Assembly: GCF_009014635.1 (NCBI RefSeq)
Contig: NZ_BKCF01000004.1
Coordinates: forward strand, 124,001-188,000
DNA from: Patiriisocius marinistellae
Lineage (GTDB): Bacteria > Bacteroidota > Bacteroidia > Flavobacteriales > Flavobacteriaceae
Direction of reading: 5' to 3'
Length of the DNA stretch: 64,000 bases
Shown here: piece after piece, positions 1 to 64,000 of the stretch
How the letters are laid out: every line of letters begins with the position of its first letter
Position numbering within the stretch: position 1 is the stretch's first letter
The notes under the pieces: model-generated
Told to the model about the DNA's origin: nothing
What the model saw: the letters and a program-made list of their open reading frames with translations, nothing else
Database searches by the model: none
Made by a program: the position numbers and the translations under genes

Positions 1-1
1 A

Positions 2-2356
2 TTATATCAACAATTTAATGGACAATATGACTATCTCGCTTTTGGAAACACGCTTAACACAGGCGAAAATACTGGTGCAACCCCTCCCACTCCTTGCGTT
101 ATCTTAACTTCAAGTAGTGCTCAATTTGAATTACAACCTGGGCAAGAGCTAATAGCTGCATATCTTTATTGGGCAGGTTCTGGAACTGGAGATTTACAAG
201 TTAATTTCAATGGTACGCAAGTTACCTCAGAAAGGACTTTTAGTGACAACCTTGGGCCAGACCTTGTTTATTTTGCAGCATTTGCAGATGTTACTTCAAT
301 TATTGCCGCAAGCGGAAACGGAACTTACACATTATCTGAGTTAGACCTTACAGATGTCATAGCCGATTATTGCGGAAATACCACAAATTTTGCCGGCTGG
401 GCTGTTACAGTTATTTATGAAGACGCAACATTACCTCTCAATCAAGTAAGCATATTTGATGGGCTTGAAAGTGTTTCTTCCGCTAATAATAGTTTGAGTA
501 TTGAACTAAACAATTTAAATGTATTAGATAATGTAGGTGCGCGTATTGGTTTTACAGCTTGGGAAGGAGACCAATCACTCGCAGTAATGGAACAATTATT
601 TATTAACGGAAACTTAATTAGTAATCCTCCATTAAACCCATCTGACAATGCGTTTAATGGAACAAACAGTTTTACAAATCAAAATAATATCTATAATATG
701 GATATTGACACATATTCCATTGAAAACAATATAAATCCTGGCGATACATCTGCATTGATTAGTTTGACCTCTGGACAAGATTTTGTCATGATTAACAATG
801 TGATTACAGTATTAAATAGCGAATTACCAGATGCTACAATTACCATAGATAATACAGTGGGAGGTACCCTTTGCGGCAACCGAAATATCACAGTAGAGTA
901 TACCGTATATAATATAAATAGTACCGACGAGCTTCCTGCAAATACACCTATCGCTTTTTATGTCAATAATACAATTATAGGACAAACTCAAACAACTGCA
1001 ATTATACCTATTGGTGGACAAGAAACTGGCAGTATTAACTTGACAGTTCCAGAAAATCTAGGACCAGATTTTGCCCTAAGGACAGCTGTAGATGATAATG
1101 GAAATGGAACAAGTACCATTAATGAAATAAACGAAGACAATAATGAGTTTTCTCTTGATTTTCATTTGCTTGAATTTCCAAATCTCAATGCACTTGAAGA
1201 CTTAGAGCGCTGCGATGCGGTGGGTATTGAGTTATTTAATTTAAATGATGCTCTTGACCAAGTTGATCCTTCATTGATTATAACATTTCATTTAACTCAA
1301 GATGATGCAATCAATAATATAAACCCTATTCTCGACCCTATAAATTTTGAAAACACAGAAAATCCACAAACAATTTATGTGAGAGCAGACAATACAGAAT
1401 GTAATATTACAGACAGCTTTACTGTCGAAGTTATTGTCTGTCCTATACCAGATGCTACCATTGAACTTGCAGATAACTTAACCGCATGTAGAGGACGAGA
1501 ATTTAATTTTGATTACACTGTTTTTAATACGTTAGGAACAGCAACATTACCGCCTGAAACACCTATTGCATTTTACACTGAAGGTATGTTAATAGGTCAA
1601 ACAATAACACAAAACCCCATTGCAATTGGTGGAAGCGAAATAGGAAATATTACAATAGAATTTAACGAAACTACTCCAGATAATTTTTTTATAATTGCCA
1701 TTGTAGACGACTTAGGTACAGGCATTGGTGTTGTTGAAGAACTTGATGAAACTAATAATGAATTTATGAGTTCTGTATCTTTTGCATCTATTCCAGCAAT
1801 AACAAATCTTCCTAATTTAATGGAATGCAATATAGGCTATGGTTCTGCAATTTTTGATTTAACAGTTCAAGACAATTTAATTTCTAATAATAATGAAGAT
1901 ATAATTAATTATTTTACTTCTCCAGAAAACGCAATCGCAAATCAATTTCAAATTGAAATTCCTGCTGCTTATCAAAGTAGTGGTGGAATTCAAACAATAT
2001 ATGTAAGACTTGATACTGAAATTTGTTTTACCTTAGCTCAATTTATGGTCATTACTGAAAATTGCCCACCCAATATTCCACAAGGAATTTCTCCAAATAA
2101 TGACAACTTAAACGATAAATTTGAAATCACAGGACTACTCAACATTTTTGAAAATTTTGAATTAAAAATATATAGCAGAGAAGGAAACATCATTTACGAA
2201 GGAAAACACGAAGATGGTTTGTGGGATGCAATACCCAATACAGGTATATTTTATGAAGAAAATTTAGTCCCCGTAGGAACATATTTTTATGTGCTTTTTT
2301 TAAACGATGAACAATATCCAGATGCTTTAACAGGTTGGGTGTATATTAATTATTAA
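2..2356 (+). CDS. T9SS type B sorting-domain surface protein with CARDB repeats (5' partial)
   Basis: The reading frame is open from the left edge, so the N-terminus lies outside the window; 784 residues are visible. The first ~170 residues (motifs YLYWAGSG, FAGWAVTVIYED) resemble the DUF3344-like surface domain. Two homologous ~110-residue repeats follow, near visible residues 275-386 and 482-594, each starting PDATI and ending DE/NEDNNEF-type, typical of CARDB adhesion modules. The last ~95 residues (PQGISPNNDNLND, then GLWDAIPN and PVGTYFYVL) are the gliding-motility-associated C-terminal domain that directs type IX secretion (type B). It is inferred to be an exported adhesin-like cell-surface protein. 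An internal ATG at 494 is not the start, since the frame and domain continue upstream. Confidence 0.88.
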   Translation, partial: LYQQFNGQYDYLAFGNTLNTGENTGATPPTPCVILTSSSAQFELQPGQELIAAYLYWAGSGTGDLQVNFNGTQVTSERTFSDNLGPDLVYFAAFADVTSIIAASGNGTYTLSELDLTDVIADYCGNTTNFAGWAVTVIYEDATLPLNQVSIFDGLESVSSANNSLSIELNNLNVLDNVGARIGFTAWEGDQSLAVMEQLFINGNLISNPPLNPSDNAFNGTNSFTNQNNIYNMDIDTYSIENNINPGDTSALISLTSGQDFVMINNVITVLNSELPDATITIDNTVGGTLCGNRNITVEYTVYNINSTDELPANTPIAFYVNNTIIGQTQTTAIIPIGGQETGSINLTVPENLGPDFALRTAVDDNGNGTSTINEINEDNNEFSLDFHLLEFPNLNALEDLERCDAVGIELFNLNDALDQVDPSLIITFHLTQDDAINNINPILDPINFENTENPQTIYVRADNTECNITDSFTVEVIVCPIPDATIELADNLTACRGREFNFDYTVFNTLGTATLPPETPIAFYTEGMLIGQTITQNPIAIGGSEIGNITIEFNETTPDNFFIIAIVDDLGTGIGVVEELDETNNEFMSSVSFASIPAITNLPNLMECNIGYGSAIFDLTVQDNLISNNNEDIINYFTSPENAIANQFQIEIPAAYQSSGGIQTIYVRLDTEICFTLAQFMVITENCPPNIPQGISPNNDNLNDKFEITGLLNIFENFELKIYSREGNIIYEGKHEDGLWDAIPNTGIFYEENLVPVGTYFYVLFLNDEQYPDALTGWVYINY

Positions 2357-2983
2357 ATGAAATTAAAATTAAAACAATACTTTCTATTCTTTGTAATAGT
2401 AATTAGCCAAAACATTATTGCTCAAGATAAACCGCATCTTTATTTTAACAAAGATGGTAAAGAGATTGCTAAAGATGATTACTGCAGGAGATGTGAAATA
2501 CAGTATTTTATACCCGTAGAGATTGAAAATGATAGCATTATCAAACATGTAATAATTCCTAGGCAAATTATGGGTGTCTTAAATAAAAAAGAGCTAATGC
2601 AAGTTCAACAGTTTATTGGGAATACAGTAAATAGAAAGATTTACAAAAACCACATCATAATCCTCAACTATTTCACGACAAAAAACAGTAATATTAAACA
2701 TTATACTAATAACAAAGGTTATATCAAAAAATGCAAAAAAGATGAAACCATTTCTCAATTTTTTATAACCGAAAAAGACTTTAAGTTTACATCAAGAAAA
2801 ACGCCCATATTCGAAGATATTACAGGAAATATTGCCCGCATATTTTTTCAAAATTCAAATATCAATTGTAGCTATGTCATTATTAAGCCAGATGGTTACT
2901 ACTACACGTATTTAGGTGAATATCCACAAGACAGAATCATAGACATCGCTAAAAGTTCTTGGAATGCATCAAAAAATAACTAA
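2357..2983 (+). CDS. Exported hypothetical protein
   Basis: A 208-residue protein whose ATG directly abuts the stop codon of the T9SS type B gene, so translational coupling is likely. An N-terminal signal peptide is clear (hydrophobic FLFFVIVISQNIIA, then cleavage after AQ). A C-x2-C pair (YCRRCE) lies near residue 42. The C-terminus has a compact segment around VIIKPDGYYYTYLGEYPQD that looks like a folded edge of a small domain, but I do not recognise the family. Its position suggests a role linked to the large surface protein; that is inference only. Confidence 0.7.
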   Translation: MKLKLKQYFLFFVIVISQNIIAQDKPHLYFNKDGKEIAKDDYCRRCEIQYFIPVEIENDSIIKHVIIPRQIMGVLNKKELMQVQQFIGNTVNRKIYKNHIIILNYFTTKNSNIKHYTNNKGYIKKCKKDETISQFFITEKDFKFTSRKTPIFEDITGNIARIFFQNSNINCSYVIIKPDGYYYTYLGEYPQDRIIDIAKSSWNASKNN

Positions 2984-3045
2984 TGGTTATATTTCGCAAT
3001 TTAATAACTTGACAAAATTTCAACTAGATTTACTTTAAAAAACAC

Positions 3046-3738
3046 ATGAAAAATATCCTCCTTACAGTTTTTATTTTGACTAGCATTTATGCTACTGCGC
3101 AACGCACTAATAAACAAGAGAGATTTCCTAATGCAGATGATGCTTATATAACATTCGAAATTTTCTCACCTTTTTATATTGCCAATCCTCGCTATAGATT
3201 TGGTTACATTCACCCATTAAATAAAACCTGGAAAATAGGCGGTGAATTAGGTATTGGCTCTGATGAGACAACAATCAGTATTGCAGAATATGACGACCAA
3301 GAAGATTTTACCGTTTTTGAAGCAAGAGCTCAAATTTATTATGTTTTAAACCCTACAAAACGTGTCAACCATTATGTTTCTGTAGAGCCTTTTTATTTTA
3401 ATCAAAATTCAGTCATAGATTTTAGCAGCTACCTTATAGATAATCAGGTTAGAGTTAGATATGACCGTGCAGATTATCAACGCGAAAAACTAGGTGCAAA
3501 TTTATTATACGGAGTATTTATTCCTTTCGGAAAATCAGTCGGGCTCAATTTTTATGTAGGTCTTGGAGTGAGGTCAAGAACAAACACCTACACAAACCTT
3601 GTAAATCCAAGAACTACAATATTCAATGACTATAATGATGACTTTTTCTTTGATATAGAAGATTATCGAGAAGACGCAGGAACAACAACTGGATTAAACA
3701 TTTCGGCTGGTGGAAAGTTTTTTGTAATACTTGATTAA
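3046..3738 (+). CDS. Putative outer-membrane beta-barrel protein
   Basis: A 230-residue protein with a typical flavobacterial signal peptide (MKNILLTVFILTSIYATAQ). The rest alternates short amphipathic strands rich in Tyr, Phe, Gly and Asn (for example WKIGGELGIGSDE, NLLYGVFIPFGKSVGLNFYVGLG) and ends with a strand finishing FFVILD, all as expected of an 8-10 strand outer-membrane barrel of the OmpW/PorT-like type. The exact family is not recognised. It lies 62 bp downstream of the preceding small exported gene and upstream of uvrB. Function unknown. Confidence 0.65.
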   Translation: MKNILLTVFILTSIYATAQRTNKQERFPNADDAYITFEIFSPFYIANPRYRFGYIHPLNKTWKIGGELGIGSDETTISIAEYDDQEDFTVFEARAQIYYVLNPTKRVNHYVSVEPFYFNQNSVIDFSSYLIDNQVRVRYDRADYQREKLGANLLYGVFIPFGKSVGLNFYVGLGVRSRTNTYTNLVNPRTTIFNDYNDDFFFDIEDYREDAGTTTGLNISAGGKFFVILD

Positions 3739-3754
3739 AAAAATTAAACACTTT

Positions 3755-3769
3755 CTTCGGAAATTTTAA
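3755..3769 (+). repeat. Dispersed motif copy, full 15-mer
   Basis: Exact CTTCGGAAATTTTAA, 17 bp past the barrel-protein stop and upstream of uvrB. First of at least 19 copies of the core in the window. Confidence 0.85.
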
Positions 3770-3782
3770 TACAATTTTAAGG

Positions 3783-3793
3783 CTTCGGAAATT
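3783..3793 (+). repeat. Dispersed motif copy, core
   Basis: CTTCGGAAATT, in direct orientation 28 bp after the preceding copy, in the same intergenic gap upstream of uvrB. Confidence 0.8.
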
Positions 3794-3851
3794 GATAACA
3801 CCCCATTCTTGACCCTAATTTTAGTAACTTTACTGTTTACTGAAATGTGCT

Positions 3852-5855
3852 ATGAAATTTAAAATTGAATCAGAATTTAAACCCACTGGGGACCAACCCG
3901 AAGCTATAAAATCATTAGTCTCAGGAATTAATTCCGAAGAAAAATACCAAACATTATTAGGGGTAACCGGAAGTGGAAAAACCTTTACTGTTGCTAATGT
4001 TATTCAAGAAGTACAAAAACCCACATTAGTTTTAGCTCACAATAAAACCCTCGCAGCGCAACTATATCAAGAGTTTAAAGCATTTTTCCCTAATAACGCA
4101 GTAGAGTATTTTGTCTCCTACTATGATTATTATCAACCCGAAGCTTTTATTCCTACTAGTGGAACCTATATTGAAAAAGACCTCTCCATAAATGAAGAAA
4201 TTGAAGTAATGCGGTTAAGTACCACCTCTTCCCTACTTTCAGGAAGACGTGATGTAATAGTAGTTGCATCTGTGTCATGTTTATACGGAATAGGTAATCC
4301 TGCCGAATTTCAGAAGAACGTAATAAGCCTTCAAAAAAACCAAGTAATCTCAAGAACAAAATTACTGCACCGTCTTGTGCAAAGTCTCTATTCAAGAACC
4401 GAAGCAGATTTTAATCATGGCCGTTTTAGAATAAAAGGAGATACCGTAGATGTATTTCCAGGATATGCGGACCACGCATTTAGAATTCATTTTTTTGGTG
4501 ATGAAGTAGAGGAAATTGAAGCTTTTGATCCACTTAACAATAATGTTATTGAAAAATATGACCGCCTAAATATCTATCCAGCAAATATGTTTGTGACATC
4601 CCCAGATGTTTTACAAGGCGCTATTAGAGAAATACAAGATGACTTAGTAAAACAAGTAGATTATTTTAAAGAAATAGGAAAGCACTTAGAAGGAAAACGA
4701 CTTGACGAGCGCACTAATTTTGATTTAGAAATGATACGTGAACTTGGGTATTGTAGCGGTATTGAAAATTACTCTCGGTATTTAGACGGTCGCCTTCCAG
4801 GAACTAGACCCTTTTGTTTATTAGACTTTTTTCCAGATGACTATTTGATGGTAGTTGATGAAAGCCATGTAATGATTCCGCAAGTGGGTGCTATGTATGG
4901 TGGCGATAGATCTCGTAAAGAAAATCTAGTAGAATACGGCTTTAGATTGCCGGCAGCAATGGACAATCGACCATTAAAATTTGAGGAGTTTGAAGCAATG
5001 CAAAATCAAGTTATTTTTGTGAGCGCCACTCCTGCAGATTATGAGTTAGAAAAAACAGACGGTGTTTATATTGAACAAATTATTAGACCTACTGGATTGT
5101 TAGACCCACCAATTGAAGTGCGCCCAAGTCTCAATCAAATTGATGACCTCATTGAAGAAATGCAACAACGCATTGAAAAAGATGAGCGCATTTTAGTGAC
5201 AACACTAACAAAAAGAATGGCGGAAGAATTGACTAAATATCTCGCCAGAGTAAATATTCGCGTTAATTATATTCACAGTGATGTAGATACATTAGAGCGT
5301 GTTCAAATTATGCAAGATTTAAGACTTGGAGTGTATGATGTTTTAGTAGGTGTTAACTTATTGAGAGAGGGACTGGATTTACCAGAGGTATCGCTCGTTG
5401 CTATTCTTGACGCCGACAAAGAAGGATTTTTGAGGAGTAATCGCTCCTTAACGCAAACTGTGGGACGTGCCGCCCGAAATTTAAATGGGAAAGCAATTAT
5501 GTATGCTGACAAAATAACCCGTAGTATGCAACAAACAATTGATGGAACCGAATATAGGCGACAAAAGCAAATTGCTTATAATCAAGCTAATAAAATTACA
5601 CCGACAGCTATTAAAAAGAGTTTTGAAAACGCACTAACAAAATCAAAACAAGAGGCATACACCTTTGAAACTGCCGAAACTTTAAGTGCTGCAGAACCAG
5701 AGGACCAGTACTTAACAAAATCACAGGTTGAAAAGAAAATAAGAGACACGCGCAAAGCAATGGAAAAAGCTGCGAAAGAGTTAGATTTTATGATGGCAGC
5801 AAAATTGCGGGATAAGATTAAAGTATTCCAGAAACAATTAGAAACGGAAGAATAA
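3852..5855 (+). CDS. uvrB: Excinuclease ABC subunit B
   Basis: A 667-residue UvrB of normal family length. It is the damage-verifying helicase-like subunit of the UvrABC nucleotide-excision repair nuclease. Walker A GVTGSGKT is at residues 37-44. The beta-hairpin that clamps DNA follows ([12 protein letters not shown]). The Walker B/DEAD-like motif VVDESHV and helicase motifs [17 protein letters not shown] and QTVGRAARN are present, and a C-terminal UVR domain (residues ~630-665) should bind UvrC. The ATG at 3852 gives the canonical N-terminus ([10 protein letters not shown]). The metalloprotease gene begins 14 bp downstream. uvrA and uvrC are not in the window. Confidence 0.98.
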
Positions 5856-5869
5856 AACTCAATTTTACA

Positions 5870-6484
5870 ATGCCATTAACACACTATATTTTCATATTAC
5901 TGTACTTTCCCATTTCTATGATAGCACAAGAAAAAATCAACTTTATTAATAAAACAATTCCTGAAAGCATAAAAGCAGAGACATTAAAAGCACTCTCGCA
6001 TTATCCAGAACTTGAAACTACAGAAATCTCATTTGAGTTTAAAGACAATATCAAAAAATCTACAATGCAGGCACAACCTACCTTTGGTAGTTTTTTCAGA
6101 AATAAAAAAAATAGAAGTTACCGTATAAAAATTAGCAGAAAAATTCAAATAGAAAATGAGGAGCTTTCTATCGATGATATTCCTAGCGATGTAATGATAG
6201 GTTGGTTAGGACACGAACTTGGACACATTATGGATTATCGTAGTCGCACTAACATGGGTATGGTTGTATTTGGCTTTAAATATTTATTCTCTGGCGCCCA
6301 CATACAAGAAGTTGAACGAGCTGCAGACACTTATGCAATAAAGCACGGTATGGGAAATTATATTTTAGAAACCAAGAACTTTATACTAGATCACGCTAAT
6401 ATTTCAGAAAAATATAAAGCTAAACTTCGCAGATTATACATGTCACCTGAGGAAGTGATGCATTTATTAAATGAGCATAATTAA
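5870..6484 (+). CDS. Exported zinc metalloprotease-like protein
   Basis: A 204-residue protein with an N-terminal signal peptide (FILLYFPISMIAQ). The gluzincin signature HExxH is at residues 115-119 (GWLGHELGHIMD), and a candidate third zinc ligand lies in QEVERAADTYA (Glu149), as in M48-like peptidases. It starts 14 bp after uvrB and probably shares its transcript, although no functional link to DNA repair is evident. Its TAA overlaps the stop codon of the convergent GH3-like gene by four bases. Substrate unknown; activity is inferred from the motif. Confidence 0.75.
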   Translation: MPLTHYIFILLYFPISMIAQEKINFINKTIPESIKAETLKALSHYPELETTEISFEFKDNIKKSTMQAQPTFGSFFRNKKNRSYRIKISRKIQIENEELSIDDIPSDVMIGWLGHELGHIMDYRSRTNMGMVVFGFKYLFSGAHIQEVERAADTYAIKHGMGNYILETKNFILDHANISEKYKAKLRRLYMSPEEVMHLLNEHN

Positions 6485-8001
6485 ATATTCTTTACAAAAG
6501 CTTCCCATTCCTTAAACTTTTCTTCTTTCATCACACGTGCCATTTTTACTTGCCCTCCTTTTTTCTTATTACTGGCATTCCAGTCATAAAAAACATTTGG
6601 AGATATGGTAGTAACTTTGACACCCTTCAATGCTTTACTACGAGCAACTTTATAATTTTTATTAGCATTCTTTAGTGCAGTATCTAATGCTTCGGAAATT
6701 TCTGCGGCATCTACTTTTGCTTCTGTTCCTAAATACCAATGGTGATAAAATTCTCCGTCAATATTAAGTGCTGCTAGTGTAAATTCTGGAATCTCAATGT
6801 CAAATTTTTGTTCCATTTCACGAAGTGCAACATCCATTTTATTTACTGATAATTGAGAGCCAACAACATTTAAAAAGAATTTTGTACGACCTGTTATTAT
6901 AATTTCGGCGCGTTCAATATCTGTAAATGCAATAGTATCACCTATTAAATAACGCCATGCTCCAGCCACTGTACTAATGATAAGTGCATAATCCTGCTCA
7001 AGCTCAACCTCATCAAGAGTAAGTGCAGGAGCATCTTGCGACAGTGAGCCATCTTCTAAAATGTATTCTGGTTTAAATGGTACAAATTCAAAATATATAC
7101 CATTGTCAGTCACTAATTTCATTGAAGTTGTCTCTGGTCTTTGCTGAAATGCAATAAAACCTTCAGATGCTAAATATGTATCAATAACAGTAATAGGTTT
7201 TGAAAGAATTAAATCAAAACTTTTTTCATAAGGCTGAAATGCTACTCCTCCACTTGTATACACCTGCAAATTAGGCCATACATCATGTATTGTCTCTGCA
7301 TTGTGGTATTCTATAACTTTCTTCATCATTAATTCCATCCATGATGGAATGCCACTTAAAGCTCCTATATCCCATGTCTTAGCTCTTTCTGCGATGGTTT
7401 GAACGCGTTCATCCCAATCATCAATTTTTGCAATATCCTCTCCTGGTTTATAATATCCTTTAAACCAAAATGGAATGTTACTCGCAGTAATTCCACTAAT
7501 TTCTCCTTCCAGAAACTCTCCTCTTTCACTCAAATCTGTCGAGCTTCCCAGCATCATTATCTCTTTTTCAAAAAAATCTGGTTCAAGGTTAAAATTTGAT
7601 AATGCTCCCACTTGTTGAACTCCAGCTGCTTTTATAGCATCAATCATAGCACTAGTTACAGGAATTCTTTTACTTTCCTTCCCTGTAGTTCCACTACTCA
7701 ATGCAAAATAAGATGGTTTTCCTGGCCATGTAATGTCCTCTACACCGTCAATAACACGACACCACCACTCCTCTTTCATTTTATTGTAATCATGAAAAGG
7801 AATTGCTTGATTAAAAGATTTTGACACATCTTCAGATTCTAAAATTTTTTCAAATGCATAGTATTTGCCGAATGCCGTATTTTTTGCTGTCTCTAACAAG
7901 TTATTTAAAACATTGCGCTGCTCTTCCCGTGGTGAAGTTTCAGAAGTTAAACTACCTCTTAAATCTATTGCTCCTTTAATAATTGATCCTAAAATTGCCA
8001 T
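6481..8001 (-). CDS. GH3-like acyl-adenylate/amido synthetase
   Basis: A ~506-residue member of the GH3 family in the ANL (adenylate-forming) superfamily, known in plants for conjugating amino acids to auxin and jasmonate. Flavobacteria carry homologues of unknown substrate. The ATP-binding P-loop-like motif SSGTTGKESKRIPVT, the YTSGG motif, the YLASEG motif and the hinge region (ITGRTKFFLNVVG) are all visible. I chose the ATG at 8001 (MAILGSIIKG) rather than the in-frame start 54 bp upstream, because the family begins with this segment and the upstream residues are unlike it. Convergent with the metalloprotease. The substrate cannot be deduced. Confidence 0.85.
   Translation of the reverse strand: MAILGSIIKGAIDLRGSLTSETSPREEQRNVLNNLLETAKNTAFGKYYAFEKILESEDVSKSFNQAIPFHDYNKMKEEWWCRVIDGVEDITWPGKPSYFALSSGTTGKESKRIPVTSAMIDAIKAAGVQQVGALSNFNLEPDFFEKEIMMLGSSTDLSERGEFLEGEISGITASNIPFWFKGYYKPGEDIAKIDDWDERVQTIAERAKTWDIGALSGIPSWMELMMKKVIEYHNAETIHDVWPNLQVYTSGGVAFQPYEKSFDLILSKPITVIDTYLASEGFIAFQQRPETTSMKLVTDNGIYFEFVPFKPEYILEDGSLSQDAPALTLDEVELEQDYALIISTVAGAWRYLIGDTIAFTDIERAEIIITGRTKFFLNVVGSQLSVNKMDVALREMEQKFDIEIPEFTLAALNIDGEFYHHWYLGTEAKVDAAEISEALDTALKNANKNYKVARSKALKGVKVTTISPNVFYDWNASNKKKGGQVKMARVMKEEKFKEWEAFVKNI
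6690..6700 (+). repeat. Dispersed motif copy inside GH3-like gene
   Basis: CTTCGGAAATT; on the coding strand it is read as Ile-Ser-Glu (ATT TCC GAA). Confidence 0.75.
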
Positions 8002-8090
8002 ATTTATGTTACGTCGTTGTTTACTGCAAATTACAATATTCAAAAGTTTCAACAATTTAGTTTAATATAGCTTTAACGCTTACCAAATAG

Positions 8091-8098
8091 TATCTTTG
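8091..8098 (+). promoter_or_regulatory. Candidate -7 element of the rluF-like gene
   Basis: TATCTTTG matches the Bacteroidota TAnnTTTG element exactly and ends only 4 bp before the ATG at 8103, so the transcript would be leaderless or nearly so. No convincing -33 TTTG is seen at the usual spacing. Confidence 0.45.
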
Positions 8099-8102
8099 TA
8101 AT

Positions 8103-9011
8103 ATGGCAAATCATCCAGATTCTATTAGATTAAATAAAGCAATTAGTGATAGTGGCTACTGTTCTAGACGTCAAGCAGACGTTTTAATTGAACGTGGCAG
8201 CGTTACTATTAATGGTACTGTTATGACTCTTGGCGATCGTGCTATGCCAGAAGATAGAATTGAAGTTGATGGAAAGTTAATTACTAAAAATGATAACCTT
8301 GTTTACATTGCGCTAAATAAACCTGTGGGAATTACATGTACTACAGACAAACGTGTGGATGGCAACGTTGTAGATTTTATAGGTCATAGTGAACGTATTT
8401 TTCATGTAGGGCGACTTGATAAACCAAGTGAAGGTTTATTACTCATGACTAATGATGGGGATATTGTCAATAAAATTTTACGTGCTGGAAATAAACATGA
8501 AAAGGAATATATTGTAAAAACAGACCGACATATTACAGATGAGTTTTTACATAAAATGGCTAATGGTGTTCCGCTTGCTGAACTTGAAACAACCACTAAA
8601 AAATGCCACATTGAACGCGTGAGTAGATTTGTGTTTAAAATTATATTGATCCAGGGCTTAAATAGACAAATACGCAGAATGTGTGAATATCTAGGCTATG
8701 AGGTGTTAGAATTACAACGTACTCGTATAATGAATATTGAATTAGGTAATTTAGCTATTGGGAAATGGAGAGATTTGACAAAAGAGGAAGTTAGTGGGCT
8801 TCAAAATGCTGTTTCTGAAAGTGACAATAGCTCTTTTGTGGATCAAAAACAAGAAAATAATTTGAGTAAGAATGCTTCGGAAACGAGAAACAATGAAAAT
8901 TCTCGTAAAATTTCAGAAGATAAAAGAAAAGCTCCAAGGGATAAAAAAGGGTTAGAAAGAAATGCTGAAAGAAGTACTGGAGGCAGAAGAAGGCGTGGTA
9001 GAACAAGTTAG
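8103..9011 (+). CDS. rluF: 23S rRNA pseudouridine synthase, RluF/RluB-type
   Basis: A 302-residue pseudouridine synthase of the RsuA/RluB/E/F group. An N-terminal S4 RNA-binding domain (residues ~8-65, IRLNKAISDSGYCSRRQAD) precedes the catalytic domain. The catalytic Asp is D106 in HVGRLDKPSEGL, and the RluF-like segment QGLNRQIRRMCEYLGYEV is present. The last ~70 residues are a low-complexity tail rich in Lys, Arg, Glu and Ser that is common in Bacteroidota homologues and probably contacts rRNA. The closest assignment is RluF (position 2604 in E. coli numbering), but RluB/E paralogy cannot be excluded by eye. Confidence 0.88.
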   Translation: MANHPDSIRLNKAISDSGYCSRRQADVLIERGSVTINGTVMTLGDRAMPEDRIEVDGKLITKNDNLVYIALNKPVGITCTTDKRVDGNVVDFIGHSERIFHVGRLDKPSEGLLLMTNDGDIVNKILRAGNKHEKEYIVKTDRHITDEFLHKMANGVPLAELETTTKKCHIERVSRFVFKIILIQGLNRQIRRMCEYLGYEVLELQRTRIMNIELGNLAIGKWRDLTKEEVSGLQNAVSESDNSSFVDQKQENNLSKNASETRNNENSRKISEDKRKAPRDKKGLERNAERSTGGRRRRGRTS

Positions 9012-9374
9012 TCTATAAAAAAAATAACCACACGCGGCCGGGTGACGTGTGATCTTTCAACTAACTAACCAAATTAAATTTCAATTATGAAATTCCCCAG
9101 CCATTTTCTTATATAAATTCTCACATTTAAAAGAGTATAATCTCACTCTTTAAGAACCTTACAAATATCAAAATAATTAATCCAGTTTTTGGATGTATAT
9201 CAAAACGATCCACGGATTTTAAGAGTCAAACATCGAAAACCATAGCATGTGATTTAAACTAGGTTTGTTCTACTTTATAAAAGTATTTAAAAAACAGTTA
9301 ATCACTAATTATTTAAGGCAACTTTAAGATAATTACTATTAAATCTAGGTACTTTTAAAAAAGAAAAATAATTT
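9012..9374. other. Intergenic stretch with a GC-rich inverted repeat
   Basis: No credible gene is seen. Just after the rluF-like stop lies a conspicuous GC-rich patch (9029-9051). CACACG at 9029-9034 pairs with CGTGTG at 9046-9051 around an 11-nt GC-rich loop, possibly a weak terminator, though the following T-run is poor. An ATG at 9087 opens only nine codons (MKFPSHFLI). The rest is plain AT-rich DNA leading to the DUF2254 gene. Confidence 0.5.
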
Positions 9375-10664
9375 ATGATTAAAATTTACAATCGCACATT
9401 AAGTTTTTTTAATACAATTGAAAGTAAAATTGCATTTTATCCCACATTATTAGCTTTAGGAGGATTTTTACTTTCTATATTTATGATGTCTCTTGAGGAA
9501 AAGGGTGTTTCTAAAATGATTTTAGAAACACTTCCTAGATTAATGTTAGAAGATGGTGATACTGCATTAACTGTCATGAGTGCTTGTGTAGGTGGAATCA
9601 TCTCTATGATGGTTTTTAGCTTTTCAATGGTTATGCTATTGCTTAGTCAAGCATCAAGTAATTTTTCTCCGCGATTGTTACCTGGGTTGATTTCAGACAA
9701 AATTCATCAAGTAATCCTAGGTACGTATCTCGCTACGATTATCTATTTTATATTTACTCTATTTTCAATTGAGCCAGATGATGAGAAATACACATTGCCT
9801 GGTATGTCTATATTATTAGGGATATTACTTACCATACTTTGTCTGGGAGCTTTTATATATTTTATTCATAATATTTCGCAACGTATACAAATTAATAATA
9901 TCCTGGATGATATTTATAAGCAGTCTAAAGATAGACTAGAAAGCCTAATTGATATAGAAAGCAATAAGGCTGATGATTTATTAAATTCATTTCCAAAAAC
10001 AAAAAACTGGCATTCTTATACTTCTAAAGAAAGTGGTTATTTTCAAAACATTTCTTTTTCAAACGTGATAGCCTTTTGTGAAGAAGAAGAAACAAAAATT
10101 TACATTGCAATTCCTAAAGGTTTTTTTGTGCTTAGTAAAGTTCCTTTTATATATTCTGATAAAGAAATTTCAGAAGAAAAACTAAATAAACTTTTGGAAA
10201 ACATAAATTTTTCAAGAGGTGAGCTAGTTACTGATAATTATATTTTAGCGTTTAAACAGATTACTGAAATTGCTGTAAAGGCAATGTCTCCCGGGATTAA
10301 TGATCCAGGAACAGCAATTAATGCAATTGATTATTTAACCGAATTATTTTCCCTTAGAATGCTAAAAAAAGATACTGGAGTTATTGTAAAAGATGAAAAG
10401 GTGTATGCTAAAATTGCAGTGGTCTCATTTGAAGAACTTTTATATTATTCAATGGCTTCGCTACGTACATATTGTAAGCACGACCCAATTATTGTACAAA
10501 AATTATTATGGATGTTGGGTTATTTATTAGAGCAAGACGCTGAAGAAAAAGCTTATTTTGAAATAATAAATGCAGAAATTTTCGCTCTAAAAGAAGATGC
10601 AAAAACTGCTTTTAGTAATGAGAGAGATTTTCAAGCAATAATGAATCTACCTTTACAAAACTAA
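9375..10664 (+). CDS. DUF2254 family membrane protein
   Basis: A 429-residue predicted membrane protein. Four hydrophobic segments lie in the first ~170 residues (FYPTLLALGGFLLSIF; GGIISMMVFSFSMVMLLL; ILGTYLATIIYFIFTLF; GILLTILCLGAFIYFI). The conserved SQASSNFSPRLLPGLISD after the second segment and the cytosolic AMSPGINDPGTAINAIDYL motif are diagnostic of DUF2254. The C-terminal half is soluble. The biochemical role of the family is unknown. It stands alone, and its TAA shares four bases with the stop codon of the convergent TerB-like gene. Confidence 0.9.
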   Translation: MIKIYNRTLSFFNTIESKIAFYPTLLALGGFLLSIFMMSLEEKGVSKMILETLPRLMLEDGDTALTVMSACVGGIISMMVFSFSMVMLLLSQASSNFSPRLLPGLISDKIHQVILGTYLATIIYFIFTLFSIEPDDEKYTLPGMSILLGILLTILCLGAFIYFIHNISQRIQINNILDDIYKQSKDRLESLIDIESNKADDLLNSFPKTKNWHSYTSKESGYFQNISFSNVIAFCEEEETKIYIAIPKGFFVLSKVPFIYSDKEISEEKLNKLLENINFSRGELVTDNYILAFKQITEIAVKAMSPGINDPGTAINAIDYLTELFSLRMLKKDTGVIVKDEKVYAKIAVVSFEELLYYSMASLRTYCKHDPIIVQKLLWMLGYLLEQDAEEKAYFEIINAEIFALKEDAKTAFSNERDFQAIMNLPLQN

Positions 10665-11065
10665 TTATAGTAAGTTTTAAAAATCTTCAATATATATTCT
10701 GATGGAATTGTTTTTTGACCATCCTCAGCAAACTTTAAAATCATTTGATCAATTACACCTTGACGAATTCCCATTTTTAATCCAAATTGTTTAATAGCAG
10801 TCACTTCGTTTTGATGGGTTTCATCGTCAATATTCATTATTAAAACCAATTTGTAAAAGTGGGTAATTCTACCCATTTCTGTAGGGATGGTTTGTGAAGG
10901 AATGGGATAATGAAAAAGTTCATCAACTTCTTTTGAGGAGACATTCATTTTCTCAGCAATACGGTGTATAAAATCATACTCTGCTTCATCAATTTTCCCG
11001 TCTGCCATTGTAATTATAATCAAATCGCTAATAAGCGCTTGGTTTTCTTTATTCATGGTTGACAT
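10661..11065 (-). CDS. TerB-like family protein
   Basis: A 134-residue acidic, all-helical protein. The segment LIIITMADGKIDEAEYDFIHRIAE matches the TerB/DjlA-type helical domain, in which an acidic loop (DGKID) precedes the next helix and may bind metal. There is no J domain. Despite the tellurite-resistance family name, no ter genes are nearby, so a resistance role is not supported. Convergent with the DUF2254 gene, with interlocking stops (CTAA). Confidence 0.7.
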   Translation of the reverse strand: MSTMNKENQALISDLIIITMADGKIDEAEYDFIHRIAEKMNVSSKEVDELFHYPIPSQTIPTEMGRITHFYKLVLIMNIDDETHQNEVTAIKQFGLKMGIRQGVIDQMILKFAEDGQKTIPSEYILKIFKTYYN

Positions 11066-11127
11066 TTTTTTATTCTTGTATTGAGATTGAAAGTTTCAAA
11101 TATTAAAAATTGCTGATAAATCTAAAA

Positions 11128-13608
11128 TCAATATTTCATTATTTTTCTTATAAAGTTATTTCCATTTTCATCTGTAGCCTTTACAAAATACAATCCTCTT
11201 TCTAGTGATGATGTTTTTATATTATTTTGGTTCTTATTTCCTAAAACCAATTGACCGGAAGTAGAAATTATTTGAATTTGTAAAATATTAGTTTTTGAGT
11301 GAATATTTAATACATCTTTAGCAGGAATTGGATATAATACTACATCAGATTTTAAATTTTCGTCTATATTTAGTATAGTTTCTACAATGGTTGTGGTTGC
11401 GGTATTTGTTGTAATGGGTAAATTAAAGTCGAAAAAGATATCTGCAGTATTAGGAATAATATCTCCAATAACTAAGTCACTTTTGGGTTTTATTCTATAA
11501 GCAATATGTCCATTAGAGCCTACCTCATTTGTATCAACACTAGGTAAATAAATAGCATTAAAAATAAATTTCACTTTATTTCCATCAATTATTTCAACCT
11601 CACTATCGTGACTTGTACTTTCAATTTGTAAAGTTGACCAATCTAAATTTTCATCTAATTGATTTTCTACGATAACAAATATTGCAGGAGCTGTTCCCGT
11701 ATTTTGAAAGCGTATGATATAATGTAAATATTTATCTACGTCTTCGAGTAAAATCTGTTCTCCTTCTATTACGTTTATATCATTAGGGTCGTACGAACCA
11801 ATGACTACTTGGCTAAAATCAAACGTATTATTTTCTTCAGTAGCATCATCTACAATTGGAGTTACCGTTGCAGTAAAGTGTAATACATCATTTATGTTTA
11901 CAATAGGAGGAGGCAGTACATCGAATGAAATATTTATATCCCTATTTTCAAATGGGTTCAAATTACTGTAATCAAACGTTAGCGTATTGTTTGTTTGGGA
12001 AGCTGTTGATGGCGTAGTACCAATTAGCGCTAGTTTTGTATCATCATATTCCAATATAACGGTACCGCTTAAAATTGTAGGTCCAAGATTGCTAAATACA
12101 ACTTTATAAAAAGTTGTAAAACCAGGTCTAGAATCAGTTATTGGATACATACTTATGCTCAAATCACTTACACCTACAATTGGCTCTAGACAAAAATCGG
12201 CTACTTCTGTATTTCCTACACCTATAAAATTTACATCTTGATCTTCAGGCACAGATGTATAATAACCCAGTAAATCTGAAACAATACTAACATTATACGT
12301 CCCTTCATCACTTGGAAATAAGGTATAAGTTCCATTACTCAATGTGAAGGATGCTATCGTTTCAATTCCATTATCTGCTACTACAAGTAAATTAGCAGCT
12401 GAAATGTCATCTATATTTCCGCAGCCATCTAGATTTGTATCTAAAGTAATCATACCTGTAATTTGATTACTAGTTAACCCTAAATTATCATACCAAACAA
12501 CTGATAAGGCGCCTGGAAAAGATACTGCACATATATCGATATCGCCATCACCGTTAAAATCACCAACATCAATTTTTCTAATATTAAAAAGATTTTGAGT
12601 AATTATCCTTTTTTCACTAAAAACACCGTCTCCTAGACTGTTCTCATACCAAACAATATCATTATCCTCATCAAGTACCGAAATTATATCTAAATCTCCA
12701 TCATTATCAACATCTCTAAGTATACCTTCATTCGTACTATCTACATTTTGACCTATTATAATATGTGGTAAAAAAGCTCCGAGTCCATCAGTATTTTCAT
12801 ACCACATTAAATTATTACCATTGTTTGATGACAACAGTACATCAAAATCATTATCTCCATCTATATCACCGAAATCCACAGATGTTACATAATTCAATCC
12901 AGAGAAATTGATGTATGGACCAAAATTTCCTAAACCATCCAGATTTTCATGCCAGCCTGCACCAAAATCAAAAAAATCTATGGTAACAATATCTAAATCA
13001 CCATCGCTATCTATATCAAACATTTTAGACTTTGTACTGTCTTCGGCACTTATGTAATGTTCAGAAAAATCTCCTAATCCATCTAGATTCTCATACCATA
13101 AAAGTCCGTTGATTTGTGTAAAACTTGAAATAGCATACGATGCTAAAATATCTAAATCACCATCGTCATCAATGTCGTATAAACTTACGCGGTATAAATA
13201 ATTTTGAGCATTAACTTCGTTTATAGAAAATGAATTATTTGAAATGTTTATATTTTCAAGCCATACTATTTTATCATCAATTGTATTTGCCCAAATAATA
13301 TCAACGTCTCCATCACCATCAATATCACCAAACTCTAATACACCAGCAATAATAGATGCTTCAATAACTTGTTGGGGACCGAAGTTCCCTAAACCATCCA
13401 AATTTTCATACCATGAAATTTTACTATTTGAACCGCTATTAATAATAGAAGTTGTAATTGTATCAACATCGCCATCACCATCTAAATCAACCGAATATAT
13501 ACCTCTAAATGCCTCAGAGTCTTCTGTAATTATATTTTCTTGAAATTCAATCTGACCATTTAATTGAAAAGCACTAATTGCTATAAATAAAATAAATAAT
13601 TTTTTCAT
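11128..13608 (-). CDS. T9SS type A secreted FG-GAP/VCBS repeat protein
   Basis: About 826 residues from the ATG at 13608 (MKKLFILFIAISAFQLNGQ signal peptide), preferred over the start 24 bp upstream. The N-terminal half holds roughly eight FG-GAP/VCBS-type repeats built around VDxDGDGDxDI and SWYENLDGLGxFG, a Ca-binding beta-propeller. A SdrD-like or carboxypeptidase-like segment follows, then a DUF11-like domain, then the SYDPNDI...HYIIRFQNTG domain (DUF7619) common in flavobacterial surface proteins. The protein ends with a type A sorting domain (LYPIPAKDVLNIHS...ERGLYFVKATDENG). Probably cell-surface or secreted; function unknown. Confidence 0.88.
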   Translation of the reverse strand: MKKLFILFIAISAFQLNGQIEFQENIITEDSEAFRGIYSVDLDGDGDVDTITTSIINSGSNSKISWYENLDGLGNFGPQQVIEASIIAGVLEFGDIDGDGDVDIIWANTIDDKIVWLENINISNNSFSINEVNAQNYLYRVSLYDIDDDGDLDILASYAISSFTQINGLLWYENLDGLGDFSEHYISAEDSTKSKMFDIDSDGDLDIVTIDFFDFGAGWHENLDGLGNFGPYINFSGLNYVTSVDFGDIDGDNDFDVLLSSNNGNNLMWYENTDGLGAFLPHIIIGQNVDSTNEGILRDVDNDGDLDIISVLDEDNDIVWYENSLGDGVFSEKRIITQNLFNIRKIDVGDFNGDGDIDICAVSFPGALSVVWYDNLGLTSNQITGMITLDTNLDGCGNIDDISAANLLVVADNGIETIASFTLSNGTYTLFPSDEGTYNVSIVSDLLGYYTSVPEDQDVNFIGVGNTEVADFCLEPIVGVSDLSISMYPITDSRPGFTTFYKVVFSNLGPTILSGTVILEYDDTKLALIGTTPSTASQTNNTLTFDYSNLNPFENRDINISFDVLPPPIVNINDVLHFTATVTPIVDDATEENNTFDFSQVVIGSYDPNDINVIEGEQILLEDVDKYLHYIIRFQNTGTAPAIFVIVENQLDENLDWSTLQIESTSHDSEVEIIDGNKVKFIFNAIYLPSVDTNEVGSNGHIAYRIKPKSDLVIGDIIPNTADIFFDFNLPITTNTATTTIVETILNIDENLKSDVVLYPIPAKDVLNIHSKTNILQIQIISTSGQLVLGNKNQNNIKTSSLERGLYFVKATDENGNNFIRKIMKY

Positions 13609-13730
13609 AACTAATAATTTGATACTTATCAAAAATAAGCCTTTTATTTTTGAATTCTATTTTGTTACTCAGAACGTAAGTTTATAGCATATTTTTAATT
13701 TACTACACATCTTTATCTTACTAAAAGCAA

Positions 13731-13760
13731 AAAGCCTTGAATTTTTAAATTCAAGGCTTT
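13731..13760 (-). terminator. Rho-independent terminator of sucC
   Basis: A 14-bp perfect stem (AAAGCCTTGAATTT at 13731-13744 with its complement at 13747-13760) lies 23 bp past the sucC stop. On the minus strand it is followed by a T-rich stretch. Confidence 0.8.
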
Positions 13761-13782
13761 CAAAATTATTATTGTAAAGAAA

Positions 13783-14973
13783 CTAAGCTAACACAGCTTG
13801 TACTTTATCTGCTGCTTCTTGAAACTCAATAGCACTTTGAACATCAAGTCCACTATTGTCAATTAATTCCTTTGCGATGTCTGCATTTGTTCCTTGTAAA
13901 CGTACAATAATTGGTACGTTTATAGTTCCCATATTTTTGTATGCGTCAACAATACCTTGTGCTACACGATCACAACGAACAATACCACCAAAGATGTTAA
14001 CTAAAATTGCTTTTACAGCAGGATCTTTTAAAATCAATTTAAAAGCAGCCTCAACACGCTCAGCATCTGCAGTACCTCCTACATCAAGAAAGTTTGCTGG
14101 CTCACCACCTGCTTGTTTAATTAAATCCATTGTAGCCATAGCAAGTCCAGCACCATTAACCATACACCCTACATTTCCATCAAGGTCTACATAATTTAAT
14201 CCTTTTGATGCTGCCTCTACCTCCACTGGATTTTCTTCACGAAGATCTCGCATTGCCTCATAATCTTTATGACGAAATAATGCATTATCATCAATACTCA
14301 CTTTTGCATCAACCGCGATAATTTTATCATCACTTGTTTTTAAAACAGGATTGATTTCAAACATTGATGAATCACTAGACTCATATGCCTTAACAAGTGC
14401 AGTAACAAATTTTGTCATACCCTTAAAGGCTTGTCCACTCAAACCTAAATTGAAAGCTACTTTTCTAGCTTGAAAAGGAAGTAATCCAGTTGCAGGATCA
14501 ATCTCTTCATGAAAAATTAAATGTGGTGTTTCCTCGGCAACAGTCTCGATATCCATTCCACCTTCTGTAGAATACATCACCATATTTTTTCCTGTTACAC
14601 GATTTAGAAGTACACTAATATAGTATTCTTCTGGTTCGCTATCACCTGGATAATATACGTCTTCAGCAACTAGTACTTGATGTACTTTTTTACCTTCAGC
14701 ACTTGTCTGAGGAGTAATAAGGTTCATCCCTATAATGTCGTTAGCGATAGTTTTTACCTCATCAAGATTTTTAGCTAGCTTTACACCACCACCTTTTCCA
14801 CGACCACCAGCATGTACTTGTGCTTTTATAACATGCCATCCTGTGCCTGTTTCTTCTGTTAGTTTTTTTGCTGCTTCAACTGCTTCTTCTGGAGTTTGCG
14901 CAACGATACCACGTTGAATGGTAACGCCAAAACTATTTAATACTTCCTTGCCTTGATATTCGTGTAAATTCAT
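13783..14973 (-). CDS. sucC: Succinyl-CoA synthetase beta subunit (ADP-forming)
   Basis: A 396-residue SucC of normal length. With SucD it forms succinate + CoA + ATP to or from succinyl-CoA in the TCA cycle. An N-terminal ATP-grasp domain (MNLHEYQGKEVL; HAGGRGKGGGVKLA) is followed by the CoA-ligase domain with GNVGCMVNGAGLAMATMD and the phosphate-loop region NIFGGIVRCD. sucD is not in the window; separate sucC and sucD loci are usual in flavobacteria. On the minus strand the upstream region contains TATTTTTG (complement of 15040-15047), a TAnnTTTG-type -7 element. Confidence 0.97.
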   Translation of the reverse strand: MNLHEYQGKEVLNSFGVTIQRGIVAQTPEEAVEAAKKLTEETGTGWHVIKAQVHAGGRGKGGGVKLAKNLDEVKTIANDIIGMNLITPQTSAEGKKVHQVLVAEDVYYPGDSEPEEYYISVLLNRVTGKNMVMYSTEGGMDIETVAEETPHLIFHEEIDPATGLLPFQARKVAFNLGLSGQAFKGMTKFVTALVKAYESSDSSMFEINPVLKTSDDKIIAVDAKVSIDDNALFRHKDYEAMRDLREENPVEVEAASKGLNYVDLDGNVGCMVNGAGLAMATMDLIKQAGGEPANFLDVGGTADAERVEAAFKLILKDPAVKAILVNIFGGIVRCDRVAQGIVDAYKNMGTINVPIIVRLQGTNADIAKELIDNSGLDVQSAIEFQEAADKVQAVLA

Positions 14974-15214
14974 ATGATTTCCTTGAAAAGGGTTGTTTTT
15001 AATTACTAAATGATAGTATAAACTATCTTAAAAGGTGAGACAAAAATAATAAATGTAGATCACTTTGACTAATCACAGAAGCGCTGTTATAAACAAATTT
15101 TACATTATTTAGTTTTCAAAAAAAATAACCACACAAAAGGCTTCTAATTTCTAGGAAAACTTCAAAATATTATAAATAAAATTTAAATTAACTTCAGAAA
15201 TTTTAAAAATACTA

Positions 15215-15475
15215 CTATTTAAGATTTGAAGGAATAGTTGGCTTCTTAGGGGGCATAGGACCTCGCAAATGAATAATGAGACCGTTTAGAAAATTTCGGA
15301 GAATTTGATCACCACACTCCATATATTTTGGATGATTTTCATTTCTAAATAAAGCTCCCAACTCTGCTTTACTTACCTTAAAATCAACCAATTCAAGAAT
15401 TTTTAAAATATCATCATCTCGCAATTTATGAGCTACTCTTAATTTCTTGAAAATATCGTTGTTATTTAGTGGCAT
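15215..15475 (-). CDS. DUF1456 family protein (YehS-like)
   Basis: An 86-residue small protein. The motif NNDIFKKLRVAHKLRDDDILKILEL and the C-terminal segment CGDQILRNFLNGLIIHLRG match DUF1456. E. coli YehS has two tandem copies; this one carries a single copy. Helical and soluble, no known activity. The flanking gap between it and sucC (14974-15214) contains a dispersed-motif variant (CTTCAGAAAT at 15192) but no gene. Confidence 0.8.
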   Translation of the reverse strand: MPLNNNDIFKKLRVAHKLRDDDILKILELVDFKVSKAELGALFRNENHPKYMECGDQILRNFLNGLIIHLRGPMPPKKPTIPSNLK

Positions 15476-15508
15476 TTTTAACTTTTAGGCAAAGATACTT
15501 TATAAATA

Positions 15509-15688
15509 TCATTCAGGTAAATCTGATAAAAAAAGAGTTACAATCACTCTATAAAATAAGTTTCTATTTTCTAGTTTAACACCTATTAATCTTGCCATTT
15601 TAATTTTATACACTATATGAATGATATAGCCAATAAAAATAGCCACCACTGTAACTAAAATAAATAATTGAAAATTAAAAGAAAACAT
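15509..15688 (-). CDS. Small single-span membrane protein, hypothetical
   Basis: An open frame of 59 residues starting MFSFNFQLF at 15688. One strong hydrophobic segment (LFILVTVVAIFIGYIIHIVY) precedes a basic, then amphipathic C-terminus (KIKMARLIGVKLE). The transmembrane-plus-basic arrangement and the lack of any other gene in the gap argue that it may be real. No homologue is recognised, and it lacks a recognisable promoter. Confidence 0.4.
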   Translation of the reverse strand: MFSFNFQLFILVTVVAIFIGYIIHIVYKIKMARLIGVKLENRNLFYRVIVTLFLSDLPE

Positions 15689-15806
15689 ACCTAACTATAT
15701 TTTTTGATAAAACAAGTATATGATTATTATTTTGTAGGAAAAATATTACAGTTATGAAATTTTAATTTTTTCGACGAGATACTTATATTTCTGACAAATG
15801 ACGTTT

Positions 15807-15830
15807 ATTTAATTAATTAATTAATTAAAT
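15807..15830. repeat. TTAA tetranucleotide run forming a 24-bp palindrome
   Basis: Tandem AATT/TTAA units make a perfect palindrome from 15807 to 15830, ending 3 bp past the stop of the FabK-like gene. Possibly a simple repeat, or a weak all-AT hairpin. Confidence 0.7.
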
Positions 15831-15833
15831 ATC

Positions 15834-16775
15834 CTATAATTTATTGACAAATCTTTTAGCATTTTCAAAATCTTCAATAATTTCTTTAACAATTAATGCT
15901 GCAGGTTTAATATTATGGATCAGTCCAGCAATTTGACCAATTTCTAGTTCACCATCTTCTAGATCTCCTTCAAACATTCCTCGCTTTGCTCTTGCTCTCC
16001 CTAAAAGTTTAATTAAGTCTTCTTTAGATGGACTTTTTGTATAAAGCTCAGTAACTTGATTAAAAAAATTATTTTTTAACAACCTCACTGGCGCTAACTC
16101 TTTTAATGTAAGTACAGTATCTCCTTCTTTAGCAGCAACAACCATTTCTTTAAAATTAAGGTGTGCACTACTCTCTTCACTTGCCACAAACCTACTTCCC
16201 ACTTGCACAGCATCTGCACCTAGGACCATAGCTGCAAGCATTCCCTTTCCTGTTGCAATACCACCGGCAGCAATAAGTGGAATTTTAATTTTCTCTTTTA
16301 CCATGGGTATTAATGTAAGTGTCGTTGTTTCATCACGGCCGTTGTGTCCTCCAGCTTCAAAACCTTCGGCTACTACGGCATCAACCCCTGCCTCTTGAGC
16401 TTTTAACGCAAACTTTACACTACTTACTACATGCACTACAGTAATTCCATTTTCTTTTAAACGAGCTGTATAGGTCTTAGGATTACCAGCTGATGTAAAT
16501 ACAATCTTTACACCTTCATTAATGATAATTTGAATTATTTCCTCAATGTTAGGATATAACATGGGAACATTTACACCAAAAGGCTTATCAGTCGCCGCCT
16601 TGCATTTAATAATATGTTCTTTTAAAACTTCAGGATACATAGAGCCTGCTCCAATTATCCCTAGACCTCCAGCATTACTTACAGCACTGGCTAAACGCCA
16701 TCCACTGTTCCATATCATTCCCGCTTGTATTAATGGGTATTGAATTTTAAAAAGTTCGGTAATTCTGTTTGGCAT
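15834..16775 (-). CDS. FMN-dependent nitronate monooxygenase / FabK-like enzyme
   Basis: A 313-residue TIM-barrel flavoprotein. N-terminal NRITELFKIQYPLIQAGM, flavin-phosphate motif GGLGIIGAG, catalytic-His region EGFEAGGHNG and the glycine-rich LIAAGGIATGKG all match the 2-nitropropane dioxygenase/FabK superfamily. It could be a nitronate monooxygenase (detoxifying alkyl nitronates) or an enoyl-ACP reductase II; motifs alone do not separate the two. Its ATG overlaps the stop of the upstream subtilase gene (TAATG), so translation is probably coupled, although the two products have no obvious shared pathway. Confidence 0.85.
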   Translation of the reverse strand: MPNRITELFKIQYPLIQAGMIWNSGWRLASAVSNAGGLGIIGAGSMYPEVLKEHIIKCKAATDKPFGVNVPMLYPNIEEIIQIIINEGVKIVFTSAGNPKTYTARLKENGITVVHVVSSVKFALKAQEAGVDAVVAEGFEAGGHNGRDETTTLTLIPMVKEKIKIPLIAAGGIATGKGMLAAMVLGADAVQVGSRFVASEESSAHLNFKEMVVAAKEGDTVLTLKELAPVRLLKNNFFNQVTELYTKSPSKEDLIKLLGRARAKRGMFEGDLEDGELEIGQIAGLIHNIKPAALIVKEIIEDFENAKRFVNKL

Positions 16776-18394
16776 TACTTTTTTATTAGTTTGAATGTAT
16801 TTGAAATATCTTCGGAAATTACTGTCGCAACATACATTCCGCTGGCAAGATTATCAATGGTTACGCTATTATTCGTAGCTGAAATTTCCGAAGTCATTAC
16901 TCGTTGACCTGCTAATGTATAGATTTCAACCACTGCTTGTGAAACAAATGATGGGATTGAAAATGATACAATATTATCAGCTGGATTAGGGTACATTACA
17001 AATTGTGATGCGAGTAACTGATCTTCAATACCTAATATTTGCAGTGCATTGTAAGCTTCTTCAAAATTAGGGATTCCGTAACCCATCAAATCTGTTGGGC
17101 TACTAAATAAGTGTGAGGCCTCTCTCACTATTTGCATAATTTGCAAATTAGTAGCTTGAGGTCTTGATTGCCATAAGCTTGTAATAGCTCCCGCCATAAT
17201 TGGAGAACTAAAAGATGTACCGTTATTAAAATCTATATTTCCATTTTGATCAATAACTGCAGAGCCTTCACCTTGTGCCATAACATCTGGTTTAATACGC
17301 CCGTCAAAAGTAGGACCGTATGAACTAAAGGAGGCGTAATTTTCATTGCTATCCACAGCTCCTACGGTAAAAACCCCGGGAGAGTCTGCTGGTGTAGCAA
17401 CAAAGCCAAAGCTATTACCGTCATTTCCTGCACTTGTGACTAATAACATTCCCTTATCTAAAGCGTGACTTGCTCCTCTTGCCGAAATAGTTGTTTGCCC
17501 ATCTAAATCCTCATAATCATGGTCATAACTTGAGTTATCAAAATCTTGATATCCTAATGATGTATTTACAACATCTACCCCTAAACTATCTGCACGCTCT
17601 AATGCCTCTACCCAGTATGCTTCTTCAACAGGATTTTCTGCTCCACCTTCTTCTGTAACATACAAATAGTAAGATGCTCCTGGAGCAGTACCTACAAAAT
17701 CACCATCGATTAATCCAGCAATATCACTAAATGTTCTTGAACCGTGTGAGCCAGAACCGTCTGCATTTACTTGGCGTGTTACAAAATCATAGGTGTCAAT
17801 AATTCTATCTTCGTCGATAGCATCTGCAAATGCTGGGTTTGAAAAAACCCCAGGAAAACCACTATCTAAAACTGCAACCACCATTCCTTCTCCAGTAAAA
17901 TCTTGTTGGTGTAGAAAATCAACCGATATCATTTCGGTTTGATTAAGTGCTGCGCCATAATCATAATTAATACGATTTAGGGGATTTTCAATTGCAAATT
18001 TATCTGGTGTTGTACCATTTCCGCCAGGAGAGAAGTTAAGACTTTTATCCATATATTCTATAGCTGCTACAAATGGTAAATCTAATAAGGCTTCTATTTG
18101 AGACTCTGAACCTCTTACATATATACTATTCATCCATTTTGACTTTGCATAAACTGTTATGCCTGGTTGCGCCTCAACAACATCAATAAGATTTTCATCT
18201 ACAGGTACATCTCTTTCATCAATAGGCGTATTATGCAACTGCTTTCTATCAAGCGCGTCTTGTGTTAAAATTGATATAGGATTAGCCAGTGAAGCGGCTA
18301 CATCTGCTTTTTCATTAAAGAAAACAAGTGCGTCTTCTTGAGCGATTGCCATTTGAAAAGCAAATAATATTGTAACTAAAAGTAATTTTTTCAT
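16775..18394 (-). CDS. T9SS-secreted S8 family serine protease (subtilisin-like)
   Basis: A 539-residue exported protease. Signal peptide MKKLLLVTILFAFQMAIAQ; prodomain to ~residue 140; catalytic triad Asp177 (VVAVLDSGF), His217 (GSHGSR), Ser394 (NGTSFSSP), with oxyanion Asn in SAGNDG. The final ~80 residues form a type A sorting domain (MYPNPADNIVSF...LASGMYVATVISED). The usual HGTHVA motif is degenerate around the His, which is common in Bacteroidota homologues. It lies 9 bp downstream of mnmA in the same direction and overlaps the next gene by one base. Likely a surface or secreted protease. Confidence 0.92.
   Translation of the reverse strand: MKKLLLVTILFAFQMAIAQEDALVFFNEKADVAASLANPISILTQDALDRKQLHNTPIDERDVPVDENLIDVVEAQPGITVYAKSKWMNSIYVRGSESQIEALLDLPFVAAIEYMDKSLNFSPGGNGTTPDKFAIENPLNRINYDYGAALNQTEMISVDFLHQQDFTGEGMVVAVLDSGFPGVFSNPAFADAIDEDRIIDTYDFVTRQVNADGSGSHGSRTFSDIAGLIDGDFVGTAPGASYYLYVTEEGGAENPVEEAYWVEALERADSLGVDVVNTSLGYQDFDNSSYDHDYEDLDGQTTISARGASHALDKGMLLVTSAGNDGNSFGFVATPADSPGVFTVGAVDSNENYASFSSYGPTFDGRIKPDVMAQGEGSAVIDQNGNIDFNNGTSFSSPIMAGAITSLWQSRPQATNLQIMQIVREASHLFSSPTDLMGYGIPNFEEAYNALQILGIEDQLLASQFVMYPNPADNIVSFSIPSFVSQAVVEIYTLAGQRVMTSEISATNNSVTIDNLASGMYVATVISEDISNTFKLIKK
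16810..16820 (+). repeat. Dispersed motif copy in subtilase gene
   Basis: CTTCGGAAATT, read on the coding strand as Ile-Ser-Glu. Faces the copy at 16883 as an inverted pair 62 bp apart. Confidence 0.75.
16883..16893 (-). repeat. Dispersed motif copy in subtilase gene (inverted)
   Basis: AATTTCCGAAG. On the coding strand it is read as Thr-Ser-Glu-Ile, a frame different from the neighbouring copy. Confidence 0.75.
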
Positions 18395-18403
18395 AATATT
18401 TTT

Positions 18404-19615
18404 TTAAGATATAACGCCACTTCCCAAACATTCATCGCCATGATACCATGCAACAAATTGACCTTCAGTGATTGCAGATTGTGGATTATCAAAGATAACA
18501 TAAAGCCCAGTCGATGTTTGGTGCAACGTAGCTTTTTCTAATGTTTGACGATAACGAATACGTGCCATCACCTCCATTGTTTGATCTTCATCTATTTTTA
18601 AATCCTCTCTAATCCAATGAATCTCATCATTTTTCACAAACAATCCACTACGGTACAATCCTGGATGATTTTTACCCTGTCCTGTATAAATAACATTTTC
18701 ATTAACATCTGTAGCAATAACAAATAATGGTTCTTTAGTTCCACCAACTGCAAGTCCCTTACGCTGCCCATTTGTAAAATAATGTGCACCATCATGTGTA
18801 CCCACTTCCTTGCCATCAGAAATGGCGTACCTATGTTTTTCTGAAATATATTTTAATTCGGAAATTTCTGCGTCAAAATTGTTTTTGTCTCTTTGATACT
18901 TAGGAAAATCTGAAGGGATTTCAACGATAACTCCTTTTTTGGGAGCTAATTGTTGTTGCAAAAATTCTGGCAATCGCACTTTACCAATAAAACACAATCC
19001 TTGCGAATCTCTTTTTTCTGCTGTGACTAAATCTTGCTCTGCTGCAATTTTGCGAACATCTGGTTTTAAAATTTCGCCAATGGGAAATAATGTTTTTGAT
19101 AACTGTTCTTGCGATAATTGACAAAGAAAGTAGCTCTGGTCTTTATTAAGGTCTTTACCGGCTAGCAGACTGTATGTTTCTTTTTCATTTCCGAAGTCAT
19201 CCTTAATTAATCTTGTTCCTTTACGGCAATAGTGACCTGTTGCAACGTAATCTGCACCTAAGTCTAATGCTATTTTCATAAATACATCAAACTTTATTTC
19301 GCGATTACAAAGCACATCTGGATTTGGGGTACGCCCCATTTTATATTCCCGAAACATGTAATCAACAATACGTTCTTGGTATTGCTTACTCAAATCTACC
19401 GTTTGAAATGGAATATCTAATTTTTGTGCAACTAGCATGGCATCATTACTATCCTCTAACCAAGGACATTCTTCACTAATTGTTACTGAATCATCGTGCC
19501 AATTTTTCATAAAAAGACCAATGACATTATAGCCTTGTTTCTTTAAAAGATAAGCCGCAACACTAGAGTCTACTCCTCCGCTTAGACCCACAACAACTGT
19601 TTTTTTCTTTTCCAT
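18404..19615 (-). CDS. mnmA: tRNA-specific 2-thiouridylase MnmA
   Basis: About 403 residues from the ATG at 19615. An in-frame GTG 12 bp upstream is less likely. MnmA thiolates U34 of tRNA-Lys, -Glu and -Gln using ATP and a persulfide. The PP-loop [15 protein letters not shown] is N-terminal. Catalytic cysteines occur in [13 protein letters not shown] and in [10 protein letters not shown], and the family's [16 protein letters not shown] signature is present. It is followed 9 bp later by the subtilase gene. A TATTTTTG-type element (complement of 19627-19634) sits just upstream, giving a very short leader. Confidence 0.96.
19187..19196 (-). repeat. Dispersed motif copy in mnmA
   Basis: ATTTCCGAAG, read on the coding strand as Phe-Gly-Asn, a different frame from the Ile-Ser-Glu copies. 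A near-copy without the leading C lies at 18857. Confidence 0.75.
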
Positions 19616-19734
19616 AATCAATGTCACAAAAATACTTGAAATAATGGTAATTTTTTAATTTGGATATTAGTTCAAATAAATATGTACTACCTTTTTACTG
19701 TTTAAAATAATCCTTAACTCTATAGAACAAAAGA

Positions 19735-20430
19735 CTAATTACCTCTTTTATCTTGAGGTTTAGGAAACGTTTCTTCCTTTTCTAGTTTCCCGTCTTTAAA
19801 GGTTTTCCACACTCCATCTTTTCTTCCTTTTTTATATTGGCCTTCTAGTAATTTATCACCTCTCACATCATAATAAACTGCTGTACCGTGGAGTTTGTCG
19901 TTGGAATAATTAAGTGCTTTCAATAAAATAGCATCATATGAGTAATGGTTATTTGTACCCTCCATTAAGCCTTGTTTGTATGTAACTGTTTCGGCAACAA
20001 CATCGTTACCATAGTAGGTAGTTTTAACGCCATCAAGTTTACCAGAGACATAATTTTCTCGGGTCATTACTTTATTACTTTTTTCATGATAATACAACCA
20101 CTCACCTATGCGATTTTTATCTTTCATTTGACCTTCGCTTACTAATTTACCTTTGATAGTAAAGTACTTGACGTTGACAATATCATTTTCTAAAAAATCT
20201 TTTGTAGCCATGGGGTTTGTACCACACTCTTCGCAATAAAATTTAAAAAGTCCTTTTTCTTTCCCGTGTTCAAATTGGCCTTCATAACGCACTTGTTTGC
20301 TTTTTGGAAAATTCTTTTTCCAAATGCCGTGACGTTCACCATTTACATCTATTTGATTTATTTCGCTTTGAGCGGAAATATTAATTAATGAAAAAATGGT
20401 GATAAAAAGAAATAAAATTTTTGCTCTCAT
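19735..20430 (-). CDS. Exported MORN/YwqK-repeat protein
   Basis: About 231 residues from the ATG at 20430 (MRAKILFLFITIFSLINISAQ signal peptide). The longer in-frame start 75 bp upstream would bury the signal peptide. Repeats of the form YxGQFEHGKEKGLFKFY and LLEGQYKKGRKDGVWKTF are MORN_2/YwqK-type. Databases often call such proteins toxin-antitoxin YwqK family antitoxin, but no toxin is adjacent and the signal peptide argues for a periplasmic or surface role. A C-x2-C occurs at YCEECG. Function unknown. Confidence 0.78.
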   Translation of the reverse strand: MRAKILFLFITIFSLINISAQSEINQIDVNGERHGIWKKNFPKSKQVRYEGQFEHGKEKGLFKFYCEECGTNPMATKDFLENDIVNVKYFTIKGKLVSEGQMKDKNRIGEWLYYHEKSNKVMTRENYVSGKLDGVKTTYYGNDVVAETVTYKQGLMEGTNNHYSYDAILLKALNYSNDKLHGTAVYYDVRGDKLLEGQYKKGRKDGVWKTFKDGKLEKEETFPKPQDKRGN

Positions 20431-20546
20431 ATTAAAATAACGTAAAAATTTATGGGGTATTGAATTAGAATAATATTTTCCAAAATTAATGCCATATTTG
20501 ATCATTAGATAAAATATGGAATAATCAATATATTTTTTTTAATTTA

Positions 20547-20578
20547 AAAACGTCTCACGCAATAGCATGAGACGTTTT
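20547..20578 (-). terminator. Rho-independent terminator of yidC
   Basis: AAAACGTCTCA at 20547-20557 pairs perfectly with 20568-20578, extended inside by GC/GC, with loop AATA. It lies 33 bp past the yidC stop. Confidence 0.85.
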
Positions 20579-20610
20579 ATTAACTTAGATAAAAGTATAG
20601 CTTTTTTATC

Positions 20611-22491
20611 TTATTTCTTCCCTGCCTTTTTTTGTTGTTCAGCTTGTTTCATCATATCCTCCATCTTCTTACTAAACTTACTTTGCTTTTTAGGCTTGGC
20701 TTTGTTTACTTGTATTTGTGCATGAATTTTGTCTTCATCAATTATTATGTTTTTAATGACTAACATAATACCTATGGTAATTAAATTTGAAATAAAGTAA
20801 TAAAGCGAAAGTCCACTCGCATAGTTATTAAAAAAAACAAGCATAAATAATGGAGACAAGTACATTAAAAATTTCATGTTAGGCATTCCTGGCTGTTGTT
20901 GTGCTTGCATACTCTGTCCCATCGTCATTGTCATATATATAAATATCGCTATCGATGCTAGAATAGGGAATAAACTTACATGATCACCATAAAAAGGAAT
21001 ATTAAATGGCAACTCTGCTATTGTATCATAACTTGATAAATCGTCTGCCCATAAAAAGCTTTTTTGTCTCAAATCAAAAGCAGTAGGAAAAAATGTAAAT
21101 AAGGCATAGAACACCGGAATTTGTAATAAGGCTGGTAAACATCCTTTGAGTGGACTGGCGCCTGCAATATTTTGAAGTTTCATAGTTTCTTGCTGAATCT
21201 TCATTTTATTGTCACCATGCTTTTCTTTAATTGCATCAATTTCTGGTTTCAATACTTTCATTTTTGCTTGCGCAACGTATTGTTTGTATTGTACTGGTGA
21301 TAAAGCTAGCTTAATTAAAATGGTCATAAAGATAATAGCTAGACCCGCTGGTAACCATCCACTCAATATTCCAAAAAGTGGGATAATAATATACTTATTA
21401 ATCATCCCAAAAATACCCCAACCTAAAGGCATTGCCTCATCAAGATTACGGTCATATTTTTTAAAAATTTTATAATCTGTTGGTCCTAAATAAAGATTCA
21501 TGTTTTGTGCAATTGCACCACCCTTAGGTTCAATTAACATCTTTGCTGCATACTGTTTTGTATAAACAGTGTCAATTTCTTCATCTTGAACTAAATCATT
21601 TGAACTTAATGCCACTTCTTTAAAAGGGGTGTCTGTCAACAGCATAGAACTAAAGAAATGCTGACGGAAGTTTAACCAATTAACATCCACCTCAACCTCA
21701 TCATCTTCTCCCGTAGGGTCTAATTTTGAATGTTTATCTCCCTCATATTCATATGTTAATCGTGAATACCTATTCTCGTATGAAATACTTTTTGCATGAC
21801 GGTATCCCTTTAATTTCCAGTCAAGATACATAGGCTGACTTGTATTCATTACATTTTCAAGTCCTTGACTTTTAATGCTGAAATTTGTCATGTATTCCCC
21901 TGGAATCAACTCATAGCGATATTCTAAATATGAAGACGCTGCCGTTTTTAATCGCATAGTCAAAACGCTATTTTCTCCATTTTTAGAAAGCTGTGGCTCA
22001 AAAAATAAATCTTCTGTATTTAATAAACGGTTATCTGCAGAAAATTGAAAGTTTAATGATGAATTTCCATCCTTTACTAGGTATACTGGAATAGAATCAA
22101 AAGTTTTATGTTTTTTTAATCTTGCCTCTGTAATGTAACCACCTTTATTACTTACTTGTAAAAACAACACATCATTTTCAATTACGGTTGTCCCTTCTTT
22201 TGCTGAGGGTAATGTTCCCGAATATGCAAATGAACCTAATTTATTTTGCAGTTTTACTAGCCCTAACGAGTCAGTGGCAGCATTCATTTCGGCAGTTGCT
22301 TCTGTTAGCGTTACTTCTTCAGGACTTTTGTTTGCAGCTTTTTCAGTAGCAATTTTTTCTGCTTCAATTTTGGCTTCTTCTGCAGCTATTTCTTCTTCAC
22401 TTGGCTTTTGTAAGTAAAGCATCCAAATAAAAATACCTCCAATTAATAAAAACCCTATCCACGTGTTTAAGTCAAATTTCTTTTCTTCCAT
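20611..22491 (-). CDS. yidC: Membrane protein insertase YidC
   Basis: A 626-residue Gram-negative YidC/Oxa1 family insertase, assisting SecYEG in inserting inner-membrane proteins. TM1 is at residues ~10-26 (WIGFLLIGGIFIWMLYL). A Glu/Ala-rich linker and a large periplasmic beta domain follow. The conserved C-terminal five-TM core begins near WGIFGMINKYIIIPLFGIL and includes LSPVQYKQYVAQAKMKVLKPEI and PLKGCLPALLQIPVFYALFTFF. A lysine-rich tail (KKQSKFSKKMEDMMKQAEQQKK) may contact ribosomes. It lies downstream of pyrG, a conserved pairing in this group. Confidence 0.97.
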   Translation of the reverse strand: MEEKKFDLNTWIGFLLIGGIFIWMLYLQKPSEEEIAAEEAKIEAEKIATEKAANKSPEEVTLTEATAEMNAATDSLGLVKLQNKLGSFAYSGTLPSAKEGTTVIENDVLFLQVSNKGGYITEARLKKHKTFDSIPVYLVKDGNSSLNFQFSADNRLLNTEDLFFEPQLSKNGENSVLTMRLKTAASSYLEYRYELIPGEYMTNFSIKSQGLENVMNTSQPMYLDWKLKGYRHAKSISYENRYSRLTYEYEGDKHSKLDPTGEDDEVEVDVNWLNFRQHFFSSMLLTDTPFKEVALSSNDLVQDEEIDTVYTKQYAAKMLIEPKGGAIAQNMNLYLGPTDYKIFKKYDRNLDEAMPLGWGIFGMINKYIIIPLFGILSGWLPAGLAIIFMTILIKLALSPVQYKQYVAQAKMKVLKPEIDAIKEKHGDNKMKIQQETMKLQNIAGASPLKGCLPALLQIPVFYALFTFFPTAFDLRQKSFLWADDLSSYDTIAELPFNIPFYGDHVSLFPILASIAIFIYMTMTMGQSMQAQQQPGMPNMKFLMYLSPLFMLVFFNNYASGLSLYYFISNLITIGIMLVIKNIIIDEDKIHAQIQVNKAKPKKQSKFSKKMEDMMKQAEQQKKAGKK

Positions 22492-22586
22492 CCTAATTCC
22501 TGCAATTGCAGTTTACTTTTAATTTCTCTCTTTGTTATAGCAACGAGAGTGTTTTTTGTTGTGCCTAAATTGGCGGTTGTTTAATA

Positions 22587-22606
22587 TTTCAGAAGTACTT
22601 CTGAAA
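22587..22606. repeat. 20-bp perfect palindrome between pyrG and yidC
   Basis: TTTCAGAAGT/ACTTCTGAAA. Each arm is a variant (A/T for C/G at one base) of the dispersed motif core. It has no T-run, so an operator or motif pair is likelier than a terminator. Confidence 0.6.
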
Positions 22607-22625
22607 ATTGTTTTCTTGTAGTCAA

Positions 22626-22648
22626 CAATCTATCCTAAAAATAGATTG
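22626..22648 (-). terminator. Weak hairpin after pyrG
   Basis: CAATCTAT at 22626-22633 pairs with 22641-22648, loop of seven, 12 bp past the pyrG stop. No clear T-run, so termination is uncertain. Confidence 0.3.
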
Positions 22649-22660
22649 CGACATATTGTC

Positions 22661-24283
<1,623 letters not shown>

Positions 24284-24307
24284 TTACTGAAGTGTTTATA
24301 CGGGATG

Positions 24308-24315
24308 CAAAGGTA
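24308..24315 (-). promoter_or_regulatory. Candidate -7 element of pyrG
   Basis: Complement of CAAAGGTA, i.e. TACCTTTG, an exact TAnnTTTG. No good -33 TTTG is seen at the usual spacing. Confidence 0.45.
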
Positions 24316-24392
24316 GGTATTAATTAGGACTCTAAACGAATTGAAATTGGGTAATGTTTATGAAAATATAGAAAAGACTAATCTCAAGAAAA

Positions 24393-24770
24393 TTAATCAT
24401 TCTCAATTGATAGACGTTCGGGTCTATAGATGATATTTTTTTGAAGTAAGGCAAAGCCGAAATATCCACTAAATATAAATAACGAAATTCCTGAAACCAG
24501 CATCATCAAACCTTCTGGTAAAAATTGCTCTAATTGTATAACATCACTAATTAATTGAAATGACATATAAATTGAAAGTAATATAAATATAGAAGCGAGC
24601 ACAACTCCAAAAGTTTTATTCTTTATTACTAATTGTGCATTTAGTGCTGTAATAAGAACTATAGCTATAGGGTTTATCAATGTACCAGAAAAAATCCAGT
24701 ACAATAAAACAGTAAACACCAAAAATAATTCTGGATACCATTTTGAAACCGATCGCACTATTAAAATCAT
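24393..24770 (-). CDS. Hypothetical integral membrane protein
   Basis: A 125-residue protein made almost entirely of four hydrophobic segments (LFLVFTVLLYWIFSG; NPIAIVLITALNAQLVI; GVVLASIFILLSIYMSFQLI; GLMMLVSGISLFIFSGYFGFALL) joined by short loops. The N-terminus is weakly basic. No family is recognised. It lies upstream of pyrG in the same direction, 115 bp away, so it might be cotranscribed. Confidence 0.6.
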   Translation of the reverse strand: MILIVRSVSKWYPELFLVFTVLLYWIFSGTLINPIAIVLITALNAQLVIKNKTFGVVLASIFILLSIYMSFQLISDVIQLEQFLPEGLMMLVSGISLFIFSGYFGFALLQKNIIYRPERLSIEND

Positions 24771-24929
24771 TATTAATCTTTAAATTACAGTATAAAGATG
24801 CAAGATTTAAGCAAAAGTTGCTTCAAATATGATAATAATATCAAAAAAAAATAACGATTTAACAATAACAACTACAACAAAAAAAGCCAAGCTTCTGAAT
24901 TACAAAAAGATACGAGATTGCTAAAAAAG

Positions 24930-25172
24930 TTATTTTTTTATGAGTGGTCTAATTAAATCTTCTAAGCCATTTAATTTTATCTCATACATTTCCTGTAATA
25001 GATTTCCGAGGGTACCATTAGGAAATCCTTTTTGTTTAAACCATACATAGTATGGCTCTGGAATATTGACCAAATAGCTGCCTTTATATTTACCAAATGG
25101 CATTTTATAATTTGCAAGTCTCATGAGATGCTCTGGAGCGGGGCCAAGTGGTTTATTAGTTTCGCCAGTCAT
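24930..25172 (-). CDS. DUF3820 family protein
   Basis: An 80-residue protein. The core YKMPFGKYKGSYLVNIPEPYY...WFKQKGFPNGTLG is the DUF3820 signature (FGKYKG, P-YV-W). No function is established for the family; a putative quorum-sensing-regulated virulence label exists, without support here. The start overlaps the end of the upstream DUF922 gene by 17 bp, indicating one transcript and coupled translation. Confidence 0.82.
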   Translation of the reverse strand: MTGETNKPLGPAPEHLMRLANYKMPFGKYKGSYLVNIPEPYYVWFKQKGFPNGTLGNLLQEMYEIKLNGLEDLIRPLIKK

Positions 25173-25695
25173 TGAATTCTTTTAGTTGAGCTGCGATATA
25201 ACTTTCCCATTTTTTTTCTTGTTCAATATTCTTAGAATGATCTGTCTCTTTATCAAACTTATTTTGAAAATCAACACGGCTTTTCTCATTTTCCTTATAG
25301 ATTTTTGCAGCTTTATTTTTAAAAGTTTCATCTTGAGCCAATGAAGCAAATTTCATTTTTAATTTTCGTGCAAATAATTCTGAAATATCAAAATGTGCTT
25401 GTTCGTGTAATAAAATATGCTCGTTAACTTGACCTTTTTTAAACCATGAAGCATTAGGATAAAAGTGTGTTTTAATGTCGTAATTAATTTTTATAACTCC
25501 ATCACGTGATTGCATTCCATAACTAAATGATATTCCACTATTAGTACTTGCAACATATCCAGCTATATTTTCTGAAACTCCTTTAAAGTCTTCCCATGCT
25601 AATCGCTCACCCTCTTTCCATTCTTTTTTTTCATTCTCATTTTGAGCTCCAACAAAAGAAGTTAGTAAAATAAATATTATTGTTATTATTTTCAT
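25156..25695 (-). CDS. Exported DUF922-type putative zinc protease
   Basis: A 179-residue protein with signal peptide MKIITIIFILLTSFVGAQ. The motif LLHEQAHFDISELFARKL carries an HExxH zinc signature, and the RLAWEDFKG region near residue 33 matches the DUF922 family (predicted secreted zinc-dependent proteases). The C-terminal half is helical and strongly charged (KIYKENEKSRVDFQNKFDKE). Overlaps the downstream DUF3820 gene. Activity is predicted only from the motif. Confidence 0.78.
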   Translation of the reverse strand: MKIITIIFILLTSFVGAQNENEKKEWKEGERLAWEDFKGVSENIAGYVASTNSGISFSYGMQSRDGVIKINYDIKTHFYPNASWFKKGQVNEHILLHEQAHFDISELFARKLKMKFASLAQDETFKNKAAKIYKENEKSRVDFQNKFDKETDHSKNIEQEKKWESYIAAQLKEFNDWRN

Positions 25696-25744
25696 TTTAA
25701 TCCGTAAATATGAATAACATTTTTTTAGATAACGTAGTAGCCTA

Positions 25745-26200
25745 TTATTTATTGAGTTTCTTCATAAAGCAAAGACTGTCCACTACACCTTCATATTGTG
25801 CATAATTAGGGACTTTAAGATAACCACATTTTTTGTACAATCTAATTGCTTCGGTTTGACGTATTCCTGTTTCTAAAATGCAATATTCAAATCCTAGTTC
25901 TGCACTCCATTTTTCTAATGCATTTAAAACAATAGTTGCAATCCCTTTCCTTCTTAAAATTTCAGAAGTAAACATTCGTTTTAACTCCATAATTTTTGAA
26001 TCCATTTTTTTAATCGCGCCACAACCTACTGCTATATTATTTTTATAAACCACTATTACATGATTAAGAGCATCTATATTATTAAACTGATTATAAAATG
26101 CATGATCATCACCATCTTTGATAGCTAAATATGCATCTAATTTTTCGACAAGATTTTTGAAGTCTAGATTCTCTGAGTTGGTACGTTTTATTTCAAGCAT
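25745..26200 (-). CDS. GNAT family N-acetyltransferase
   Basis: A 151-residue GNAT. Acetyl-CoA-binding motif A is visible as RMFTSEILRRKGIATIVLNALEKWS, and motif B ends in ETGIRQTEAIRLYKKCGYL. Preceding ELKRMF matches the beta4 strand. Substrate cannot be told. Only 10 bp separate its start from the end of the upstream OsmC gene, so it probably belongs to the LysM-OsmC-GNAT transcript. Confidence 0.85.
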   Translation of the reverse strand: MLEIKRTNSENLDFKNLVEKLDAYLAIKDGDDHAFYNQFNNIDALNHVIVVYKNNIAVGCGAIKKMDSKIMELKRMFTSEILRRKGIATIVLNALEKWSAELGFEYCILETGIRQTEAIRLYKKCGYLKVPNYAQYEGVVDSLCFMKKLNK

Positions 26201-26210
26201 AGCTGAAATA

Positions 26211-26615
26211 TTAACCCCAATTAAAAGTTATTACTTTTTCAATATCTGGATGTAAACTATAATGCACCGGGCAAGTATTACCTGTATTCTCAAGAATTTT
26301 TTGAGATTTTAAATCTATACCTTCTGGCAAATCAAATACAATTTCAATTTTAGATATTCTTCTTGGCTCAGCGGCCATTGTTTTTGTTACCATTGCTGTG
26401 GCTCCATCGAGTAAAACATTTATTGCATTTGCTTTAATACCCATTACAGTTAGCATGCAATTTGCCAATCCAGTTGCTACAGTATCTGTTGGTGAAAAAG
26501 CTTCTCCCTTTCCATTATTATCTGTAGGGGCATCTGTATTGTATTTATTTCTAGATTTTAAGTGTTCGTTTGAACAGCGTAAATTTCCTAAATATGTAAC
26601 TTTTGCTGTGCTCAT
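26211..26615 (-). CDS. OsmC/Ohr family protein
   Basis: A 134-residue OsmC-like protein, a family that reduces organic hydroperoxides through two cysteines. Both are present: LANCMLTVMG (about residue 53) and NTCPVHYSLH near the C-terminus. The N-terminal strand region and central helix have normal spacing. Its ATG overlaps the stop of the upstream LysM gene (TAATG), showing coupling. The reductant might be bacillithiol, since BshC is encoded nearby, but that is inference. Confidence 0.88.
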   Translation of the reverse strand: MSTAKVTYLGNLRCSNEHLKSRNKYNTDAPTDNNGKGEAFSPTDTVATGLANCMLTVMGIKANAINVLLDGATAMVTKTMAAEPRRISKIEIVFDLPEGIDLKSQKILENTGNTCPVHYSLHPDIEKVITFNWG

Positions 26616-28537
26616 TATTTCAAAACTTCAAATTGCAGATTGTCTTTATACTTTATAATATAGACTGCATTATTAACGTAACCTGACAAAAACTTTTTTG
26701 AGTATCTAAATTTATTTTCAATGTACTCTGTTTCAAAATCATCTTCTGTAGCTTCATATACATCATCTGCAGAGGCTAATCTTAACAACACATCATACGT
26801 TACATCAAAACCACGTACAGCATAACGATTAGGTAACACTCCATATTTATTTTTATAGCTTATTAAAAAAGGTGTTTTATCATTATAATTATAGCTCTTA
26901 CTTACAGATGGGAATGTAAATTGCAACTTAGCTAAATTCATATTTGATACATCATTATAATCGTACGCATCATTTTTATCAAGTGTAAATAATCGTAATT
27001 TATATTCTGCTGGCATTCCATTTAAGACACCCACAACGTTACTAACAATAATAGGGTCGTCAGATTCTAAAATCACCCAATTCTCCTTAGAATTATTTAT
27101 CTGTTTTTGAACATCTTGTACATACAAAAAGCCTTCTTTACGAGGCGATGCTGTTTTAGCATTGGGGAATTTTGACAGTAGTTTGTTTTTTTGAGTTGCT
27201 CTTTTTGAGTCTGAAATTATTATCAAATTACGATCGCCTATTTTTTCCTCAATATATTGTATGATATTATCTTCCATCATTTCAACGCTAGGTAACGTTT
27301 GAAACACATTTTTTGAAATTTTTATATCACGATTGCTCAATGGAGAAAAAACGGGTACTTTACCATTTTTAAGCAATCCAGCAGCTTTTTCAACATTTTT
27401 TTGACGTAAAGGCCCTATTACGGCATCAAAATCTTCAAAATTTCTTGAAGAGATAATACTCCCCACCTTATTATCATTAAATTCAGTATCAAAAACATCT
27501 AGCTGAACTGAAATCCCTTTGTCCTTAGCAAACTCGCTTGCCATCAAAACGCCACTATAAAAATCTAATGCTAATCGCATAACACCATCTTTTGAAAGTA
27601 CATCTTCTTTAGAACTCTTAGTATCACTTTCAATTTTATTTAACCTAAAAGGAAGTAATACTGCCACACGCTTAGAGTCTTTATTAACAATAAGTTTTTC
27701 AAGGTCTGCTGTTCTCGCTTCTTCAGAAATTTTAGCCGATGTTCCCATTGGCATTTTTAAAATCATTCCATCTTTTAAACCATCTTTAGCATAAGGGTTT
27801 AATGCTACTATTTCTTCTTTACTTAATCCAGTTTTAACTTTTAACCGATAGAAACCCTCTTTAGGCAATACTTGATAAAAATTATACCCCTCCTCTGGTA
27901 CAGCAGTAGGCATAATAGTTTCAGCTGGTACGTTTAAAATTTCGTTAACAGACAACCCTTCTTTTCCAATGTGCGGATTTATGCTTTCTAATTGCTCTAA
28001 GGTGATTCCATACATTCTGGCAATTCCATATCTAGTTTCCTTAGGCTGAACTGTATGACTCGTTAATGATTCTAGTGTTGAACTCACACCCGTAACCGTT
28101 GTAACTACAGGTTTTAAATCTACAACTGGAGCGCTAGATTTGTCGAAAACTGGAATTCTAATTTTTTCTCCTTTTTTTAATTCTTGCGAATACAACTCTT
28201 TATTATAGCGTTTAATATCTTCGATAGAGACCTCATATTTTTTAGAAATACTAAACAATGTTTCCTTACGGCGTACTTTATGAGTCTTAAATTTTTCGGT
28301 CATTTTTGTAGTCTTGCTAGCTCTGGCTGGTAAAACTAGTTGCGAATATCGAGGCGGCTCATTGCCAGCATTAGGGTTAAGGCGTTTGATATCTGCAACT
28401 GTTATGCTAAAATCTTTTGCAATACTCGCAAGTGTTTCGTTTTCTTGTACCGTATGAGTTTTGTAATCCTCTTGAGCAATTGCACCGCAGCCCAATATGA
28501 GTGTAAATACAAATAAGAGATGAAAGATATGTTTCAT
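26615..28537 (-). CDS. LysM-domain protein with ABC-type periplasmic-binding domain
   Basis: A 640-residue exported protein. Signal sequence with a possible lipobox-like LILGCG near residue 18. Four LysM-type peptidoglycan-binding repeats follow (HTVQENETLASIAKDF; HKVRRKETLFSISKKY; HTVQPKETRYGIARMY; and a divergent fourth near YQVLPKEGFYRLKV). From ~residue 290 it resembles periplasmic amino-acid-type binding proteins (VAVLLPFRLNKIE; AVIGPLRQKNVEKAAGLL; FSPLSNRD). Flavobacteria keep this domain pair; it may anchor a sensor or scaffolding domain to the cell wall. First gene of a LysM-OsmC-GNAT unit. Confidence 0.85.
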   Translation of the reverse strand: MKHIFHLLFVFTLILGCGAIAQEDYKTHTVQENETLASIAKDFSITVADIKRLNPNAGNEPPRYSQLVLPARASKTTKMTEKFKTHKVRRKETLFSISKKYEVSIEDIKRYNKELYSQELKKGEKIRIPVFDKSSAPVVDLKPVVTTVTGVSSTLESLTSHTVQPKETRYGIARMYGITLEQLESINPHIGKEGLSVNEILNVPAETIMPTAVPEEGYNFYQVLPKEGFYRLKVKTGLSKEEIVALNPYAKDGLKDGMILKMPMGTSAKISEEARTADLEKLIVNKDSKRVAVLLPFRLNKIESDTKSSKEDVLSKDGVMRLALDFYSGVLMASEFAKDKGISVQLDVFDTEFNDNKVGSIISSRNFEDFDAVIGPLRQKNVEKAAGLLKNGKVPVFSPLSNRDIKISKNVFQTLPSVEMMEDNIIQYIEEKIGDRNLIIISDSKRATQKNKLLSKFPNAKTASPRKEGFLYVQDVQKQINNSKENWVILESDDPIIVSNVVGVLNGMPAEYKLRLFTLDKNDAYDYNDVSNMNLAKLQFTFPSVSKSYNYNDKTPFLISYKNKYGVLPNRYAVRGFDVTYDVLLRLASADDVYEATEDDFETEYIENKFRYSKKFLSGYVNNAVYIIKYKDNLQFEVLK

Positions 28538-28607
28538 TTTGTTATATATTTTTTAATTCAGAAATCAATATTCTAAATTTTGATAGTATCGTATTTATTA
28601 TGTTTTT

Positions 28608-28622
28608 CTTCGGAAATTTTAA
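28608..28622 (+). repeat. Dispersed motif copy, full 15-mer
   Basis: CTTCGGAAATTTTAA in the gap between guaA and the LysM gene. It forms the left arm of a perfect 15-bp inverted repeat with 28674-28688. Confidence 0.85.
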
Positions 28623-28673
28623 GGGTGTAAATGATATAAACCTTTTAAATTTCTATTAGAAAATTTTCAGTAT

Positions 28674-28688
28674 TTAAAATTTCCGAAG
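28674..28688 (-). repeat. Dispersed motif copy, full 15-mer (inverted)
   Basis: TTAAAATTTCCGAAG, 18 bp past the guaA stop. With 28608-28622 it could form a long-looped hairpin (51-nt loop). Confidence 0.85.
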
Positions 28689-28705
28689 CCAACACTTTTA
28701 ACTAG

Positions 28706-30238
28706 TTATTCCCACTCAATAGTTGCAGGAGGTTTGCTACTTATATCGTAGACTACTCTATTAACGCCTTTGACACGGTTTATTATATGATTACTGGTTT
28801 CTTGCAAAAACTCGTAAGGGAGATTTACCCAGTCTGCTGTCATTCCATCTGTACTTTCAACAGCTCTCAATGCCACTACTTTTTCGTAGGTACGCTCATC
28901 TCCCATAACTCCTACACTATTTACTGGCAATAATATTGCACCAGCTTGCCATACTTTATCGTATAAATCCCATTTGCGAAGTCCATTGATGAAAATGGCA
29001 TCAACTTCTTGTAATATACGTACTTTTTCTGCAGTGATATCACCAAGGATTCTAATAGCAAGTCCAGGTCCTGGAAATGGATGACGACCTAACAATTCTT
29101 TATCGATACCCATCTCTGCACCTACTCTTCGCACTTCATCCTTAAACAACATGCGTAATGGCTCCACTATTTTTAGTTTCATAAAATCTGGTAATCCACC
29201 CACATTATGGTGCGATTTAATGGTAGCAGATGGCCCACCTGTTGCAGATACGCTTTCAATCACATCTGGATAAATGGTTCCTTGTGCTAAATATGTAACT
29301 CCCGTAATTGATGTTGCTTCATCGTCAAAAACTTCTATAAATGCATTCCCAATTGCTTTACGTTTTGCTTCTGGGTCACTCACATCTTTGAGGGCTTCCA
29401 AGAAACGTGCCGAAGCATCCACTCCTTTTACATTCAAGCCCATATCTTTATATTGATCAAGAACGCTATCAAATTCATCTTTACGCAACAATCCATTATT
29501 TACAAATATGCAATACAGATTTTTGCCTATTGCTTTATGCAACAATATAGAAGCAACAGTACTATCTACTCCTCCACTGAGTCCTAAGACTACTTTGTCA
29601 TCACCTATTTTTTCTTTCAACTCAGCAACCGTAGTATCCACAAATGCTGCTGGCGTCCAGCTTTGCTCTACCTTAGCCATATGTACTAAAAAGTTTTCTA
29701 GTAGTTGCTTACCGTCTGTTGTGTGGTATACTTCTGGGTGAAATTGAATTGCATATGTTTCCTCACCATCAATGCGATATGCTGCATTTGCAACATCTAC
29801 AGTACTTGCAAGACGTACTCCTTTTTTAGGAAGCTCAGCAATTGTATCACTGTGGCTCATCCATACTTGCGTACCTTCTTTTATGTTTACAAATAGAGGT
29901 TCTGCATCTTTTATAATATTCAGTTTCGCACGACCGTATTCTCTAATTTTAGAAGGTTGAACGCTACCACCATTAAAATGGGCTAAATATTGTGCGCCAT
30001 AGCATACAGCAAGTAATGGTTTTTTTCCTTTTATATTTGACAAATCTGGATGCGGAGCATCTTCTGCACGAACAGAAAAAGGACTCCCCGAAAGAATCAC
30101 TGCTTTGTAACTTAATAAATCTTGTGGAACTTTATTAAAAGGATGAATCTCACAATAGATGTTTAACTCTCTTACACGCCTCGCAATGAGCTGTGTATAT
30201 TGTGACCCGAAGTCTAAAATAAGGACGTTGTTTTGCAT
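28706..30238 (-). CDS. guaA: GMP synthase (glutamine-hydrolysing)
   Basis: About 510 residues from the ATG at 30238; a TTG six bases upstream is less likely. Converts XMP + Gln + ATP to GMP. The N-terminal class I amidotransferase carries the nucleophile in [14 protein letters not shown] and the His-Glu pair in [11 protein letters not shown]. The ATP-pyrophosphatase domain shows [15 protein letters not shown], and the C-terminal dimerisation domain has [15 protein letters not shown] and ends with [18 protein letters not shown] (complement of 30242-30249) ends only a few bases before the ATG, so a near-leaderless transcript is possible. Confidence 0.98.
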
Positions 30239-30389
30239 CCTCAAAAATAGGTTATTTATTATTTTTCTTAAAGTGTTGAGCTGTGAAAAATAACAGTTTT
30301 TTGAACAGTGATTTGTTAATTATAATTGGTAGCTCATATTTTTCTAAAAAAAACAGTCAAGAGCCTTCTACAAAACTTTAATTGAAAGC

Positions 30390-31985
30390 TTACAATTCAA
30401 AAACACTAAACTCCAACGCTAAAGGCTTAAGATCATCTTTTAACGTGTTCAATAACGAACCTCCGTATTCTAAGTAAAATTGTGAGAAATTAGTATTTCT
30501 TTCTTGCAATGATTGCTTAGGAAAAAGCTCATCTTGTAATGCCGTGAGTCTCCCTAGTTGATCTACCAATTTTCTTTTTTGCGCTTTAAGCAAACGCTTT
30601 TCTAAATTGTCTAAACCCTTTAACTGCTTTGTTTCTTGAGCTTCTACTGCTCCCCTAAATGATGCATCTGTTTTTTCTGCAACATCATACATCGATTCAA
30701 ACTGTTGTTTTAAATGCTCACGTTGAGTAGTGAAATCGATTTTTATTTTAGATATTTTCTTCGTAAAATCTGTTTGAAGTTGGTGTTGCTTTTTAAACAA
30801 CTCAACAATCTTAACATCCATTTTTTGAAGCTTTTCTGAAACTTTTGAAGGAATCAATAATGCAGAGTTACGAAGCAATAATACAGGAAATGGCACATCT
30901 ACTGATTTAAAATAATCTTTTAATTGAAACCAATAAGCCAATTCACCACCACCGCCCGTATAACATAAATTAGGTAAAATTACTTCTTGATATAAAGGAC
31001 GCAGTAATGCATTGGGCGAAAAACGTTCGGGATAATTTTGAAGCTCATTGAATATCTGGTCTTTACTAAATTTAATATCTGTATCAACAATTTGGAATTC
31101 TCCCTCAAATTCAACAATACGTTCTCGTAATCCTTCTTTTAAATAAAACAAATTAATTTCTCTAGGATAAACTTGCTCACCGTAACCAGCTGCAATTAAT
31201 CGATTAGTAGTTTCGGTTACTTTTTTGAAAGATAAGTTTTCAGCAAGTTCTTTTTCGGCATACGGAATGAAAGCCTTCTTAAGTTGAGCATCATTTCCAT
31301 CAACTATGACAAGACCGTATTCTTTAAACAACTCATTCCCTAGGTAACGTGTAGCTTCTGTAAGTGTTTTATGATTAATGTAGGCTTCTTCAAATAATTG
31401 AGATAATTTTTTACCATTTTCACTTTGCCCAAATTCTTTAATTAGTATCTCTAAAACCTTATCTAACCCTTCTGTGGAAAGTTCGCCTACGGCACCTCCA
31501 TCTTCCCTATTCCATGCTATCTTTTTATCTTTAAAATTAAAGTAATTGATTTCATCAAAATCGTGATCTTCTGTAGCCATCCAGTAAATAGGTACAAAAT
31601 GATTTTCTGGATATGCTTTTTTTAATTCTTCGGAAAGATTAATTACCGAAAATATTTTATACAAAAAATATAGCGGCCCGGTAAATAAGTTAAGTTGGTG
31701 CCCTGTTGTTACCGTAAATGTAGTTTTGGCCAACAAAGAATTTATATTCTCAAGTGTTGTTTTTGAAGTCTTAGTTGTACTGTATTGAACATTTAATTGT
31801 TTGTTTAAAACCTGCCTCATTTCCGAAGAAAATGAAACCTTCTTTAAATTAATTTGATTTTTAAAATTTTCAAGAGTTGGAAAGTTTCCGTAGAAATCAG
31901 AGAGCGTTGTATCTTGAGAAAGATAGTCACACATTGTCTTTGTAAAGTAACCAGTTTTCTGATACGGAATCTTAATTTTAGGCAT
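30390..31985 (-). CDS. bshC: Bacillithiol biosynthesis cysteine-adding enzyme
   Basis: A 531-residue BshC of normal length, the last step of bacillithiol synthesis (adding Cys to GlcN-malate). The N-terminal Rossmann-like part (FTVTTGHQLNLFTGPLYFLYKI; YWMATEDHDFDEINYFN) is highly characteristic, and the C-terminal helical coiled-coil (RRQ/EK-rich, KRLLKAQKRKLVDQLGRL) matches. bshA and bshB are not in the window, as is usual for the dispersed bsh genes of Bacteroidota. A TATTTTTG element lies on the minus strand at 32009-32016. Confidence 0.96.
   Translation of the reverse strand: MPKIKIPYQKTGYFTKTMCDYLSQDTTLSDFYGNFPTLENFKNQINLKKVSFSSEMRQVLNKQLNVQYSTTKTSKTTLENINSLLAKTTFTVTTGHQLNLFTGPLYFLYKIFSVINLSEELKKAYPENHFVPIYWMATEDHDFDEINYFNFKDKKIAWNREDGGAVGELSTEGLDKVLEILIKEFGQSENGKKLSQLFEEAYINHKTLTEATRYLGNELFKEYGLVIVDGNDAQLKKAFIPYAEKELAENLSFKKVTETTNRLIAAGYGEQVYPREINLFYLKEGLRERIVEFEGEFQIVDTDIKFSKDQIFNELQNYPERFSPNALLRPLYQEVILPNLCYTGGGGELAYWFQLKDYFKSVDVPFPVLLLRNSALLIPSKVSEKLQKMDVKIVELFKKQHQLQTDFTKKISKIKIDFTTQREHLKQQFESMYDVAEKTDASFRGAVEAQETKQLKGLDNLEKRLLKAQKRKLVDQLGRLTALQDELFPKQSLQERNTNFSQFYLEYGGSLLNTLKDDLKPLALEFSVFEL
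31819..31828 (-). repeat. Dispersed motif copy in bshC
   Basis: ATTTCCGAAG, read on the coding strand as Ser-Ser-Glu-Met. A partial copy (CTTCGGAAAG) lies at 31628. Confidence 0.75.
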
Positions 31986-32036
31986 ACAGGGTTGTCGAGT
32001 TTAGTATTCAAAAATAACCTTTAATTGATAATTAAT

Positions 32037-32046
32037 ATTTCCGAAG
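32037..32046 (-). repeat. Dispersed motif copy between bshC and M14 peptidase
   Basis: ATTTCCGAAG, in the divergent intergenic region. On the minus strand it lies 20 bp upstream of the bshC -7-like element, where a -33 element would sit. Confidence 0.75.
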
Positions 32047-32111
32047 AATTTTTTTAGAAATAATTAACACAAATACCTCTTATAAAACTCCAACTTTTCT
32101 CATAATCGAAT

Positions 32112-32140
32112 TTTGAAACTTTAAAATTAAAGTATCTTAG
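32112..32140 (+). promoter_or_regulatory. Possible promoter of the M14 peptidase gene
   Basis: TTTG at 32112-32115, a 17-bp spacer and TATCTTAG at 32133-32140, an imperfect TAnnTTTG. Confidence 0.35.
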
Positions 32141-32164
32141 CTTTCTTATTTATAATAGCTCAAT

Positions 32165-34645
32165 ATGAAAAAAATTGCTTCATTGGTATTACTCTTTATT
32201 ACCATCTCAGTCACTGCTCAATTACAATCTCCAGCCGAATTTTTAGGTTATGAAATAGGCACTCAGTTTTCCCGCCATGCAGATGTGGTTCGTTATTTTG
32301 AACACGTTGCCGCTAACAGCAATATGGTTACTTATACACAATATGGTAAAACCAATGAACGTAGGCCACTTACGTATGCAGTAGTTTCCTCTCCTCAAAA
32401 TTTGAGAAATATTGAGACAATACGAACAAATAATTTAAAAAATATTGGGCTTCAATCTGGTAATGCCTCCTCAGACAAAGCTATTGTATGGCTAAGTTAC
32501 AATGTACACGGTAATGAGGCTTCTAGCACAGAAGCTTCAATGAAAACAGTATATGAATTAATAACTCAAAAACAAAACTGGTTAGAGAATACAGTAGTAA
32601 TTATTGACCCTTGTGTTAATCCTGATGGTCGTGACCGATATGCAAACTGGTTTAATCAAGTAGCGAACACTCCCTACAATAAAGATCAAAGCGCGGCAGA
32701 ACATGATGAGCCTTGGCCAGGTGGAAGGCCCAACCATTATTTATTTGATTTAAATCGTGATTGGGCTTGGGCTACACAAGTGGAAACCCAACAACGTTTA
32801 AAAGTCTATAATACTTGGATGCCGCATATTCATGTAGATTTTCATGAACAAGGTATTAATGAACCTTATTATTTTGCTCCTGCAGCAGAACCATTTCATG
32901 AAATTATCACACCATTTCAACGTGATTTTCAAACAGAAATAGGAAAAAATCACGCCCGTTATTTTGATAATGAAGGCTGGTTATTTTTTACACGTGAGCG
33001 TTTTGACTTATTATACCCTAGTTATGGAGACACCTACCCTATTTTTATGGGAGCCATTGGGATGACTTATGAACAAGCAGGTCATGGAAGAGCAGGATTA
33101 GGGATTGACACAGATGAAGGGTATGAATTAACCCTCGTTGATCGTGTTGCGCACCATACAACTACGGGACTTTCTACTGTTGAAATGGGTTCAAAAAACG
33201 TAAGTAAATTGAATAGTGAATTTAAAAAATTCTTTACTAATGACAATTTAAAATACAAGAGCTTTGTTTTAAATGGACACCCTGATAAAATTAATGCATT
33301 GACACAACTGCTAGATAAACATGAAATTAAATATGGTTTTTCTAACGGCGGAAATGCAACTGGATACACATATAGTACTGCTCAAAAAGGCTCAATGAAC
33401 AGCAATGGCGCATTAGTTGTTAGCACCAATCAACCAAAAGGGAAAATGGTCAAAGTTTTATTTGAGCCAGATGCAAAATTATCTGAACCATTGACATACG
33501 ATATTACAGCATGGAACATTCCGCATGCTTATGGACTTGATGGTGTCGCAAGTGAAAACCTCATTAGTGCATCTCCAAAAAATACAACTAATGCTGCGAT
33601 GAATACAAATAATAATGCAGCAGGTTATATTGCTACTTGGAACTCAATGAAAGACGCAGCATTCTTATCAGATTTATTACAACATAATATTAATGTGCGC
33701 TTTACTGAAAAGAAAATCCGTTTTGGAGGAAACGATTTTGACCGAGGAAGTCTCATCATCACAAAAAGTGACAATCGTAATAACGCTAATTTTAATGCAA
33801 CTTTGAACGAAATAGCTTCAAAACATAAGCGCTCTTTATACGCATCAAATACAAGTTTTGGAGATACTCGAACAGATTTTGGCTCACCAGATGTTAAAAT
33901 GATTAGTGCACCACGAATTGCAATGTTAAGAGGTGATGGCGTTTCTTCATTAAGCTATGGAGCAACATGGCATTATTTTGAAACACAATTAAAATATCCC
34001 GTAACTCACATTGATACCGGTAGTTTTAACACCAAAAATTTATCAAAATTTAATGTATTGGTCATGCCCGAAGGTTGGTATGGTAGCGTATTGAATGATG
34101 ATACTATAAAAGGCTTGCAAGAATGGGTTAAAAATGGCGGAAAAATCATCGCCATAGGTGCTGCTGGAAGAAGTTTTGCCGGGAAAGATGGTTTTGATTT
34201 AAAATACAATGAGGTTGATAAAAAAGAAGATGATACTTTGACAAAAGGAAATCTAACGCCATATGACCAACGCGAACGCGCTAATGTAGATAATTTAATA
34301 ACGGGTAGTATTTACAAAGTGAGTATTGATCCATCACACCCAATGGCTTTTGGGTACGGCGACACCTATTATAGCTTAAAGCAAGGTTCTACCTCGTACC
34401 AATTTTTAGAAAATGGATATAATGTGGGATATATTAAGGATGATGCTGTAAGTGTTTCTGGCTTTTCTGGTCTTGCCGCAAAAGAAAAATTAAAAAACTC
34501 CATGGTTTTTGGCGAAGCGAGAATGGGCAGTGGTAGTATTATTTATTTAGTGGATGATGTATTATTTAGATCATTCTGGGAAAATGGAAAACTATTTATG
34601 GCAAACAGTATTTTCTTTGTAAACAATAATAAATTCACATTGTAG
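32165..34645 (+). CDS. Exported M14 family zinc carboxypeptidase-like protein
   Basis: An 826-residue protein with signal peptide MKKIASLVLLFITISVTAQ. The M14 peptidase domain has zinc ligands His115/Glu118 (NVHGNEASST) and His227 (VDFHEQG), the substrate-binding DPCVNPDGRDRY and a likely catalytic Glu in GMTYEQAGHG. The C-terminal ~350 residues (from ~GVSSLSYGATWHYFE, with FNVLVMPEGWYG and GGKIIAIGAAGRSF) resemble a class I amidotransferase-like fold found in these large Bacteroidota M14 proteins. Probably periplasmic or secreted peptidase. Transcribed divergently from bshC. Confidence 0.9.
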   Translation: MKKIASLVLLFITISVTAQLQSPAEFLGYEIGTQFSRHADVVRYFEHVAANSNMVTYTQYGKTNERRPLTYAVVSSPQNLRNIETIRTNNLKNIGLQSGNASSDKAIVWLSYNVHGNEASSTEASMKTVYELITQKQNWLENTVVIIDPCVNPDGRDRYANWFNQVANTPYNKDQSAAEHDEPWPGGRPNHYLFDLNRDWAWATQVETQQRLKVYNTWMPHIHVDFHEQGINEPYYFAPAAEPFHEIITPFQRDFQTEIGKNHARYFDNEGWLFFTRERFDLLYPSYGDTYPIFMGAIGMTYEQAGHGRAGLGIDTDEGYELTLVDRVAHHTTTGLSTVEMGSKNVSKLNSEFKKFFTNDNLKYKSFVLNGHPDKINALTQLLDKHEIKYGFSNGGNATGYTYSTAQKGSMNSNGALVVSTNQPKGKMVKVLFEPDAKLSEPLTYDITAWNIPHAYGLDGVASENLISASPKNTTNAAMNTNNNAAGYIATWNSMKDAAFLSDLLQHNINVRFTEKKIRFGGNDFDRGSLIITKSDNRNNANFNATLNEIASKHKRSLYASNTSFGDTRTDFGSPDVKMISAPRIAMLRGDGVSSLSYGATWHYFETQLKYPVTHIDTGSFNTKNLSKFNVLVMPEGWYGSVLNDDTIKGLQEWVKNGGKIIAIGAAGRSFAGKDGFDLKYNEVDKKEDDTLTKGNLTPYDQRERANVDNLITGSIYKVSIDPSHPMAFGYGDTYYSLKQGSTSYQFLENGYNVGYIKDDAVSVSGFSGLAAKEKLKNSMVFGEARMGSGSIIYLVDDVLFRSFWENGKLFMANSIFFVNNNKFTL

Positions 34646-34669
34646 AATTGTATTTTTTTTTAATTATTA

Positions 34670-34684
34670 CTTCGGAAATTTTAA
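34670..34684 (+). repeat. Dispersed motif copy, full 15-mer, abutting a terminator
   Basis: CTTCGGAAATTTTAA, whose last bases are the first bases of the terminator stem of the M14 gene. Confidence 0.85.
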
Positions 34685-34723
34685 AGGGTGGGTTTTGATT
34701 GTTTTCAAAACCCACCCTTTTTT
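34683..34723. terminator. Bidirectional rho-independent terminator
   Basis: A 16-bp stem (AAAGGGTGGGTTTTGA at 34683-34698 with 34705-34720) around a 6-nt loop, followed by T's on the plus strand and by A's before it. It separates the M14 gene from the convergent 199-residue protein gene. Confidence 0.9.
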
Positions 34724-34743
34724 ATTTAATTAAAACTTAAAAC

Positions 34744-35343
34744 CTACTCTTCTAAATCCTTCAATATATTTCCAGCACTATCTGCTATTTGCTCATATTT
34801 TTTATAACCCCATCTTGAGAAAAGAAACATAAAAATTAATGCAATAGTAAAAGAGATAATTCGGCTAGTATCAAAGTTTTCTATAAAATCTTTATTTCCA
34901 ATAAGCGCATTGAAAACAGGTAAGCTAGCAAGAAAACCAATTATTCCAGCCGGAATTGCTAATTGCTGCGTTTTAAGCATTAAACGCTTTGCTTTCTCAA
35001 ATCGTTTTAAAGTGGTTTTATAATCGCTTTCCCCTACTCGTATCGTCTTTATTTTATTAAGATTTCTTATCGTTAAAAATGGAACTACAATTAGAAAAAG
35101 ACACACAAAAATTCCGCAAGTTATAAGAAGTGGTGTACTTAATTTATTAAAATTTAGCATAATTACGATTGCCGCTATATAACAGACAACACTTCCTATA
35201 AATTCGTATTTAAAAATGTGGTTAAATTTATTCTTGTAACGTTGTTTAGTTATTTCCATAATATTTTTTTTGTTTAGGATTTCTAAATGTTCCACGCGTT
35301 TGCTCATGGCCTCCCAGTTTGATTTTAGTTCTTCTATTTCCAT
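34744..35343 (-). CDS. Membrane protein, possible anti-sigma partner
   Basis: A 199-residue protein. A soluble N-terminus of ~55 residues (EELKSNWEAMSKRVEHLEILNKKN, coiled-coil-like) is followed by four hydrophobic segments (EFIGSVVCYIAAIVIML; LLITCGIFVCLFLIVVPFL; IPAGIIGFLASLPVFN; IISFTIALIFMFLFS). Its start overlaps the end of the ECF sigma gene by 10 bp. Genes in this place often encode membrane anti-sigma factors or cofactors; no zinc-binding anti-sigma motif is seen, so the role is inferred from position only. Confidence 0.65.
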   Translation of the reverse strand: MEIEELKSNWEAMSKRVEHLEILNKKNIMEITKQRYKNKFNHIFKYEFIGSVVCYIAAIVIMLNFNKLSTPLLITCGIFVCLFLIVVPFLTIRNLNKIKTIRVGESDYKTTLKRFEKAKRLMLKTQQLAIPAGIIGFLASLPVFNALIGNKDFIENFDTSRIISFTIALIFMFLFSRWGYKKYEQIADSAGNILKDLEE

Positions 35344-35831
35344 GACTCTTTTTTTCTAATTGTTTCTTTTAACTTTTGTTTTATCCTACCTATTCTGGTA
35401 CCTACATTAGTTTTTGTAAAACCTGTGATTTCTGAAATTTCTTCATGATTTTTTCCTTCCAAATACAGAAGAATAATGCCCTTTTCGATTACATTTAATT
35501 TTTTTATGTATTGATACATTAAGTCTGTTTGCTCTTGTGCCGCGTGATCTTTCTCATCAATAATTTCTGGAAAATCAAAATCTGTTATCGTTGTTACTTG
35601 ACGTTTAGATTTATTTAAAAACGCTATTGCTGTATTCATTGCCACTCTGTACATCCATGTTGTTACTTTTGAGTTTCCCTTGAAGTTTTGGAAAGACTTG
35701 TAGAGTTGAAAAACAATTTCTTGAAACAAGTCTTTTTGATCTTCGGTGTTATCTACGTAGATACGAGACACTTTAAAAAGTAGCGCTTGGTGCTTTAAAA
35801 TAGTTTTGGCAAAATCGTCTGTTTCTTGCAT
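35334..35831 (-). CDS. ECF-type RNA polymerase sigma factor
   Basis: A 165-residue sigma-70 family protein. Region 2 is visible (residues ~15-75, with DLFQEIVFQLYKSFQNF and TWMYRVAMNTAIAFLNK), and region 4 has the helix-turn-helix segment LYLEGKNHEEISEITGFTKTNVGTRIGRIKQKLKE. It lacks an extra C-terminal domain. Stimulus unknown. It shares a transcript with the following membrane gene, so a sigma/anti-sigma-like pair is plausible. Confidence 0.88.
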   Translation of the reverse strand: MQETDDFAKTILKHQALLFKVSRIYVDNTEDQKDLFQEIVFQLYKSFQNFKGNSKVTTWMYRVAMNTAIAFLNKSKRQVTTITDFDFPEIIDEKDHAAQEQTDLMYQYIKKLNVIEKGIILLYLEGKNHEEISEITGFTKTNVGTRIGRIKQKLKETIRKKESWK

Positions 35832-35856
35832 TTAAATCATTTTATATTTTATTAGT

Positions 35857-35866
35857 ATTTCCGAAG
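35857..35866 (-). repeat. Dispersed motif copy upstream of the sigma gene
   Basis: ATTTCCGAAG, 26 bp upstream of the sigma-factor ATG. Confidence 0.75.
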
Positions 35867-35892
35867 AGAGAAAAATCACATTAATATAAAAA

Positions 35893-35922
35893 AAAAGCCT
35901 TTTCAAATTTGAAAAGGCTTTT
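35893..35922 (-). terminator. Terminator of the FKBP-like lipoprotein gene
   Basis: A 30-bp perfect palindrome (AAAAGCCTTTTCAAA and complement) followed by a T-run on the minus strand, 20 bp past the stop. Confidence 0.88.
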
Positions 35923-35941
35923 AATGATGTTTATTTTAATT

Positions 35942-36886
35942 TTAACTATCTGCATCTAAGTGATCTGGAGTACCATCACCATCTGTATCTGGAAAGGTAA
36001 TCGAACCATCTTCATTAATTATAATTTCATCTTCAGTTGGTCTTCCATCACCATCGTCGTCTGCATCTGCATAATTGGGGAGTGTATCTCCATCAGTATT
36101 ATCATCTTCTTCAAGACCATTTTCGTTGATGTCTTCCATTACAGATGGAATACCATCATTATCTTGATCACCTACCTCTGTCTCTAATAATTGAAAAGAA
36201 AAAATAAGTTGTGAATAAACTGGAATAGGTACACCTCCAGTTGTTGTTGGGGGAGGATTTACGTAATAGCCCAACCCACTTTGCATAAATACTGCTCCAA
36301 CACCATATCCTTCATAAGCGACTGTCCCGTCTGGATTAGTTGAAAAACTTGTAGCGGCTTTAAATTCTATCAATGCATCCTGTAATCCATTTACTATTTG
36401 AGTCATGTCAAACCTTAATGGTGAAACAGAACTATCAAAAAGTTTATTTTTAATAGAGTCATCTTCATCACTAACATAAGTTCCTTCGTAGGTAATTCTT
36501 GCAATATCTGGAAAACTAGGACGATCTCCTTCTCCCTCAATCACCTTTAAGAAGTATAATTTATATTCTACATCACTATCAACCCTATCTTTTACCATTT
36601 TAAAGTCTACTTGACTCATTAATGGAATTTTGTTAGAATTATCGCCAGCGATGGTATCAAATTTAATTCTAAAATCAAAATCGGCAGGTGGAGAGGCAAA
36701 TTCCTCATAATTATAAAAATGTGTTTCTAAATACCCCTCAACTTCGGCTGTAGAAGCTATTAATTCTTCAGCTCGGTCACGAGCTGGGATAAAGTTAGGG
36801 TCTGTAGTATCATCGTCATTTCCGCAAGAAGTAATTATAGCAGAGAATAATGCTAAAACAGGTAGTATAAATTTCAATTTTTTCAC
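35942..36886 (-). CDS. Surface lipoprotein with FKBP-like domain and TSP3 repeats
   Basis: A 314-residue lipoprotein; signal peptide and lipobox SAIITSCG, then a DDDTTDP linker. Residues ~95-230 resemble an FKBP-type peptidyl-prolyl isomerase domain (ITYEGTYV...KLFDSSVSPLRFDMTQIVNGLQDALIEF). The C-terminus is a run of Asp-rich Ca-binding repeats (QDNDGIPSVMEDIN; DADDDGDGRPTEDE; DTDGDGTPDHLDAD) of thrombospondin type 3 style. Active-site conservation is uncertain, so isomerase activity is not assured. Probably anchored at the cell surface. Confidence 0.8.
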   Translation of the reverse strand: MKKLKFILPVLALFSAIITSCGNDDDTTDPNFIPARDRAEELIASTAEVEGYLETHFYNYEEFASPPADFDFRIKFDTIAGDNSNKIPLMSQVDFKMVKDRVDSDVEYKLYFLKVIEGEGDRPSFPDIARITYEGTYVSDEDDSIKNKLFDSSVSPLRFDMTQIVNGLQDALIEFKAATSFSTNPDGTVAYEGYGVGAVFMQSGLGYYVNPPPTTTGGVPIPVYSQLIFSFQLLETEVGDQDNDGIPSVMEDINENGLEEDDNTDGDTLPNYADADDDGDGRPTEDEIIINEDGSITFPDTDGDGTPDHLDADS

Positions 36887-36965
36887 AATGTTTATTTTAA
36901 GTGCGCAAGATACAATTTTCAGCTATTTTTGCTTTTATATTTAACGCAGAATTTGAGTAATTAAT

Positions 36966-37337
36966 ATGAGGGTTGACAAATATTTATGGTGTGTTCGTTA
37001 TTTTAAAAGTCGTAACATTGCTACCGAGGCTTGTAAAAAAGGAGCCGTAAAAGTTAATGAAGCGTCAATTAAGCCCTCAAGAGACGTATATCCTGGCGAC
37101 AATGTTACAGTTAGAAAAAATCAAATCACATATTCACTTGAAGTATTGGATTTGCCTAAAAGTAGACTAGGCGCTAAACTTGTTGATATATATAGGAAGG
37201 ATACGACTCCAGCATCTGCTTTTGAACAGCAAGATTTATTAAAATACTCTAAGAGTTATTATAGGGAAAAAGGCGTGGGACGACCTACAAAAAAAGACCG
37301 TCGCGATATTACAGAATATATTGATGGTGAAGAATAA
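36966..37337 (+). CDS. S4-domain RNA-binding heat-shock-type protein (Hsp15-like)
   Basis: A 123-residue protein with an N-terminal S4 domain (MRVDKYLWCVRYFKSRNIATEACKKGAVKVN). Basic C-terminal tail (YREKGVGRPTKKDRRDI). It matches Hsp15/HslR, which rescues 50S subunits bearing a stalled peptidyl-tRNA. Transcribed divergently from the lipoprotein gene. A TATTTTTG sequence lies upstream at 36924-36931. 38 bp separate it from the phosphoribosyltransferase gene. Confidence 0.85.
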   Translation: MRVDKYLWCVRYFKSRNIATEACKKGAVKVNEASIKPSRDVYPGDNVTVRKNQITYSLEVLDLPKSRLGAKLVDIYRKDTTPASAFEQQDLLKYSKSYYREKGVGRPTKKDRRDITEYIDGEE

Positions 37338-37375
37338 AACCACAATGTACTATCTTTGAAACCTTACAAAACATT

Positions 37376-37879
37376 ATGAATACCCAAACAACAACAATTT
37401 TAAATAAATTAGAAATTGCACATAAGTTAAAGCGAATCGCTTATCAAATCTATGAAGCAAACATAGACGAAACAGAGATAGTGATTGCTGGTATTAAAAA
37501 CAATGGCTTTATCCTTGCCAAAAAATTAAAAAAACAAGTGGAGGAAATTTCACCAATAACAGTTATTCTCTGCGAAGTAAAAATTGACAAAAAGAATCCT
37601 ACAACCCCAATTACTACATCATTAGATTCTAATGTATATAAAAACAAATCACTATTATTAGTTGATGATGTTTTGCACTCTGGAACTACACTCATTTATG
37701 GAGTAAAACATTTTTTAAACGTTCCATTAAAACAATTTAAAACTGCTGTCCTTGTTGACAGAAATCATAAAAAATATCCGGTCAAAGCAGATTATAAGGG
37801 GATTTCACTTTCTACATCAATAAATGAAAATGTAGCAGTTATTTTTGAAAAGAATAATGACAGGGCTATTTTAGAATAA
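37376..37879 (+). CDS. Phosphoribosyltransferase family protein
   Basis: A 167-residue type I PRTase. The PRPP-binding motif LLLVDDVLHSGTTLIYGV is exact, and the hood region NNGFILAKKLKKQV precedes it. It resembles PyrR/Hpt-type PRTases; no uracil-, hypoxanthine- or regulatory-specific residues let me choose. A -7-like TATCTTTG occurs at 37351-37358, 17 bp upstream of the ATG. Convergent with shikimate kinase, overlapping it by 9 bp. Confidence 0.82.
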   Translation: MNTQTTTILNKLEIAHKLKRIAYQIYEANIDETEIVIAGIKNNGFILAKKLKKQVEEISPITVILCEVKIDKKNPTTPITTSLDSNVYKNKSLLLVDDVLHSGTTLIYGVKHFLNVPLKQFKTAVLVDRNHKKYPVKADYKGISLSTSINENVAVIFEKNNDRAILE

Positions 37880-38392
37880 AGACACAACTATTTTTTGGAC
37901 TATTTCTGAAATATTAAATCCATCAGTATCAATTTTTTTTGATGCTTGATTGTAATAAAAATTTCTTTCAAATAGATGTTTTCTAATAAAGTCTTCTAAT
38001 TGTATTTTATCTTTTAAGTGAGCTATCATGGGGCGATGAGCTCTTTCTTCCCATAACCTTAATGTTAACTCTTGAATAGAAGCCTTCAAATATATTAAAG
38101 TTACATCATCCATATCATTTAGATTTTGCATGATAGTACCATAACAAGGTGTACCCCCTCCAAGTGCAAGAATTAAGCTTTGGTTATCTCTCAATACATT
38201 ATTAAGAATTTCTTGTTCTCTTTTTCTAAAATAGATTTCTCCTTTAGCATTAAATATTTCAGAAATAGAAATACTTTCTTTTTCTTCAATTACATTATCT
38301 AAATCTAAAAAGGGGATATTAGTTACTTTACTTAGCGATTTTCCAATGCTAGATTTACCACTTCCCATATATCCTAATAAAATTATTTTCAT
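37871..38392 (-). CDS. aroK: Shikimate kinase
   Basis: About 173 residues from the ATG at 38392; a GTG nine bases upstream is less likely. Phosphorylates shikimate in the chorismate pathway. Walker A LLGYMGSGKSSIGKS is at residues ~5-18, the shikimate-binding DLD follows in FLDLDNVIEE, then FRKREQEIL and LALGGGTPCYG, and the lid arginine in ERAHRPM. Stand-alone gene, convergent with the PRTase gene. Confidence 0.93.
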   Translation of the reverse strand: MKIILLGYMGSGKSSIGKSLSKVTNIPFLDLDNVIEEKESISISEIFNAKGEIYFRKREQEILNNVLRDNQSLILALGGGTPCYGTIMQNLNDMDDVTLIYLKASIQELTLRLWEERAHRPMIAHLKDKIQLEDFIRKHLFERNFYYNQASKKIDTDGFNISEIVQKIVVSLF

Positions 38393-38460
38393 ATAAACCA
38401 CTGTAATTATTATTGTTACTTACTGACATACAAATAAAGTTGAAATTTATTTAAAAAAGT

Positions 38461-38492
38461 TTTGAAATATGAACTAAATGATACTATATTTG
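38461..38492 (+). promoter_or_regulatory. Promoter of tRNA-Lys
   Basis: TTTG at 38461-38464, a 20-bp spacer and TATATTTG at 38485-38492: a full match to the Bacteroidota -33/-7 consensus. Confidence 0.8.
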
Positions 38493-38538
38493 CAGCCGCT
38501 AACAGAGTAGTTATTTAGTTAGTGCTCTTTAACATTTT

Positions 38539-38611
38539 GACCAGTTAGCTCAGTTGGTAGAGCACCTCCCTTTTAAGGAGGTGGTCCTGGGTTCGAGCCC
38601 CAGACTGGTCA
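38539..38611 (+). tRNA. tRNA-Lys (anticodon TTT)
   Basis: A 73-nt cloverleaf: 7-bp acceptor stem GACCAGT/ACTGGTC, D arm GCTC..GAGC, anticodon stem CCTCC/GGAGG with loop CTTTTAA, T arm CTGGG TTCGAGC CCCAG, discriminator A. CCA is not encoded. Substrate of the MnmA enzyme encoded in the same window (U34). Confidence 0.98.
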
Positions 38612-38618
38612 CAAAATT

Positions 38619-38648
38619 AAGCCCTTTCTTTTGATAGGGCTTTTTTTG
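38619..38648 (+). terminator. Terminator after tRNA-Lys
   Basis: AAGCCCT at 38619-38625 pairs with AGGGCTT at 38636-38642, 10-nt loop, then a run of T's. Confidence 0.88.
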
Positions 38649-38670
38649 TATGAAATTTTAAAACCTAACT

Positions 38671-38706
38671 TTTGAAGCGTCTTACAAATCAAAAGTTCTA
38701 TATTTG
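38671..38706 (+). promoter_or_regulatory. Promoter of tRNA-Leu
   Basis: TATATTTG at 38699-38706 is identical to the tRNA-Lys -7 element. The nearest TTTG (38671-38674) gives a long 24-bp spacer, so the -33 element is uncertain. Confidence 0.6.
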
Positions 38707-38716
38707 CCGCCAGCTA

Positions 38717-38726
38717 ATTTCCGAAG
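38717..38726 (-). repeat. Dispersed motif copy between promoter and tRNA-Leu
   Basis: ATTTCCGAAG, lying in what would be the transcribed 5' leader of the tRNA-Leu precursor. Confidence 0.75.
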
Positions 38727-38744
38727 AGAAATAACTTGTTAAAC

Positions 38745-38827
38745 ACCCGGGTGCTGAAATTGGTAGACAGGCACGGTTGAGGGCCGTGTGCACTAGTTGC
38801 GTGTGGGTTCAAGTCCCATTCCGGGTA
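38745..38827 (+). tRNA. tRNA-Leu (anticodon GAG)
   Basis: An 83-nt class II tRNA. Acceptor stem ACCCGGG/TCCGGGT (one G.T pair), anticodon stem CACGG/CCGTG with loop TTGAGGG, a long variable arm and T-loop TTCAAGT. Discriminator A; no encoded CCA. Confidence 0.97.
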
Positions 38828-38835
38828 CATTTTGA

Positions 38836-38873
38836 AAGCAAAGAACATTAATTTGTTCTTTGCTTCTTTTTTT
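38836..38873 (+). terminator. Terminator after tRNA-Leu
   Basis: A 12-bp perfect stem (AAGCAAAGAACA at 38836-38847 with 38854-38865), 6-nt loop, then a T-run. Confidence 0.9.
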
Positions 38874-38996
38874 AAAATAACATTTATTTTAAATTTTATA
38901 TTCTATTCGTTACACATCACAACTTTAATAATTTTCAACATTAATCCCAATGGTGTTTTTTTTGTAATTTGCCATTACTTTTAATTTCTTCTCCTA

Positions 38997-39914
38997 ATGA
39001 GTATCAAAACGCATTTTAGCATCAAAGACCTTGAAAATCTCAGTGGAGTTAAAGCACACACTATTAGAATTTGGGAAAAACGTTATCATCTTCTTAATCC
39101 AGACAGAACTGAAACCAACATAAGAATATATGACCTTGATAATCTTAAAAGATTATTAGACATCACTTTTTTGTATGAAGAAGGTTATAAGATTTCTAAA
39201 ATTGCTAAATATGATGTTCATGAAATAAAGAACATTATTGCTAATTCTGCAGGTAATAACCATAACCAGTTTGCCAAAACCAGTTTTAAGAATGCAATGC
39301 TCAATTTTGATAGTAATTTATTTAACACTACGTACACCGCTCTACTAAAAGAAATGGATTTTCAAAAGTTATTTTTTGAAGTTTTTATACCTTTTTTAGA
39401 AGAAGTAGGCATTCTTTGGCATACTAATACCATTGATATAAGCCATGAAAGGTTTATAGCAGAGCTTATTAAAAGAAAAACAATTCTACACATTGAAAAT
39501 CAAAAAGGCCAATATAAAATAAACGACAAAGACCTAGTATTCTGCCTATTTACACCTCTCAATGAAATGCACGACTTAGGGTTACTTTATACTAATTTTG
39601 AATTAGAAAAAGCTAATATTCAAACCATTTATTTAGGCCCCAATACTCCGCTTGAAAGCCTTCCACTCCAATTGAGCGATACTAAAGAAGTGATTTTTAT
39701 TTCATATAATACATTAAAACCCGTGACAGAGGATATGTATGACTACTTTTCAAAATATCAAGAATTAACAAACAAGAAAAAGAGCGCTACTCTTTGGGTT
39801 ATGGGACCTAAAGCAAAATGTATAGATACATCTAAAATCCCTGAAAATATTAAACCGATTCTTACATTTGAAGACTTTAAATTAAGCTTAGCACAAATAA
39901 AAAATGAACATTAA
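38997..39914 (+). CDS. MerR-type regulator with B12-binding-like domain (CarH/LitR-like)
   Basis: A 305-residue regulator directly upstream of the carotenoid operon. N-terminal MerR winged helix (residues ~6-75, IRIWEKRYHLLNPDRTETNIRIYD). A four-helix cap (~95-165) and Rossmann-like B12-binding domain (~178-300) follow. His192 in NEMHDLG fits the ExHxxG cobalamin-ligand motif. In the cap the CarH motif W-x9-EH reads W141...Glu151-Arg152, so the usual His is Arg. Such regulators repress crt genes in the dark in other bacteria and respond to light through adenosylcobalamin. Target and light response here are inferred from position. Confidence 0.85.
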   Translation: MSIKTHFSIKDLENLSGVKAHTIRIWEKRYHLLNPDRTETNIRIYDLDNLKRLLDITFLYEEGYKISKIAKYDVHEIKNIIANSAGNNHNQFAKTSFKNAMLNFDSNLFNTTYTALLKEMDFQKLFFEVFIPFLEEVGILWHTNTIDISHERFIAELIKRKTILHIENQKGQYKINDKDLVFCLFTPLNEMHDLGLLYTNFELEKANIQTIYLGPNTPLESLPLQLSDTKEVIFISYNTLKPVTEDMYDYFSKYQELTNKKKSATLWVMGPKAKCIDTSKIPENIKPILTFEDFKLSLAQIKNEH

Positions 39915-39933
39915 TTATTTTTATGTTCATTTT
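39901..39933. promoter_or_regulatory. Inverted repeat at merR stop / crtI promoter
   Basis: AAAATGAACAT (39901-39911) and its exact complement at 39923-39933, loop of 11. It spans the regulator stop codon and ends 14 bp before the crtI -7 element. It could be a terminator (T-rich follow-on) or an operator for the MerR protein. Confidence 0.55.
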
Positions 39934-39947
39934 GTTTATTTTTTAGA

Positions 39948-39955
39948 TAACTTTG
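39948..39955 (+). promoter_or_regulatory. Candidate -7 element of the crt operon
   Basis: TAACTTTG, an exact TAnnTTTG, ending 9 bp before the crtI ATG, implying a very short leader. The nearest TTTG is only 13 bp upstream, shorter than usual, as might be expected for a regulated promoter. Confidence 0.5.
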
Positions 39956-39964
39956 TTAAACAAA

Positions 39965-41422
39965 ATGAATAAAAAAATAACTATAATAGGTTCTGGATTT
40001 TCCTCCCTTGCAGCAGCTTCATATCTAGCACAAGCAGGAAATACTGTCACTGTTTATGAAAAAAATAATTCTATAGGAGGGCGTGCACGACAGTTAAAAA
40101 AAGAAGGTTTCACATTTGATATAGGCCCCACTTGGTACTGGATGCCAGATGTTTTTGAACGTTTTTTTAATGACTTCGGAAAAGCGCCATCTAATTATTA
40201 TGAGTTGATAAAGCTAAGCCCCGCATATAGTGTTTATTTTGGAAATAATGACTTCATAACCATTGAAGACACACTAGATAAAATATGTAATGCTTTTGAA
40301 GCAGAAGAAAAAGGAAGCTCTTTAAAACTCAAAGCTTTTATGAAGAAAGCTCTAGATAATTATAATATTGCAATAAAAGATTTAGTTTATAGACCTGGCG
40401 TTTCACCTCTAGAACTTGTTACTCCTGTGACCATGAAAAAAGTGGGACAGTTTTTTAGCACAATTAGCAAAGAAGTGTGTAAAGAATTTTCAAATCCAAG
40501 ACTTGTTTCAATATTAGAATTTCCCGTTCTTTTCTTAGGAGCCAAGCCTTCAAACACACCAGCATTTTACAGCTTTATGAATTATGCGGATTTTGGTCTT
40601 GGCACATTTCACCCAGTTAACGGGATGTTTTCTGTTATTAAAGGAATGAAAGATTTAGCAGAAAGCTTGGGAGTTGTAATTAAAACAAATCAAAACGTAA
40701 GTAACATAATAGTAGAAAATGGCACTGCTACTGCTATAAAAGTGAATGACCAAATTATAAAAAGCGATATAACCCTAAGCGGAGCAGATTACCATCATAC
40801 CGAAACATTACTACCTCAAAAATATAGGCAATATTCAGAGGCATATTGGGAACGAAAAACTTTTGCTCCTTCATCATTGTTATTTTACGTTGGTTTTGAT
40901 AAGAAAATTAAAAATGTAGAACACCATACATTATTTTTTGATGTTAATTTTGAAAAACATGCTGAGGAAATTTATGATACCCCAGCATGGCCAAAAGATC
41001 CATTATTTTATGCAAGCTTTCCATCCAAAACTGATAGTAATTCAGCACCCGATGGAAAAGAAGCTGGAATATTTTTAATTCCTTTAGCGCCAGGTTTAGA
41101 AGATACAGCTGCACTTCGAGAAAAATTTTATGATAAAATTATGAGCCGTTTTGAAGTACTCACAGGTCAAGAAGTAAAAAAACATGTTATATTTAAAGAG
41201 TCCTTTTGTATAAATGATTTTATTAAAGATTATAACTCATATAAAGGTAATGCATATGGATTGGCTAATACGCTTTTACAAACCGCATTCTTGAGACCAA
41301 AATTAAAAAGTAAAAAAGTAAAAAACCTGTATTTTACAGGACAGTTAAGTGTTCCTGGACCTGGCGTTCCTCCTTCTCTAATTTCTGGAAAATTAGTAGC
41401 AGGACTTATCGAAAAAAATTGA
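39965..41422 (+). CDS. crtI: Phytoene desaturase
   Basis: About 485 residues from the ATG at 39965 (MNKKITIIGSGFSSLAAASY). The TTG 12 bases upstream overlaps the -7 element and is rejected. CrtI uses FAD to convert phytoene to lycopene. The dinucleotide-binding GSGFSSLAAASYLAQAG, the GGRARQLKKEGFTFDIGPTWYW motif and the C-terminal FAD segment NLYFTGQLSVPGPGVPPSLISGK are all characteristic. First gene of crtI-crtB-crtZ-crtY. A dispersed-motif near-copy (CTTCGGAAAA) lies inside at about 40174. Confidence 0.96.
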   Translation: MNKKITIIGSGFSSLAAASYLAQAGNTVTVYEKNNSIGGRARQLKKEGFTFDIGPTWYWMPDVFERFFNDFGKAPSNYYELIKLSPAYSVYFGNNDFITIEDTLDKICNAFEAEEKGSSLKLKAFMKKALDNYNIAIKDLVYRPGVSPLELVTPVTMKKVGQFFSTISKEVCKEFSNPRLVSILEFPVLFLGAKPSNTPAFYSFMNYADFGLGTFHPVNGMFSVIKGMKDLAESLGVVIKTNQNVSNIIVENGTATAIKVNDQIIKSDITLSGADYHHTETLLPQKYRQYSEAYWERKTFAPSSLLFYVGFDKKIKNVEHHTLFFDVNFEKHAEEIYDTPAWPKDPLFYASFPSKTDSNSAPDGKEAGIFLIPLAPGLEDTAALREKFYDKIMSRFEVLTGQEVKKHVIFKESFCINDFIKDYNSYKGNAYGLANTLLQTAFLRPKLKSKKVKNLYFTGQLSVPGPGVPPSLISGKLVAGLIEKN

Positions 41423-41429
41423 TAGCATT

Positions 41430-42272
41430 TTGAAACAAATTTTTGACATTGTATCTAGAGAGTGTAGCCAAAAGGTAACGACTGCATATAGCACGTCATT
41501 TTCTATGGCAACAAAAATGCTTGCACCTAGCATAAGACAAGACATTTATAATATTTATGGTTTTGTGCGCTTTGCAGATGAAATTGTAGACTCTTTTCAT
41601 GACTATGATAAAGAAACACTTTTTAATAGATTTGAAGAAAACTTACACTATGCATTAAATGAAAAAATAAGTTTAAACCCAATATTAAATTCTTTTCAAG
41701 AAACAGTTCATAAATACGCCATTGACCTTGATTCTATTAACGCTTTTATGAAGAGTATGCGATTAGACTTATCAAAAAACACTTACAAAACCGAAGAGGA
41801 ATACAACAGCTACATTTACGGCTCTGCAGATGTCGTTGGACTTATGTGTTTAAAAGTTTTCGTAAAGGGAGATATCATCAAGTACAATGAATTAAAAGAA
41901 TATGCAATGGCGCTAGGTTCTGCATTTCAGAAAGTGAATTTTTTAAGAGATTTAAAGGAAGACTTCGAAGGATTAAGTCGTACTTATTTTCCAAATACAA
42001 ATTTGGAAGCATTAGACGAAATATCAAAGCAAATTATTATTGACGACATTGAAGGTGATTTTAAAAAAGGATATGAGGGCATTTTAATGTTGCCCACTGA
42101 AGCAAAATTTGGAGTATTTATGGCATATCGCTACTATCGTAGGTTATTAAAAAAACTACAAAACACCCCAGCATTAGAAATTAAAAATACACGCATTAGA
42201 GTTCCTGATTATGAAAAATTTGGATTACTTACTCGTAGCTATGTTAAGTATCAATTGAAATTAGTCAAATAA
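41430..42272 (+). CDS. crtB: Phytoene synthase
   Basis: A 280-residue squalene/phytoene synthase joining two GGPP into phytoene. Two Asp-rich motifs are visible: FADEIVDSFHDYD (near residue 48) and KVNFLRDLKEDFEG (near residue 172), with TAYSTSFSMATKML at the N-terminus. No ATG is in frame before this conserved start. The best initiation codon is TTG at 41430 (giving MKQIFDIVSRECS), 7 bp after the crtI stop; the next ATG would delete the conserved N-terminus. Translational coupling to crtI would explain the weak start. Confidence 0.95.
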   Translation: MKQIFDIVSRECSQKVTTAYSTSFSMATKMLAPSIRQDIYNIYGFVRFADEIVDSFHDYDKETLFNRFEENLHYALNEKISLNPILNSFQETVHKYAIDLDSINAFMKSMRLDLSKNTYKTEEEYNSYIYGSADVVGLMCLKVFVKGDIIKYNELKEYAMALGSAFQKVNFLRDLKEDFEGLSRTYFPNTNLEALDEISKQIIIDDIEGDFKKGYEGILMLPTEAKFGVFMAYRYYRRLLKKLQNTPALEIKNTRIRVPDYEKFGLLTRSYVKYQLKLVK

Positions 42273-42288
42273 TTATAGCTCAAAATCA

Positions 42289-42303
42289 TTAAAATTTCCG
42301 AAG
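42289..42303 (-). repeat. Dispersed motif copy, full 15-mer, between crtB and crtZ
   Basis: TTAAAATTTCCGAAG, 17 bp past the crtB stop. Confidence 0.85.
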
Positions 42304-42334
42304 TCAATTTTAAATAAAAAATGAAAATAAGAGT

Positions 42335-42784
42335 ATGAATGCAGTGTACTGGGTATTAATTTATCTTATAACTTTTTTGATTATGGAATTTATGGCTTGG
42401 GCAACACATAAATATGTGATGCACGGTTTTTTATGGAGTCTTCACAAAGACCATCATCATAAAGACCACTCTAGCTGGTGGGAACGTAATGATTTTTTCT
42501 TTATTTTTTATGCAGGAATCAGTATTGGCTGCTTTATTGGGTGGCAGTATTATGGATTTTGGGCGGGATTACCAATAGGGCTTGGTATTTTTTCTTACGG
42601 AGTAGCCTATTTTATGGTTCATGATATTTTTATACATCAGCGGTTTAAGTTATTCAGAAATGCCAATAATAGATATGCAAAAGGAATTCGTAGAGCACAT
42701 AAAATGCACCATAAACATTTAGGAAAAGATAAAGGCGAATGTTTTGGAATGCTTGTCCCGCCTATGAAATATTTCAAAAAATAA
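42335..42784 (+). CDS. crtZ: Beta-carotene 3-hydroxylase
   Basis: A 149-residue membrane di-iron hydroxylase adding 3-OH groups to beta-ionone rings (beta-carotene to zeaxanthin). The His boxes are clear: ATHKYVMHG, LHKDHHHKDHSSWW, VHDIFIHQRF and RAHKMHHKHLGK. Hydrophobic segments flank them. Normal length for CrtZ. Part of the crt transcript; crtY begins 12 bp later. Confidence 0.95.
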   Translation: MNAVYWVLIYLITFLIMEFMAWATHKYVMHGFLWSLHKDHHHKDHSSWWERNDFFFIFYAGISIGCFIGWQYYGFWAGLPIGLGIFSYGVAYFMVHDIFIHQRFKLFRNANNRYAKGIRRAHKMHHKHLGKDKGECFGMLVPPMKYFKK

Positions 42785-42796
42785 TAAAATTGCTTT

Positions 42797-43489
42797 ATGA
42801 AATATCTTTATCTCTATTTAAATATAGGTTCATTTATAATTCCTTTTTTATTTAGTTTTTATCCTAAATTTCAATTTTATAAAAAGTGGCAAGGTCTTTT
42901 TATAGGCATTGCTATAATGATGGCTTTTTTTATCCCGTGGGATATAATCTTTACAATTAATGGAATATGGGGGTTTAATGAAACTTATATTTCGGGTTAC
43001 AAAATTCTTAATTTACCTATAGAAGAGTGGTTATTCTTTATCTGCATACCCTATGCATGTCTTTTTACCCATTACTCACTAAATTATTTTTATCCTAATC
43101 TTGCTTTTTCTACTAAAGCAACATCGATAATTTATGTAACTCTTAATTGTATTCTCATAATTACATTGTGGTATAATTTTGATAAATGGTACACGCTAAT
43201 TAATTTTTTATATGTAATTGTATTATTAGGTTTAGTTTATAATTATAATATAAAACTCTTAGCTAAATTTTTACCCACGTTTTTAGTTATTTTAATCCCT
43301 TTTTTTTTTATAAACGGTGTACTCACGGGCAGTTTTATAGACAATCAAGTTGTGTGGTATAACAATACAGAGAATCTAGGAATACGCATGTTTACAATAC
43401 CTATTGAAGACAGTGTTTATGCATTAGGAATGTTGTTAACAGTATTTGTAATAGTAGAATATTTTGAACGACAAAAAAGTGCTTTATAA
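42797..43489 (+). CDS. crtY: Lycopene beta-cyclase (fused CrtYc-CrtYd type)
   Basis: A 230-residue, very hydrophobic protein with about six or seven membrane spans. It holds two copies of the lycopene-cyclase domain motif: LPIEEWLFFICIPYA (near residue 76) and IPIEDSVYALGMLL (near residue 205), each with the PxE(E/D) signature. This is the fused heterodimeric-type cyclase typical of flavobacteria, not the CrtL/FAD-type. With CrtB, CrtI and CrtZ it completes GGPP to zeaxanthin; a crtE is not in the window. Its stop lies 6 bp from the stop of the convergent tlpA-like gene. Confidence 0.93.
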   Translation: MKYLYLYLNIGSFIIPFLFSFYPKFQFYKKWQGLFIGIAIMMAFFIPWDIIFTINGIWGFNETYISGYKILNLPIEEWLFFICIPYACLFTHYSLNYFYPNLAFSTKATSIIYVTLNCILIITLWYNFDKWYTLINFLYVIVLLGLVYNYNIKLLAKFLPTFLVILIPFFFINGVLTGSFIDNQVVWYNNTENLGIRMFTIPIEDSVYALGMLLTVFVIVEYFERQKSAL

Positions 43490-43495
43490 TGATGA

Positions 43496-44056
43496 CTATC
43501 TCTCTATTTCGGTAGTAAGCAGTGCTCTTACTTTTTTACTATTCCACGATGCTGCACCTACTTTTTCAATGAGAATCTCTCCCTTTTTTGAAACTACATA
43601 TGTAGTAGGCAATGCTTGAGAGGAGAATACTTCTGGAGCTTTTTGAGTTTGAATGAAAACCGGAAAGGTATATCCCTTATCTTTCATAAATTTTTTAATC
43701 TTAGCTGGTTTTTCTGCGGAAATAAAATAAAAATCAACCCTATCACCATAATCATTATATAAGCGTTGCATGGAAGGCATTTCGGCTACACACGGTGGAC
43801 ACCACGTTGCCCATAAATTAATTAAAGCTACGTTTCCTTTTGATTCAGACAAATTTTTAATAATTCCGTTGTTTGTTTCTAATTCCCAATCATATTTTTC
43901 AACAGAAACTCTTTCATCCTCAGAAATTTCAGAAGGACTAAATGATATTATACGCTGTGCAAAAACTTGAATAGGCATTCTGGTTTGTGGAATAATCAAT
44001 AATCCTAATACTATTAAGAAGAGAAGATTTCCCCAATGTTTTTTAAAAAATTTCAT
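43496..44056 (-). CDS. TlpA-family thiol:disulfide oxidoreductase
   Basis: A 186-residue membrane-anchored thioredoxin-fold protein. An N-terminal signal anchor (LLFLIVLGLLIIPQ) precedes the AhpC/TSA-Redoxin domain. Active-site C86-P-P-C89 lies in NLWATWCPPCVAEMP, and the cis-Pro loop reads ALPTTYVV. It should act in the periplasm, for example in reducing c-type cytochromes or other disulfides. Convergent with crtY. Confidence 0.9.
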   Translation of the reverse strand: MKFFKKHWGNLLFLIVLGLLIIPQTRMPIQVFAQRIISFSPSEISEDERVSVEKYDWELETNNGIIKNLSESKGNVALINLWATWCPPCVAEMPSMQRLYNDYGDRVDFYFISAEKPAKIKKFMKDKGYTFPVFIQTQKAPEVFSSQALPTTYVVSKKGEILIEKVGAASWNSKKVRALLTTEIER

Positions 44057-44138
44057 AGTAGGCTGTAAATTTTGATTGCTATAATAAAGTCGAGATTAAA
44101 ATTTTAACTTACGAGTTATAGATTACAATTTGTAGTAT

Positions 44139-44162
44139 AAAAAAAACCCACATTTCTGTGGG
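44139..44162 (-). terminator. Terminator of aconitase gene
   Basis: CCCACA at 44147-44152 pairs with TGTGGG at 44157-44162. On the minus strand a run of T's follows. 28 bp past the stop. Confidence 0.75.
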
Positions 44163-44190
44163 CTTAGATATTTAATATTGCTGAATAAAA

Positions 44191-46461
44191 TTAAGCATTT
44201 TGTTCTTTAATCAAATTTAAAGCACTTCCCTTTCTGTACCATTCTATTTGTGCAGCATTATATGTGTGATTTACTTTAATTGTATCTTTATTACCATCTT
44301 TATGCACAATCTCTACTGTTAATGGAGTATCTGGCGTAAAATCTGCAATATCAACAAAATTAAAGGTATCATCCTCTTGAATTAAATCGTAATCTGCTTC
44401 GTTTGCAAAGGTTAATCCTAGCATACCTTGCTTTTTAAGATTAGTTTCATGAATACGTGCAAAACTTTTTACAATTACCGCAGCAACACCTAAATGACGT
44501 GGCTCCATTGCTGCATGCTCTCTTGAAGAACCTTCACCATAATTGTGGTCACCCACTACTACCGTGTAAATACCAGCTTTTTTGTACTCACGTTGTGTAT
44601 CTGGCACTCCACCAAACTCACCTGTTAATTGATTTTTAACAAAGTTTGTTTTCTTTCCAAATGCATTTACTGCACCTATTAAACAGTTATTTGAGATATT
44701 ATCTAAGTGCCCTCTAAAACGTAACCAAGGACCTGCCATAGAAATATGGTCTGTCGTACATTTTCCAAACGCTTTGATTAACAATTTCATCCCTTGCATA
44801 TCACTATCCTTGATGGGAGTAAATGGGGTTAATAATTGTAAACGCTCACTTGAAGAACTTACCTTTACCTCAATACCACTACCATCCTCGTGTGGCGCAA
44901 CATAACCATTATCTTTTACTTCAAAACCTTTAGGTGGTAATTCCCATCCTGTAGGCTCATCAAGTTTAACCTCTTGACCATCTTCATTTAAAAGTGTATC
45001 TGTCATAGGGTTAAAATCTAAACGACCTGAAAGCGCAATAGCTGCTGTTAACTCTGGTGATGCTACAAAGGCATGTGTATTAGGGTTACCATCTGCACGT
45101 TTTGCAAAATTTCGGTTAAAGGAATGTACAATACTATTTTTAGGTGCATTCTTTGGGTCGTCGTAACGAGCCCATTGCCCTATACATGGTCCACATGCAT
45201 TTGTAAATATTGTTGAACCAAGTTCTTCAAATAAACCTAAAATACCATCACGCTCAGTTGTATATCTTACCTGTTCTGAACCTGGATTAATCCCTAATGA
45301 AGTTTTTAACTTAAGCCCTTTGTCTAATGCTTGCTTTGCTATTGAAGATGCTCTTGATAAATCTTCATAAGAAGAGTTTGTACAAGAACCTATCAAACTC
45401 CACTCAACTTGCATAGGCCAGTCATTCTTAGTTGCTTTTGCAGTCATATCTTTCCCTACTTGTGTAGAAAGATCTGGTGTAAAAGGTCCATTTAAGAGTG
45501 GTCCTAATTCAGATAAATTAATTTCGATAACTTGATCAAAATACTGCTCCGGGTTTTCATAAACTTCCTTATCAGCTGTTAAGTAAGGCCTTACTTTGTT
45601 TGCAGCATCTGCAACATCTGCACGGTCTGTAGCTCTCAAGTAACGTTCCATAGAATCATCGTAACCAAAAGTTGAAGTCGTCGCTCCTATTTCGGCTCCC
45701 ATGTTACATATAGTCCCCTTACCAGTACACGACATTGCCGTTGCACCAGGTCCAAAATATTCAACAACAGCACCTGTTCCTCCTTTAGCAGTTAGAATTT
45801 CAGCTACCTTTAAAATTACGTCTTTTGGCGCAGTCCATCCACTTAATTTTCCTGTCAACTTTACTCCTATTAACTTCGGAAATTTTAGTTCCCAAGCCAT
45901 TCCTGCCATTACATCAACAGCATCTGCTCCACCTACTCCAATGGCAATCATTCCTAAACCACCTGCATTTACAGTGTGACTATCTGTTCCAATCATCATT
46001 CCTCCAGGAAATGCATAATTTTCTAAAACTACTTGATGAATAATTCCTGCACCTGGTGCCCAGAAACCAATTCCAAATTTATTTGAAACTGATCCTAAGA
46101 AATCAAATACTTCATTACTTGTTTCATTAGCTCTTTTTAAATCTTGCTTTGCACCTTGCTTTGCTTGAATTAAGTGGTCACAATGAACTGTTGTAGGAAC
46201 AGCTACATTATCCTTACCAGCCTGCATAAACTGTAATAAAGCCATCTGTGCGGTGGCATCTTGACACGCAATACGGTCTGGAGCAAAGTCTACATAATCC
46301 TTACCTCTTGTAAATGCTTTTGATGGTGTTCCATCCCATAGGTGATTATATAATATTTTTTCAGAAAGTGTCAACGGTTTCCCTACAACTTCACGTGCTT
46401 TATCTACACGCTCAGCCATCTGGGCGTACACTTTTTTTATCATGTCAATATCGAATGCCAT
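44191..46461 (-). CDS. acn: Aconitate hydratase
   Basis: A 756-residue mitochondrial-type aconitase, interconverting citrate and isocitrate in the TCA cycle. The 4Fe-4S ligands lie in [13 protein letters not shown] and [27 protein letters not shown] and [11 protein letters not shown] are further signatures, and the C-terminal swivel domain carries [15 protein letters not shown]. Its length and order fit AcnA/mitochondrial enzymes rather than AcnB. Apparently monocistronic, with a terminator after it. Confidence 0.96.
45874..45888 (+). repeat. Dispersed motif copy in aconitase (14 of 15 bases)
   Basis: CTTCGGAAATTTTAG. Read on the coding strand as Lys-Phe-Pro-Lys, a third reading frame. Confidence 0.8.
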
Positions 46462-46922
46462 ATTCTTTTCTGTTTTAGTTTTTATGTGTAATTACCTGCA
46501 ATCTCTTTAATTACAAGTGTTGCGAAGGTACAAAAAATTGAAATAAATTAAAAATACTCCAACATATTTGACAAATACATGCGAATTATTTAAAGTTTGA
46601 TGACAATTTATTTCAAATTTTGAAGATATGATAATTTTAGACAGTTGAAATTATCATATTAGCAATTTAATTTATGAAAAATGAAATGTAAGTTTAAAAT
46701 TAATCTAGCTTAGATTTTTTTTTAGCTTCAGTAAAAATTACTCCAGTTAAAACTCTACTTAAAAAACAACCTATTGAAATAAGAAAAAACAAAAGATAAA
46801 ATCTCAAATTCTTGTTTAAAATAATCTGTGTAATGATCACAAAAGAAAAGATAACAATAATATAGGGAGGAAAAAATTTTGAAAGAATACATAGCCCTTA
46901 AAATTCTTTTGATGAAAGCAAG
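46462..46922. other. Gene-poor stretch with a possible short membrane-protein frame
   Basis: No certain gene. On the minus strand, an open frame ending at 46700 encodes a hydrophobic, membrane-like peptide (IVIFSFVITQ...FLISIGCFLSRVLTG). The only usual start is a GTG at 46840 (46 residues); the similar composition extends further upstream without an ATG. It may be a remnant or use an unusual start. Confidence 0.35.
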
Positions 46923-47108
46923 TTACTTTTTAAAAGCTTTTACAATCGCAATCAGAATACCAGCAAATAATAAAATAACACCTATCCCTAAAATTAATGG
47001 TGCTTGTAGGAGTCCTATCCCTAAATGCATTAATTTAAAAAAAGCACCTATAATGATTAGAATTGCTCCTATTAATGCGAGTTTATATTGCAATTGAAGA
47101 TTTTTCAT
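46923..47108 (-). CDS. Small two-span membrane protein
   Basis: A 61-residue protein: MKNLQLQYKLALIGAILIIIG, a short loop, then PLILGIGVILLFAGILIAIV and a Lys-rich end. The two-span, GldL-like FxLMHxG arrangement and the loop KLMHLGIG suggest a member of the GldL-related small membrane proteins common in flavobacteria, but it lacks GldL's long tail. Function unknown. Confidence 0.6.
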   Translation of the reverse strand: MKNLQLQYKLALIGAILIIIGAFFKLMHLGIGLLQAPLILGIGVILLFAGILIAIVKAFKK

Positions 47109-47228
47109 AAGAATGTAATTTTAACAAAAATATAATATTAGCATCTTAACATATAAGCCTATCTAATATAAACAATATATAAAATCGGTTCAAAGAGGAA
47201 TATTCTGTTGTTGATTATATTAGCAAGG

Positions 47229-48182
47229 CTAAAATAAACTAGTAATAATCTCTTCAATAGAAAGCCCTTCGGCTTCGGCTTTATAATTTTTAATCATTCT
47301 ATGCCTTAAAATACCAATTGCTACTTTTTGCACATCAGCAATATCTGGTGAAAATTTACCTTGCAGTGCTGCATTTGCTTTTGCTGCTAGTATGAGGTTC
47401 TGTGACGCACGAGGACCTGCTCCCCAGTCTATATAATTTTTTACAATCTCTGGTGCCGCTTGGCTTTTAGGTCTTGTTTTTCCTACAAGTGTTACGGCAT
47501 ATTCAATTACATTATCTGCTACAGGAATACGACGTATTAATTGTTGAAACTCTATAATTTCCTGCGCGCTAAATAATGAATTAACCGTTTCGGCTTTGCC
47601 TGCAGTTGTACTTTTTACAACTTCTACCTCTTCAGCAAATGTGGGGTAATCAAGATTAATCGCGAACATAAAGCGGTCTAATTGTGCTTCAGGTAAAGGG
47701 TAAGTTCCTTCTTGTTCAATAGGATTTTGTGTAGCTAAAACAAAATATGGCAAATCTAATTTATAGTTCTGCCCAGCAACGGTTACTGAACGTTCTTGCA
47801 TTGCTTCAAGAAGTGCAGCTTGTGTTTTAGGTGGTGTACGGTTAATCTCGTCTGCAAGAATAATATTTGAAAAGATAGGGCCCTTAATAAATTTAAAGGT
47901 TCTATTTTCATCTAATATTTCAGAACCAAGAATATCACTTGGCATCAAATCTGGAGTAAACTGTATTCTTTTAAACTGCAGTCCTAGTGCTTGAGAAACT
48001 GTATTTACAAGTAATGTTTTTGCAAGACCTGGCACACCAATTAAAAGCGCATGACCTCCAGAAAAAACTGACAATAATACCTGTTCAACAACGGCATCTT
48101 GACCTACAATTACTTTTTTTATTTCTTGCCTTAAGGCATCATATTTTGATACAAGCTGTTTTACTGCTGCTACGTCTGACAT
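47229..48182 (-). CDS. MoxR-family AAA ATPase
   Basis: A 317-residue MoxR/RavA-type AAA+ protein. Walker A LIGVPGLAKTLLVNT (near residue 44), Walker B IILADEINRTPPKTQAA, sensor-1 FVLATQNPIEQEGTYPLPEAQLDRFMF and the C-terminal lid. MoxR proteins act as chaperones for assembling enzyme complexes, often with VWA proteins; no VWA gene follows downstream inside this window. Last gene of the folding-factor operon, 4 bp after the preceding gene. Confidence 0.93.
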   Translation of the reverse strand: MSDVAAVKQLVSKYDALRQEIKKVIVGQDAVVEQVLLSVFSGGHALLIGVPGLAKTLLVNTVSQALGLQFKRIQFTPDLMPSDILGSEILDENRTFKFIKGPIFSNIILADEINRTPPKTQAALLEAMQERSVTVAGQNYKLDLPYFVLATQNPIEQEGTYPLPEAQLDRFMFAINLDYPTFAEEVEVVKSTTAGKAETVNSLFSAQEIIEFQQLIRRIPVADNVIEYAVTLVGKTRPKSQAAPEIVKNYIDWGAGPRASQNLILAAKANAALQGKFSPDIADVQKVAIGILRHRMIKNYKAEAEGLSIEEIITSLF

Positions 48183-48186
48183 AGGT

Positions 48187-49668
48187 TTACTTTAATTTTT
48201 TAGTCCAATTGCTGGCAAATTCGCAATCTTTGTAATCTTTGTCGACACTTATATAAGTGTCTTTAATTTTTTTGTTCTGCCACTTTTCAATTGTGTTTAT
48301 CTGTTTTTGACGTAATGCAAGTTCCTTTATTTTTTCATAATCCTTAATGAAATCTGCAGGATGCTCATCGTATCTATTTGTAACTGTTAAAAACTTGAAC
48401 GTCTTTTTTCCTGTTCTATCTTGATCTACAAATACTTTTGAAACTTCTCCCTCTTGCAAGTTATAAACTTGTGCTCCAAGTGTAGGGTCCATTTTTGTTA
48501 AATCAAAGCGCGTATCTTGATTTGATGGATTTACTAGTTGACCTCCATTATTTCGTGTTTCTTTTTGATCTGAATATAAGCGCGCTGCATCACCAAAAGA
48601 GATACTGTCATTAATAATATTCTCTCTTATTTTATCAACTTTTTCTTTTGCTTTATCAATTGTCGCTTGCGATAATTCTGGGAATAAAATGATGTGTCTT
48701 ACATCTACTTCTTGTCCTTTAATCTTATCTACTTTAAGAATATGAAAACCAAAGTCTGTTTCAAAAGGCTCACTAACCTCTCCTTCTAACAATGAAAATG
48801 CAACATCTTTAAATTCTTTAGCATAAGGATCACCTCGTCTAAAACTAGGTAATAAACCTCCCGTAGCTGCAGCACCATCTTTAGAATACAAAACTGCCTT
48901 TGTAGCAAAACTAGCCCCGTTTTCAACAATATCTGCTCTAAACTCGTTTAGCCTATCAATAACCGCTTGCTTAGCTTCTTTTGTAACTTCAGGCTCAATA
49001 ACTATTTGGGCTATCTCTACCTCGGCACTAAATACTGGGCGTTCATCTTCTGGAATATTGTAAAAAAATTGTCTAACTTCCTCTGGAGTAACTTCTGCAT
49101 TTTCTACAACTTTAGCTTGCATTCTATTTGCTAGCTCAATATCTTTTTTAGCTTTAAGGAGATCATTTTTAAGCTCTGTAATATTATCTTTTCTGTAATA
49201 TTCAACTACTTTTTCTTCACTCCCTAACTGACCTACCATATATTCAACAAGTTGATCTACTTGAGGATTAATTTCTGTATCACTAACTAATATACTATCT
49301 ACACGAGCTTGATGAATATATAATTTATCTTCCATTAATTTACCTAAGAGTTGACATCTAGAAATGTCTGCAGTGGAAACACCTGTTTGTTCAAACTCTA
49401 GATAACTTTTGTCAATATCGCTATCAAGAATTACATATTCACCCACAACCGCAGCAACACCCTCAGCTTTAAACCTTTTAAAAGGTACAATTGTATCCTT
49501 TAAATTAGTTGGTTTTTTATCTAGTATTAACTCTGTTTCTTTGGCAACTCCTGTGCTATCAACTTGAATAACTTCTTGCGCAAATACAATTGATTGGGTT
49601 AATAGAATAATAGCAATTGCAATTTTATTTAGGTGTGTAAATTTCAAATTTTTTGTTTTTAATAGCAT
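48187..49668 (-). CDS. Periplasmic peptidyl-prolyl isomerase (SurA-like)
   Basis: A 493-residue exported SurA-type foldase. N-terminal signal peptide (IAIAIILLTQSIVFAQ), a SurA N-like chaperone region (residues ~60-200) and two parvulin PPIase domains, the first containing FSAEVEIAQIVIEP...LLPSFRRGDPYAKEFKDVAFSLLEGEVSEPFETDFGFHILKV and the second starting VRHIILFPE. It would assist outer-membrane protein folding. Its start overlaps the preceding lipoprotein gene by 44 bp. Confidence 0.9.
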   Translation of the reverse strand: MLLKTKNLKFTHLNKIAIAIILLTQSIVFAQEVIQVDSTGVAKETELILDKKPTNLKDTIVPFKRFKAEGVAAVVGEYVILDSDIDKSYLEFEQTGVSTADISRCQLLGKLMEDKLYIHQARVDSILVSDTEINPQVDQLVEYMVGQLGSEEKVVEYYRKDNITELKNDLLKAKKDIELANRMQAKVVENAEVTPEEVRQFFYNIPEDERPVFSAEVEIAQIVIEPEVTKEAKQAVIDRLNEFRADIVENGASFATKAVLYSKDGAAATGGLLPSFRRGDPYAKEFKDVAFSLLEGEVSEPFETDFGFHILKVDKIKGQEVDVRHIILFPELSQATIDKAKEKVDKIRENIINDSISFGDAARLYSDQKETRNNGGQLVNPSNQDTRFDLTKMDPTLGAQVYNLQEGEVSKVFVDQDRTGKKTFKFLTVTNRYDEHPADFIKDYEKIKELALRQKQINTIEKWQNKKIKDTYISVDKDYKDCEFASNWTKKLK

Positions 49669-50479
49669 CTTTCGTAATATCTCTTTCTAATTTTTTAATC
49701 AACTCTAATTTTCTTTTACTCAGTATAATTTGACTAATTGTAGGTTTTATATACTCTAATGGCGCAATATCATTGGGTTCAAGTACATCTATAATTTTCA
49801 CCAAATATACTCCTAATGAATCTTCTAATTGTGAAAATTGAGACTTTTTTAGCACTGTTTCACTTTGAGCTTGGATGACTGGCAATTGTTTTAAAAGGGC
49901 TTCTCTTTTAACCCATATAGAGTCATTTAAATTTTGAGATTTAAACTGTAAGCTCACTTTAATTAATCCTTGTTTATCTACTTTATTAAAACGAGTAAAT
50001 TGTTGCTTCGTTTCAGAAAGGTTAGCAAAATTTTTATTTAAGTGCAGGTAACGCAGTTTATATAAAGATTCTTTAAGTTTAAAGTTTTCTTTATTTCCCT
50101 CGTAATATAATTTATATTCTTTTTCAGAAATAACACTATCTAGCTGTTGTGTCGCAACCGCACCTTTATATGCTTCTGTTAATAAATCGTTTTTATAATC
50201 CTCAACAAGCCTATTGTACGTAGCAAGTTGCTCTGCTGGCAAATTAATATTTGCTTGATTTATTAACAATTGCTGTGTTGCCCATCTATTTATATAATTA
50301 TTGATAATTGTTATACTATCTTCCTTTGAAATAGCATCATTAATTAAACCCTCAATATCCTCTTTATATAAAAAAACTTTATCAACTCGAGCAACTGGCT
50401 CCTCTTTACTAGCGCTGTTCAAAAAATCACAGGAAGTAAAAAAAAAAATAGATATTATTATGAAAAGGCTATATCTCAT
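49625..50479 (-). CDS. Lipoprotein resembling a SurA N-terminal domain
   Basis: A 284-residue lipoprotein (lipobox FFFTSCD). It has the helical SurA/PpiD-like N-terminal pattern (VFLYKEDIEGLI...NYINRWATQQLLINQANINL) and a C-terminal segment (LIKKLERDITKDAIKN), but I do not see a catalytic parvulin motif. It lies between two parvulin genes; its ATG overlaps the upstream stop (TAATG) and its 3' end overlaps the next gene. It probably acts as a partner or chaperone-only paralogue of the foldases. Confidence 0.75.
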   Translation of the reverse strand: MRYSLFIIISIFFFTSCDFLNSASKEEPVARVDKVFLYKEDIEGLINDAISKEDSITIINNYINRWATQQLLINQANINLPAEQLATYNRLVEDYKNDLLTEAYKGAVATQQLDSVISEKEYKLYYEGNKENFKLKESLYKLRYLHLNKNFANLSETKQQFTRFNKVDKQGLIKVSLQFKSQNLNDSIWVKREALLKQLPVIQAQSETVLKKSQFSQLEDSLGVYLVKIIDVLEPNDIAPLEYIKPTISQIILSKRKLELIKKLERDITKDAIKNKKFEIYTPK

Positions 50480-52428
50480 TATTTTTCAATACTTTTCTTA
50501 ACTTTTTTTAATTGCTTTTTATTTACCTCAACATTATATTTTTTACGTAGATTATTCATCCATTCTTTTTCAATAACACCTTGATACTCATTTAATATTT
50601 TTCCTTTAACTTCATCAAATGTTTTTTGTGTAGCGGGTAATATTTCGTTTATTTTTAATATTCTATATGAATCTCCTACTTTGAAAATTTCGCTAATTCC
50701 TTTTTCAAATTTAAAGTCTGTTGGTAAATTTGAATCTCCACTCTCATAAACTCTTTCTGTAATTAACACATTTACTTTTTGTCCACTGTTCAAAGACTCC
50801 TTTACCTTTTCAGAAATCATACCATTAGTAAGTAATTTTCTGGCTTTCTCAAGTATTTCTTTATTACTTCCAGAGAACTCAGTTCCTTTTACACGATTTT
50901 GCCATTGGTATTTAGACGCTACCTTGTTGTAAAAATTTCTAACACCTATTGTATCATTTGCAGCTTTTTTCCATATGTTTTTCTGCATAACATCAAAAAT
51001 TAAAAGACCATCTCTGTACTCCTGGACTACAGCACCATATTCTGGGTTTTCTTCTTCTAACTTCATTTTAAAATATTCAGTTAATTGTTTTGACTCAAAA
51101 AGCTTATAAAGATTATTAATTACCTGCTCTTTTGAGTCAATCAATATTATACTTGACTGGTTGTTCACTATAAAGTTTAAAAAATCATTGAAATAGATTT
51201 TTTTATCCCCACCTATATTTAATAACAATTTATTCTCTGCTCCTTTCAAAGTATCTAACTCCCATTTTCTTCTAAAAATATCATCTGAAATATGATCTTT
51301 TAAATCATCCATATAATCATTCAATGTCACTCCATATTTATCTATTATTTTTTTATTTACTGATGACTCTATGACCTTAGACCTATCACCGCGTTCAATT
51401 CTTTTTAATAAATCTTCTTTCTGTTCTTCGTATGTTTTTGAAGGAACATGCTCTTCAAGACGAATTACATGCCACCCAAAATTAGTTTTTACTGGTTTTG
51501 AAATTTCACCAACTTCCAATTTATAAACTACATCTTCAAATTCAGTAGATCTTAATTGCCCACGTTTAAACATTTTTAAAAGACCACCCTTCGCACCAGA
51601 GTTTTTATCATCAGAAAACTCTTTTGCTAATGAAGAAAAATCACCACCTTGCTCCAGTAATTGGTAAATTTCGTTGATTCTCTTTTCAGCATCAATATCA
51701 TTACCATCTTTGATTAAAATCATAATATGCGATGCTATCACAGGGTCGCTTGAAGGCCTTCTGTCATTGACACTAATTATATGGTAACCAAAACTTGACC
51801 TAACAATTTGCGAAATATCACCCTTTTTAGTTTTATACGCCATATTTTCAAAAGGGTATACCATTGAAAAAGCTGTAAAATACCCTAATGCCCCTCCACG
51901 TTTTGCCGCTCCAGGCTCTTCAGAATATTCAGTTACTAACTTTTTAAAATCTTCTCCAGAAAGAGCCCTGGCACGTGCTTCACTAATTTTATTATATGCT
52001 GTAAGCGTATCTTGAGGAGAAGCATCATAACCAACTTTGATTAAAATATGGTCTGCATTTATCTCTTCTTTAGATCTTTCATAAGCCTCAAGCGCTAAAT
52101 TTTCAGTCACTTGAGTTTCATAAATATAGTTTCTAGATAACTGATCACGGTATTTTTCAAACTCACGCTTATACACTTTATCCTTATCTAAACCCTGCGC
52201 ATAAGCCTCAGTGACTTTAAGCTTATAATCAATAAACAAATCTAAATATCCATCTACAGATTTTTGCTTTTCATCTTTGACTAAATCTAGATTTTTTTTG
52301 TAAACATTTATAAACTCCTGACTATAAACAGGCTTTCCATCAATTGTCATTAAAACATCCTTATTTTTCTGTGCATAAGCACTAAAAATAGTTGCGAGAA
52401 AAACTAAGAGAATTACATTTTTATTCAT
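50479..52428 (-). CDS. Periplasmic peptidyl-prolyl isomerase with two parvulin domains
   Basis: About 649 residues from the ATG at 52428 (MNKNVILLVFLATIFSAYAQ). An in-frame start 27 bp upstream is less likely. Two rotamase domains are visible: DHILIKVGYDASPQD...LGYFTAFSMVYPFENMAYKTKKGDISQIV and SHIMILIKDGND...LLKMFKRGQLRSTEFEDVVYKLEVGEISKPV. A helical C-terminal region of ~270 residues follows. First gene of a four-gene operon of folding factors and MoxR. Promoter at 52468-52498. Confidence 0.92.
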   Translation of the reverse strand: MNKNVILLVFLATIFSAYAQKNKDVLMTIDGKPVYSQEFINVYKKNLDLVKDEKQKSVDGYLDLFIDYKLKVTEAYAQGLDKDKVYKREFEKYRDQLSRNYIYETQVTENLALEAYERSKEEINADHILIKVGYDASPQDTLTAYNKISEARARALSGEDFKKLVTEYSEEPGAAKRGGALGYFTAFSMVYPFENMAYKTKKGDISQIVRSSFGYHIISVNDRRPSSDPVIASHIMILIKDGNDIDAEKRINEIYQLLEQGGDFSSLAKEFSDDKNSGAKGGLLKMFKRGQLRSTEFEDVVYKLEVGEISKPVKTNFGWHVIRLEEHVPSKTYEEQKEDLLKRIERGDRSKVIESSVNKKIIDKYGVTLNDYMDDLKDHISDDIFRRKWELDTLKGAENKLLLNIGGDKKIYFNDFLNFIVNNQSSIILIDSKEQVINNLYKLFESKQLTEYFKMKLEEENPEYGAVVQEYRDGLLIFDVMQKNIWKKAANDTIGVRNFYNKVASKYQWQNRVKGTEFSGSNKEILEKARKLLTNGMISEKVKESLNSGQKVNVLITERVYESGDSNLPTDFKFEKGISEIFKVGDSYRILKINEILPATQKTFDEVKGKILNEYQGVIEKEWMNNLRKKYNVEVNKKQLKKVKKSIEK

Positions 52429-52467
52429 AGTATTTTTTAATCTGAGCCTAAACAATTTTTAATTTTG

Positions 52468-52498
52468 CAAAAATAACAATTTAACAGCGCTACACAAA
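52468..52498 (-). promoter_or_regulatory. Promoter of the PPIase-MoxR operon
   Basis: On the minus strand: TTTG (52498-52495), 19-bp spacer, TATTTTTG (52475-52468). A full match to the -33/-7 consensus about 40 bp before the ATG. Confidence 0.75.
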
Positions 52499-52586
52499 TG
52501 AGTTACACTAACGTTAAAGCAATAATATTAGTCTATCTTCTTCTGAAATTTTAAATATATTTACAATACAACTAACCATTACAAAA

Positions 52587-53045
52587 ATGAATTACGAGAC
52601 TAAAGTTATTATTGAAAAACCTATTTCTGAAGTCATAGAAAAACTTGACAATCCAGAAAACATGAAACACTGGCAAAGAGGTTTTATTAGTTACAAAATA
52701 CTAAATCAAAACACTCCAGGTACTGCAGGAGCCCAAATGGAATTACGCTATAAAATGGGAAAAAGAGATATGACCATGACCGAAACAATTATAAAGAATA
52801 ACTTCCCGTCAGAATTTCATGCTAGTTATGACACAGGCACAGCCAAAAATATTCAGAAAAACTACTTTACCGCAATTGATAAAAATACAACTCAATGGCT
52901 GAGTGAATCACAATTTATATTCAATAACTTTATGATGAAAGCAATGGGCTTTCTTATGCCCAAAGCATTTAAAAAGCAGTCTCAAAAATATTTAAATGAT
53001 TTTAAAAATTTTGTAGAAAACGGGACATCAGTTGCAGATAAATAG
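52587..53045 (+). CDS. SRPBCC-domain protein (START/polyketide-cyclase-like)
   Basis: A 152-residue SRPBCC fold protein: N-terminal YETKVIIEKPISEVIEKLDNPENMKHWQ, central strands, and a C-terminal helix (AFKKQSQKYLNDFKNF). Such proteins bind small hydrophobic ligands or act as polyketide-cyclase relatives; the ligand is not evident. A dispersed-motif variant (CTTCTGAAATTTTAA-like at 52540) lies in the upstream region. Divergent from the PPIase operon. Confidence 0.82.
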   Translation: MNYETKVIIEKPISEVIEKLDNPENMKHWQRGFISYKILNQNTPGTAGAQMELRYKMGKRDMTMTETIIKNNFPSEFHASYDTGTAKNIQKNYFTAIDKNTTQWLSESQFIFNNFMMKAMGFLMPKAFKKQSQKYLNDFKNFVENGTSVADK

Positions 53046-53078
53046 ATTAAAAGCGCTGCAGAAATAAAACAAATAAAA

Positions 53079-53318
53079 ATGAGTCAAAGAATAAAAATGA
53101 TTTGGGATTTCAAAGGTCCCAATGCTTCAAAAATTGCATCACACCATGTAATTCACCTTAATGAATTTGCTATCACCGAAAGTCTTGAAAACACAATCTG
53201 TGATGTTGAAAAATTAAGTGATGTGCATCATATTGCTTACATGGTTATCGACGAAGAAAACATGCAAGACTTAAGAGCGCGATTAAAACCTAACCGAGGT
53301 CAATTATATAAAGAGTAG
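53079..53318 (+). CDS. Small conserved hypothetical protein
   Basis: A 79-residue protein, 33 bp after the SRPBCC gene in the same direction. No signal peptide or membrane segment. It has two HH pairs (ASHHVIHLNEF; DVHHIAYMVIDEENMQDLRARLKPNRG), a pattern compatible with metal binding. I recognise the composition from flavobacterial small proteins but not the family. Confidence 0.6.
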   Translation: MSQRIKMIWDFKGPNASKIASHHVIHLNEFAITESLENTICDVEKLSDVHHIAYMVIDEENMQDLRARLKPNRGQLYKE

Positions 53319-53350
53319 TATTTAATAAAATTAAGTATTACATGTTTATC

Positions 53351-53364
53351 TAAAATTTCCGAAG
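53351..53364 (-). repeat. Dispersed motif copy (14 of 15 bases)
   Basis: TAAAATTTCCGAAG, 33 bp past the 79-residue protein gene. Confidence 0.8.
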
Positions 53365-53550
53365 AAAATCTAAATCATATTATTATAAATTGACACATTT
53401 TCCATAAACTATTAACTTACCCCTACTCTATCATTTTATAGAGTTTAAAGACATACATTTTTTAAATTTATAATTGAACTAAAAAATACCCATTATTAGG
53501 TATTGTTCATAAAATTAAAAAATATTTTATTTGTCTTTAAACTTTTTAAA

Positions 53551-54432
53551 ATGATGAAAACATTACAACTTACAATTTTCATAGCTTTTTTTGCTGTGTT
53601 ATTTTCTTGCTCAGACGATGAAAATCCTGCTGATAACTTTTTAGGTACACAAGATGTTACTTTAACTCTCAACAACCAACCACATGAGCTAAAAGCTGGT
53701 GAATACTACCAGTCACAAAACGAAGCCAACTGTGAAATTACCGAAATTATGCACACTGGAAACTCAGTAGAGTTTGAATTTACCCTTGAAAACTCAAATG
53801 TTTTTGATAGATTCAGCTTTAATTATCGAAGTTCTTTCAATGGCGAACCAATTCCTGTTGGACAAACAGTTGAAAACCCATGGTTCTTTTCATTTTCTAT
53901 GGCTCTTGCAAATGAAGATAATTATTACGTAGGATCATTGCTACAAGGAGAAAGCTACATTGGGCATACTGGATACCCAGATAATGCTATCGAAGTAATA
54001 ATTGATAATATTACACTTGTGATCAATGAAAGAGTTTCAAATGGAAATGAAGAAGTTATTGATGGTGTTAGACAAGATTACCCATTTGAAAAAATAAGCG
54101 GAGTTCTTAATGTTGAATTTTCTAATGAAGCAGGAGAAAGTCAAAATGTAGAAATGGATTTTAATCTTGAGGGAGAGAATATAGTTATTGAGCCAGATAA
54201 CAACATATTTACTGATCCAGGTGATGATGGTGGTAATGGAAATGGTGGCGGTGGAAATGGTGGCGGAGGCGCTGACTGTGATAATCTAGTTTACAGTGGA
54301 CCAACTACAGGTCAAGATATGCAATGGTGCCAAGCTGCCCAACTTTACCAATGCTTAGGAGCAACGACTGAGCTTAATTATGTATGCGACGCACTTGCGC
54401 AATCTAACGTAAATTGTTCATATTGTAATTAA
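53551..54432 (+). CDS. Surface lipoprotein with Gly-rich linker and Cys-rich C-terminal module
   Basis: About 293 residues from the ATG at 53551. The ATG pair precedes a lipoprotein signal (FFAVLFSCSDDE). The body (residues ~35-225) is a beta-rich domain of unknown family. A Gly/Asn linker (DDGGNGNGGGGNGGGG) leads to a final ~50-residue module with six cysteines (ADC, MQWC, YQC, YVC, VNC, SYC), probably disulfide-bonded. A TTG 48 bases upstream is unlikely. Exported, surface-exposed, no function known. Confidence 0.72.
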   Translation: MMKTLQLTIFIAFFAVLFSCSDDENPADNFLGTQDVTLTLNNQPHELKAGEYYQSQNEANCEITEIMHTGNSVEFEFTLENSNVFDRFSFNYRSSFNGEPIPVGQTVENPWFFSFSMALANEDNYYVGSLLQGESYIGHTGYPDNAIEVIIDNITLVINERVSNGNEEVIDGVRQDYPFEKISGVLNVEFSNEAGESQNVEMDFNLEGENIVIEPDNNIFTDPGDDGGNGNGGGGNGGGGADCDNLVYSGPTTGQDMQWCQAAQLYQCLGATTELNYVCDALAQSNVNCSYCN

Positions 54433-54467
54433 TTATAGCAAATTTTAATCAAAGCTAATTTATTACT

Positions 54468-54503
54468 AAAAATACCCTATCTTATATAAGATAGGGTATT
54501 TTT
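54468..54503. terminator. Bidirectional rho-independent terminator
   Basis: A 16-bp stem (54468-54483 with 54488-54503; core TACCCTATCTT) with 4-nt loop and T-run, between the lipoprotein gene and convergent guaB. Confidence 0.9.
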
Positions 54504-54538
54504 CATTTTAGAAATATTTTACAAAAATAGTTTTAAAA

Positions 54539-56011
54539 CTAGCGACTATAATTAGGTGACTCTTTTGTTATAGTTACATCATGTGGATGACTTTCATTAA
54601 TTCCGCTAGCTGTAATTTTCACAAAGCGCCCCGTTTCTTTTAACGTCTCAATATCTTTTGAACCGCAATAGCCCATTCCAGCTCTAAGACCACCAATAAA
54701 CTGTGTCATACTTTCAACAAGTTCACCTTTATATGGCACACGACCCACAATACCTTCAGGAACTAATTTTTTAATATCATCTTCAACATCTTGAAAATAT
54801 CTATCCTTTGAGCCTTGCTTCATAGCCTCTACAGATCCCATTCCTCGGTAAGATTTAAACTTTCGACCTTCGTAGATAATTGTTTCACCAGGTGACTCTT
54901 TAGTTCCAGCTAATAATGAACCAAGCATTACACTGTCTGCTCCTGCTGCAATTGCTTTAGGAATATCTCCTGTGTAGCGTATTCCTCCATCTGCAATAAC
55001 AGGTACACCACTTCCTTTAATAGCTGCTGCAACTTCAAGTACTGCTGAGAACTGCGGAAATCCAACTCCGGCAACTACGCGCGTTGTACAAATTGATCCT
55101 GGCCCTATTCCTACTTTAACAGCATCTGCACCTGCTTCTACTAAGTATTTAGCCGCATCTGCAGTTGCAATATTTCCAACAACTACATCTAGATTTGGAA
55201 ATTTCTTTTTTACTTCTTTTAATACCATAACCACCCCTTTTGTGTGACCATGCGCAGTATCAATAATAACCGCATCTACTTGTGCATTTACTAATGCCTC
55301 TGCTCTTTCAACAGCATCTGCAGTAACACCAAGTGCCGCAGCAACTCTTAATCGACCAAAGGTATCTTTATTTGCTGTTGGCTTTAATGTAAGTTTTGTT
55401 ATATCTCTAAATGTGATTAACCCAAGTAATTTACCTGCATCATCTACTACTGGCAACTTTTCAATTTTGTTTTTTTGAAGTATAAGCTCCGCTTCTTTTA
55501 ATGATGTCCCTTCAGCAACAGTGACAAGGTTTTTAGTCGTCATTATATCATTCAACTTGCGCTCGTAGTCTTTCTCAAAACGCAAATCTCTATTAGTAAC
55601 AATACCAATTAACATACCTGCATCATCAATAATAGGAATTCCACCTATACTGTATTCTCGCATTGTTTTTTGAGCATCACCCACAGTGTTATCTTTTTTC
55701 AAAGTAACAGGATCTTGAATCATACCACTCTCTGCACGTTTTACTTTACGCACCTCGGCAGCTTGTTGCTTGATGGTCATATTTTTATGCAACACACCAA
55801 TACCTCCTTCACGTGCAATAGCAATAGCCATAGCACTCTCTGTCACCGTATCCATAGCTGCAGAGACGATAGGTACATTTAAAGTTATGTTCTTTGAAAA
55901 TTTTGTTTTAATGGAGACTTCTCTCGGTAGAACTTCAGAAAAAGCGGGTACTAAAAGGACATCGTCATAAGTTAGTCCTTCTCCTAAAATTTTGTTTTCG
56001 TGTGCGGTCAT
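54539..56011 (-). CDS. guaB: Inosine-5'-monophosphate dehydrogenase
   Basis: A 490-residue IMPDH of normal length, oxidising IMP to XMP for guanine nucleotide synthesis; pairs functionally with guaA in the same window. The TIM barrel is interrupted by two CBS domains (residues ~95-210, [28 protein letters not shown]). The catalytic Cys lies in [15 protein letters not shown]; the flap [12 protein letters not shown] is present. N-terminal [18 protein letters not shown] fits. Apparently monocistronic. Confidence 0.98.
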
Positions 56012-56150
56012 TGCAATTAGTATTTACTTTCTAGAAGTAGTGAAAGTGGTTAACATATAATTGCGTGTAAAGGTACTATTATTAATTAAGTTTTTTAAAT
56101 TACTTGATTAATACTTTGGCTCTTTTGAAATTTCAGAAGTTTTTAAAAAA

Positions 56151-58598
56151 TTAATCCAATTTAAACTGCAACAATGCATACCAAGTACGTGGTTGGCTAG
56201 GTAAAATTCCTGGCCCGGGATACCCTGTTGCGCGTCTTGTAAAGTAACTATTATTTAGTACATTATTTATACCCGTTTCTAGTTTAAACCTATTGTAAGT
56301 GTACGATAACGACAGGTCTAGAATATCATACGCAGGAATCTCACCAATGATTCCGCTTTGACTTTCAAGGTCGCGAGGAGAATTTGTAGCATCAGTAAAT
56401 TGTTTTGACAAATACGTATATTGAAGGCTTCCTAGAAAGTTTTTATATCCAAAACCAACACCCGTTTTTAAATTAAATTTAGGAATAAATTCAACCTCTT
56501 TTCCTTCTACATTTGTTTCTTGTGAAGACGTGTACTCACTTTCTGTCACTGCTAAATTTACAAATGTGTTCAGTCTAAATTTTTTGTTTTCTGAAATCGT
56601 TTCCCAAATATTCCAATCGATAAAACTTTCGATACCGTAAGTGATTGCATCGCCTATATTTCCACGAAATCTTTCTTCTTGAATGTCACTCACTTCTCTA
56701 ACAATAACCCCTAACCTATCTTGGTAACTCAATAAAAATGCACCAACATCATAAGAAACATATTTTTTAAATCTCCCGCGAACCCCTAAATCAAAGGTGT
56801 AACCTTGCTCATCTGTAATATTTGGATCCACGCTAAATGAAGGATTAATAATACGAATATCATTAAATGTTACGGAGCGATAATTCTGGCTCAGGTTTCC
56901 ATAAAACTCTGTTACTGACGTGGCTTTATAGCTTAAACCAACTCCAAACAAAACAAAGCTCCTATCAAATTCTCGATTGTCTGGCAATGTTTCATTTGTA
57001 ATAGGGTTTCCTGCCAAGTCTAATATTATATTTTTGTACTCTCCTTCGCTTTGTGTCTTTATATATTCAACCCTAAAACCTGGTGTCACTGAAAATTTAT
57101 CTGAAAGTTTAAAAATATTTTCACCAAAAAAAGCAAGGTTCAAGTTAGGAAATGTAAAGTCACTTTGTCTTGCGTAATCTGGATATGTTGCGGTTGCAAA
57201 ATCAAAATTAGCATCAGTTCCATTTGTACCTGGACCTTGTTGTTCACTATTTTCAGATTGATAATATTTTGCTCCCAATAATAATGTACTCTCTTTTTCA
57301 AATAAATTATAGCGCGTCAATACTCGGGCTTCAGCTCCCCAATTATTGAAATTCCCCACGATAAGTTCGCGGGGCGCTTCGAGGTCATCATCTTGAGATA
57401 CTCTATTTTCTCTAAAACCAACCGATTTTCGGGATGCATCCAAGGCAAAAAGGTTGAGACTAAAATCTGTTTTTTCTGAAATTTCATGCTCCAAACGTAG
57501 CGAGTATAATTTCCAATTAACATCAAACCAATTTCTTGTTCGATTGCTAAAAGTAGGGTCGGCTTCAAATTGAGCATCGGTTAAACCTCCCGGTTGTTGT
57601 GCCAGATAATCTAAATAGCTAAACTCAAAAGCAACTTTTGTTTTTTCAGAAAAACTATAATCAACATGTGCAAAAGCATTGTAAGAATCAAACTGAGAGT
57701 TAGGTCTAAAGTCATTCCCTTTTTTATAATTAAAGTAAGTGTAGTATCCCACTTTTCCCACGGTACCACTCAAGCTATTAAAACTTGTAAACAAATCATT
57801 GCTACCTAAAGATTGTCTTGAAATCCAAGCTATCTTTTTATCTTTTTCAGGCTGCTTTAATTTAAAATTAATCAATCCACCAAATTGTGTTCCGTATTGC
57901 AAGGAAGCCGCACCACGCACCACTTCAATCGACTCGATTGCCTCTGCTGGCGGCGTGTAATAACTCTCTGGATACCCAAGTACATCTGCCGAAATATCAT
58001 AACCATTTTGTCTTGTATTAAAATTTGCACTACGGTTAGGGTTTAAACCACGACCACCAATATTTAACTGCAATCCAGCATCATTATTCTCATAAATATT
58101 AAGTCCAACAACCTGCGAATAAATTTGGCGTGCATTTCCACTGGCAAGGTTTGCAGTGAGATTTTCAACGAGAACGACTTCGGTTTTTTTACCAGCGTAA
58201 ATTGCAGTGCCTTCCACTTCTCTTAATTGACGAAGGGCAAATATGCGTTCTTTACGTTTTGTTATTAAAACTTCAGAGAGTTGTTCTCCCAATAGTGGTA
58301 ATTCAATGATAATATTTTTGTCTTCGGAAACGGTAAGCATCATTTCCACTACTTCAAATTCAAAAGAAAATGCAACCAATTGATAATTTCCACTTGGTAA
58401 ATTACTGAAACTAAATACCCCTAAAGCATCTGTTGTTTTTGAAATACCAAGTTGTGTTACATAAACCTCAGCATTCTCAATTGCCGAAGCTCCATCTTGC
58501 GAAACTACTTTCCCAGATAATTGATATTGAGCTGTTGCTATAAACGAAACCGTAAATAACATTACAAATAAAATACGCTTAAAAAATAAGGTCAACAT
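56151..58598 (-). CDS. TonB-dependent outer-membrane receptor (FecA-like)
   Basis: An 815-residue receptor. Signal peptide, an N-terminal CarboxypepD-like domain (YQLSGKVVSQDGASAIENAEVYV), plug domain (VVGLNIYENNDAGLQLNIGGRGLNPNRS; IESIEVVRGAASLQYGTQFGGLINFKL) and a 22-strand-type barrel ending with aromatic Phe-Lys-Leu-Asp strand (WYALLQFKLD). The plug resembles Fe(III)-dicitrate/siderophore receptors. It is the last gene of the DUF4856-imelysin-HTTM unit; iron uptake is inferred from that company. Confidence 0.9.
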   Translation of the reverse strand: MLTLFFKRILFVMLFTVSFIATAQYQLSGKVVSQDGASAIENAEVYVTQLGISKTTDALGVFSFSNLPSGNYQLVAFSFEFEVVEMMLTVSEDKNIIIELPLLGEQLSEVLITKRKERIFALRQLREVEGTAIYAGKKTEVVLVENLTANLASGNARQIYSQVVGLNIYENNDAGLQLNIGGRGLNPNRSANFNTRQNGYDISADVLGYPESYYTPPAEAIESIEVVRGAASLQYGTQFGGLINFKLKQPEKDKKIAWISRQSLGSNDLFTSFNSLSGTVGKVGYYTYFNYKKGNDFRPNSQFDSYNAFAHVDYSFSEKTKVAFEFSYLDYLAQQPGGLTDAQFEADPTFSNRTRNWFDVNWKLYSLRLEHEISEKTDFSLNLFALDASRKSVGFRENRVSQDDDLEAPRELIVGNFNNWGAEARVLTRYNLFEKESTLLLGAKYYQSENSEQQGPGTNGTDANFDFATATYPDYARQSDFTFPNLNLAFFGENIFKLSDKFSVTPGFRVEYIKTQSEGEYKNIILDLAGNPITNETLPDNREFDRSFVLFGVGLSYKATSVTEFYGNLSQNYRSVTFNDIRIINPSFSVDPNITDEQGYTFDLGVRGRFKKYVSYDVGAFLLSYQDRLGVIVREVSDIQEERFRGNIGDAITYGIESFIDWNIWETISENKKFRLNTFVNLAVTESEYTSSQETNVEGKEVEFIPKFNLKTGVGFGYKNFLGSLQYTYLSKQFTDATNSPRDLESQSGIIGEIPAYDILDLSLSYTYNRFKLETGINNVLNNSYFTRRATGYPGPGILPSQPRTWYALLQFKLD

Positions 58599-58617
58599 TT
58601 ATACTTATTATTTATTA

Positions 58618-59931
58618 TTATAATCCTTTAATCTCATCACCAAAAGGCAATAAGAAGTCTCTAGGTTTGAAGGTTTCTTTAACTTTCAATAAATTAACTG
58701 ATGGGTCCACAAACGATTGACTCAAGCGCCCATTAATCGCCACATAACTTTCTACATAAACTTCAATATTATTTTGACCTTGTGCTGCAAAATAATCGCC
58801 AAGAAAATGTGCATATTGAATGATAAAATCTGGCTGTGTACTCATTTGTTTTTCTTGAAAAGATGTCAAAAAATCTGAATTATTTACAAGAAATTGGCTT
58901 CCCGTATTTGAATTCTTAATTTTAAATTGGGCATAACCAGCTTTCTCCATTAACATTACCCGCCACGAAAAACGATACCCTTCTTCTGTCCAAAAAAGCT
59001 CACCGGGATACGCTAAATATCGCCACGGCAAAAGTACTTGAATAAGCAAGAAAAAAGCCACAATTACTACAGACATTTTAGAGTTAAATAGATATGCACT
59101 GGAAGTTATATTATTTTGAATTTTAGCTTCGGAAATTTTAAACAATTTAGAAATACCGTTAATAATTTTTTGATGAAACGAAGCATCAAAAAAGATTAAA
59201 GCACTTACTATCATGACAAAAGGAAATACACCAATAGGGAATAAAACTCGTGTTAAAACATGAAAAACAATTACTAAGAAGAACGCTACTTTCCTAGTGG
59301 GTTTATATAAAAGTAGAAATGGTATCATTAAATCGTATAACATTCCACCCCAACTAAAGACATAATGAAGCCACTCTTGTTGTAGCACATTTCCGAAGAA
59401 AGGGATATCATATTTTGAGGGCAACCAAATCTTTAATGGCATTGCTTCTAGCAACCAATCACTATTTAACTTTGCTAATCCTGCGTAGAAATAAACTATA
59501 AATAGTAACGCTTTAATTACATCAATAGTCCAGCGAGGTACTGTTGCAAAATGACGATTTTTGTTTTGGTAAGCATCAATTGAAAAATAAGCATTTGCTG
59601 GCAAAAACATGAGCAAAAAGGCCATACAACTTATAAAGTAATAGTGATTAAGATATGTTGTTTTGTCAATGAGTTCAATGTAAGTAAAGCTTAAAAAAAA
59701 TATAATACTAGCGATCCTATATTTAAAACCTAGCGCAACACAAAGCGCAGCGATACCGCAGATAATAAAAAGCGCATAATTATATACCCCTAAAGTTTGT
59801 ACCCACTCAAAACCAAAGTATTTAAAATGAAATGATGGTTCATTATAAAGTGTTTTTATCCATCCATTTGCCCAAAATCTAATAATATTATACACCATCA
59901 TCAACCCAAAGAAAATACGAAAGACTGCCAA
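58618..59931 (-). CDS. HTTM-domain membrane protein (vitamin K gamma-carboxylase-like)
   Basis: At least 437 residues. The N-terminal half carries HTTM features (AVFRIFFGLMMVYNIIRFWANG, LYNEPSFHFKYFGF and several membrane spans), and the C-terminal ~170 residues form a soluble domain. The frame is open upstream of this TTG start to 59985, and the extra residues (IKTLNTYLNTHIKAAP) fit the family N-terminus, but contain no ATG, GTG or TTG; the true start may be a rare codon such as ATC at 59979. Position between imelysin and the TonB receptor implies a membrane step in metal uptake. Gamma-carboxylase activity is not implied. Confidence 0.82.
   Translation of the reverse strand: MAVFRIFFGLMMVYNIIRFWANGWIKTLYNEPSFHFKYFGFEWVQTLGVYNYALFIICGIAALCVALGFKYRIASIIFFLSFTYIELIDKTTYLNHYYFISCMAFLLMFLPANAYFSIDAYQNKNRHFATVPRWTIDVIKALLFIVYFYAGLAKLNSDWLLEAMPLKIWLPSKYDIPFFGNVLQQEWLHYVFSWGGMLYDLMIPFLLLYKPTRKVAFFLVIVFHVLTRVLFPIGVFPFVMIVSALIFFDASFHQKIINGISKLFKISEAKIQNNITSSAYLFNSKMSVVIVAFFLLIQVLLPWRYLAYPGELFWTEEGYRFSWRVMLMEKAGYAQFKIKNSNTGSQFLVNNSDFLTSFQEKQMSTQPDFIIQYAHFLGDYFAAQGQNNIEVYVESYVAINGRLSQSFVDPSVNLLKVKETFKPRDFLLPFGDEIKGL
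59127..59141 (+). repeat. Dispersed motif copy, full 15-mer, inside the HTTM gene
   Basis: CTTCGGAAATTTTAA, read on the coding strand as Phe-Lys-Ile-Ser-Glu-Ala. Confidence 0.85.
59389..59398 (-). repeat. Dispersed motif copy in the HTTM gene
   Basis: ATTTCCGAAG, read on the coding strand as Phe-Gly-Asn; different frame from the copy at 59127. Confidence 0.75.
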
Positions 59932-59992
59932 CGGGGCAGCCTTTATATGTGTATTTAAATATGTGTTGAGTGTTTTGATATATAATTATGGA

Positions 59993-61102
59993 TTAATCGC
60001 CATCTGCATCCACATAATTAACATTGATGCTTAATGCCTGTAACATATCTACTTTTATTAAAATAACGTTACGTTGCAACTCATCAAATGTTGTGGTCAT
60101 TTGAGGGTTATCTTGAGTAATCTGTTCAACAAAGTTATTTGAAAGAGTTTCTATTTGATTACTTGCAGTTGCAAATTGATTATTAATTAATGTGCTTAAA
60201 TCACTTCCATTTTTAACAACATTTAAAGCATCTAAATATGCTTTTAAACTTGGTCCTGTTGTTGTTCCATTACCGTTAAAAAAATTACGTGTGGCTTGTA
60301 ATGCTTCTTCTAATAAGAGTTTTGAAATATCACTTTTATATAGCGCCTCTACGTTTTCTGGTAATGGATTTGAAGAAAAAACACCTGCTGGAATTCCTAT
60401 TTTTCCAGCTCTTAATCCTTTTTCATAATAAAATATGTAAGCATTTACAGTTTGATCAACAGCACCTGATGCTGAAGAACTTGTATTTGAAACATATGTA
60501 TCTCTAAAACTAGTGTTCCAATCTGTTAACACTTGACTTGTAAGATTTTTAATAGTTTGAGAAAGTGATTTCAAATATGTTTTATACCCATCTGCATTTG
60601 AATTTGTTGTGTAATGCACTATTATTTCCTCATCAGTCCCAAGACCATTTAACATGTAATCGATAGCTGGAAAACCTTGTGCGTCAATTGTAGAAGGTAG
60701 CTCAAAATTCCAAATTCCTTCTGTAATAAAACCTTGAATTTCTTGTGTATTTGTTGGATAAACATTTAATCTGTTTCTATAGTTTAAAGTTTCGGCTTTG
60801 CCAATTTCAAACATTGAAACTTTTTGAAAAGACTTATAAGCCTCAATCCATCTTTGTCTTAATAAAGTCAATTCATTAATTGAAGGTGATATATTAAATT
60901 GAGTAACGGCTTCATCAAATAATGATGTCTGTACTTCAAAGCTAGTGTAAGCAGGGATTATAATATTATCTGCCCAGTGTACTAACATCGCCCCTCTATC
61001 AAAATTATCATTAGTAGTTGTATCTGGCTCTGTGCTGTCATCAGTACCGCAAGATACACCTACAAAGAGCGCTGCTAAAAGATAAAATTTCCAAAACTTC
61101 AT
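59993..61102 (-). CDS. Imelysin-family lipoprotein
   Basis: About 369 residues from the ATG at 61102 (MKFWKFYLLAALFVGVSCGT, lipobox VSCG). The earlier in-frame start (51 bp upstream) would hide the lipobox. The body resembles imelysin/EfeO-like iron-binding proteins: helical, with the FPAIDYMLNGLG segment (imelysin usually carries GxHxxE near here) and repeated helices. No GxHxxE motif is obvious, so metal binding is uncertain. Part of the iron-type operon between HTTM and DUF4856. Confidence 0.82.
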   Translation of the reverse strand: MKFWKFYLLAALFVGVSCGTDDSTEPDTTTNDNFDRGAMLVHWADNIIIPAYTSFEVQTSLFDEAVTQFNISPSINELTLLRQRWIEAYKSFQKVSMFEIGKAETLNYRNRLNVYPTNTQEIQGFITEGIWNFELPSTIDAQGFPAIDYMLNGLGTDEEIIVHYTTNSNADGYKTYLKSLSQTIKNLTSQVLTDWNTSFRDTYVSNTSSSASGAVDQTVNAYIFYYEKGLRAGKIGIPAGVFSSNPLPENVEALYKSDISKLLLEEALQATRNFFNGNGTTTGPSLKAYLDALNVVKNGSDLSTLINNQFATASNQIETLSNNFVEQITQDNPQMTTTFDELQRNVILIKVDMLQALSINVNYVDADGD

Positions 61103-61131
61103 AACTCTTATTTTTTTTGCAAAATTAATAA

Positions 61132-61165
61132 AAAGCAACTGTTTGAAATTCAAAACAGTTGCTTT
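61132..61165 (-). terminator. Intra-operon hairpin between DUF4856 and imelysin genes
   Basis: A 13-bp perfect stem (AAAGCAACTGTTT at 61132-61144 with 61153-61165), 8-nt loop, then a T-rich run on the minus strand. It could partly terminate or attenuate, lowering downstream expression relative to DUF4856. Confidence 0.7.
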
Positions 61166-61184
61166 AACACATAAAACTAACTTT

Positions 61185-62408
61185 TTAATTCGTACTTGCA
61201 GCTTGTGCTACAGTAAAGCTATATTTTGCTGCAATAGCCTGAGAAATAGCATCTATTGTTTCTGTAGTAAGAGTCCAGAAACCGTTATTATCTTGGTCCA
61301 CTAATTGACCTAAAAGATTATCCACGTCTGCTCTACTAAAAAGAGATTCATTACTTTGAGTATCTCTAGTAAAACGAAGGCTATAAACAAACCCATAAGC
61401 TTCAGAAAGCGCATGGAATGCACCTGTACGGTTACCATCTGCTATTTTATTTTTCCCTTGTTGTAAATAGAAAATACCTCGTATTGCGATAACTTCAGAA
61501 ATTTTTTGGCGAATAATAGCAGCTTGCGCATCACGTACTTCGTAATTTTTTGCAACGATTGCAGCACGTCCTAGTTTAAAAGCATCAAAAATTTGTGCTG
61601 CAATAGTATTAAAATCTGGATCATCATTTACACGCCCCGTGTATTCATTTAAAAAACTATCATCATCACCAATTGTCAAGTTAGGATTAGCGGCATTAAC
61701 AGATGTTCCATATATGTAACCATATGCTTCATCCCACTTATGTTCCATAGTAGTATAAGGACTATCACCGTCTGTAATACCATTATCGTTATTTTCCCTA
61801 TTGTTTGCTTCATCAAGCACAGCAGTTCCTAGATAGTTGTTTAACATCTGGTCTGCCATAAGCGCACCTATAAGACTTTTTGCGAAAGCTTGATTAAATT
61901 CTAATCCATTACTGTTTACGTAACGTGTTCTATCTCCATCTGCTATTTGACCAGCAACACCTGGTTCTGCTAGTGTGTTTTGATTTGGAAATACCTCATT
62001 TACTTGTCCAGCAATGTAGCCATCAAATGTATTTTTTATCAATGTTGCTTCTGTACTATTAGCATTAAAAAAATCTTGCGAAGCTGCTACTTTACTTCTT
62101 ACACTTTTATCTGAAGCATTTAGATCTGCATCGCTAAAATCATTTGCTCCTTCTACATGTGCAAACATTGATGATATTGAAGCCTCTGTAGCTGTGTCAA
62201 AATTTGTGAAAGCTGACACTGTTTCTTGCGCCATTAATATACGTGTAGTTTGCCCTGAGAAAGAAACTGTAGATTGATTATCTCTAGTAAATGTATAATT
62301 AGCTGGCGCTTCTACATTATTTTCTTCTAAAACTGCAGCATCATCATCTGACTGGCAAGAAATAAAAGTGGTTGCTGCAATTATTGAAAGGAATGCTAAT
62401 TTTTTCAT
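61185..62408 (-). CDS. DUF4856 lipoprotein
   Basis: A 407-residue lipoprotein (MKKLAFLSIIAATTFISCQSDDDAA). The DUF4856 family appears regularly with imelysin, HTTM and TonB receptor genes in Bacteroidota. The region MLNNYLGTAVL followed by EHKWDEAYGYIYG is characteristic. The fold is helical and imelysin-like; it may bind iron at the surface. First gene of the operon, with a well-matched promoter and a repeated upstream element. Confidence 0.8.
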   Translation of the reverse strand: MKKLAFLSIIAATTFISCQSDDDAAVLEENNVEAPANYTFTRDNQSTVSFSGQTTRILMAQETVSAFTNFDTATEASISSMFAHVEGANDFSDADLNASDKSVRSKVAASQDFFNANSTEATLIKNTFDGYIAGQVNEVFPNQNTLAEPGVAGQIADGDRTRYVNSNGLEFNQAFAKSLIGALMADQMLNNYLGTAVLDEANNRENNDNGITDGDSPYTTMEHKWDEAYGYIYGTSVNAANPNLTIGDDDSFLNEYTGRVNDDPDFNTIAAQIFDAFKLGRAAIVAKNYEVRDAQAAIIRQKISEVIAIRGIFYLQQGKNKIADGNRTGAFHALSEAYGFVYSLRFTRDTQSNESLFSRADVDNLLGQLVDQDNNGFWTLTTETIDAISQAIAAKYSFTVAQAASTN

Positions 62409-62455
62409 TTAGTATTTATTTAGACTGAATATAAATAGTTAATTATTTTCAGGTG

Positions 62456-62486
62456 CAAAAATAAATACAGATTATGGTTTAAGCAA
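62456..62486 (-). promoter_or_regulatory. Promoter of the DUF4856-imelysin-HTTM-TonB operon
   Basis: On the minus strand: TTG (62486-62484), 20-bp spacer, TATTTTTG (62463-62456). Good match to the consensus, 48 bp before the ATG. Confidence 0.72.
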
Positions 62487-62493
62487 GTTTATT

Positions 62494-62514
62494 TAGATTA
62501 AATCTAGATTAAAT
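62494..62514. promoter_or_regulatory. Candidate operator: repeated TAGATTAAAT
   Basis: TAGATTAAAT at 62494-62503 and again at 62505-62514, 11 bp apart, just upstream of the -33 element. The first copy with following bases forms a 6-1-6 inverted repeat (TAGATT A AATCTA, 62494-62506). A related TAGACTGAAT lies at 62421-62430 in the leader. A site for an iron-responsive repressor is possible. Confidence 0.45.
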
Positions 62515-62516
62515 TT

Positions 62517-62531
62517 CTTCGGAAATATTAA
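62517..62531 (+). repeat. Dispersed motif copy (14 of 15 bases)
   Basis: CTTCGGAAATATTAA, adjacent to the candidate operator. Confidence 0.8.
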
Positions 62532-62557
62532 ACAACTAAAACACAATTTGTTATAAC

Positions 62558-62597
62558 TAAAAAACCACCTTTATTATTAAAAAAAAAGTGGCTTTTC
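62558..62597 (-). terminator. Possible terminator of the haem-binding protein gene
   Basis: GCCACTTT-type stem with one bulge pairing with AAAGGTGG and a T-run on the minus strand, 15 bp past the stop. Weak but well placed. Confidence 0.4.
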
Positions 62598-62611
62598 GAA
62601 TTTTTAAGATG

Positions 62612-63085
62612 TTATTTAGACATCTCAGTCATCTCTTTTTGATATTTTAATCGCTGTAATTGTGCCCAGTCTAAAATGGCTTTGGTATCATCATCGCTTA
62701 AATCACCGTGTAACCAGGTGTAACTATCTAATGGCATTTCGCCATCTTCTACAAACTCAATAAGCTCATCAAGTTTGTGGTCTTTCTTTTTTGCTGAGTA
62801 TGATTCCCAAGCCGAAACATTAAAATGCTTCTTTCCATCTCTTACATGGTCGTCTAACCAAAATGACGCCGGAGCAACCTCAGAATACCAAGGATATATT
62901 GTTTGGTCACTATGACAATCGTAACAATTTGTTTTAAAAACAGCAGCAAGTGCTGGTGACACTTGTGCTTCTTGCTCAAAATGGGCTACTGTCTCATAGC
63001 CGCTTTCATTTTTTTCAGGTCTATAGAATTGAATTAAAACCAAGGCTACTAAAGCAAAAATTAAAAAATATTTTACAAATTTCAT
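62612..63085 (-). CDS. Haem-binding c-type cytochrome-like protein
   Basis: A 157-residue protein. A signal anchor (KYFLIFALVALVLIQF) precedes a single haem-binding motif C54-x2-C57-H58 (NCYDCHSDQTIYPWY), as in the Haem_bd family. A distal region (ELIEFVEDGEMPLDSYTWLHG) is characteristic; its Met could be the sixth ligand. Periplasmic electron carrier or oxygen-related function inferred. Upstream gene is the nucleotidase. Confidence 0.85.
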   Translation of the reverse strand: MKFVKYFLIFALVALVLIQFYRPEKNESGYETVAHFEQEAQVSPALAAVFKTNCYDCHSDQTIYPWYSEVAPASFWLDDHVRDGKKHFNVSAWESYSAKKKDHKLDELIEFVEDGEMPLDSYTWLHGDLSDDDTKAILDWAQLQRLKYQKEMTEMSK

Positions 63086-63165
63086 AGTTTCAAAATTTAA
63101 AAAACAAAAATAGGTATTAATAAGAATAGCACTAATATATACAGTTTAAAAATTATTAAAACTTT

Positions 63166-64000
63166 TTAAAGTGTTTTCATATACTCAATAATAGCCTTTC
63201 TTATATCACTAGCAGGTTCAGTTGCCTTTGGAATGTAAACACTCTTTACGCCAGGATTTTTTTCGGTTAAAAATGGAATATCAAATCCTTTTAATAAAAA
63301 ATCACTTAATGCAACAGTATAAATTTTAGTATTCTCAATAGGTTTTGATAGCGCTAACCAGTCACCGTTTTCAGATTTAGACAAATTATAACGTTGCAGA
63401 TATGCGCCAGTTCCTGCTCTACTCTCTCCGTAACTTAATATTTCTTTTAATAAAGCTCCCGTCATTTCAACGCGCTGTACATTTCCGCCGAAAGGTAAAA
63501 CTCTAAAAATATCAATGCTCGTAACATCTCCCTCCAGTTTATCATCTAATCTAAAAGAACCTCCATTAACAAAAGCCAATTCTGTTGGAGCATCAAACCC
63601 TTTTGCCATTGCTTCTGTAAAAAATGCCCCTAAATTAGACTGGGTACTTCTCCCTGTTTTATCTGTAGCATCAAGGGGTACTTTTGTAGTATAAATTATT
63701 TCGTCAGGATTGTCGATTACTTGTTTGATTTCGGTATTTAAAATGTTTTCCCATTTATCAACAATGGCTTTAACTCTTGGTAAAGAAGGGACTTTATCAT
63801 TGATATCTACCAACTGAGAAGTTCTTGTTATTTGCTCCGTTTTTTTATTATAAGTAAGTGTGTGTACATAAATAGTTTTTGCATTTGCATCTGCTTTTGC
63901 GACAAAAGTATTTCCTGCTGGCACCATCATATTAACATGTTCATGTCCACCCATTATTAAATCTGTTTCAAGTAAATCTTCGGCAACCAGAATATCTTCC
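63166..64000 (-). CDS. 5'-nucleotidase/metallophosphatase family protein (5' partial)
   Basis: The frame runs off the right edge. Visible: the metallophosphatase part ends with DLIMGGHEHVNMM (GGHEH metal site), then the 5'-nucleotidase C-terminal domain with SQTNLGAFFTEAMAKG-like, ELAFVNGGSFRLDD and DIFRVLPFGGNVQRVEM, and the SYGESRAGTGAYLQ adenosine-recognition region. Probably a UshA/CpdB-like enzyme hydrolysing nucleotides in the periplasm for purine scavenging. An internal ATG at 63954 is not the start, since the frame continues upstream. Confidence 0.88.
   Translation of the reverse strand, partial: EDILVAEDLLETDLIMGGHEHVNMMVPAGNTFVAKADANAKTIYVHTLTYNKKTEQITRTSQLVDINDKVPSLPRVKAIVDKWENILNTEIKQVIDNPDEIIYTTKVPLDATDKTGRSTQSNLGAFFTEAMAKGFDAPTELAFVNGGSFRLDDKLEGDVTSIDIFRVLPFGGNVQRVEMTGALLKEILSYGESRAGTGAYLQRYNLSKSENGDWLALSKPIENTKIYTVALSDFLLKGFDIPFLTEKNPGVKSVYIPKATEPASDIRKAIIEYMKTL

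Follow-up and report, generated by a model that had tools for sequence, protein, structure and literature searches.

Copies of the decamer in the window

The window, the whole 64,000-nucleotide stretch of Patiriisocius marinistellae DNA analysed here, carries one decamer dispersed between and within its genes. The original prediction had counted 19 copies in these 64 kb, and every position and strand it gave is correct:

3755..3769, + strand: decamer and exact 15-mer, intergenic
3783..3792, + strand: decamer, intergenic; direct pair with 3755, contrary to the facing rule described below
6690..6699, + strand: decamer within ORF 6481-8055 (-), GH3-family domains
16810..16819, + strand: decamer within ORF 16775-18394 (-), subtilase-family protein; facing pair with 16884
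16884..16893, - strand: decamer within ORF 16775-18394 (-); facing pair with 16810
19187..19196, - strand: decamer within ORF 18404-19627 (-)
28608..28622, + strand: decamer and exact 15-mer, intergenic; facing pair with 28679
28674..28688, - strand: exact 15-mer (decamer 28679-28688), intergenic; facing pair with 28608
31819..31828, - strand: decamer within ORF 30390-31985 (-), BshC; oriented as 32037
32037..32046, - strand: decamer, intergenic, flanked by divergent ORFs
34670..34684, + strand: decamer and exact 15-mer, intergenic; overlaps at its end with the first bases of inverted repeat 34676-34727
35857..35866, - strand: decamer, intergenic
38717..38726, - strand: decamer flanked by two tRNA genes
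42289..42303, - strand: exact 15-mer (decamer 42294-42303), intergenic
45874..45883, + strand: decamer within ORF 44191-46461 (-), aconitase
53355..53364, - strand: decamer, intergenic
59127..59141, + strand: decamer and exact 15-mer within ORF 58618-59931 (-); facing 59389, 262 bp
59389..59398, - strand: decamer within ORF 58618-59931 (-); facing 59127
62517..62526, + strand: decamer, intergenic

Recounting also reproduced the six copies described as perfect over 15 bases (6 of 19 exact 15-mers), the balanced orientation (9 plus and 10 minus in the window) and the 11 intergenic copies, 11 of 19 lying outside called genes in a window that is 9.7% non-coding according to our own gene finder. 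Chance expectation had been put at 0.1-0.2 copies, in agreement with a mean of 0.11 and a maximum of 2 across 100 shuffles of the window. Enrichment is not restricted to these 64 kb: the whole genome holds 833 decamers (428 and 405 on the two strands) against 16 reversed controls, and 124 copies of the 15-mer against 1 reversed control. Under an order-3 Markov model no other 10-mer in 864 kb stands out as strongly as the decamer (237 copies observed, 1.72 expected); between genes it exceeds expectation approximately 670-fold, and copies occur within genes too.

Core and tail of the motif

The signal extends beyond the decamer, as a core, CTTCGGAAAT, followed by an A/T tail that reaches approximately 43 bases 3' of the first base of the core. 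Preferred A/T positions are +11/13, +22/24, +27 and +42/43 whether a copy lies within a gene or between genes; this position-specific tail is present in 161 solitary copies, and a second species displays much of the same pattern. The core itself is nearly strict, accepting substitutions mainly at its bases 3, 5 and 10.

The uptake signal sequence (USS) of Pasteurellaceae has the core AAGTGCGGT, which is not the over-represented core found here; the two cores are unrelated, and the tail found here extends to +43. In other respects the Haemophilus/Pasteurellaceae USS is similar, having a short asymmetric core in more than 1,000 copies on both strands, with downstream A/T-rich segments that in the USS are set by helical turns (PMC7811141; PMC12616744).

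Placement relative to replication and genes

Chi and KOPS are likewise short, asymmetric, over-represented words, and they are strand-biased. That bias is absent here, as the original prediction had held: judged by GC skew in 50-kb bins of contig C1, a proxy for replication polarity, decamer orientation has no link to skew sign, 104 of 218 copies in 800 kb lying on the positive-skew strand and 114 on the other. None of the three outcomes that the prediction had named as refuting it was observed. A Chi-like site regulating a RecBCD/AddAB-type enzyme in recombination would explain a short asymmetric word in excess, and a directional enzyme could yield a rule of orientation such as that reported below; the even strand distribution, the strong intergenic preference, the lack of excess in several congeners (see below) and the long spaced A/T tail, which is foreign to Chi, make this reading very unlikely.

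The motif is indifferent to transcription. Relative to tandem neighbour genes 37 copies are oriented with and 31 against, copies in genes are divided between sense (69) and antisense (59), and density is alike across four intergenic classes. A weak effect of gene polarity was seen, with sense copies slightly earlier and antisense copies later (p ~0.04). An uptake signal should be depleted from foreign DNA, and no such depletion is apparent from motif-free gaps longer than 10 kb, whose number, 11 in genome G000 (10.0 by chance) and 7 in congener G001 (8.5 by chance), is about that expected at random; polysaccharide genes occupy the third-longest motif-free gap of the 800 kb. Motif count and GC are uncorrelated in G000 and weakly correlated in G001 at 5 kb (Spearman 0.26) and 10 kb (0.37; p ~0.02), with no correlation at 20 kb.

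Orientation of neighbouring copies

Of the pairs less than 1 kb apart, 54 face each other with their tails inward, 12 diverge and 13 are direct; pairs at gaps of 40-100 bp in five whole congeneric genomes are likewise mostly facing (67 facing, 2 diverging, 16 direct). The facing excess ends near 1 kb, and 181 of 313 copies are solitary, without another copy within that distance. The tolerated variant CT[AG]CGGAAAT departs from the rule, with 6 facing pairs to 8 diverging and 1 direct.

Several explanations of this arrangement were rejected. Of 76 solitary copies between genes, 52 have more room on the tail side; intergenic room for the tail nonetheless has a partial effect only and is not the whole cause of facing, because coding-coding pairs face too (23 facing, 3 diverging, 2 direct). 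The distances between paired copies carry no 10.5-base signal of helical phasing (R 0.09 for all pairs, 0.13 for those of at least 40 bp), and values were higher at 9.5 and 11.5. A mobile element with terminal repeats is contradicted by the interiors of the facing pairs inspected, which by eye differ from one another within a genome, and is further disfavoured by the solitary copies.

When transcribed, CTTCGG gives the C(UUCG)G tetraloop, so that the motif might act as RNA, inverted pairs serving as terminators, and facing pairs spaced 24-28 bp apart could in some cases fold. We consider an RNA-level element most improbable: copies favour neither direction with respect to genes, 3 of the 6 short intergenic facing pairs sit between divergent genes, the T accepted at core base 5 breaks the loop, and the facing rule extends to 1 kb and operates inside genes. 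The hairpin/terminator interpretation was therefore dropped, orientation and placement not being tied to gene ends. Close inverted pairs are also frequent among the uptake sequences (DUS) of Neisseria (PMC1852404); there they are tied to terminators, whereas the pairs described here are not confined to gene ends. For Pasteurellaceae the same source reports no +- bias beyond ~30 nt (PMC1852404), in contrast to a facing rule that here reaches ~1 kb.

Variation and turnover among related genomes

Copy number within Patiriisocius ranges from control level up to 833. Six congeners (G003, G004, G006, G007, G008, G010) have few or no excess decamers (6-34 copies, reversed controls 9-18). No comparable alternative word emerged from 100 kb of sequence each from G003 and G010, and G006 contains numerous different repeated words. 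Site turnover between two species is high: in aligned DNA 7 of 38 copies are retained in G001, compared with 5 of 114 permuted controls, and most sites are therefore not fixed regulatory elements. In a survey of samples from 17 genomes, chosen non-randomly, the octamer CTTCGGAA was the top 8-mer in 10, from eight genera. It is thus a common element of dialects in which bases +8/+9 vary by genus, and the DUS of Neisseria, also a word of decamer size, likewise has dialects with a common core (PMC3630211).

This variation bears on two further alternatives. An asymmetric site spread genome-wide, with facing pairs up to 1 kb, could belong to a protein that organises the chromosome by bridging or looping facing sites at short range, in the manner of convergent anchors. 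We regard this as unlikely: a range from control level to 833 copies in one genus, together with fast turnover, is unlike an essential folding code, the solitary copies have no partner within 1 kb, and the well-known chromosome proteins with many sites bind palindromes. Alternatively a defence or modification system could use the motif to label the cell's DNA as self, for instance through methylation, which would suit both the motif's variation within the genus and the facing arrangement, head-to-head sites being important to Type III-like enzymes. With its core and 40-base tail the motif is too long for such a mark, however, and it has accumulated, whereas restriction sites are normally avoided, so that this alternative stands at long odds.

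Homologues of competence genes

A search for competence genes, as originally suggested, found homologues of ComEC and DprA as well as of an HHH protein and a DUF5689 protein. The DUF5689 protein is predicted from its N-terminus to be a surface lipoprotein, and its gene adjoins one for a large outer-membrane-type protein with a weak CarboxypepD_reg-like match. Within the genus, however, possession of these genes is not associated with the motif. All six motif-poor congeners have ComEC, DprA and the HHH protein, and all except G008 have DUF5689, the matches being without internal stops; G006, G008 and G010 have short ComEC frames (467, 579 and 604, respectively), compared with 679-707 elsewhere in the genus. 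Gene presence therefore gives the uptake reading no support.

The corresponding genes of Riemerella anatipestifer, including homologues of the DUF5689/neighbour pair, are essential for transformation (PMC8459023). Riemerella columbina, of the same family according to PMC7965970 and sharing several of the competence genes, prefers its own DNA; the authors identify no mechanism, and k-mers were ranked by raw count, which yielded A/T-rich words, with no motif tested (PMC7965970).

The motif as a probable DNA-uptake signal

The motif resembles uptake signals in its copy number and balance between strands, in its lack of a tie to transcription, in its preference for intergenic DNA with copies tolerated in coding sequence, and in its A/T tail and dialects. 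The likeness originally claimed is thus supported by sequence anatomy, which is not proof, and we put at roughly 0.7 the probability that the motif serves in DNA uptake, as an asymmetric double-stranded site that lets competent cells select the DNA of their own kind. The most likely candidate reader would be the Riemerella-like competence machinery of Flavobacteriaceae, namely the DUF5689 lipoprotein and its outer-membrane-type neighbour. In this scheme the core would be bound, the spaced A/T tail would enter the channel by bending or kinking, and import would proceed one way from the motif site. Recombination of imported motif-bearing DNA would then build up the motif by molecular drive wherever protein coding permits.

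A facing rule acting below ~1 kb would fit a directional import tract of such length, and if the tail-side DNA reaches recombination, facing copies would bring each other in. Such mutual drive predicts more direct than diverging pairs per class. The prediction fails below 1 kb, where the two direct classes together have 13 pairs and the single diverging class 12, and holds at gaps of 40-100 bp in the five congeners, where these numbers are 16 and 2. Uptake by Haemophilus was not increased when two signals lay within 100 bp of each other (PMC7811141), which counts against the uptake reading. The fuller proposal, a directional Bacteroidota uptake signal read by a lipoprotein/outer-membrane-receptor pair rather than a pilus, with one-way import of ~1 kb and mutual drive producing facing pairs, is tentative, and we place it below even odds. 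The Neisseria DUS differs in that its motif is continuous and that its reader is the minor pilin ComP (PMC12616744). The hosts of the USS belong to a different phylum and probably employ different outer-membrane machinery.

Among the matches listed from open-licence PMC literature (titles and abstract starts), none reported an uptake signal in Flavobacteriaceae or Bacteroidota. To our knowledge, the only well-established uptake signals are those of Pasteurellaceae and Neisseriaceae. If the uptake reading is true, an independent signal in another phylum, with different outer-membrane machinery, would represent convergence, and the motif would be a candidate mark for a flavobacterial preference for self-DNA so far unexplained. 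The facing rule, if derived from uptake, could reveal the reach and direction of imported DNA from sequence alone; were the directional proposal true, the genome itself would record the polarity and length of imported tracts.

Abundance, context and turnover of the motif

All 19 copies of the decamer that the original prediction had placed in the window were recovered, 9 on the plus and 10 on the minus strand, against 0.11 expected from shuffles; as it had also stated, 11 of the 19 are intergenic and 6 are exact 15-mers. Two tRNA genes (window 38539-38827) flank the copy at 38717, and a perfect palindrome of 36 bases, terminator-like and ending in A and T, lies between two convergent ORFs at 54468-54503. 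Over the whole Patiriisocius marinistellae genome (G000; 3.34 Mb, 30 contigs, the window being C4:124001-188000) the decamer occurs 428/405 times by strand and the 15-mer 65/59 times, versus 4/12 and 0/1 for the reversed controls. Under an order-3 Markov background CTTCGGAAAT is the top 10-mer of an 864-kb set comprising 800 kb of contig C1 and the window (237 copies versus 1.72 expected), and the same order of model predicts 0.22 copies in 400 kb of the congener G001, where 76 are found. On contig C1 of G000 the stretch L021:1373-12700 (C1:401337-413360), which carries genes for an O-antigen ligase, a polysaccharide lyase and a glycosyltransferase, is motif-free and low in GC (0.290), and was possibly acquired.

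Because genes were called with our own simple codon-score finder, coding and intergenic labels are approximate; by these labels the 237 decamers in the 864 kb divide into 109 intergenic copies, where intergenic trinucleotide frequencies predict 0.16, and 128 coding copies, where 4.8 are expected. In the same DNA, copies between tandem genes run along (37) or opposite to (31) gene direction, those inside genes are sense (69) or antisense (59), and density is alike in tandem, convergent and divergent spaces. With the sign of GC skew per 50-kb bin of contig C1 as a proxy for replication, the copies show no strand bias: 104 are on the positive-skew strand and 114 on the opposite one (summed from the binned table).

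Alignment of G000 with G001 (266 kb, 73% identity) covers 30.5% of the 864 kb and 16.0% of its motif copies. Of the 38 copies in aligned DNA, G001 has 7 unchanged, versus 5 of 114 permuted decamers, and another 10 coincide with gaps in the alignment; copies are kept better than controls, yet are mostly gained and lost.

Anatomy of the site

The core accepts single substitutions chiefly at base 5 (T or A), base 3 (A or G) and base 10 (A or C). Its other bases are almost invariant, although C at base 7 is slightly over-represented in coding DNA (16 versus 5.8). Numbering the first C of the core as 0, and with base rates of ~0.35, T is favoured upstream at -9, -6, -3 and -2, and a spaced tail follows downstream: T+11 (0.77), A+13 (0.67), T+20 (0.47), A+22 (0.59), A+24 (0.55), T+27 (0.54), A+42 (0.57) and A+43 (0.52). 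Among the 76 copies in the 400 kb of G001, T+11, A+13, A+24, T+27 and upstream T recur, while A+22 and A+42/43 are below threshold. Most peaks are present in intergenic and in coding copies taken separately, and the pattern is kept in 161 solitary copies; this marks it as a feature of the DNA site. In its layout of a core with a spaced A/T tail it resembles the Haemophilus uptake signal sequence (PMC12616744, PMC7811141).

Orientation of neighbouring copies

Neighbouring copies mostly face each other, their A/T tails pointing inward. Across 864 kb of G000 and 400 kb of G001, together 1.264 Mb, decamer pairs at most 1 kb apart comprise 54 facing, 12 diverging (tails outward) and 13 direct (same orientation); the window contributes 3 facing and 2 direct. 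In 1000 strand-label permutations the facing count was never reached at 0-130, 130-1000, 250-1000 or 500-1000 bp. The excess is absent at 1-2 and 2-4 kb, and fine distance bins place its end near 1 kb. Pairs with both copies inside genes are 23 facing, 3 diverging and 2 direct.

Among 54 nine-mers of similar copy number, 51 gave at least 30 pairs, and of these the motif is a clear outlier, with 66% facing (74/15/23 facing/diverging/direct); no other exceeds 36%, and pooling the 54, the motif included, gives 775/739/1681. Paired with the core, the tolerated variant CTTC[AT]GAAAT likewise shows an excess of facing pairs (26/4/14), whereas the decoy TTTC[AT]GAAAT paired with itself gives 13/14/23. 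Two comparisons do not fit a simple picture: pairs of the variant CT[AG]CGGAAAT with the core (6/8/1) and of the decoy with the core (40/25/63).

Table. Pairs of CTTCGGAAA at 40-100 bp gaps in whole-genome searches of eight genomes (facing/diverging/direct).
G000, P. marinistellae: 27/2/6
G001, congener: 18/0/3
G002, congener: 9/0/2
G005, congener: 3/0/2
G009, congener: 10/0/3
G293, other genus: 3/2/7
G276, other genus: 3/1/1
G055: 1/0/0

The five Patiriisocius genomes sum to 67/2/16, or 54/1/14 once the discovery DNA is removed (places sorted by hand); these pairs are not all independent, because some are clearly common to congeners by descent. At these gaps the rule does not show in G293; of 11 decamers sampled there, 10 are coding. 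Pairs of the shorter octamer in samples of other genera give a mixed picture.

Table. Octamer pairs at most 1 kb apart in samples of other genera (facing/diverging/direct).
G288: 19/7/17
G345: 7/2/10
G250: 17/9/22
G022: 22/17/23
G293: 6/4/7
G037: 5/11/14
G276: 3/0/2
G283: 1/0/2

In Pasteurellaceae, by comparison, Kingsford et al. found no +- bias past ~30 nt (PMC1852404).

Distribution in the genus and family

An even draw of 299 genomes from the family, each with completeness of 90% or more, includes 18 with 100 or more decamers, and most others appear to be near or under their reversed control (counted by eye); in a separate earlier draw the 15-mer was present in 32 of 299, mostly as a single copy. 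Within the genus, G002 has 167/178 decamers by strand (controls 8/6), G005 239 and G009 474. G002 is probably P. marinus KCTC 32322T, since the genome of that strain, which gives the best named protein match among those listed (79% identity), has exactly these counts. The motif-poor congeners G003, G004, G006, G007, G008 and G010, which are small and 77-90% complete, have 6-34 versus 9-18 controls, G004 and G007 reaching about twice theirs.

The octamer CTTCGGAA is the top 8-mer in samples of ten genomes spanning eight genera (G000, G001, G009, G022, G037, G250, G276, G288, G293, G345), sixth in G283, and weak or unenriched in samples of G109, G031, G071, G003, G006 and G010; these 17 genomes are a non-random set, most picked by decamer or 15-mer matches and three as motif-poor congeners. 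Synonymous-codon shuffling left 5- to 22-fold fewer coding octamers in the ten first-rank genomes and G283. In Patiriisocius the octamer is extended by A then T, elsewhere by A or G at +8. The upstream T preference is common to Patiriisocius and the other genera; the long A/T tail was not detected in the latter when pooled. Among these other genera the motif is clearly enriched between genes in G250 and G022, and slightly or not at all in the rest.

Other repeated words were encountered. Between called genes of G250 C1:1-200000 (L191-L195, L218-L222) the near-palindromic AAATGCCATTT, unrelated to the motif, is strongly enriched (ATGCCATTT 18 times versus 0.3). In C1:1-100000 of G071 (L196-L200), G006 (L149-L153) and G031 (L181-L185), various 10-mers reach 12-20 copies each versus ~0 expected, as from long interspersed or tandem repeats.

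Competence genes

In Riemerella anatipestifer, transformation depends on ComEC, DprA, ComF and RecA, on an HHH and a DUF1343 protein, and on the products of two neighbouring genes, a DUF5689 protein and an outer-membrane protein with a carboxypeptidase-regulatory domain (PMC8459023). Its TonB mutants transform less well, which for one mutant the authors attribute to iron shortage (PMC8383284). ComEC and an HHH protein (314-residue frame) were found in G000, as was DprA, one of the competence genes named in the original prediction. Its DUF5689 gene (L012:15784-17202) follows immediately after a gene that encodes 916 residues or more and has a weak N-terminal CarboxypepD_reg-like match under the Pfam cut-off. 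We read the DUF5689 product as a probable lipoprotein and that of the larger gene as a putative TonB-dependent receptor, and the pair (L012:15784-19988) is the apparent counterpart of the Riemerella pair. In G001, G009, G293 and G083 two DUF5689 domains share one open frame; G083 is probably Marinirhabdus gelatinilytica, judged by agreement of motif counts as for G002.

Competence homologues also occur in motif-poor congeners. ComEC was found in 21 of 22 genomes searched, the exception being G005 (59% complete, motif-rich); DUF5689 reached E 0.001 in 21 of 22 and the cut-off in 20 of 22, with no match in G008 and a weak one in G005; DprA and HHH_3 were found in 16 of 16, the latter as a ~300-residue protein in 15 (absent in G005).

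Interpretation

Judged from sequence, the motif fits a DNA-uptake signal better than any rival considered: the site is asymmetric, strand-balanced, blind to transcription, equipped with a spaced A/T tail, split into dialects and subject to fast turnover. This supports the resemblance to uptake signals originally proposed. The novel element is the facing rule. Two accounts of opposite polarity are equally compatible with it: in one, each motif would serve the DNA on its core side and facing pairs would serve both sides; in the other, which we prefer, about 1 kb would be imported one way from the motif, and facing copies would drive each other, giving rise to facing pairs.
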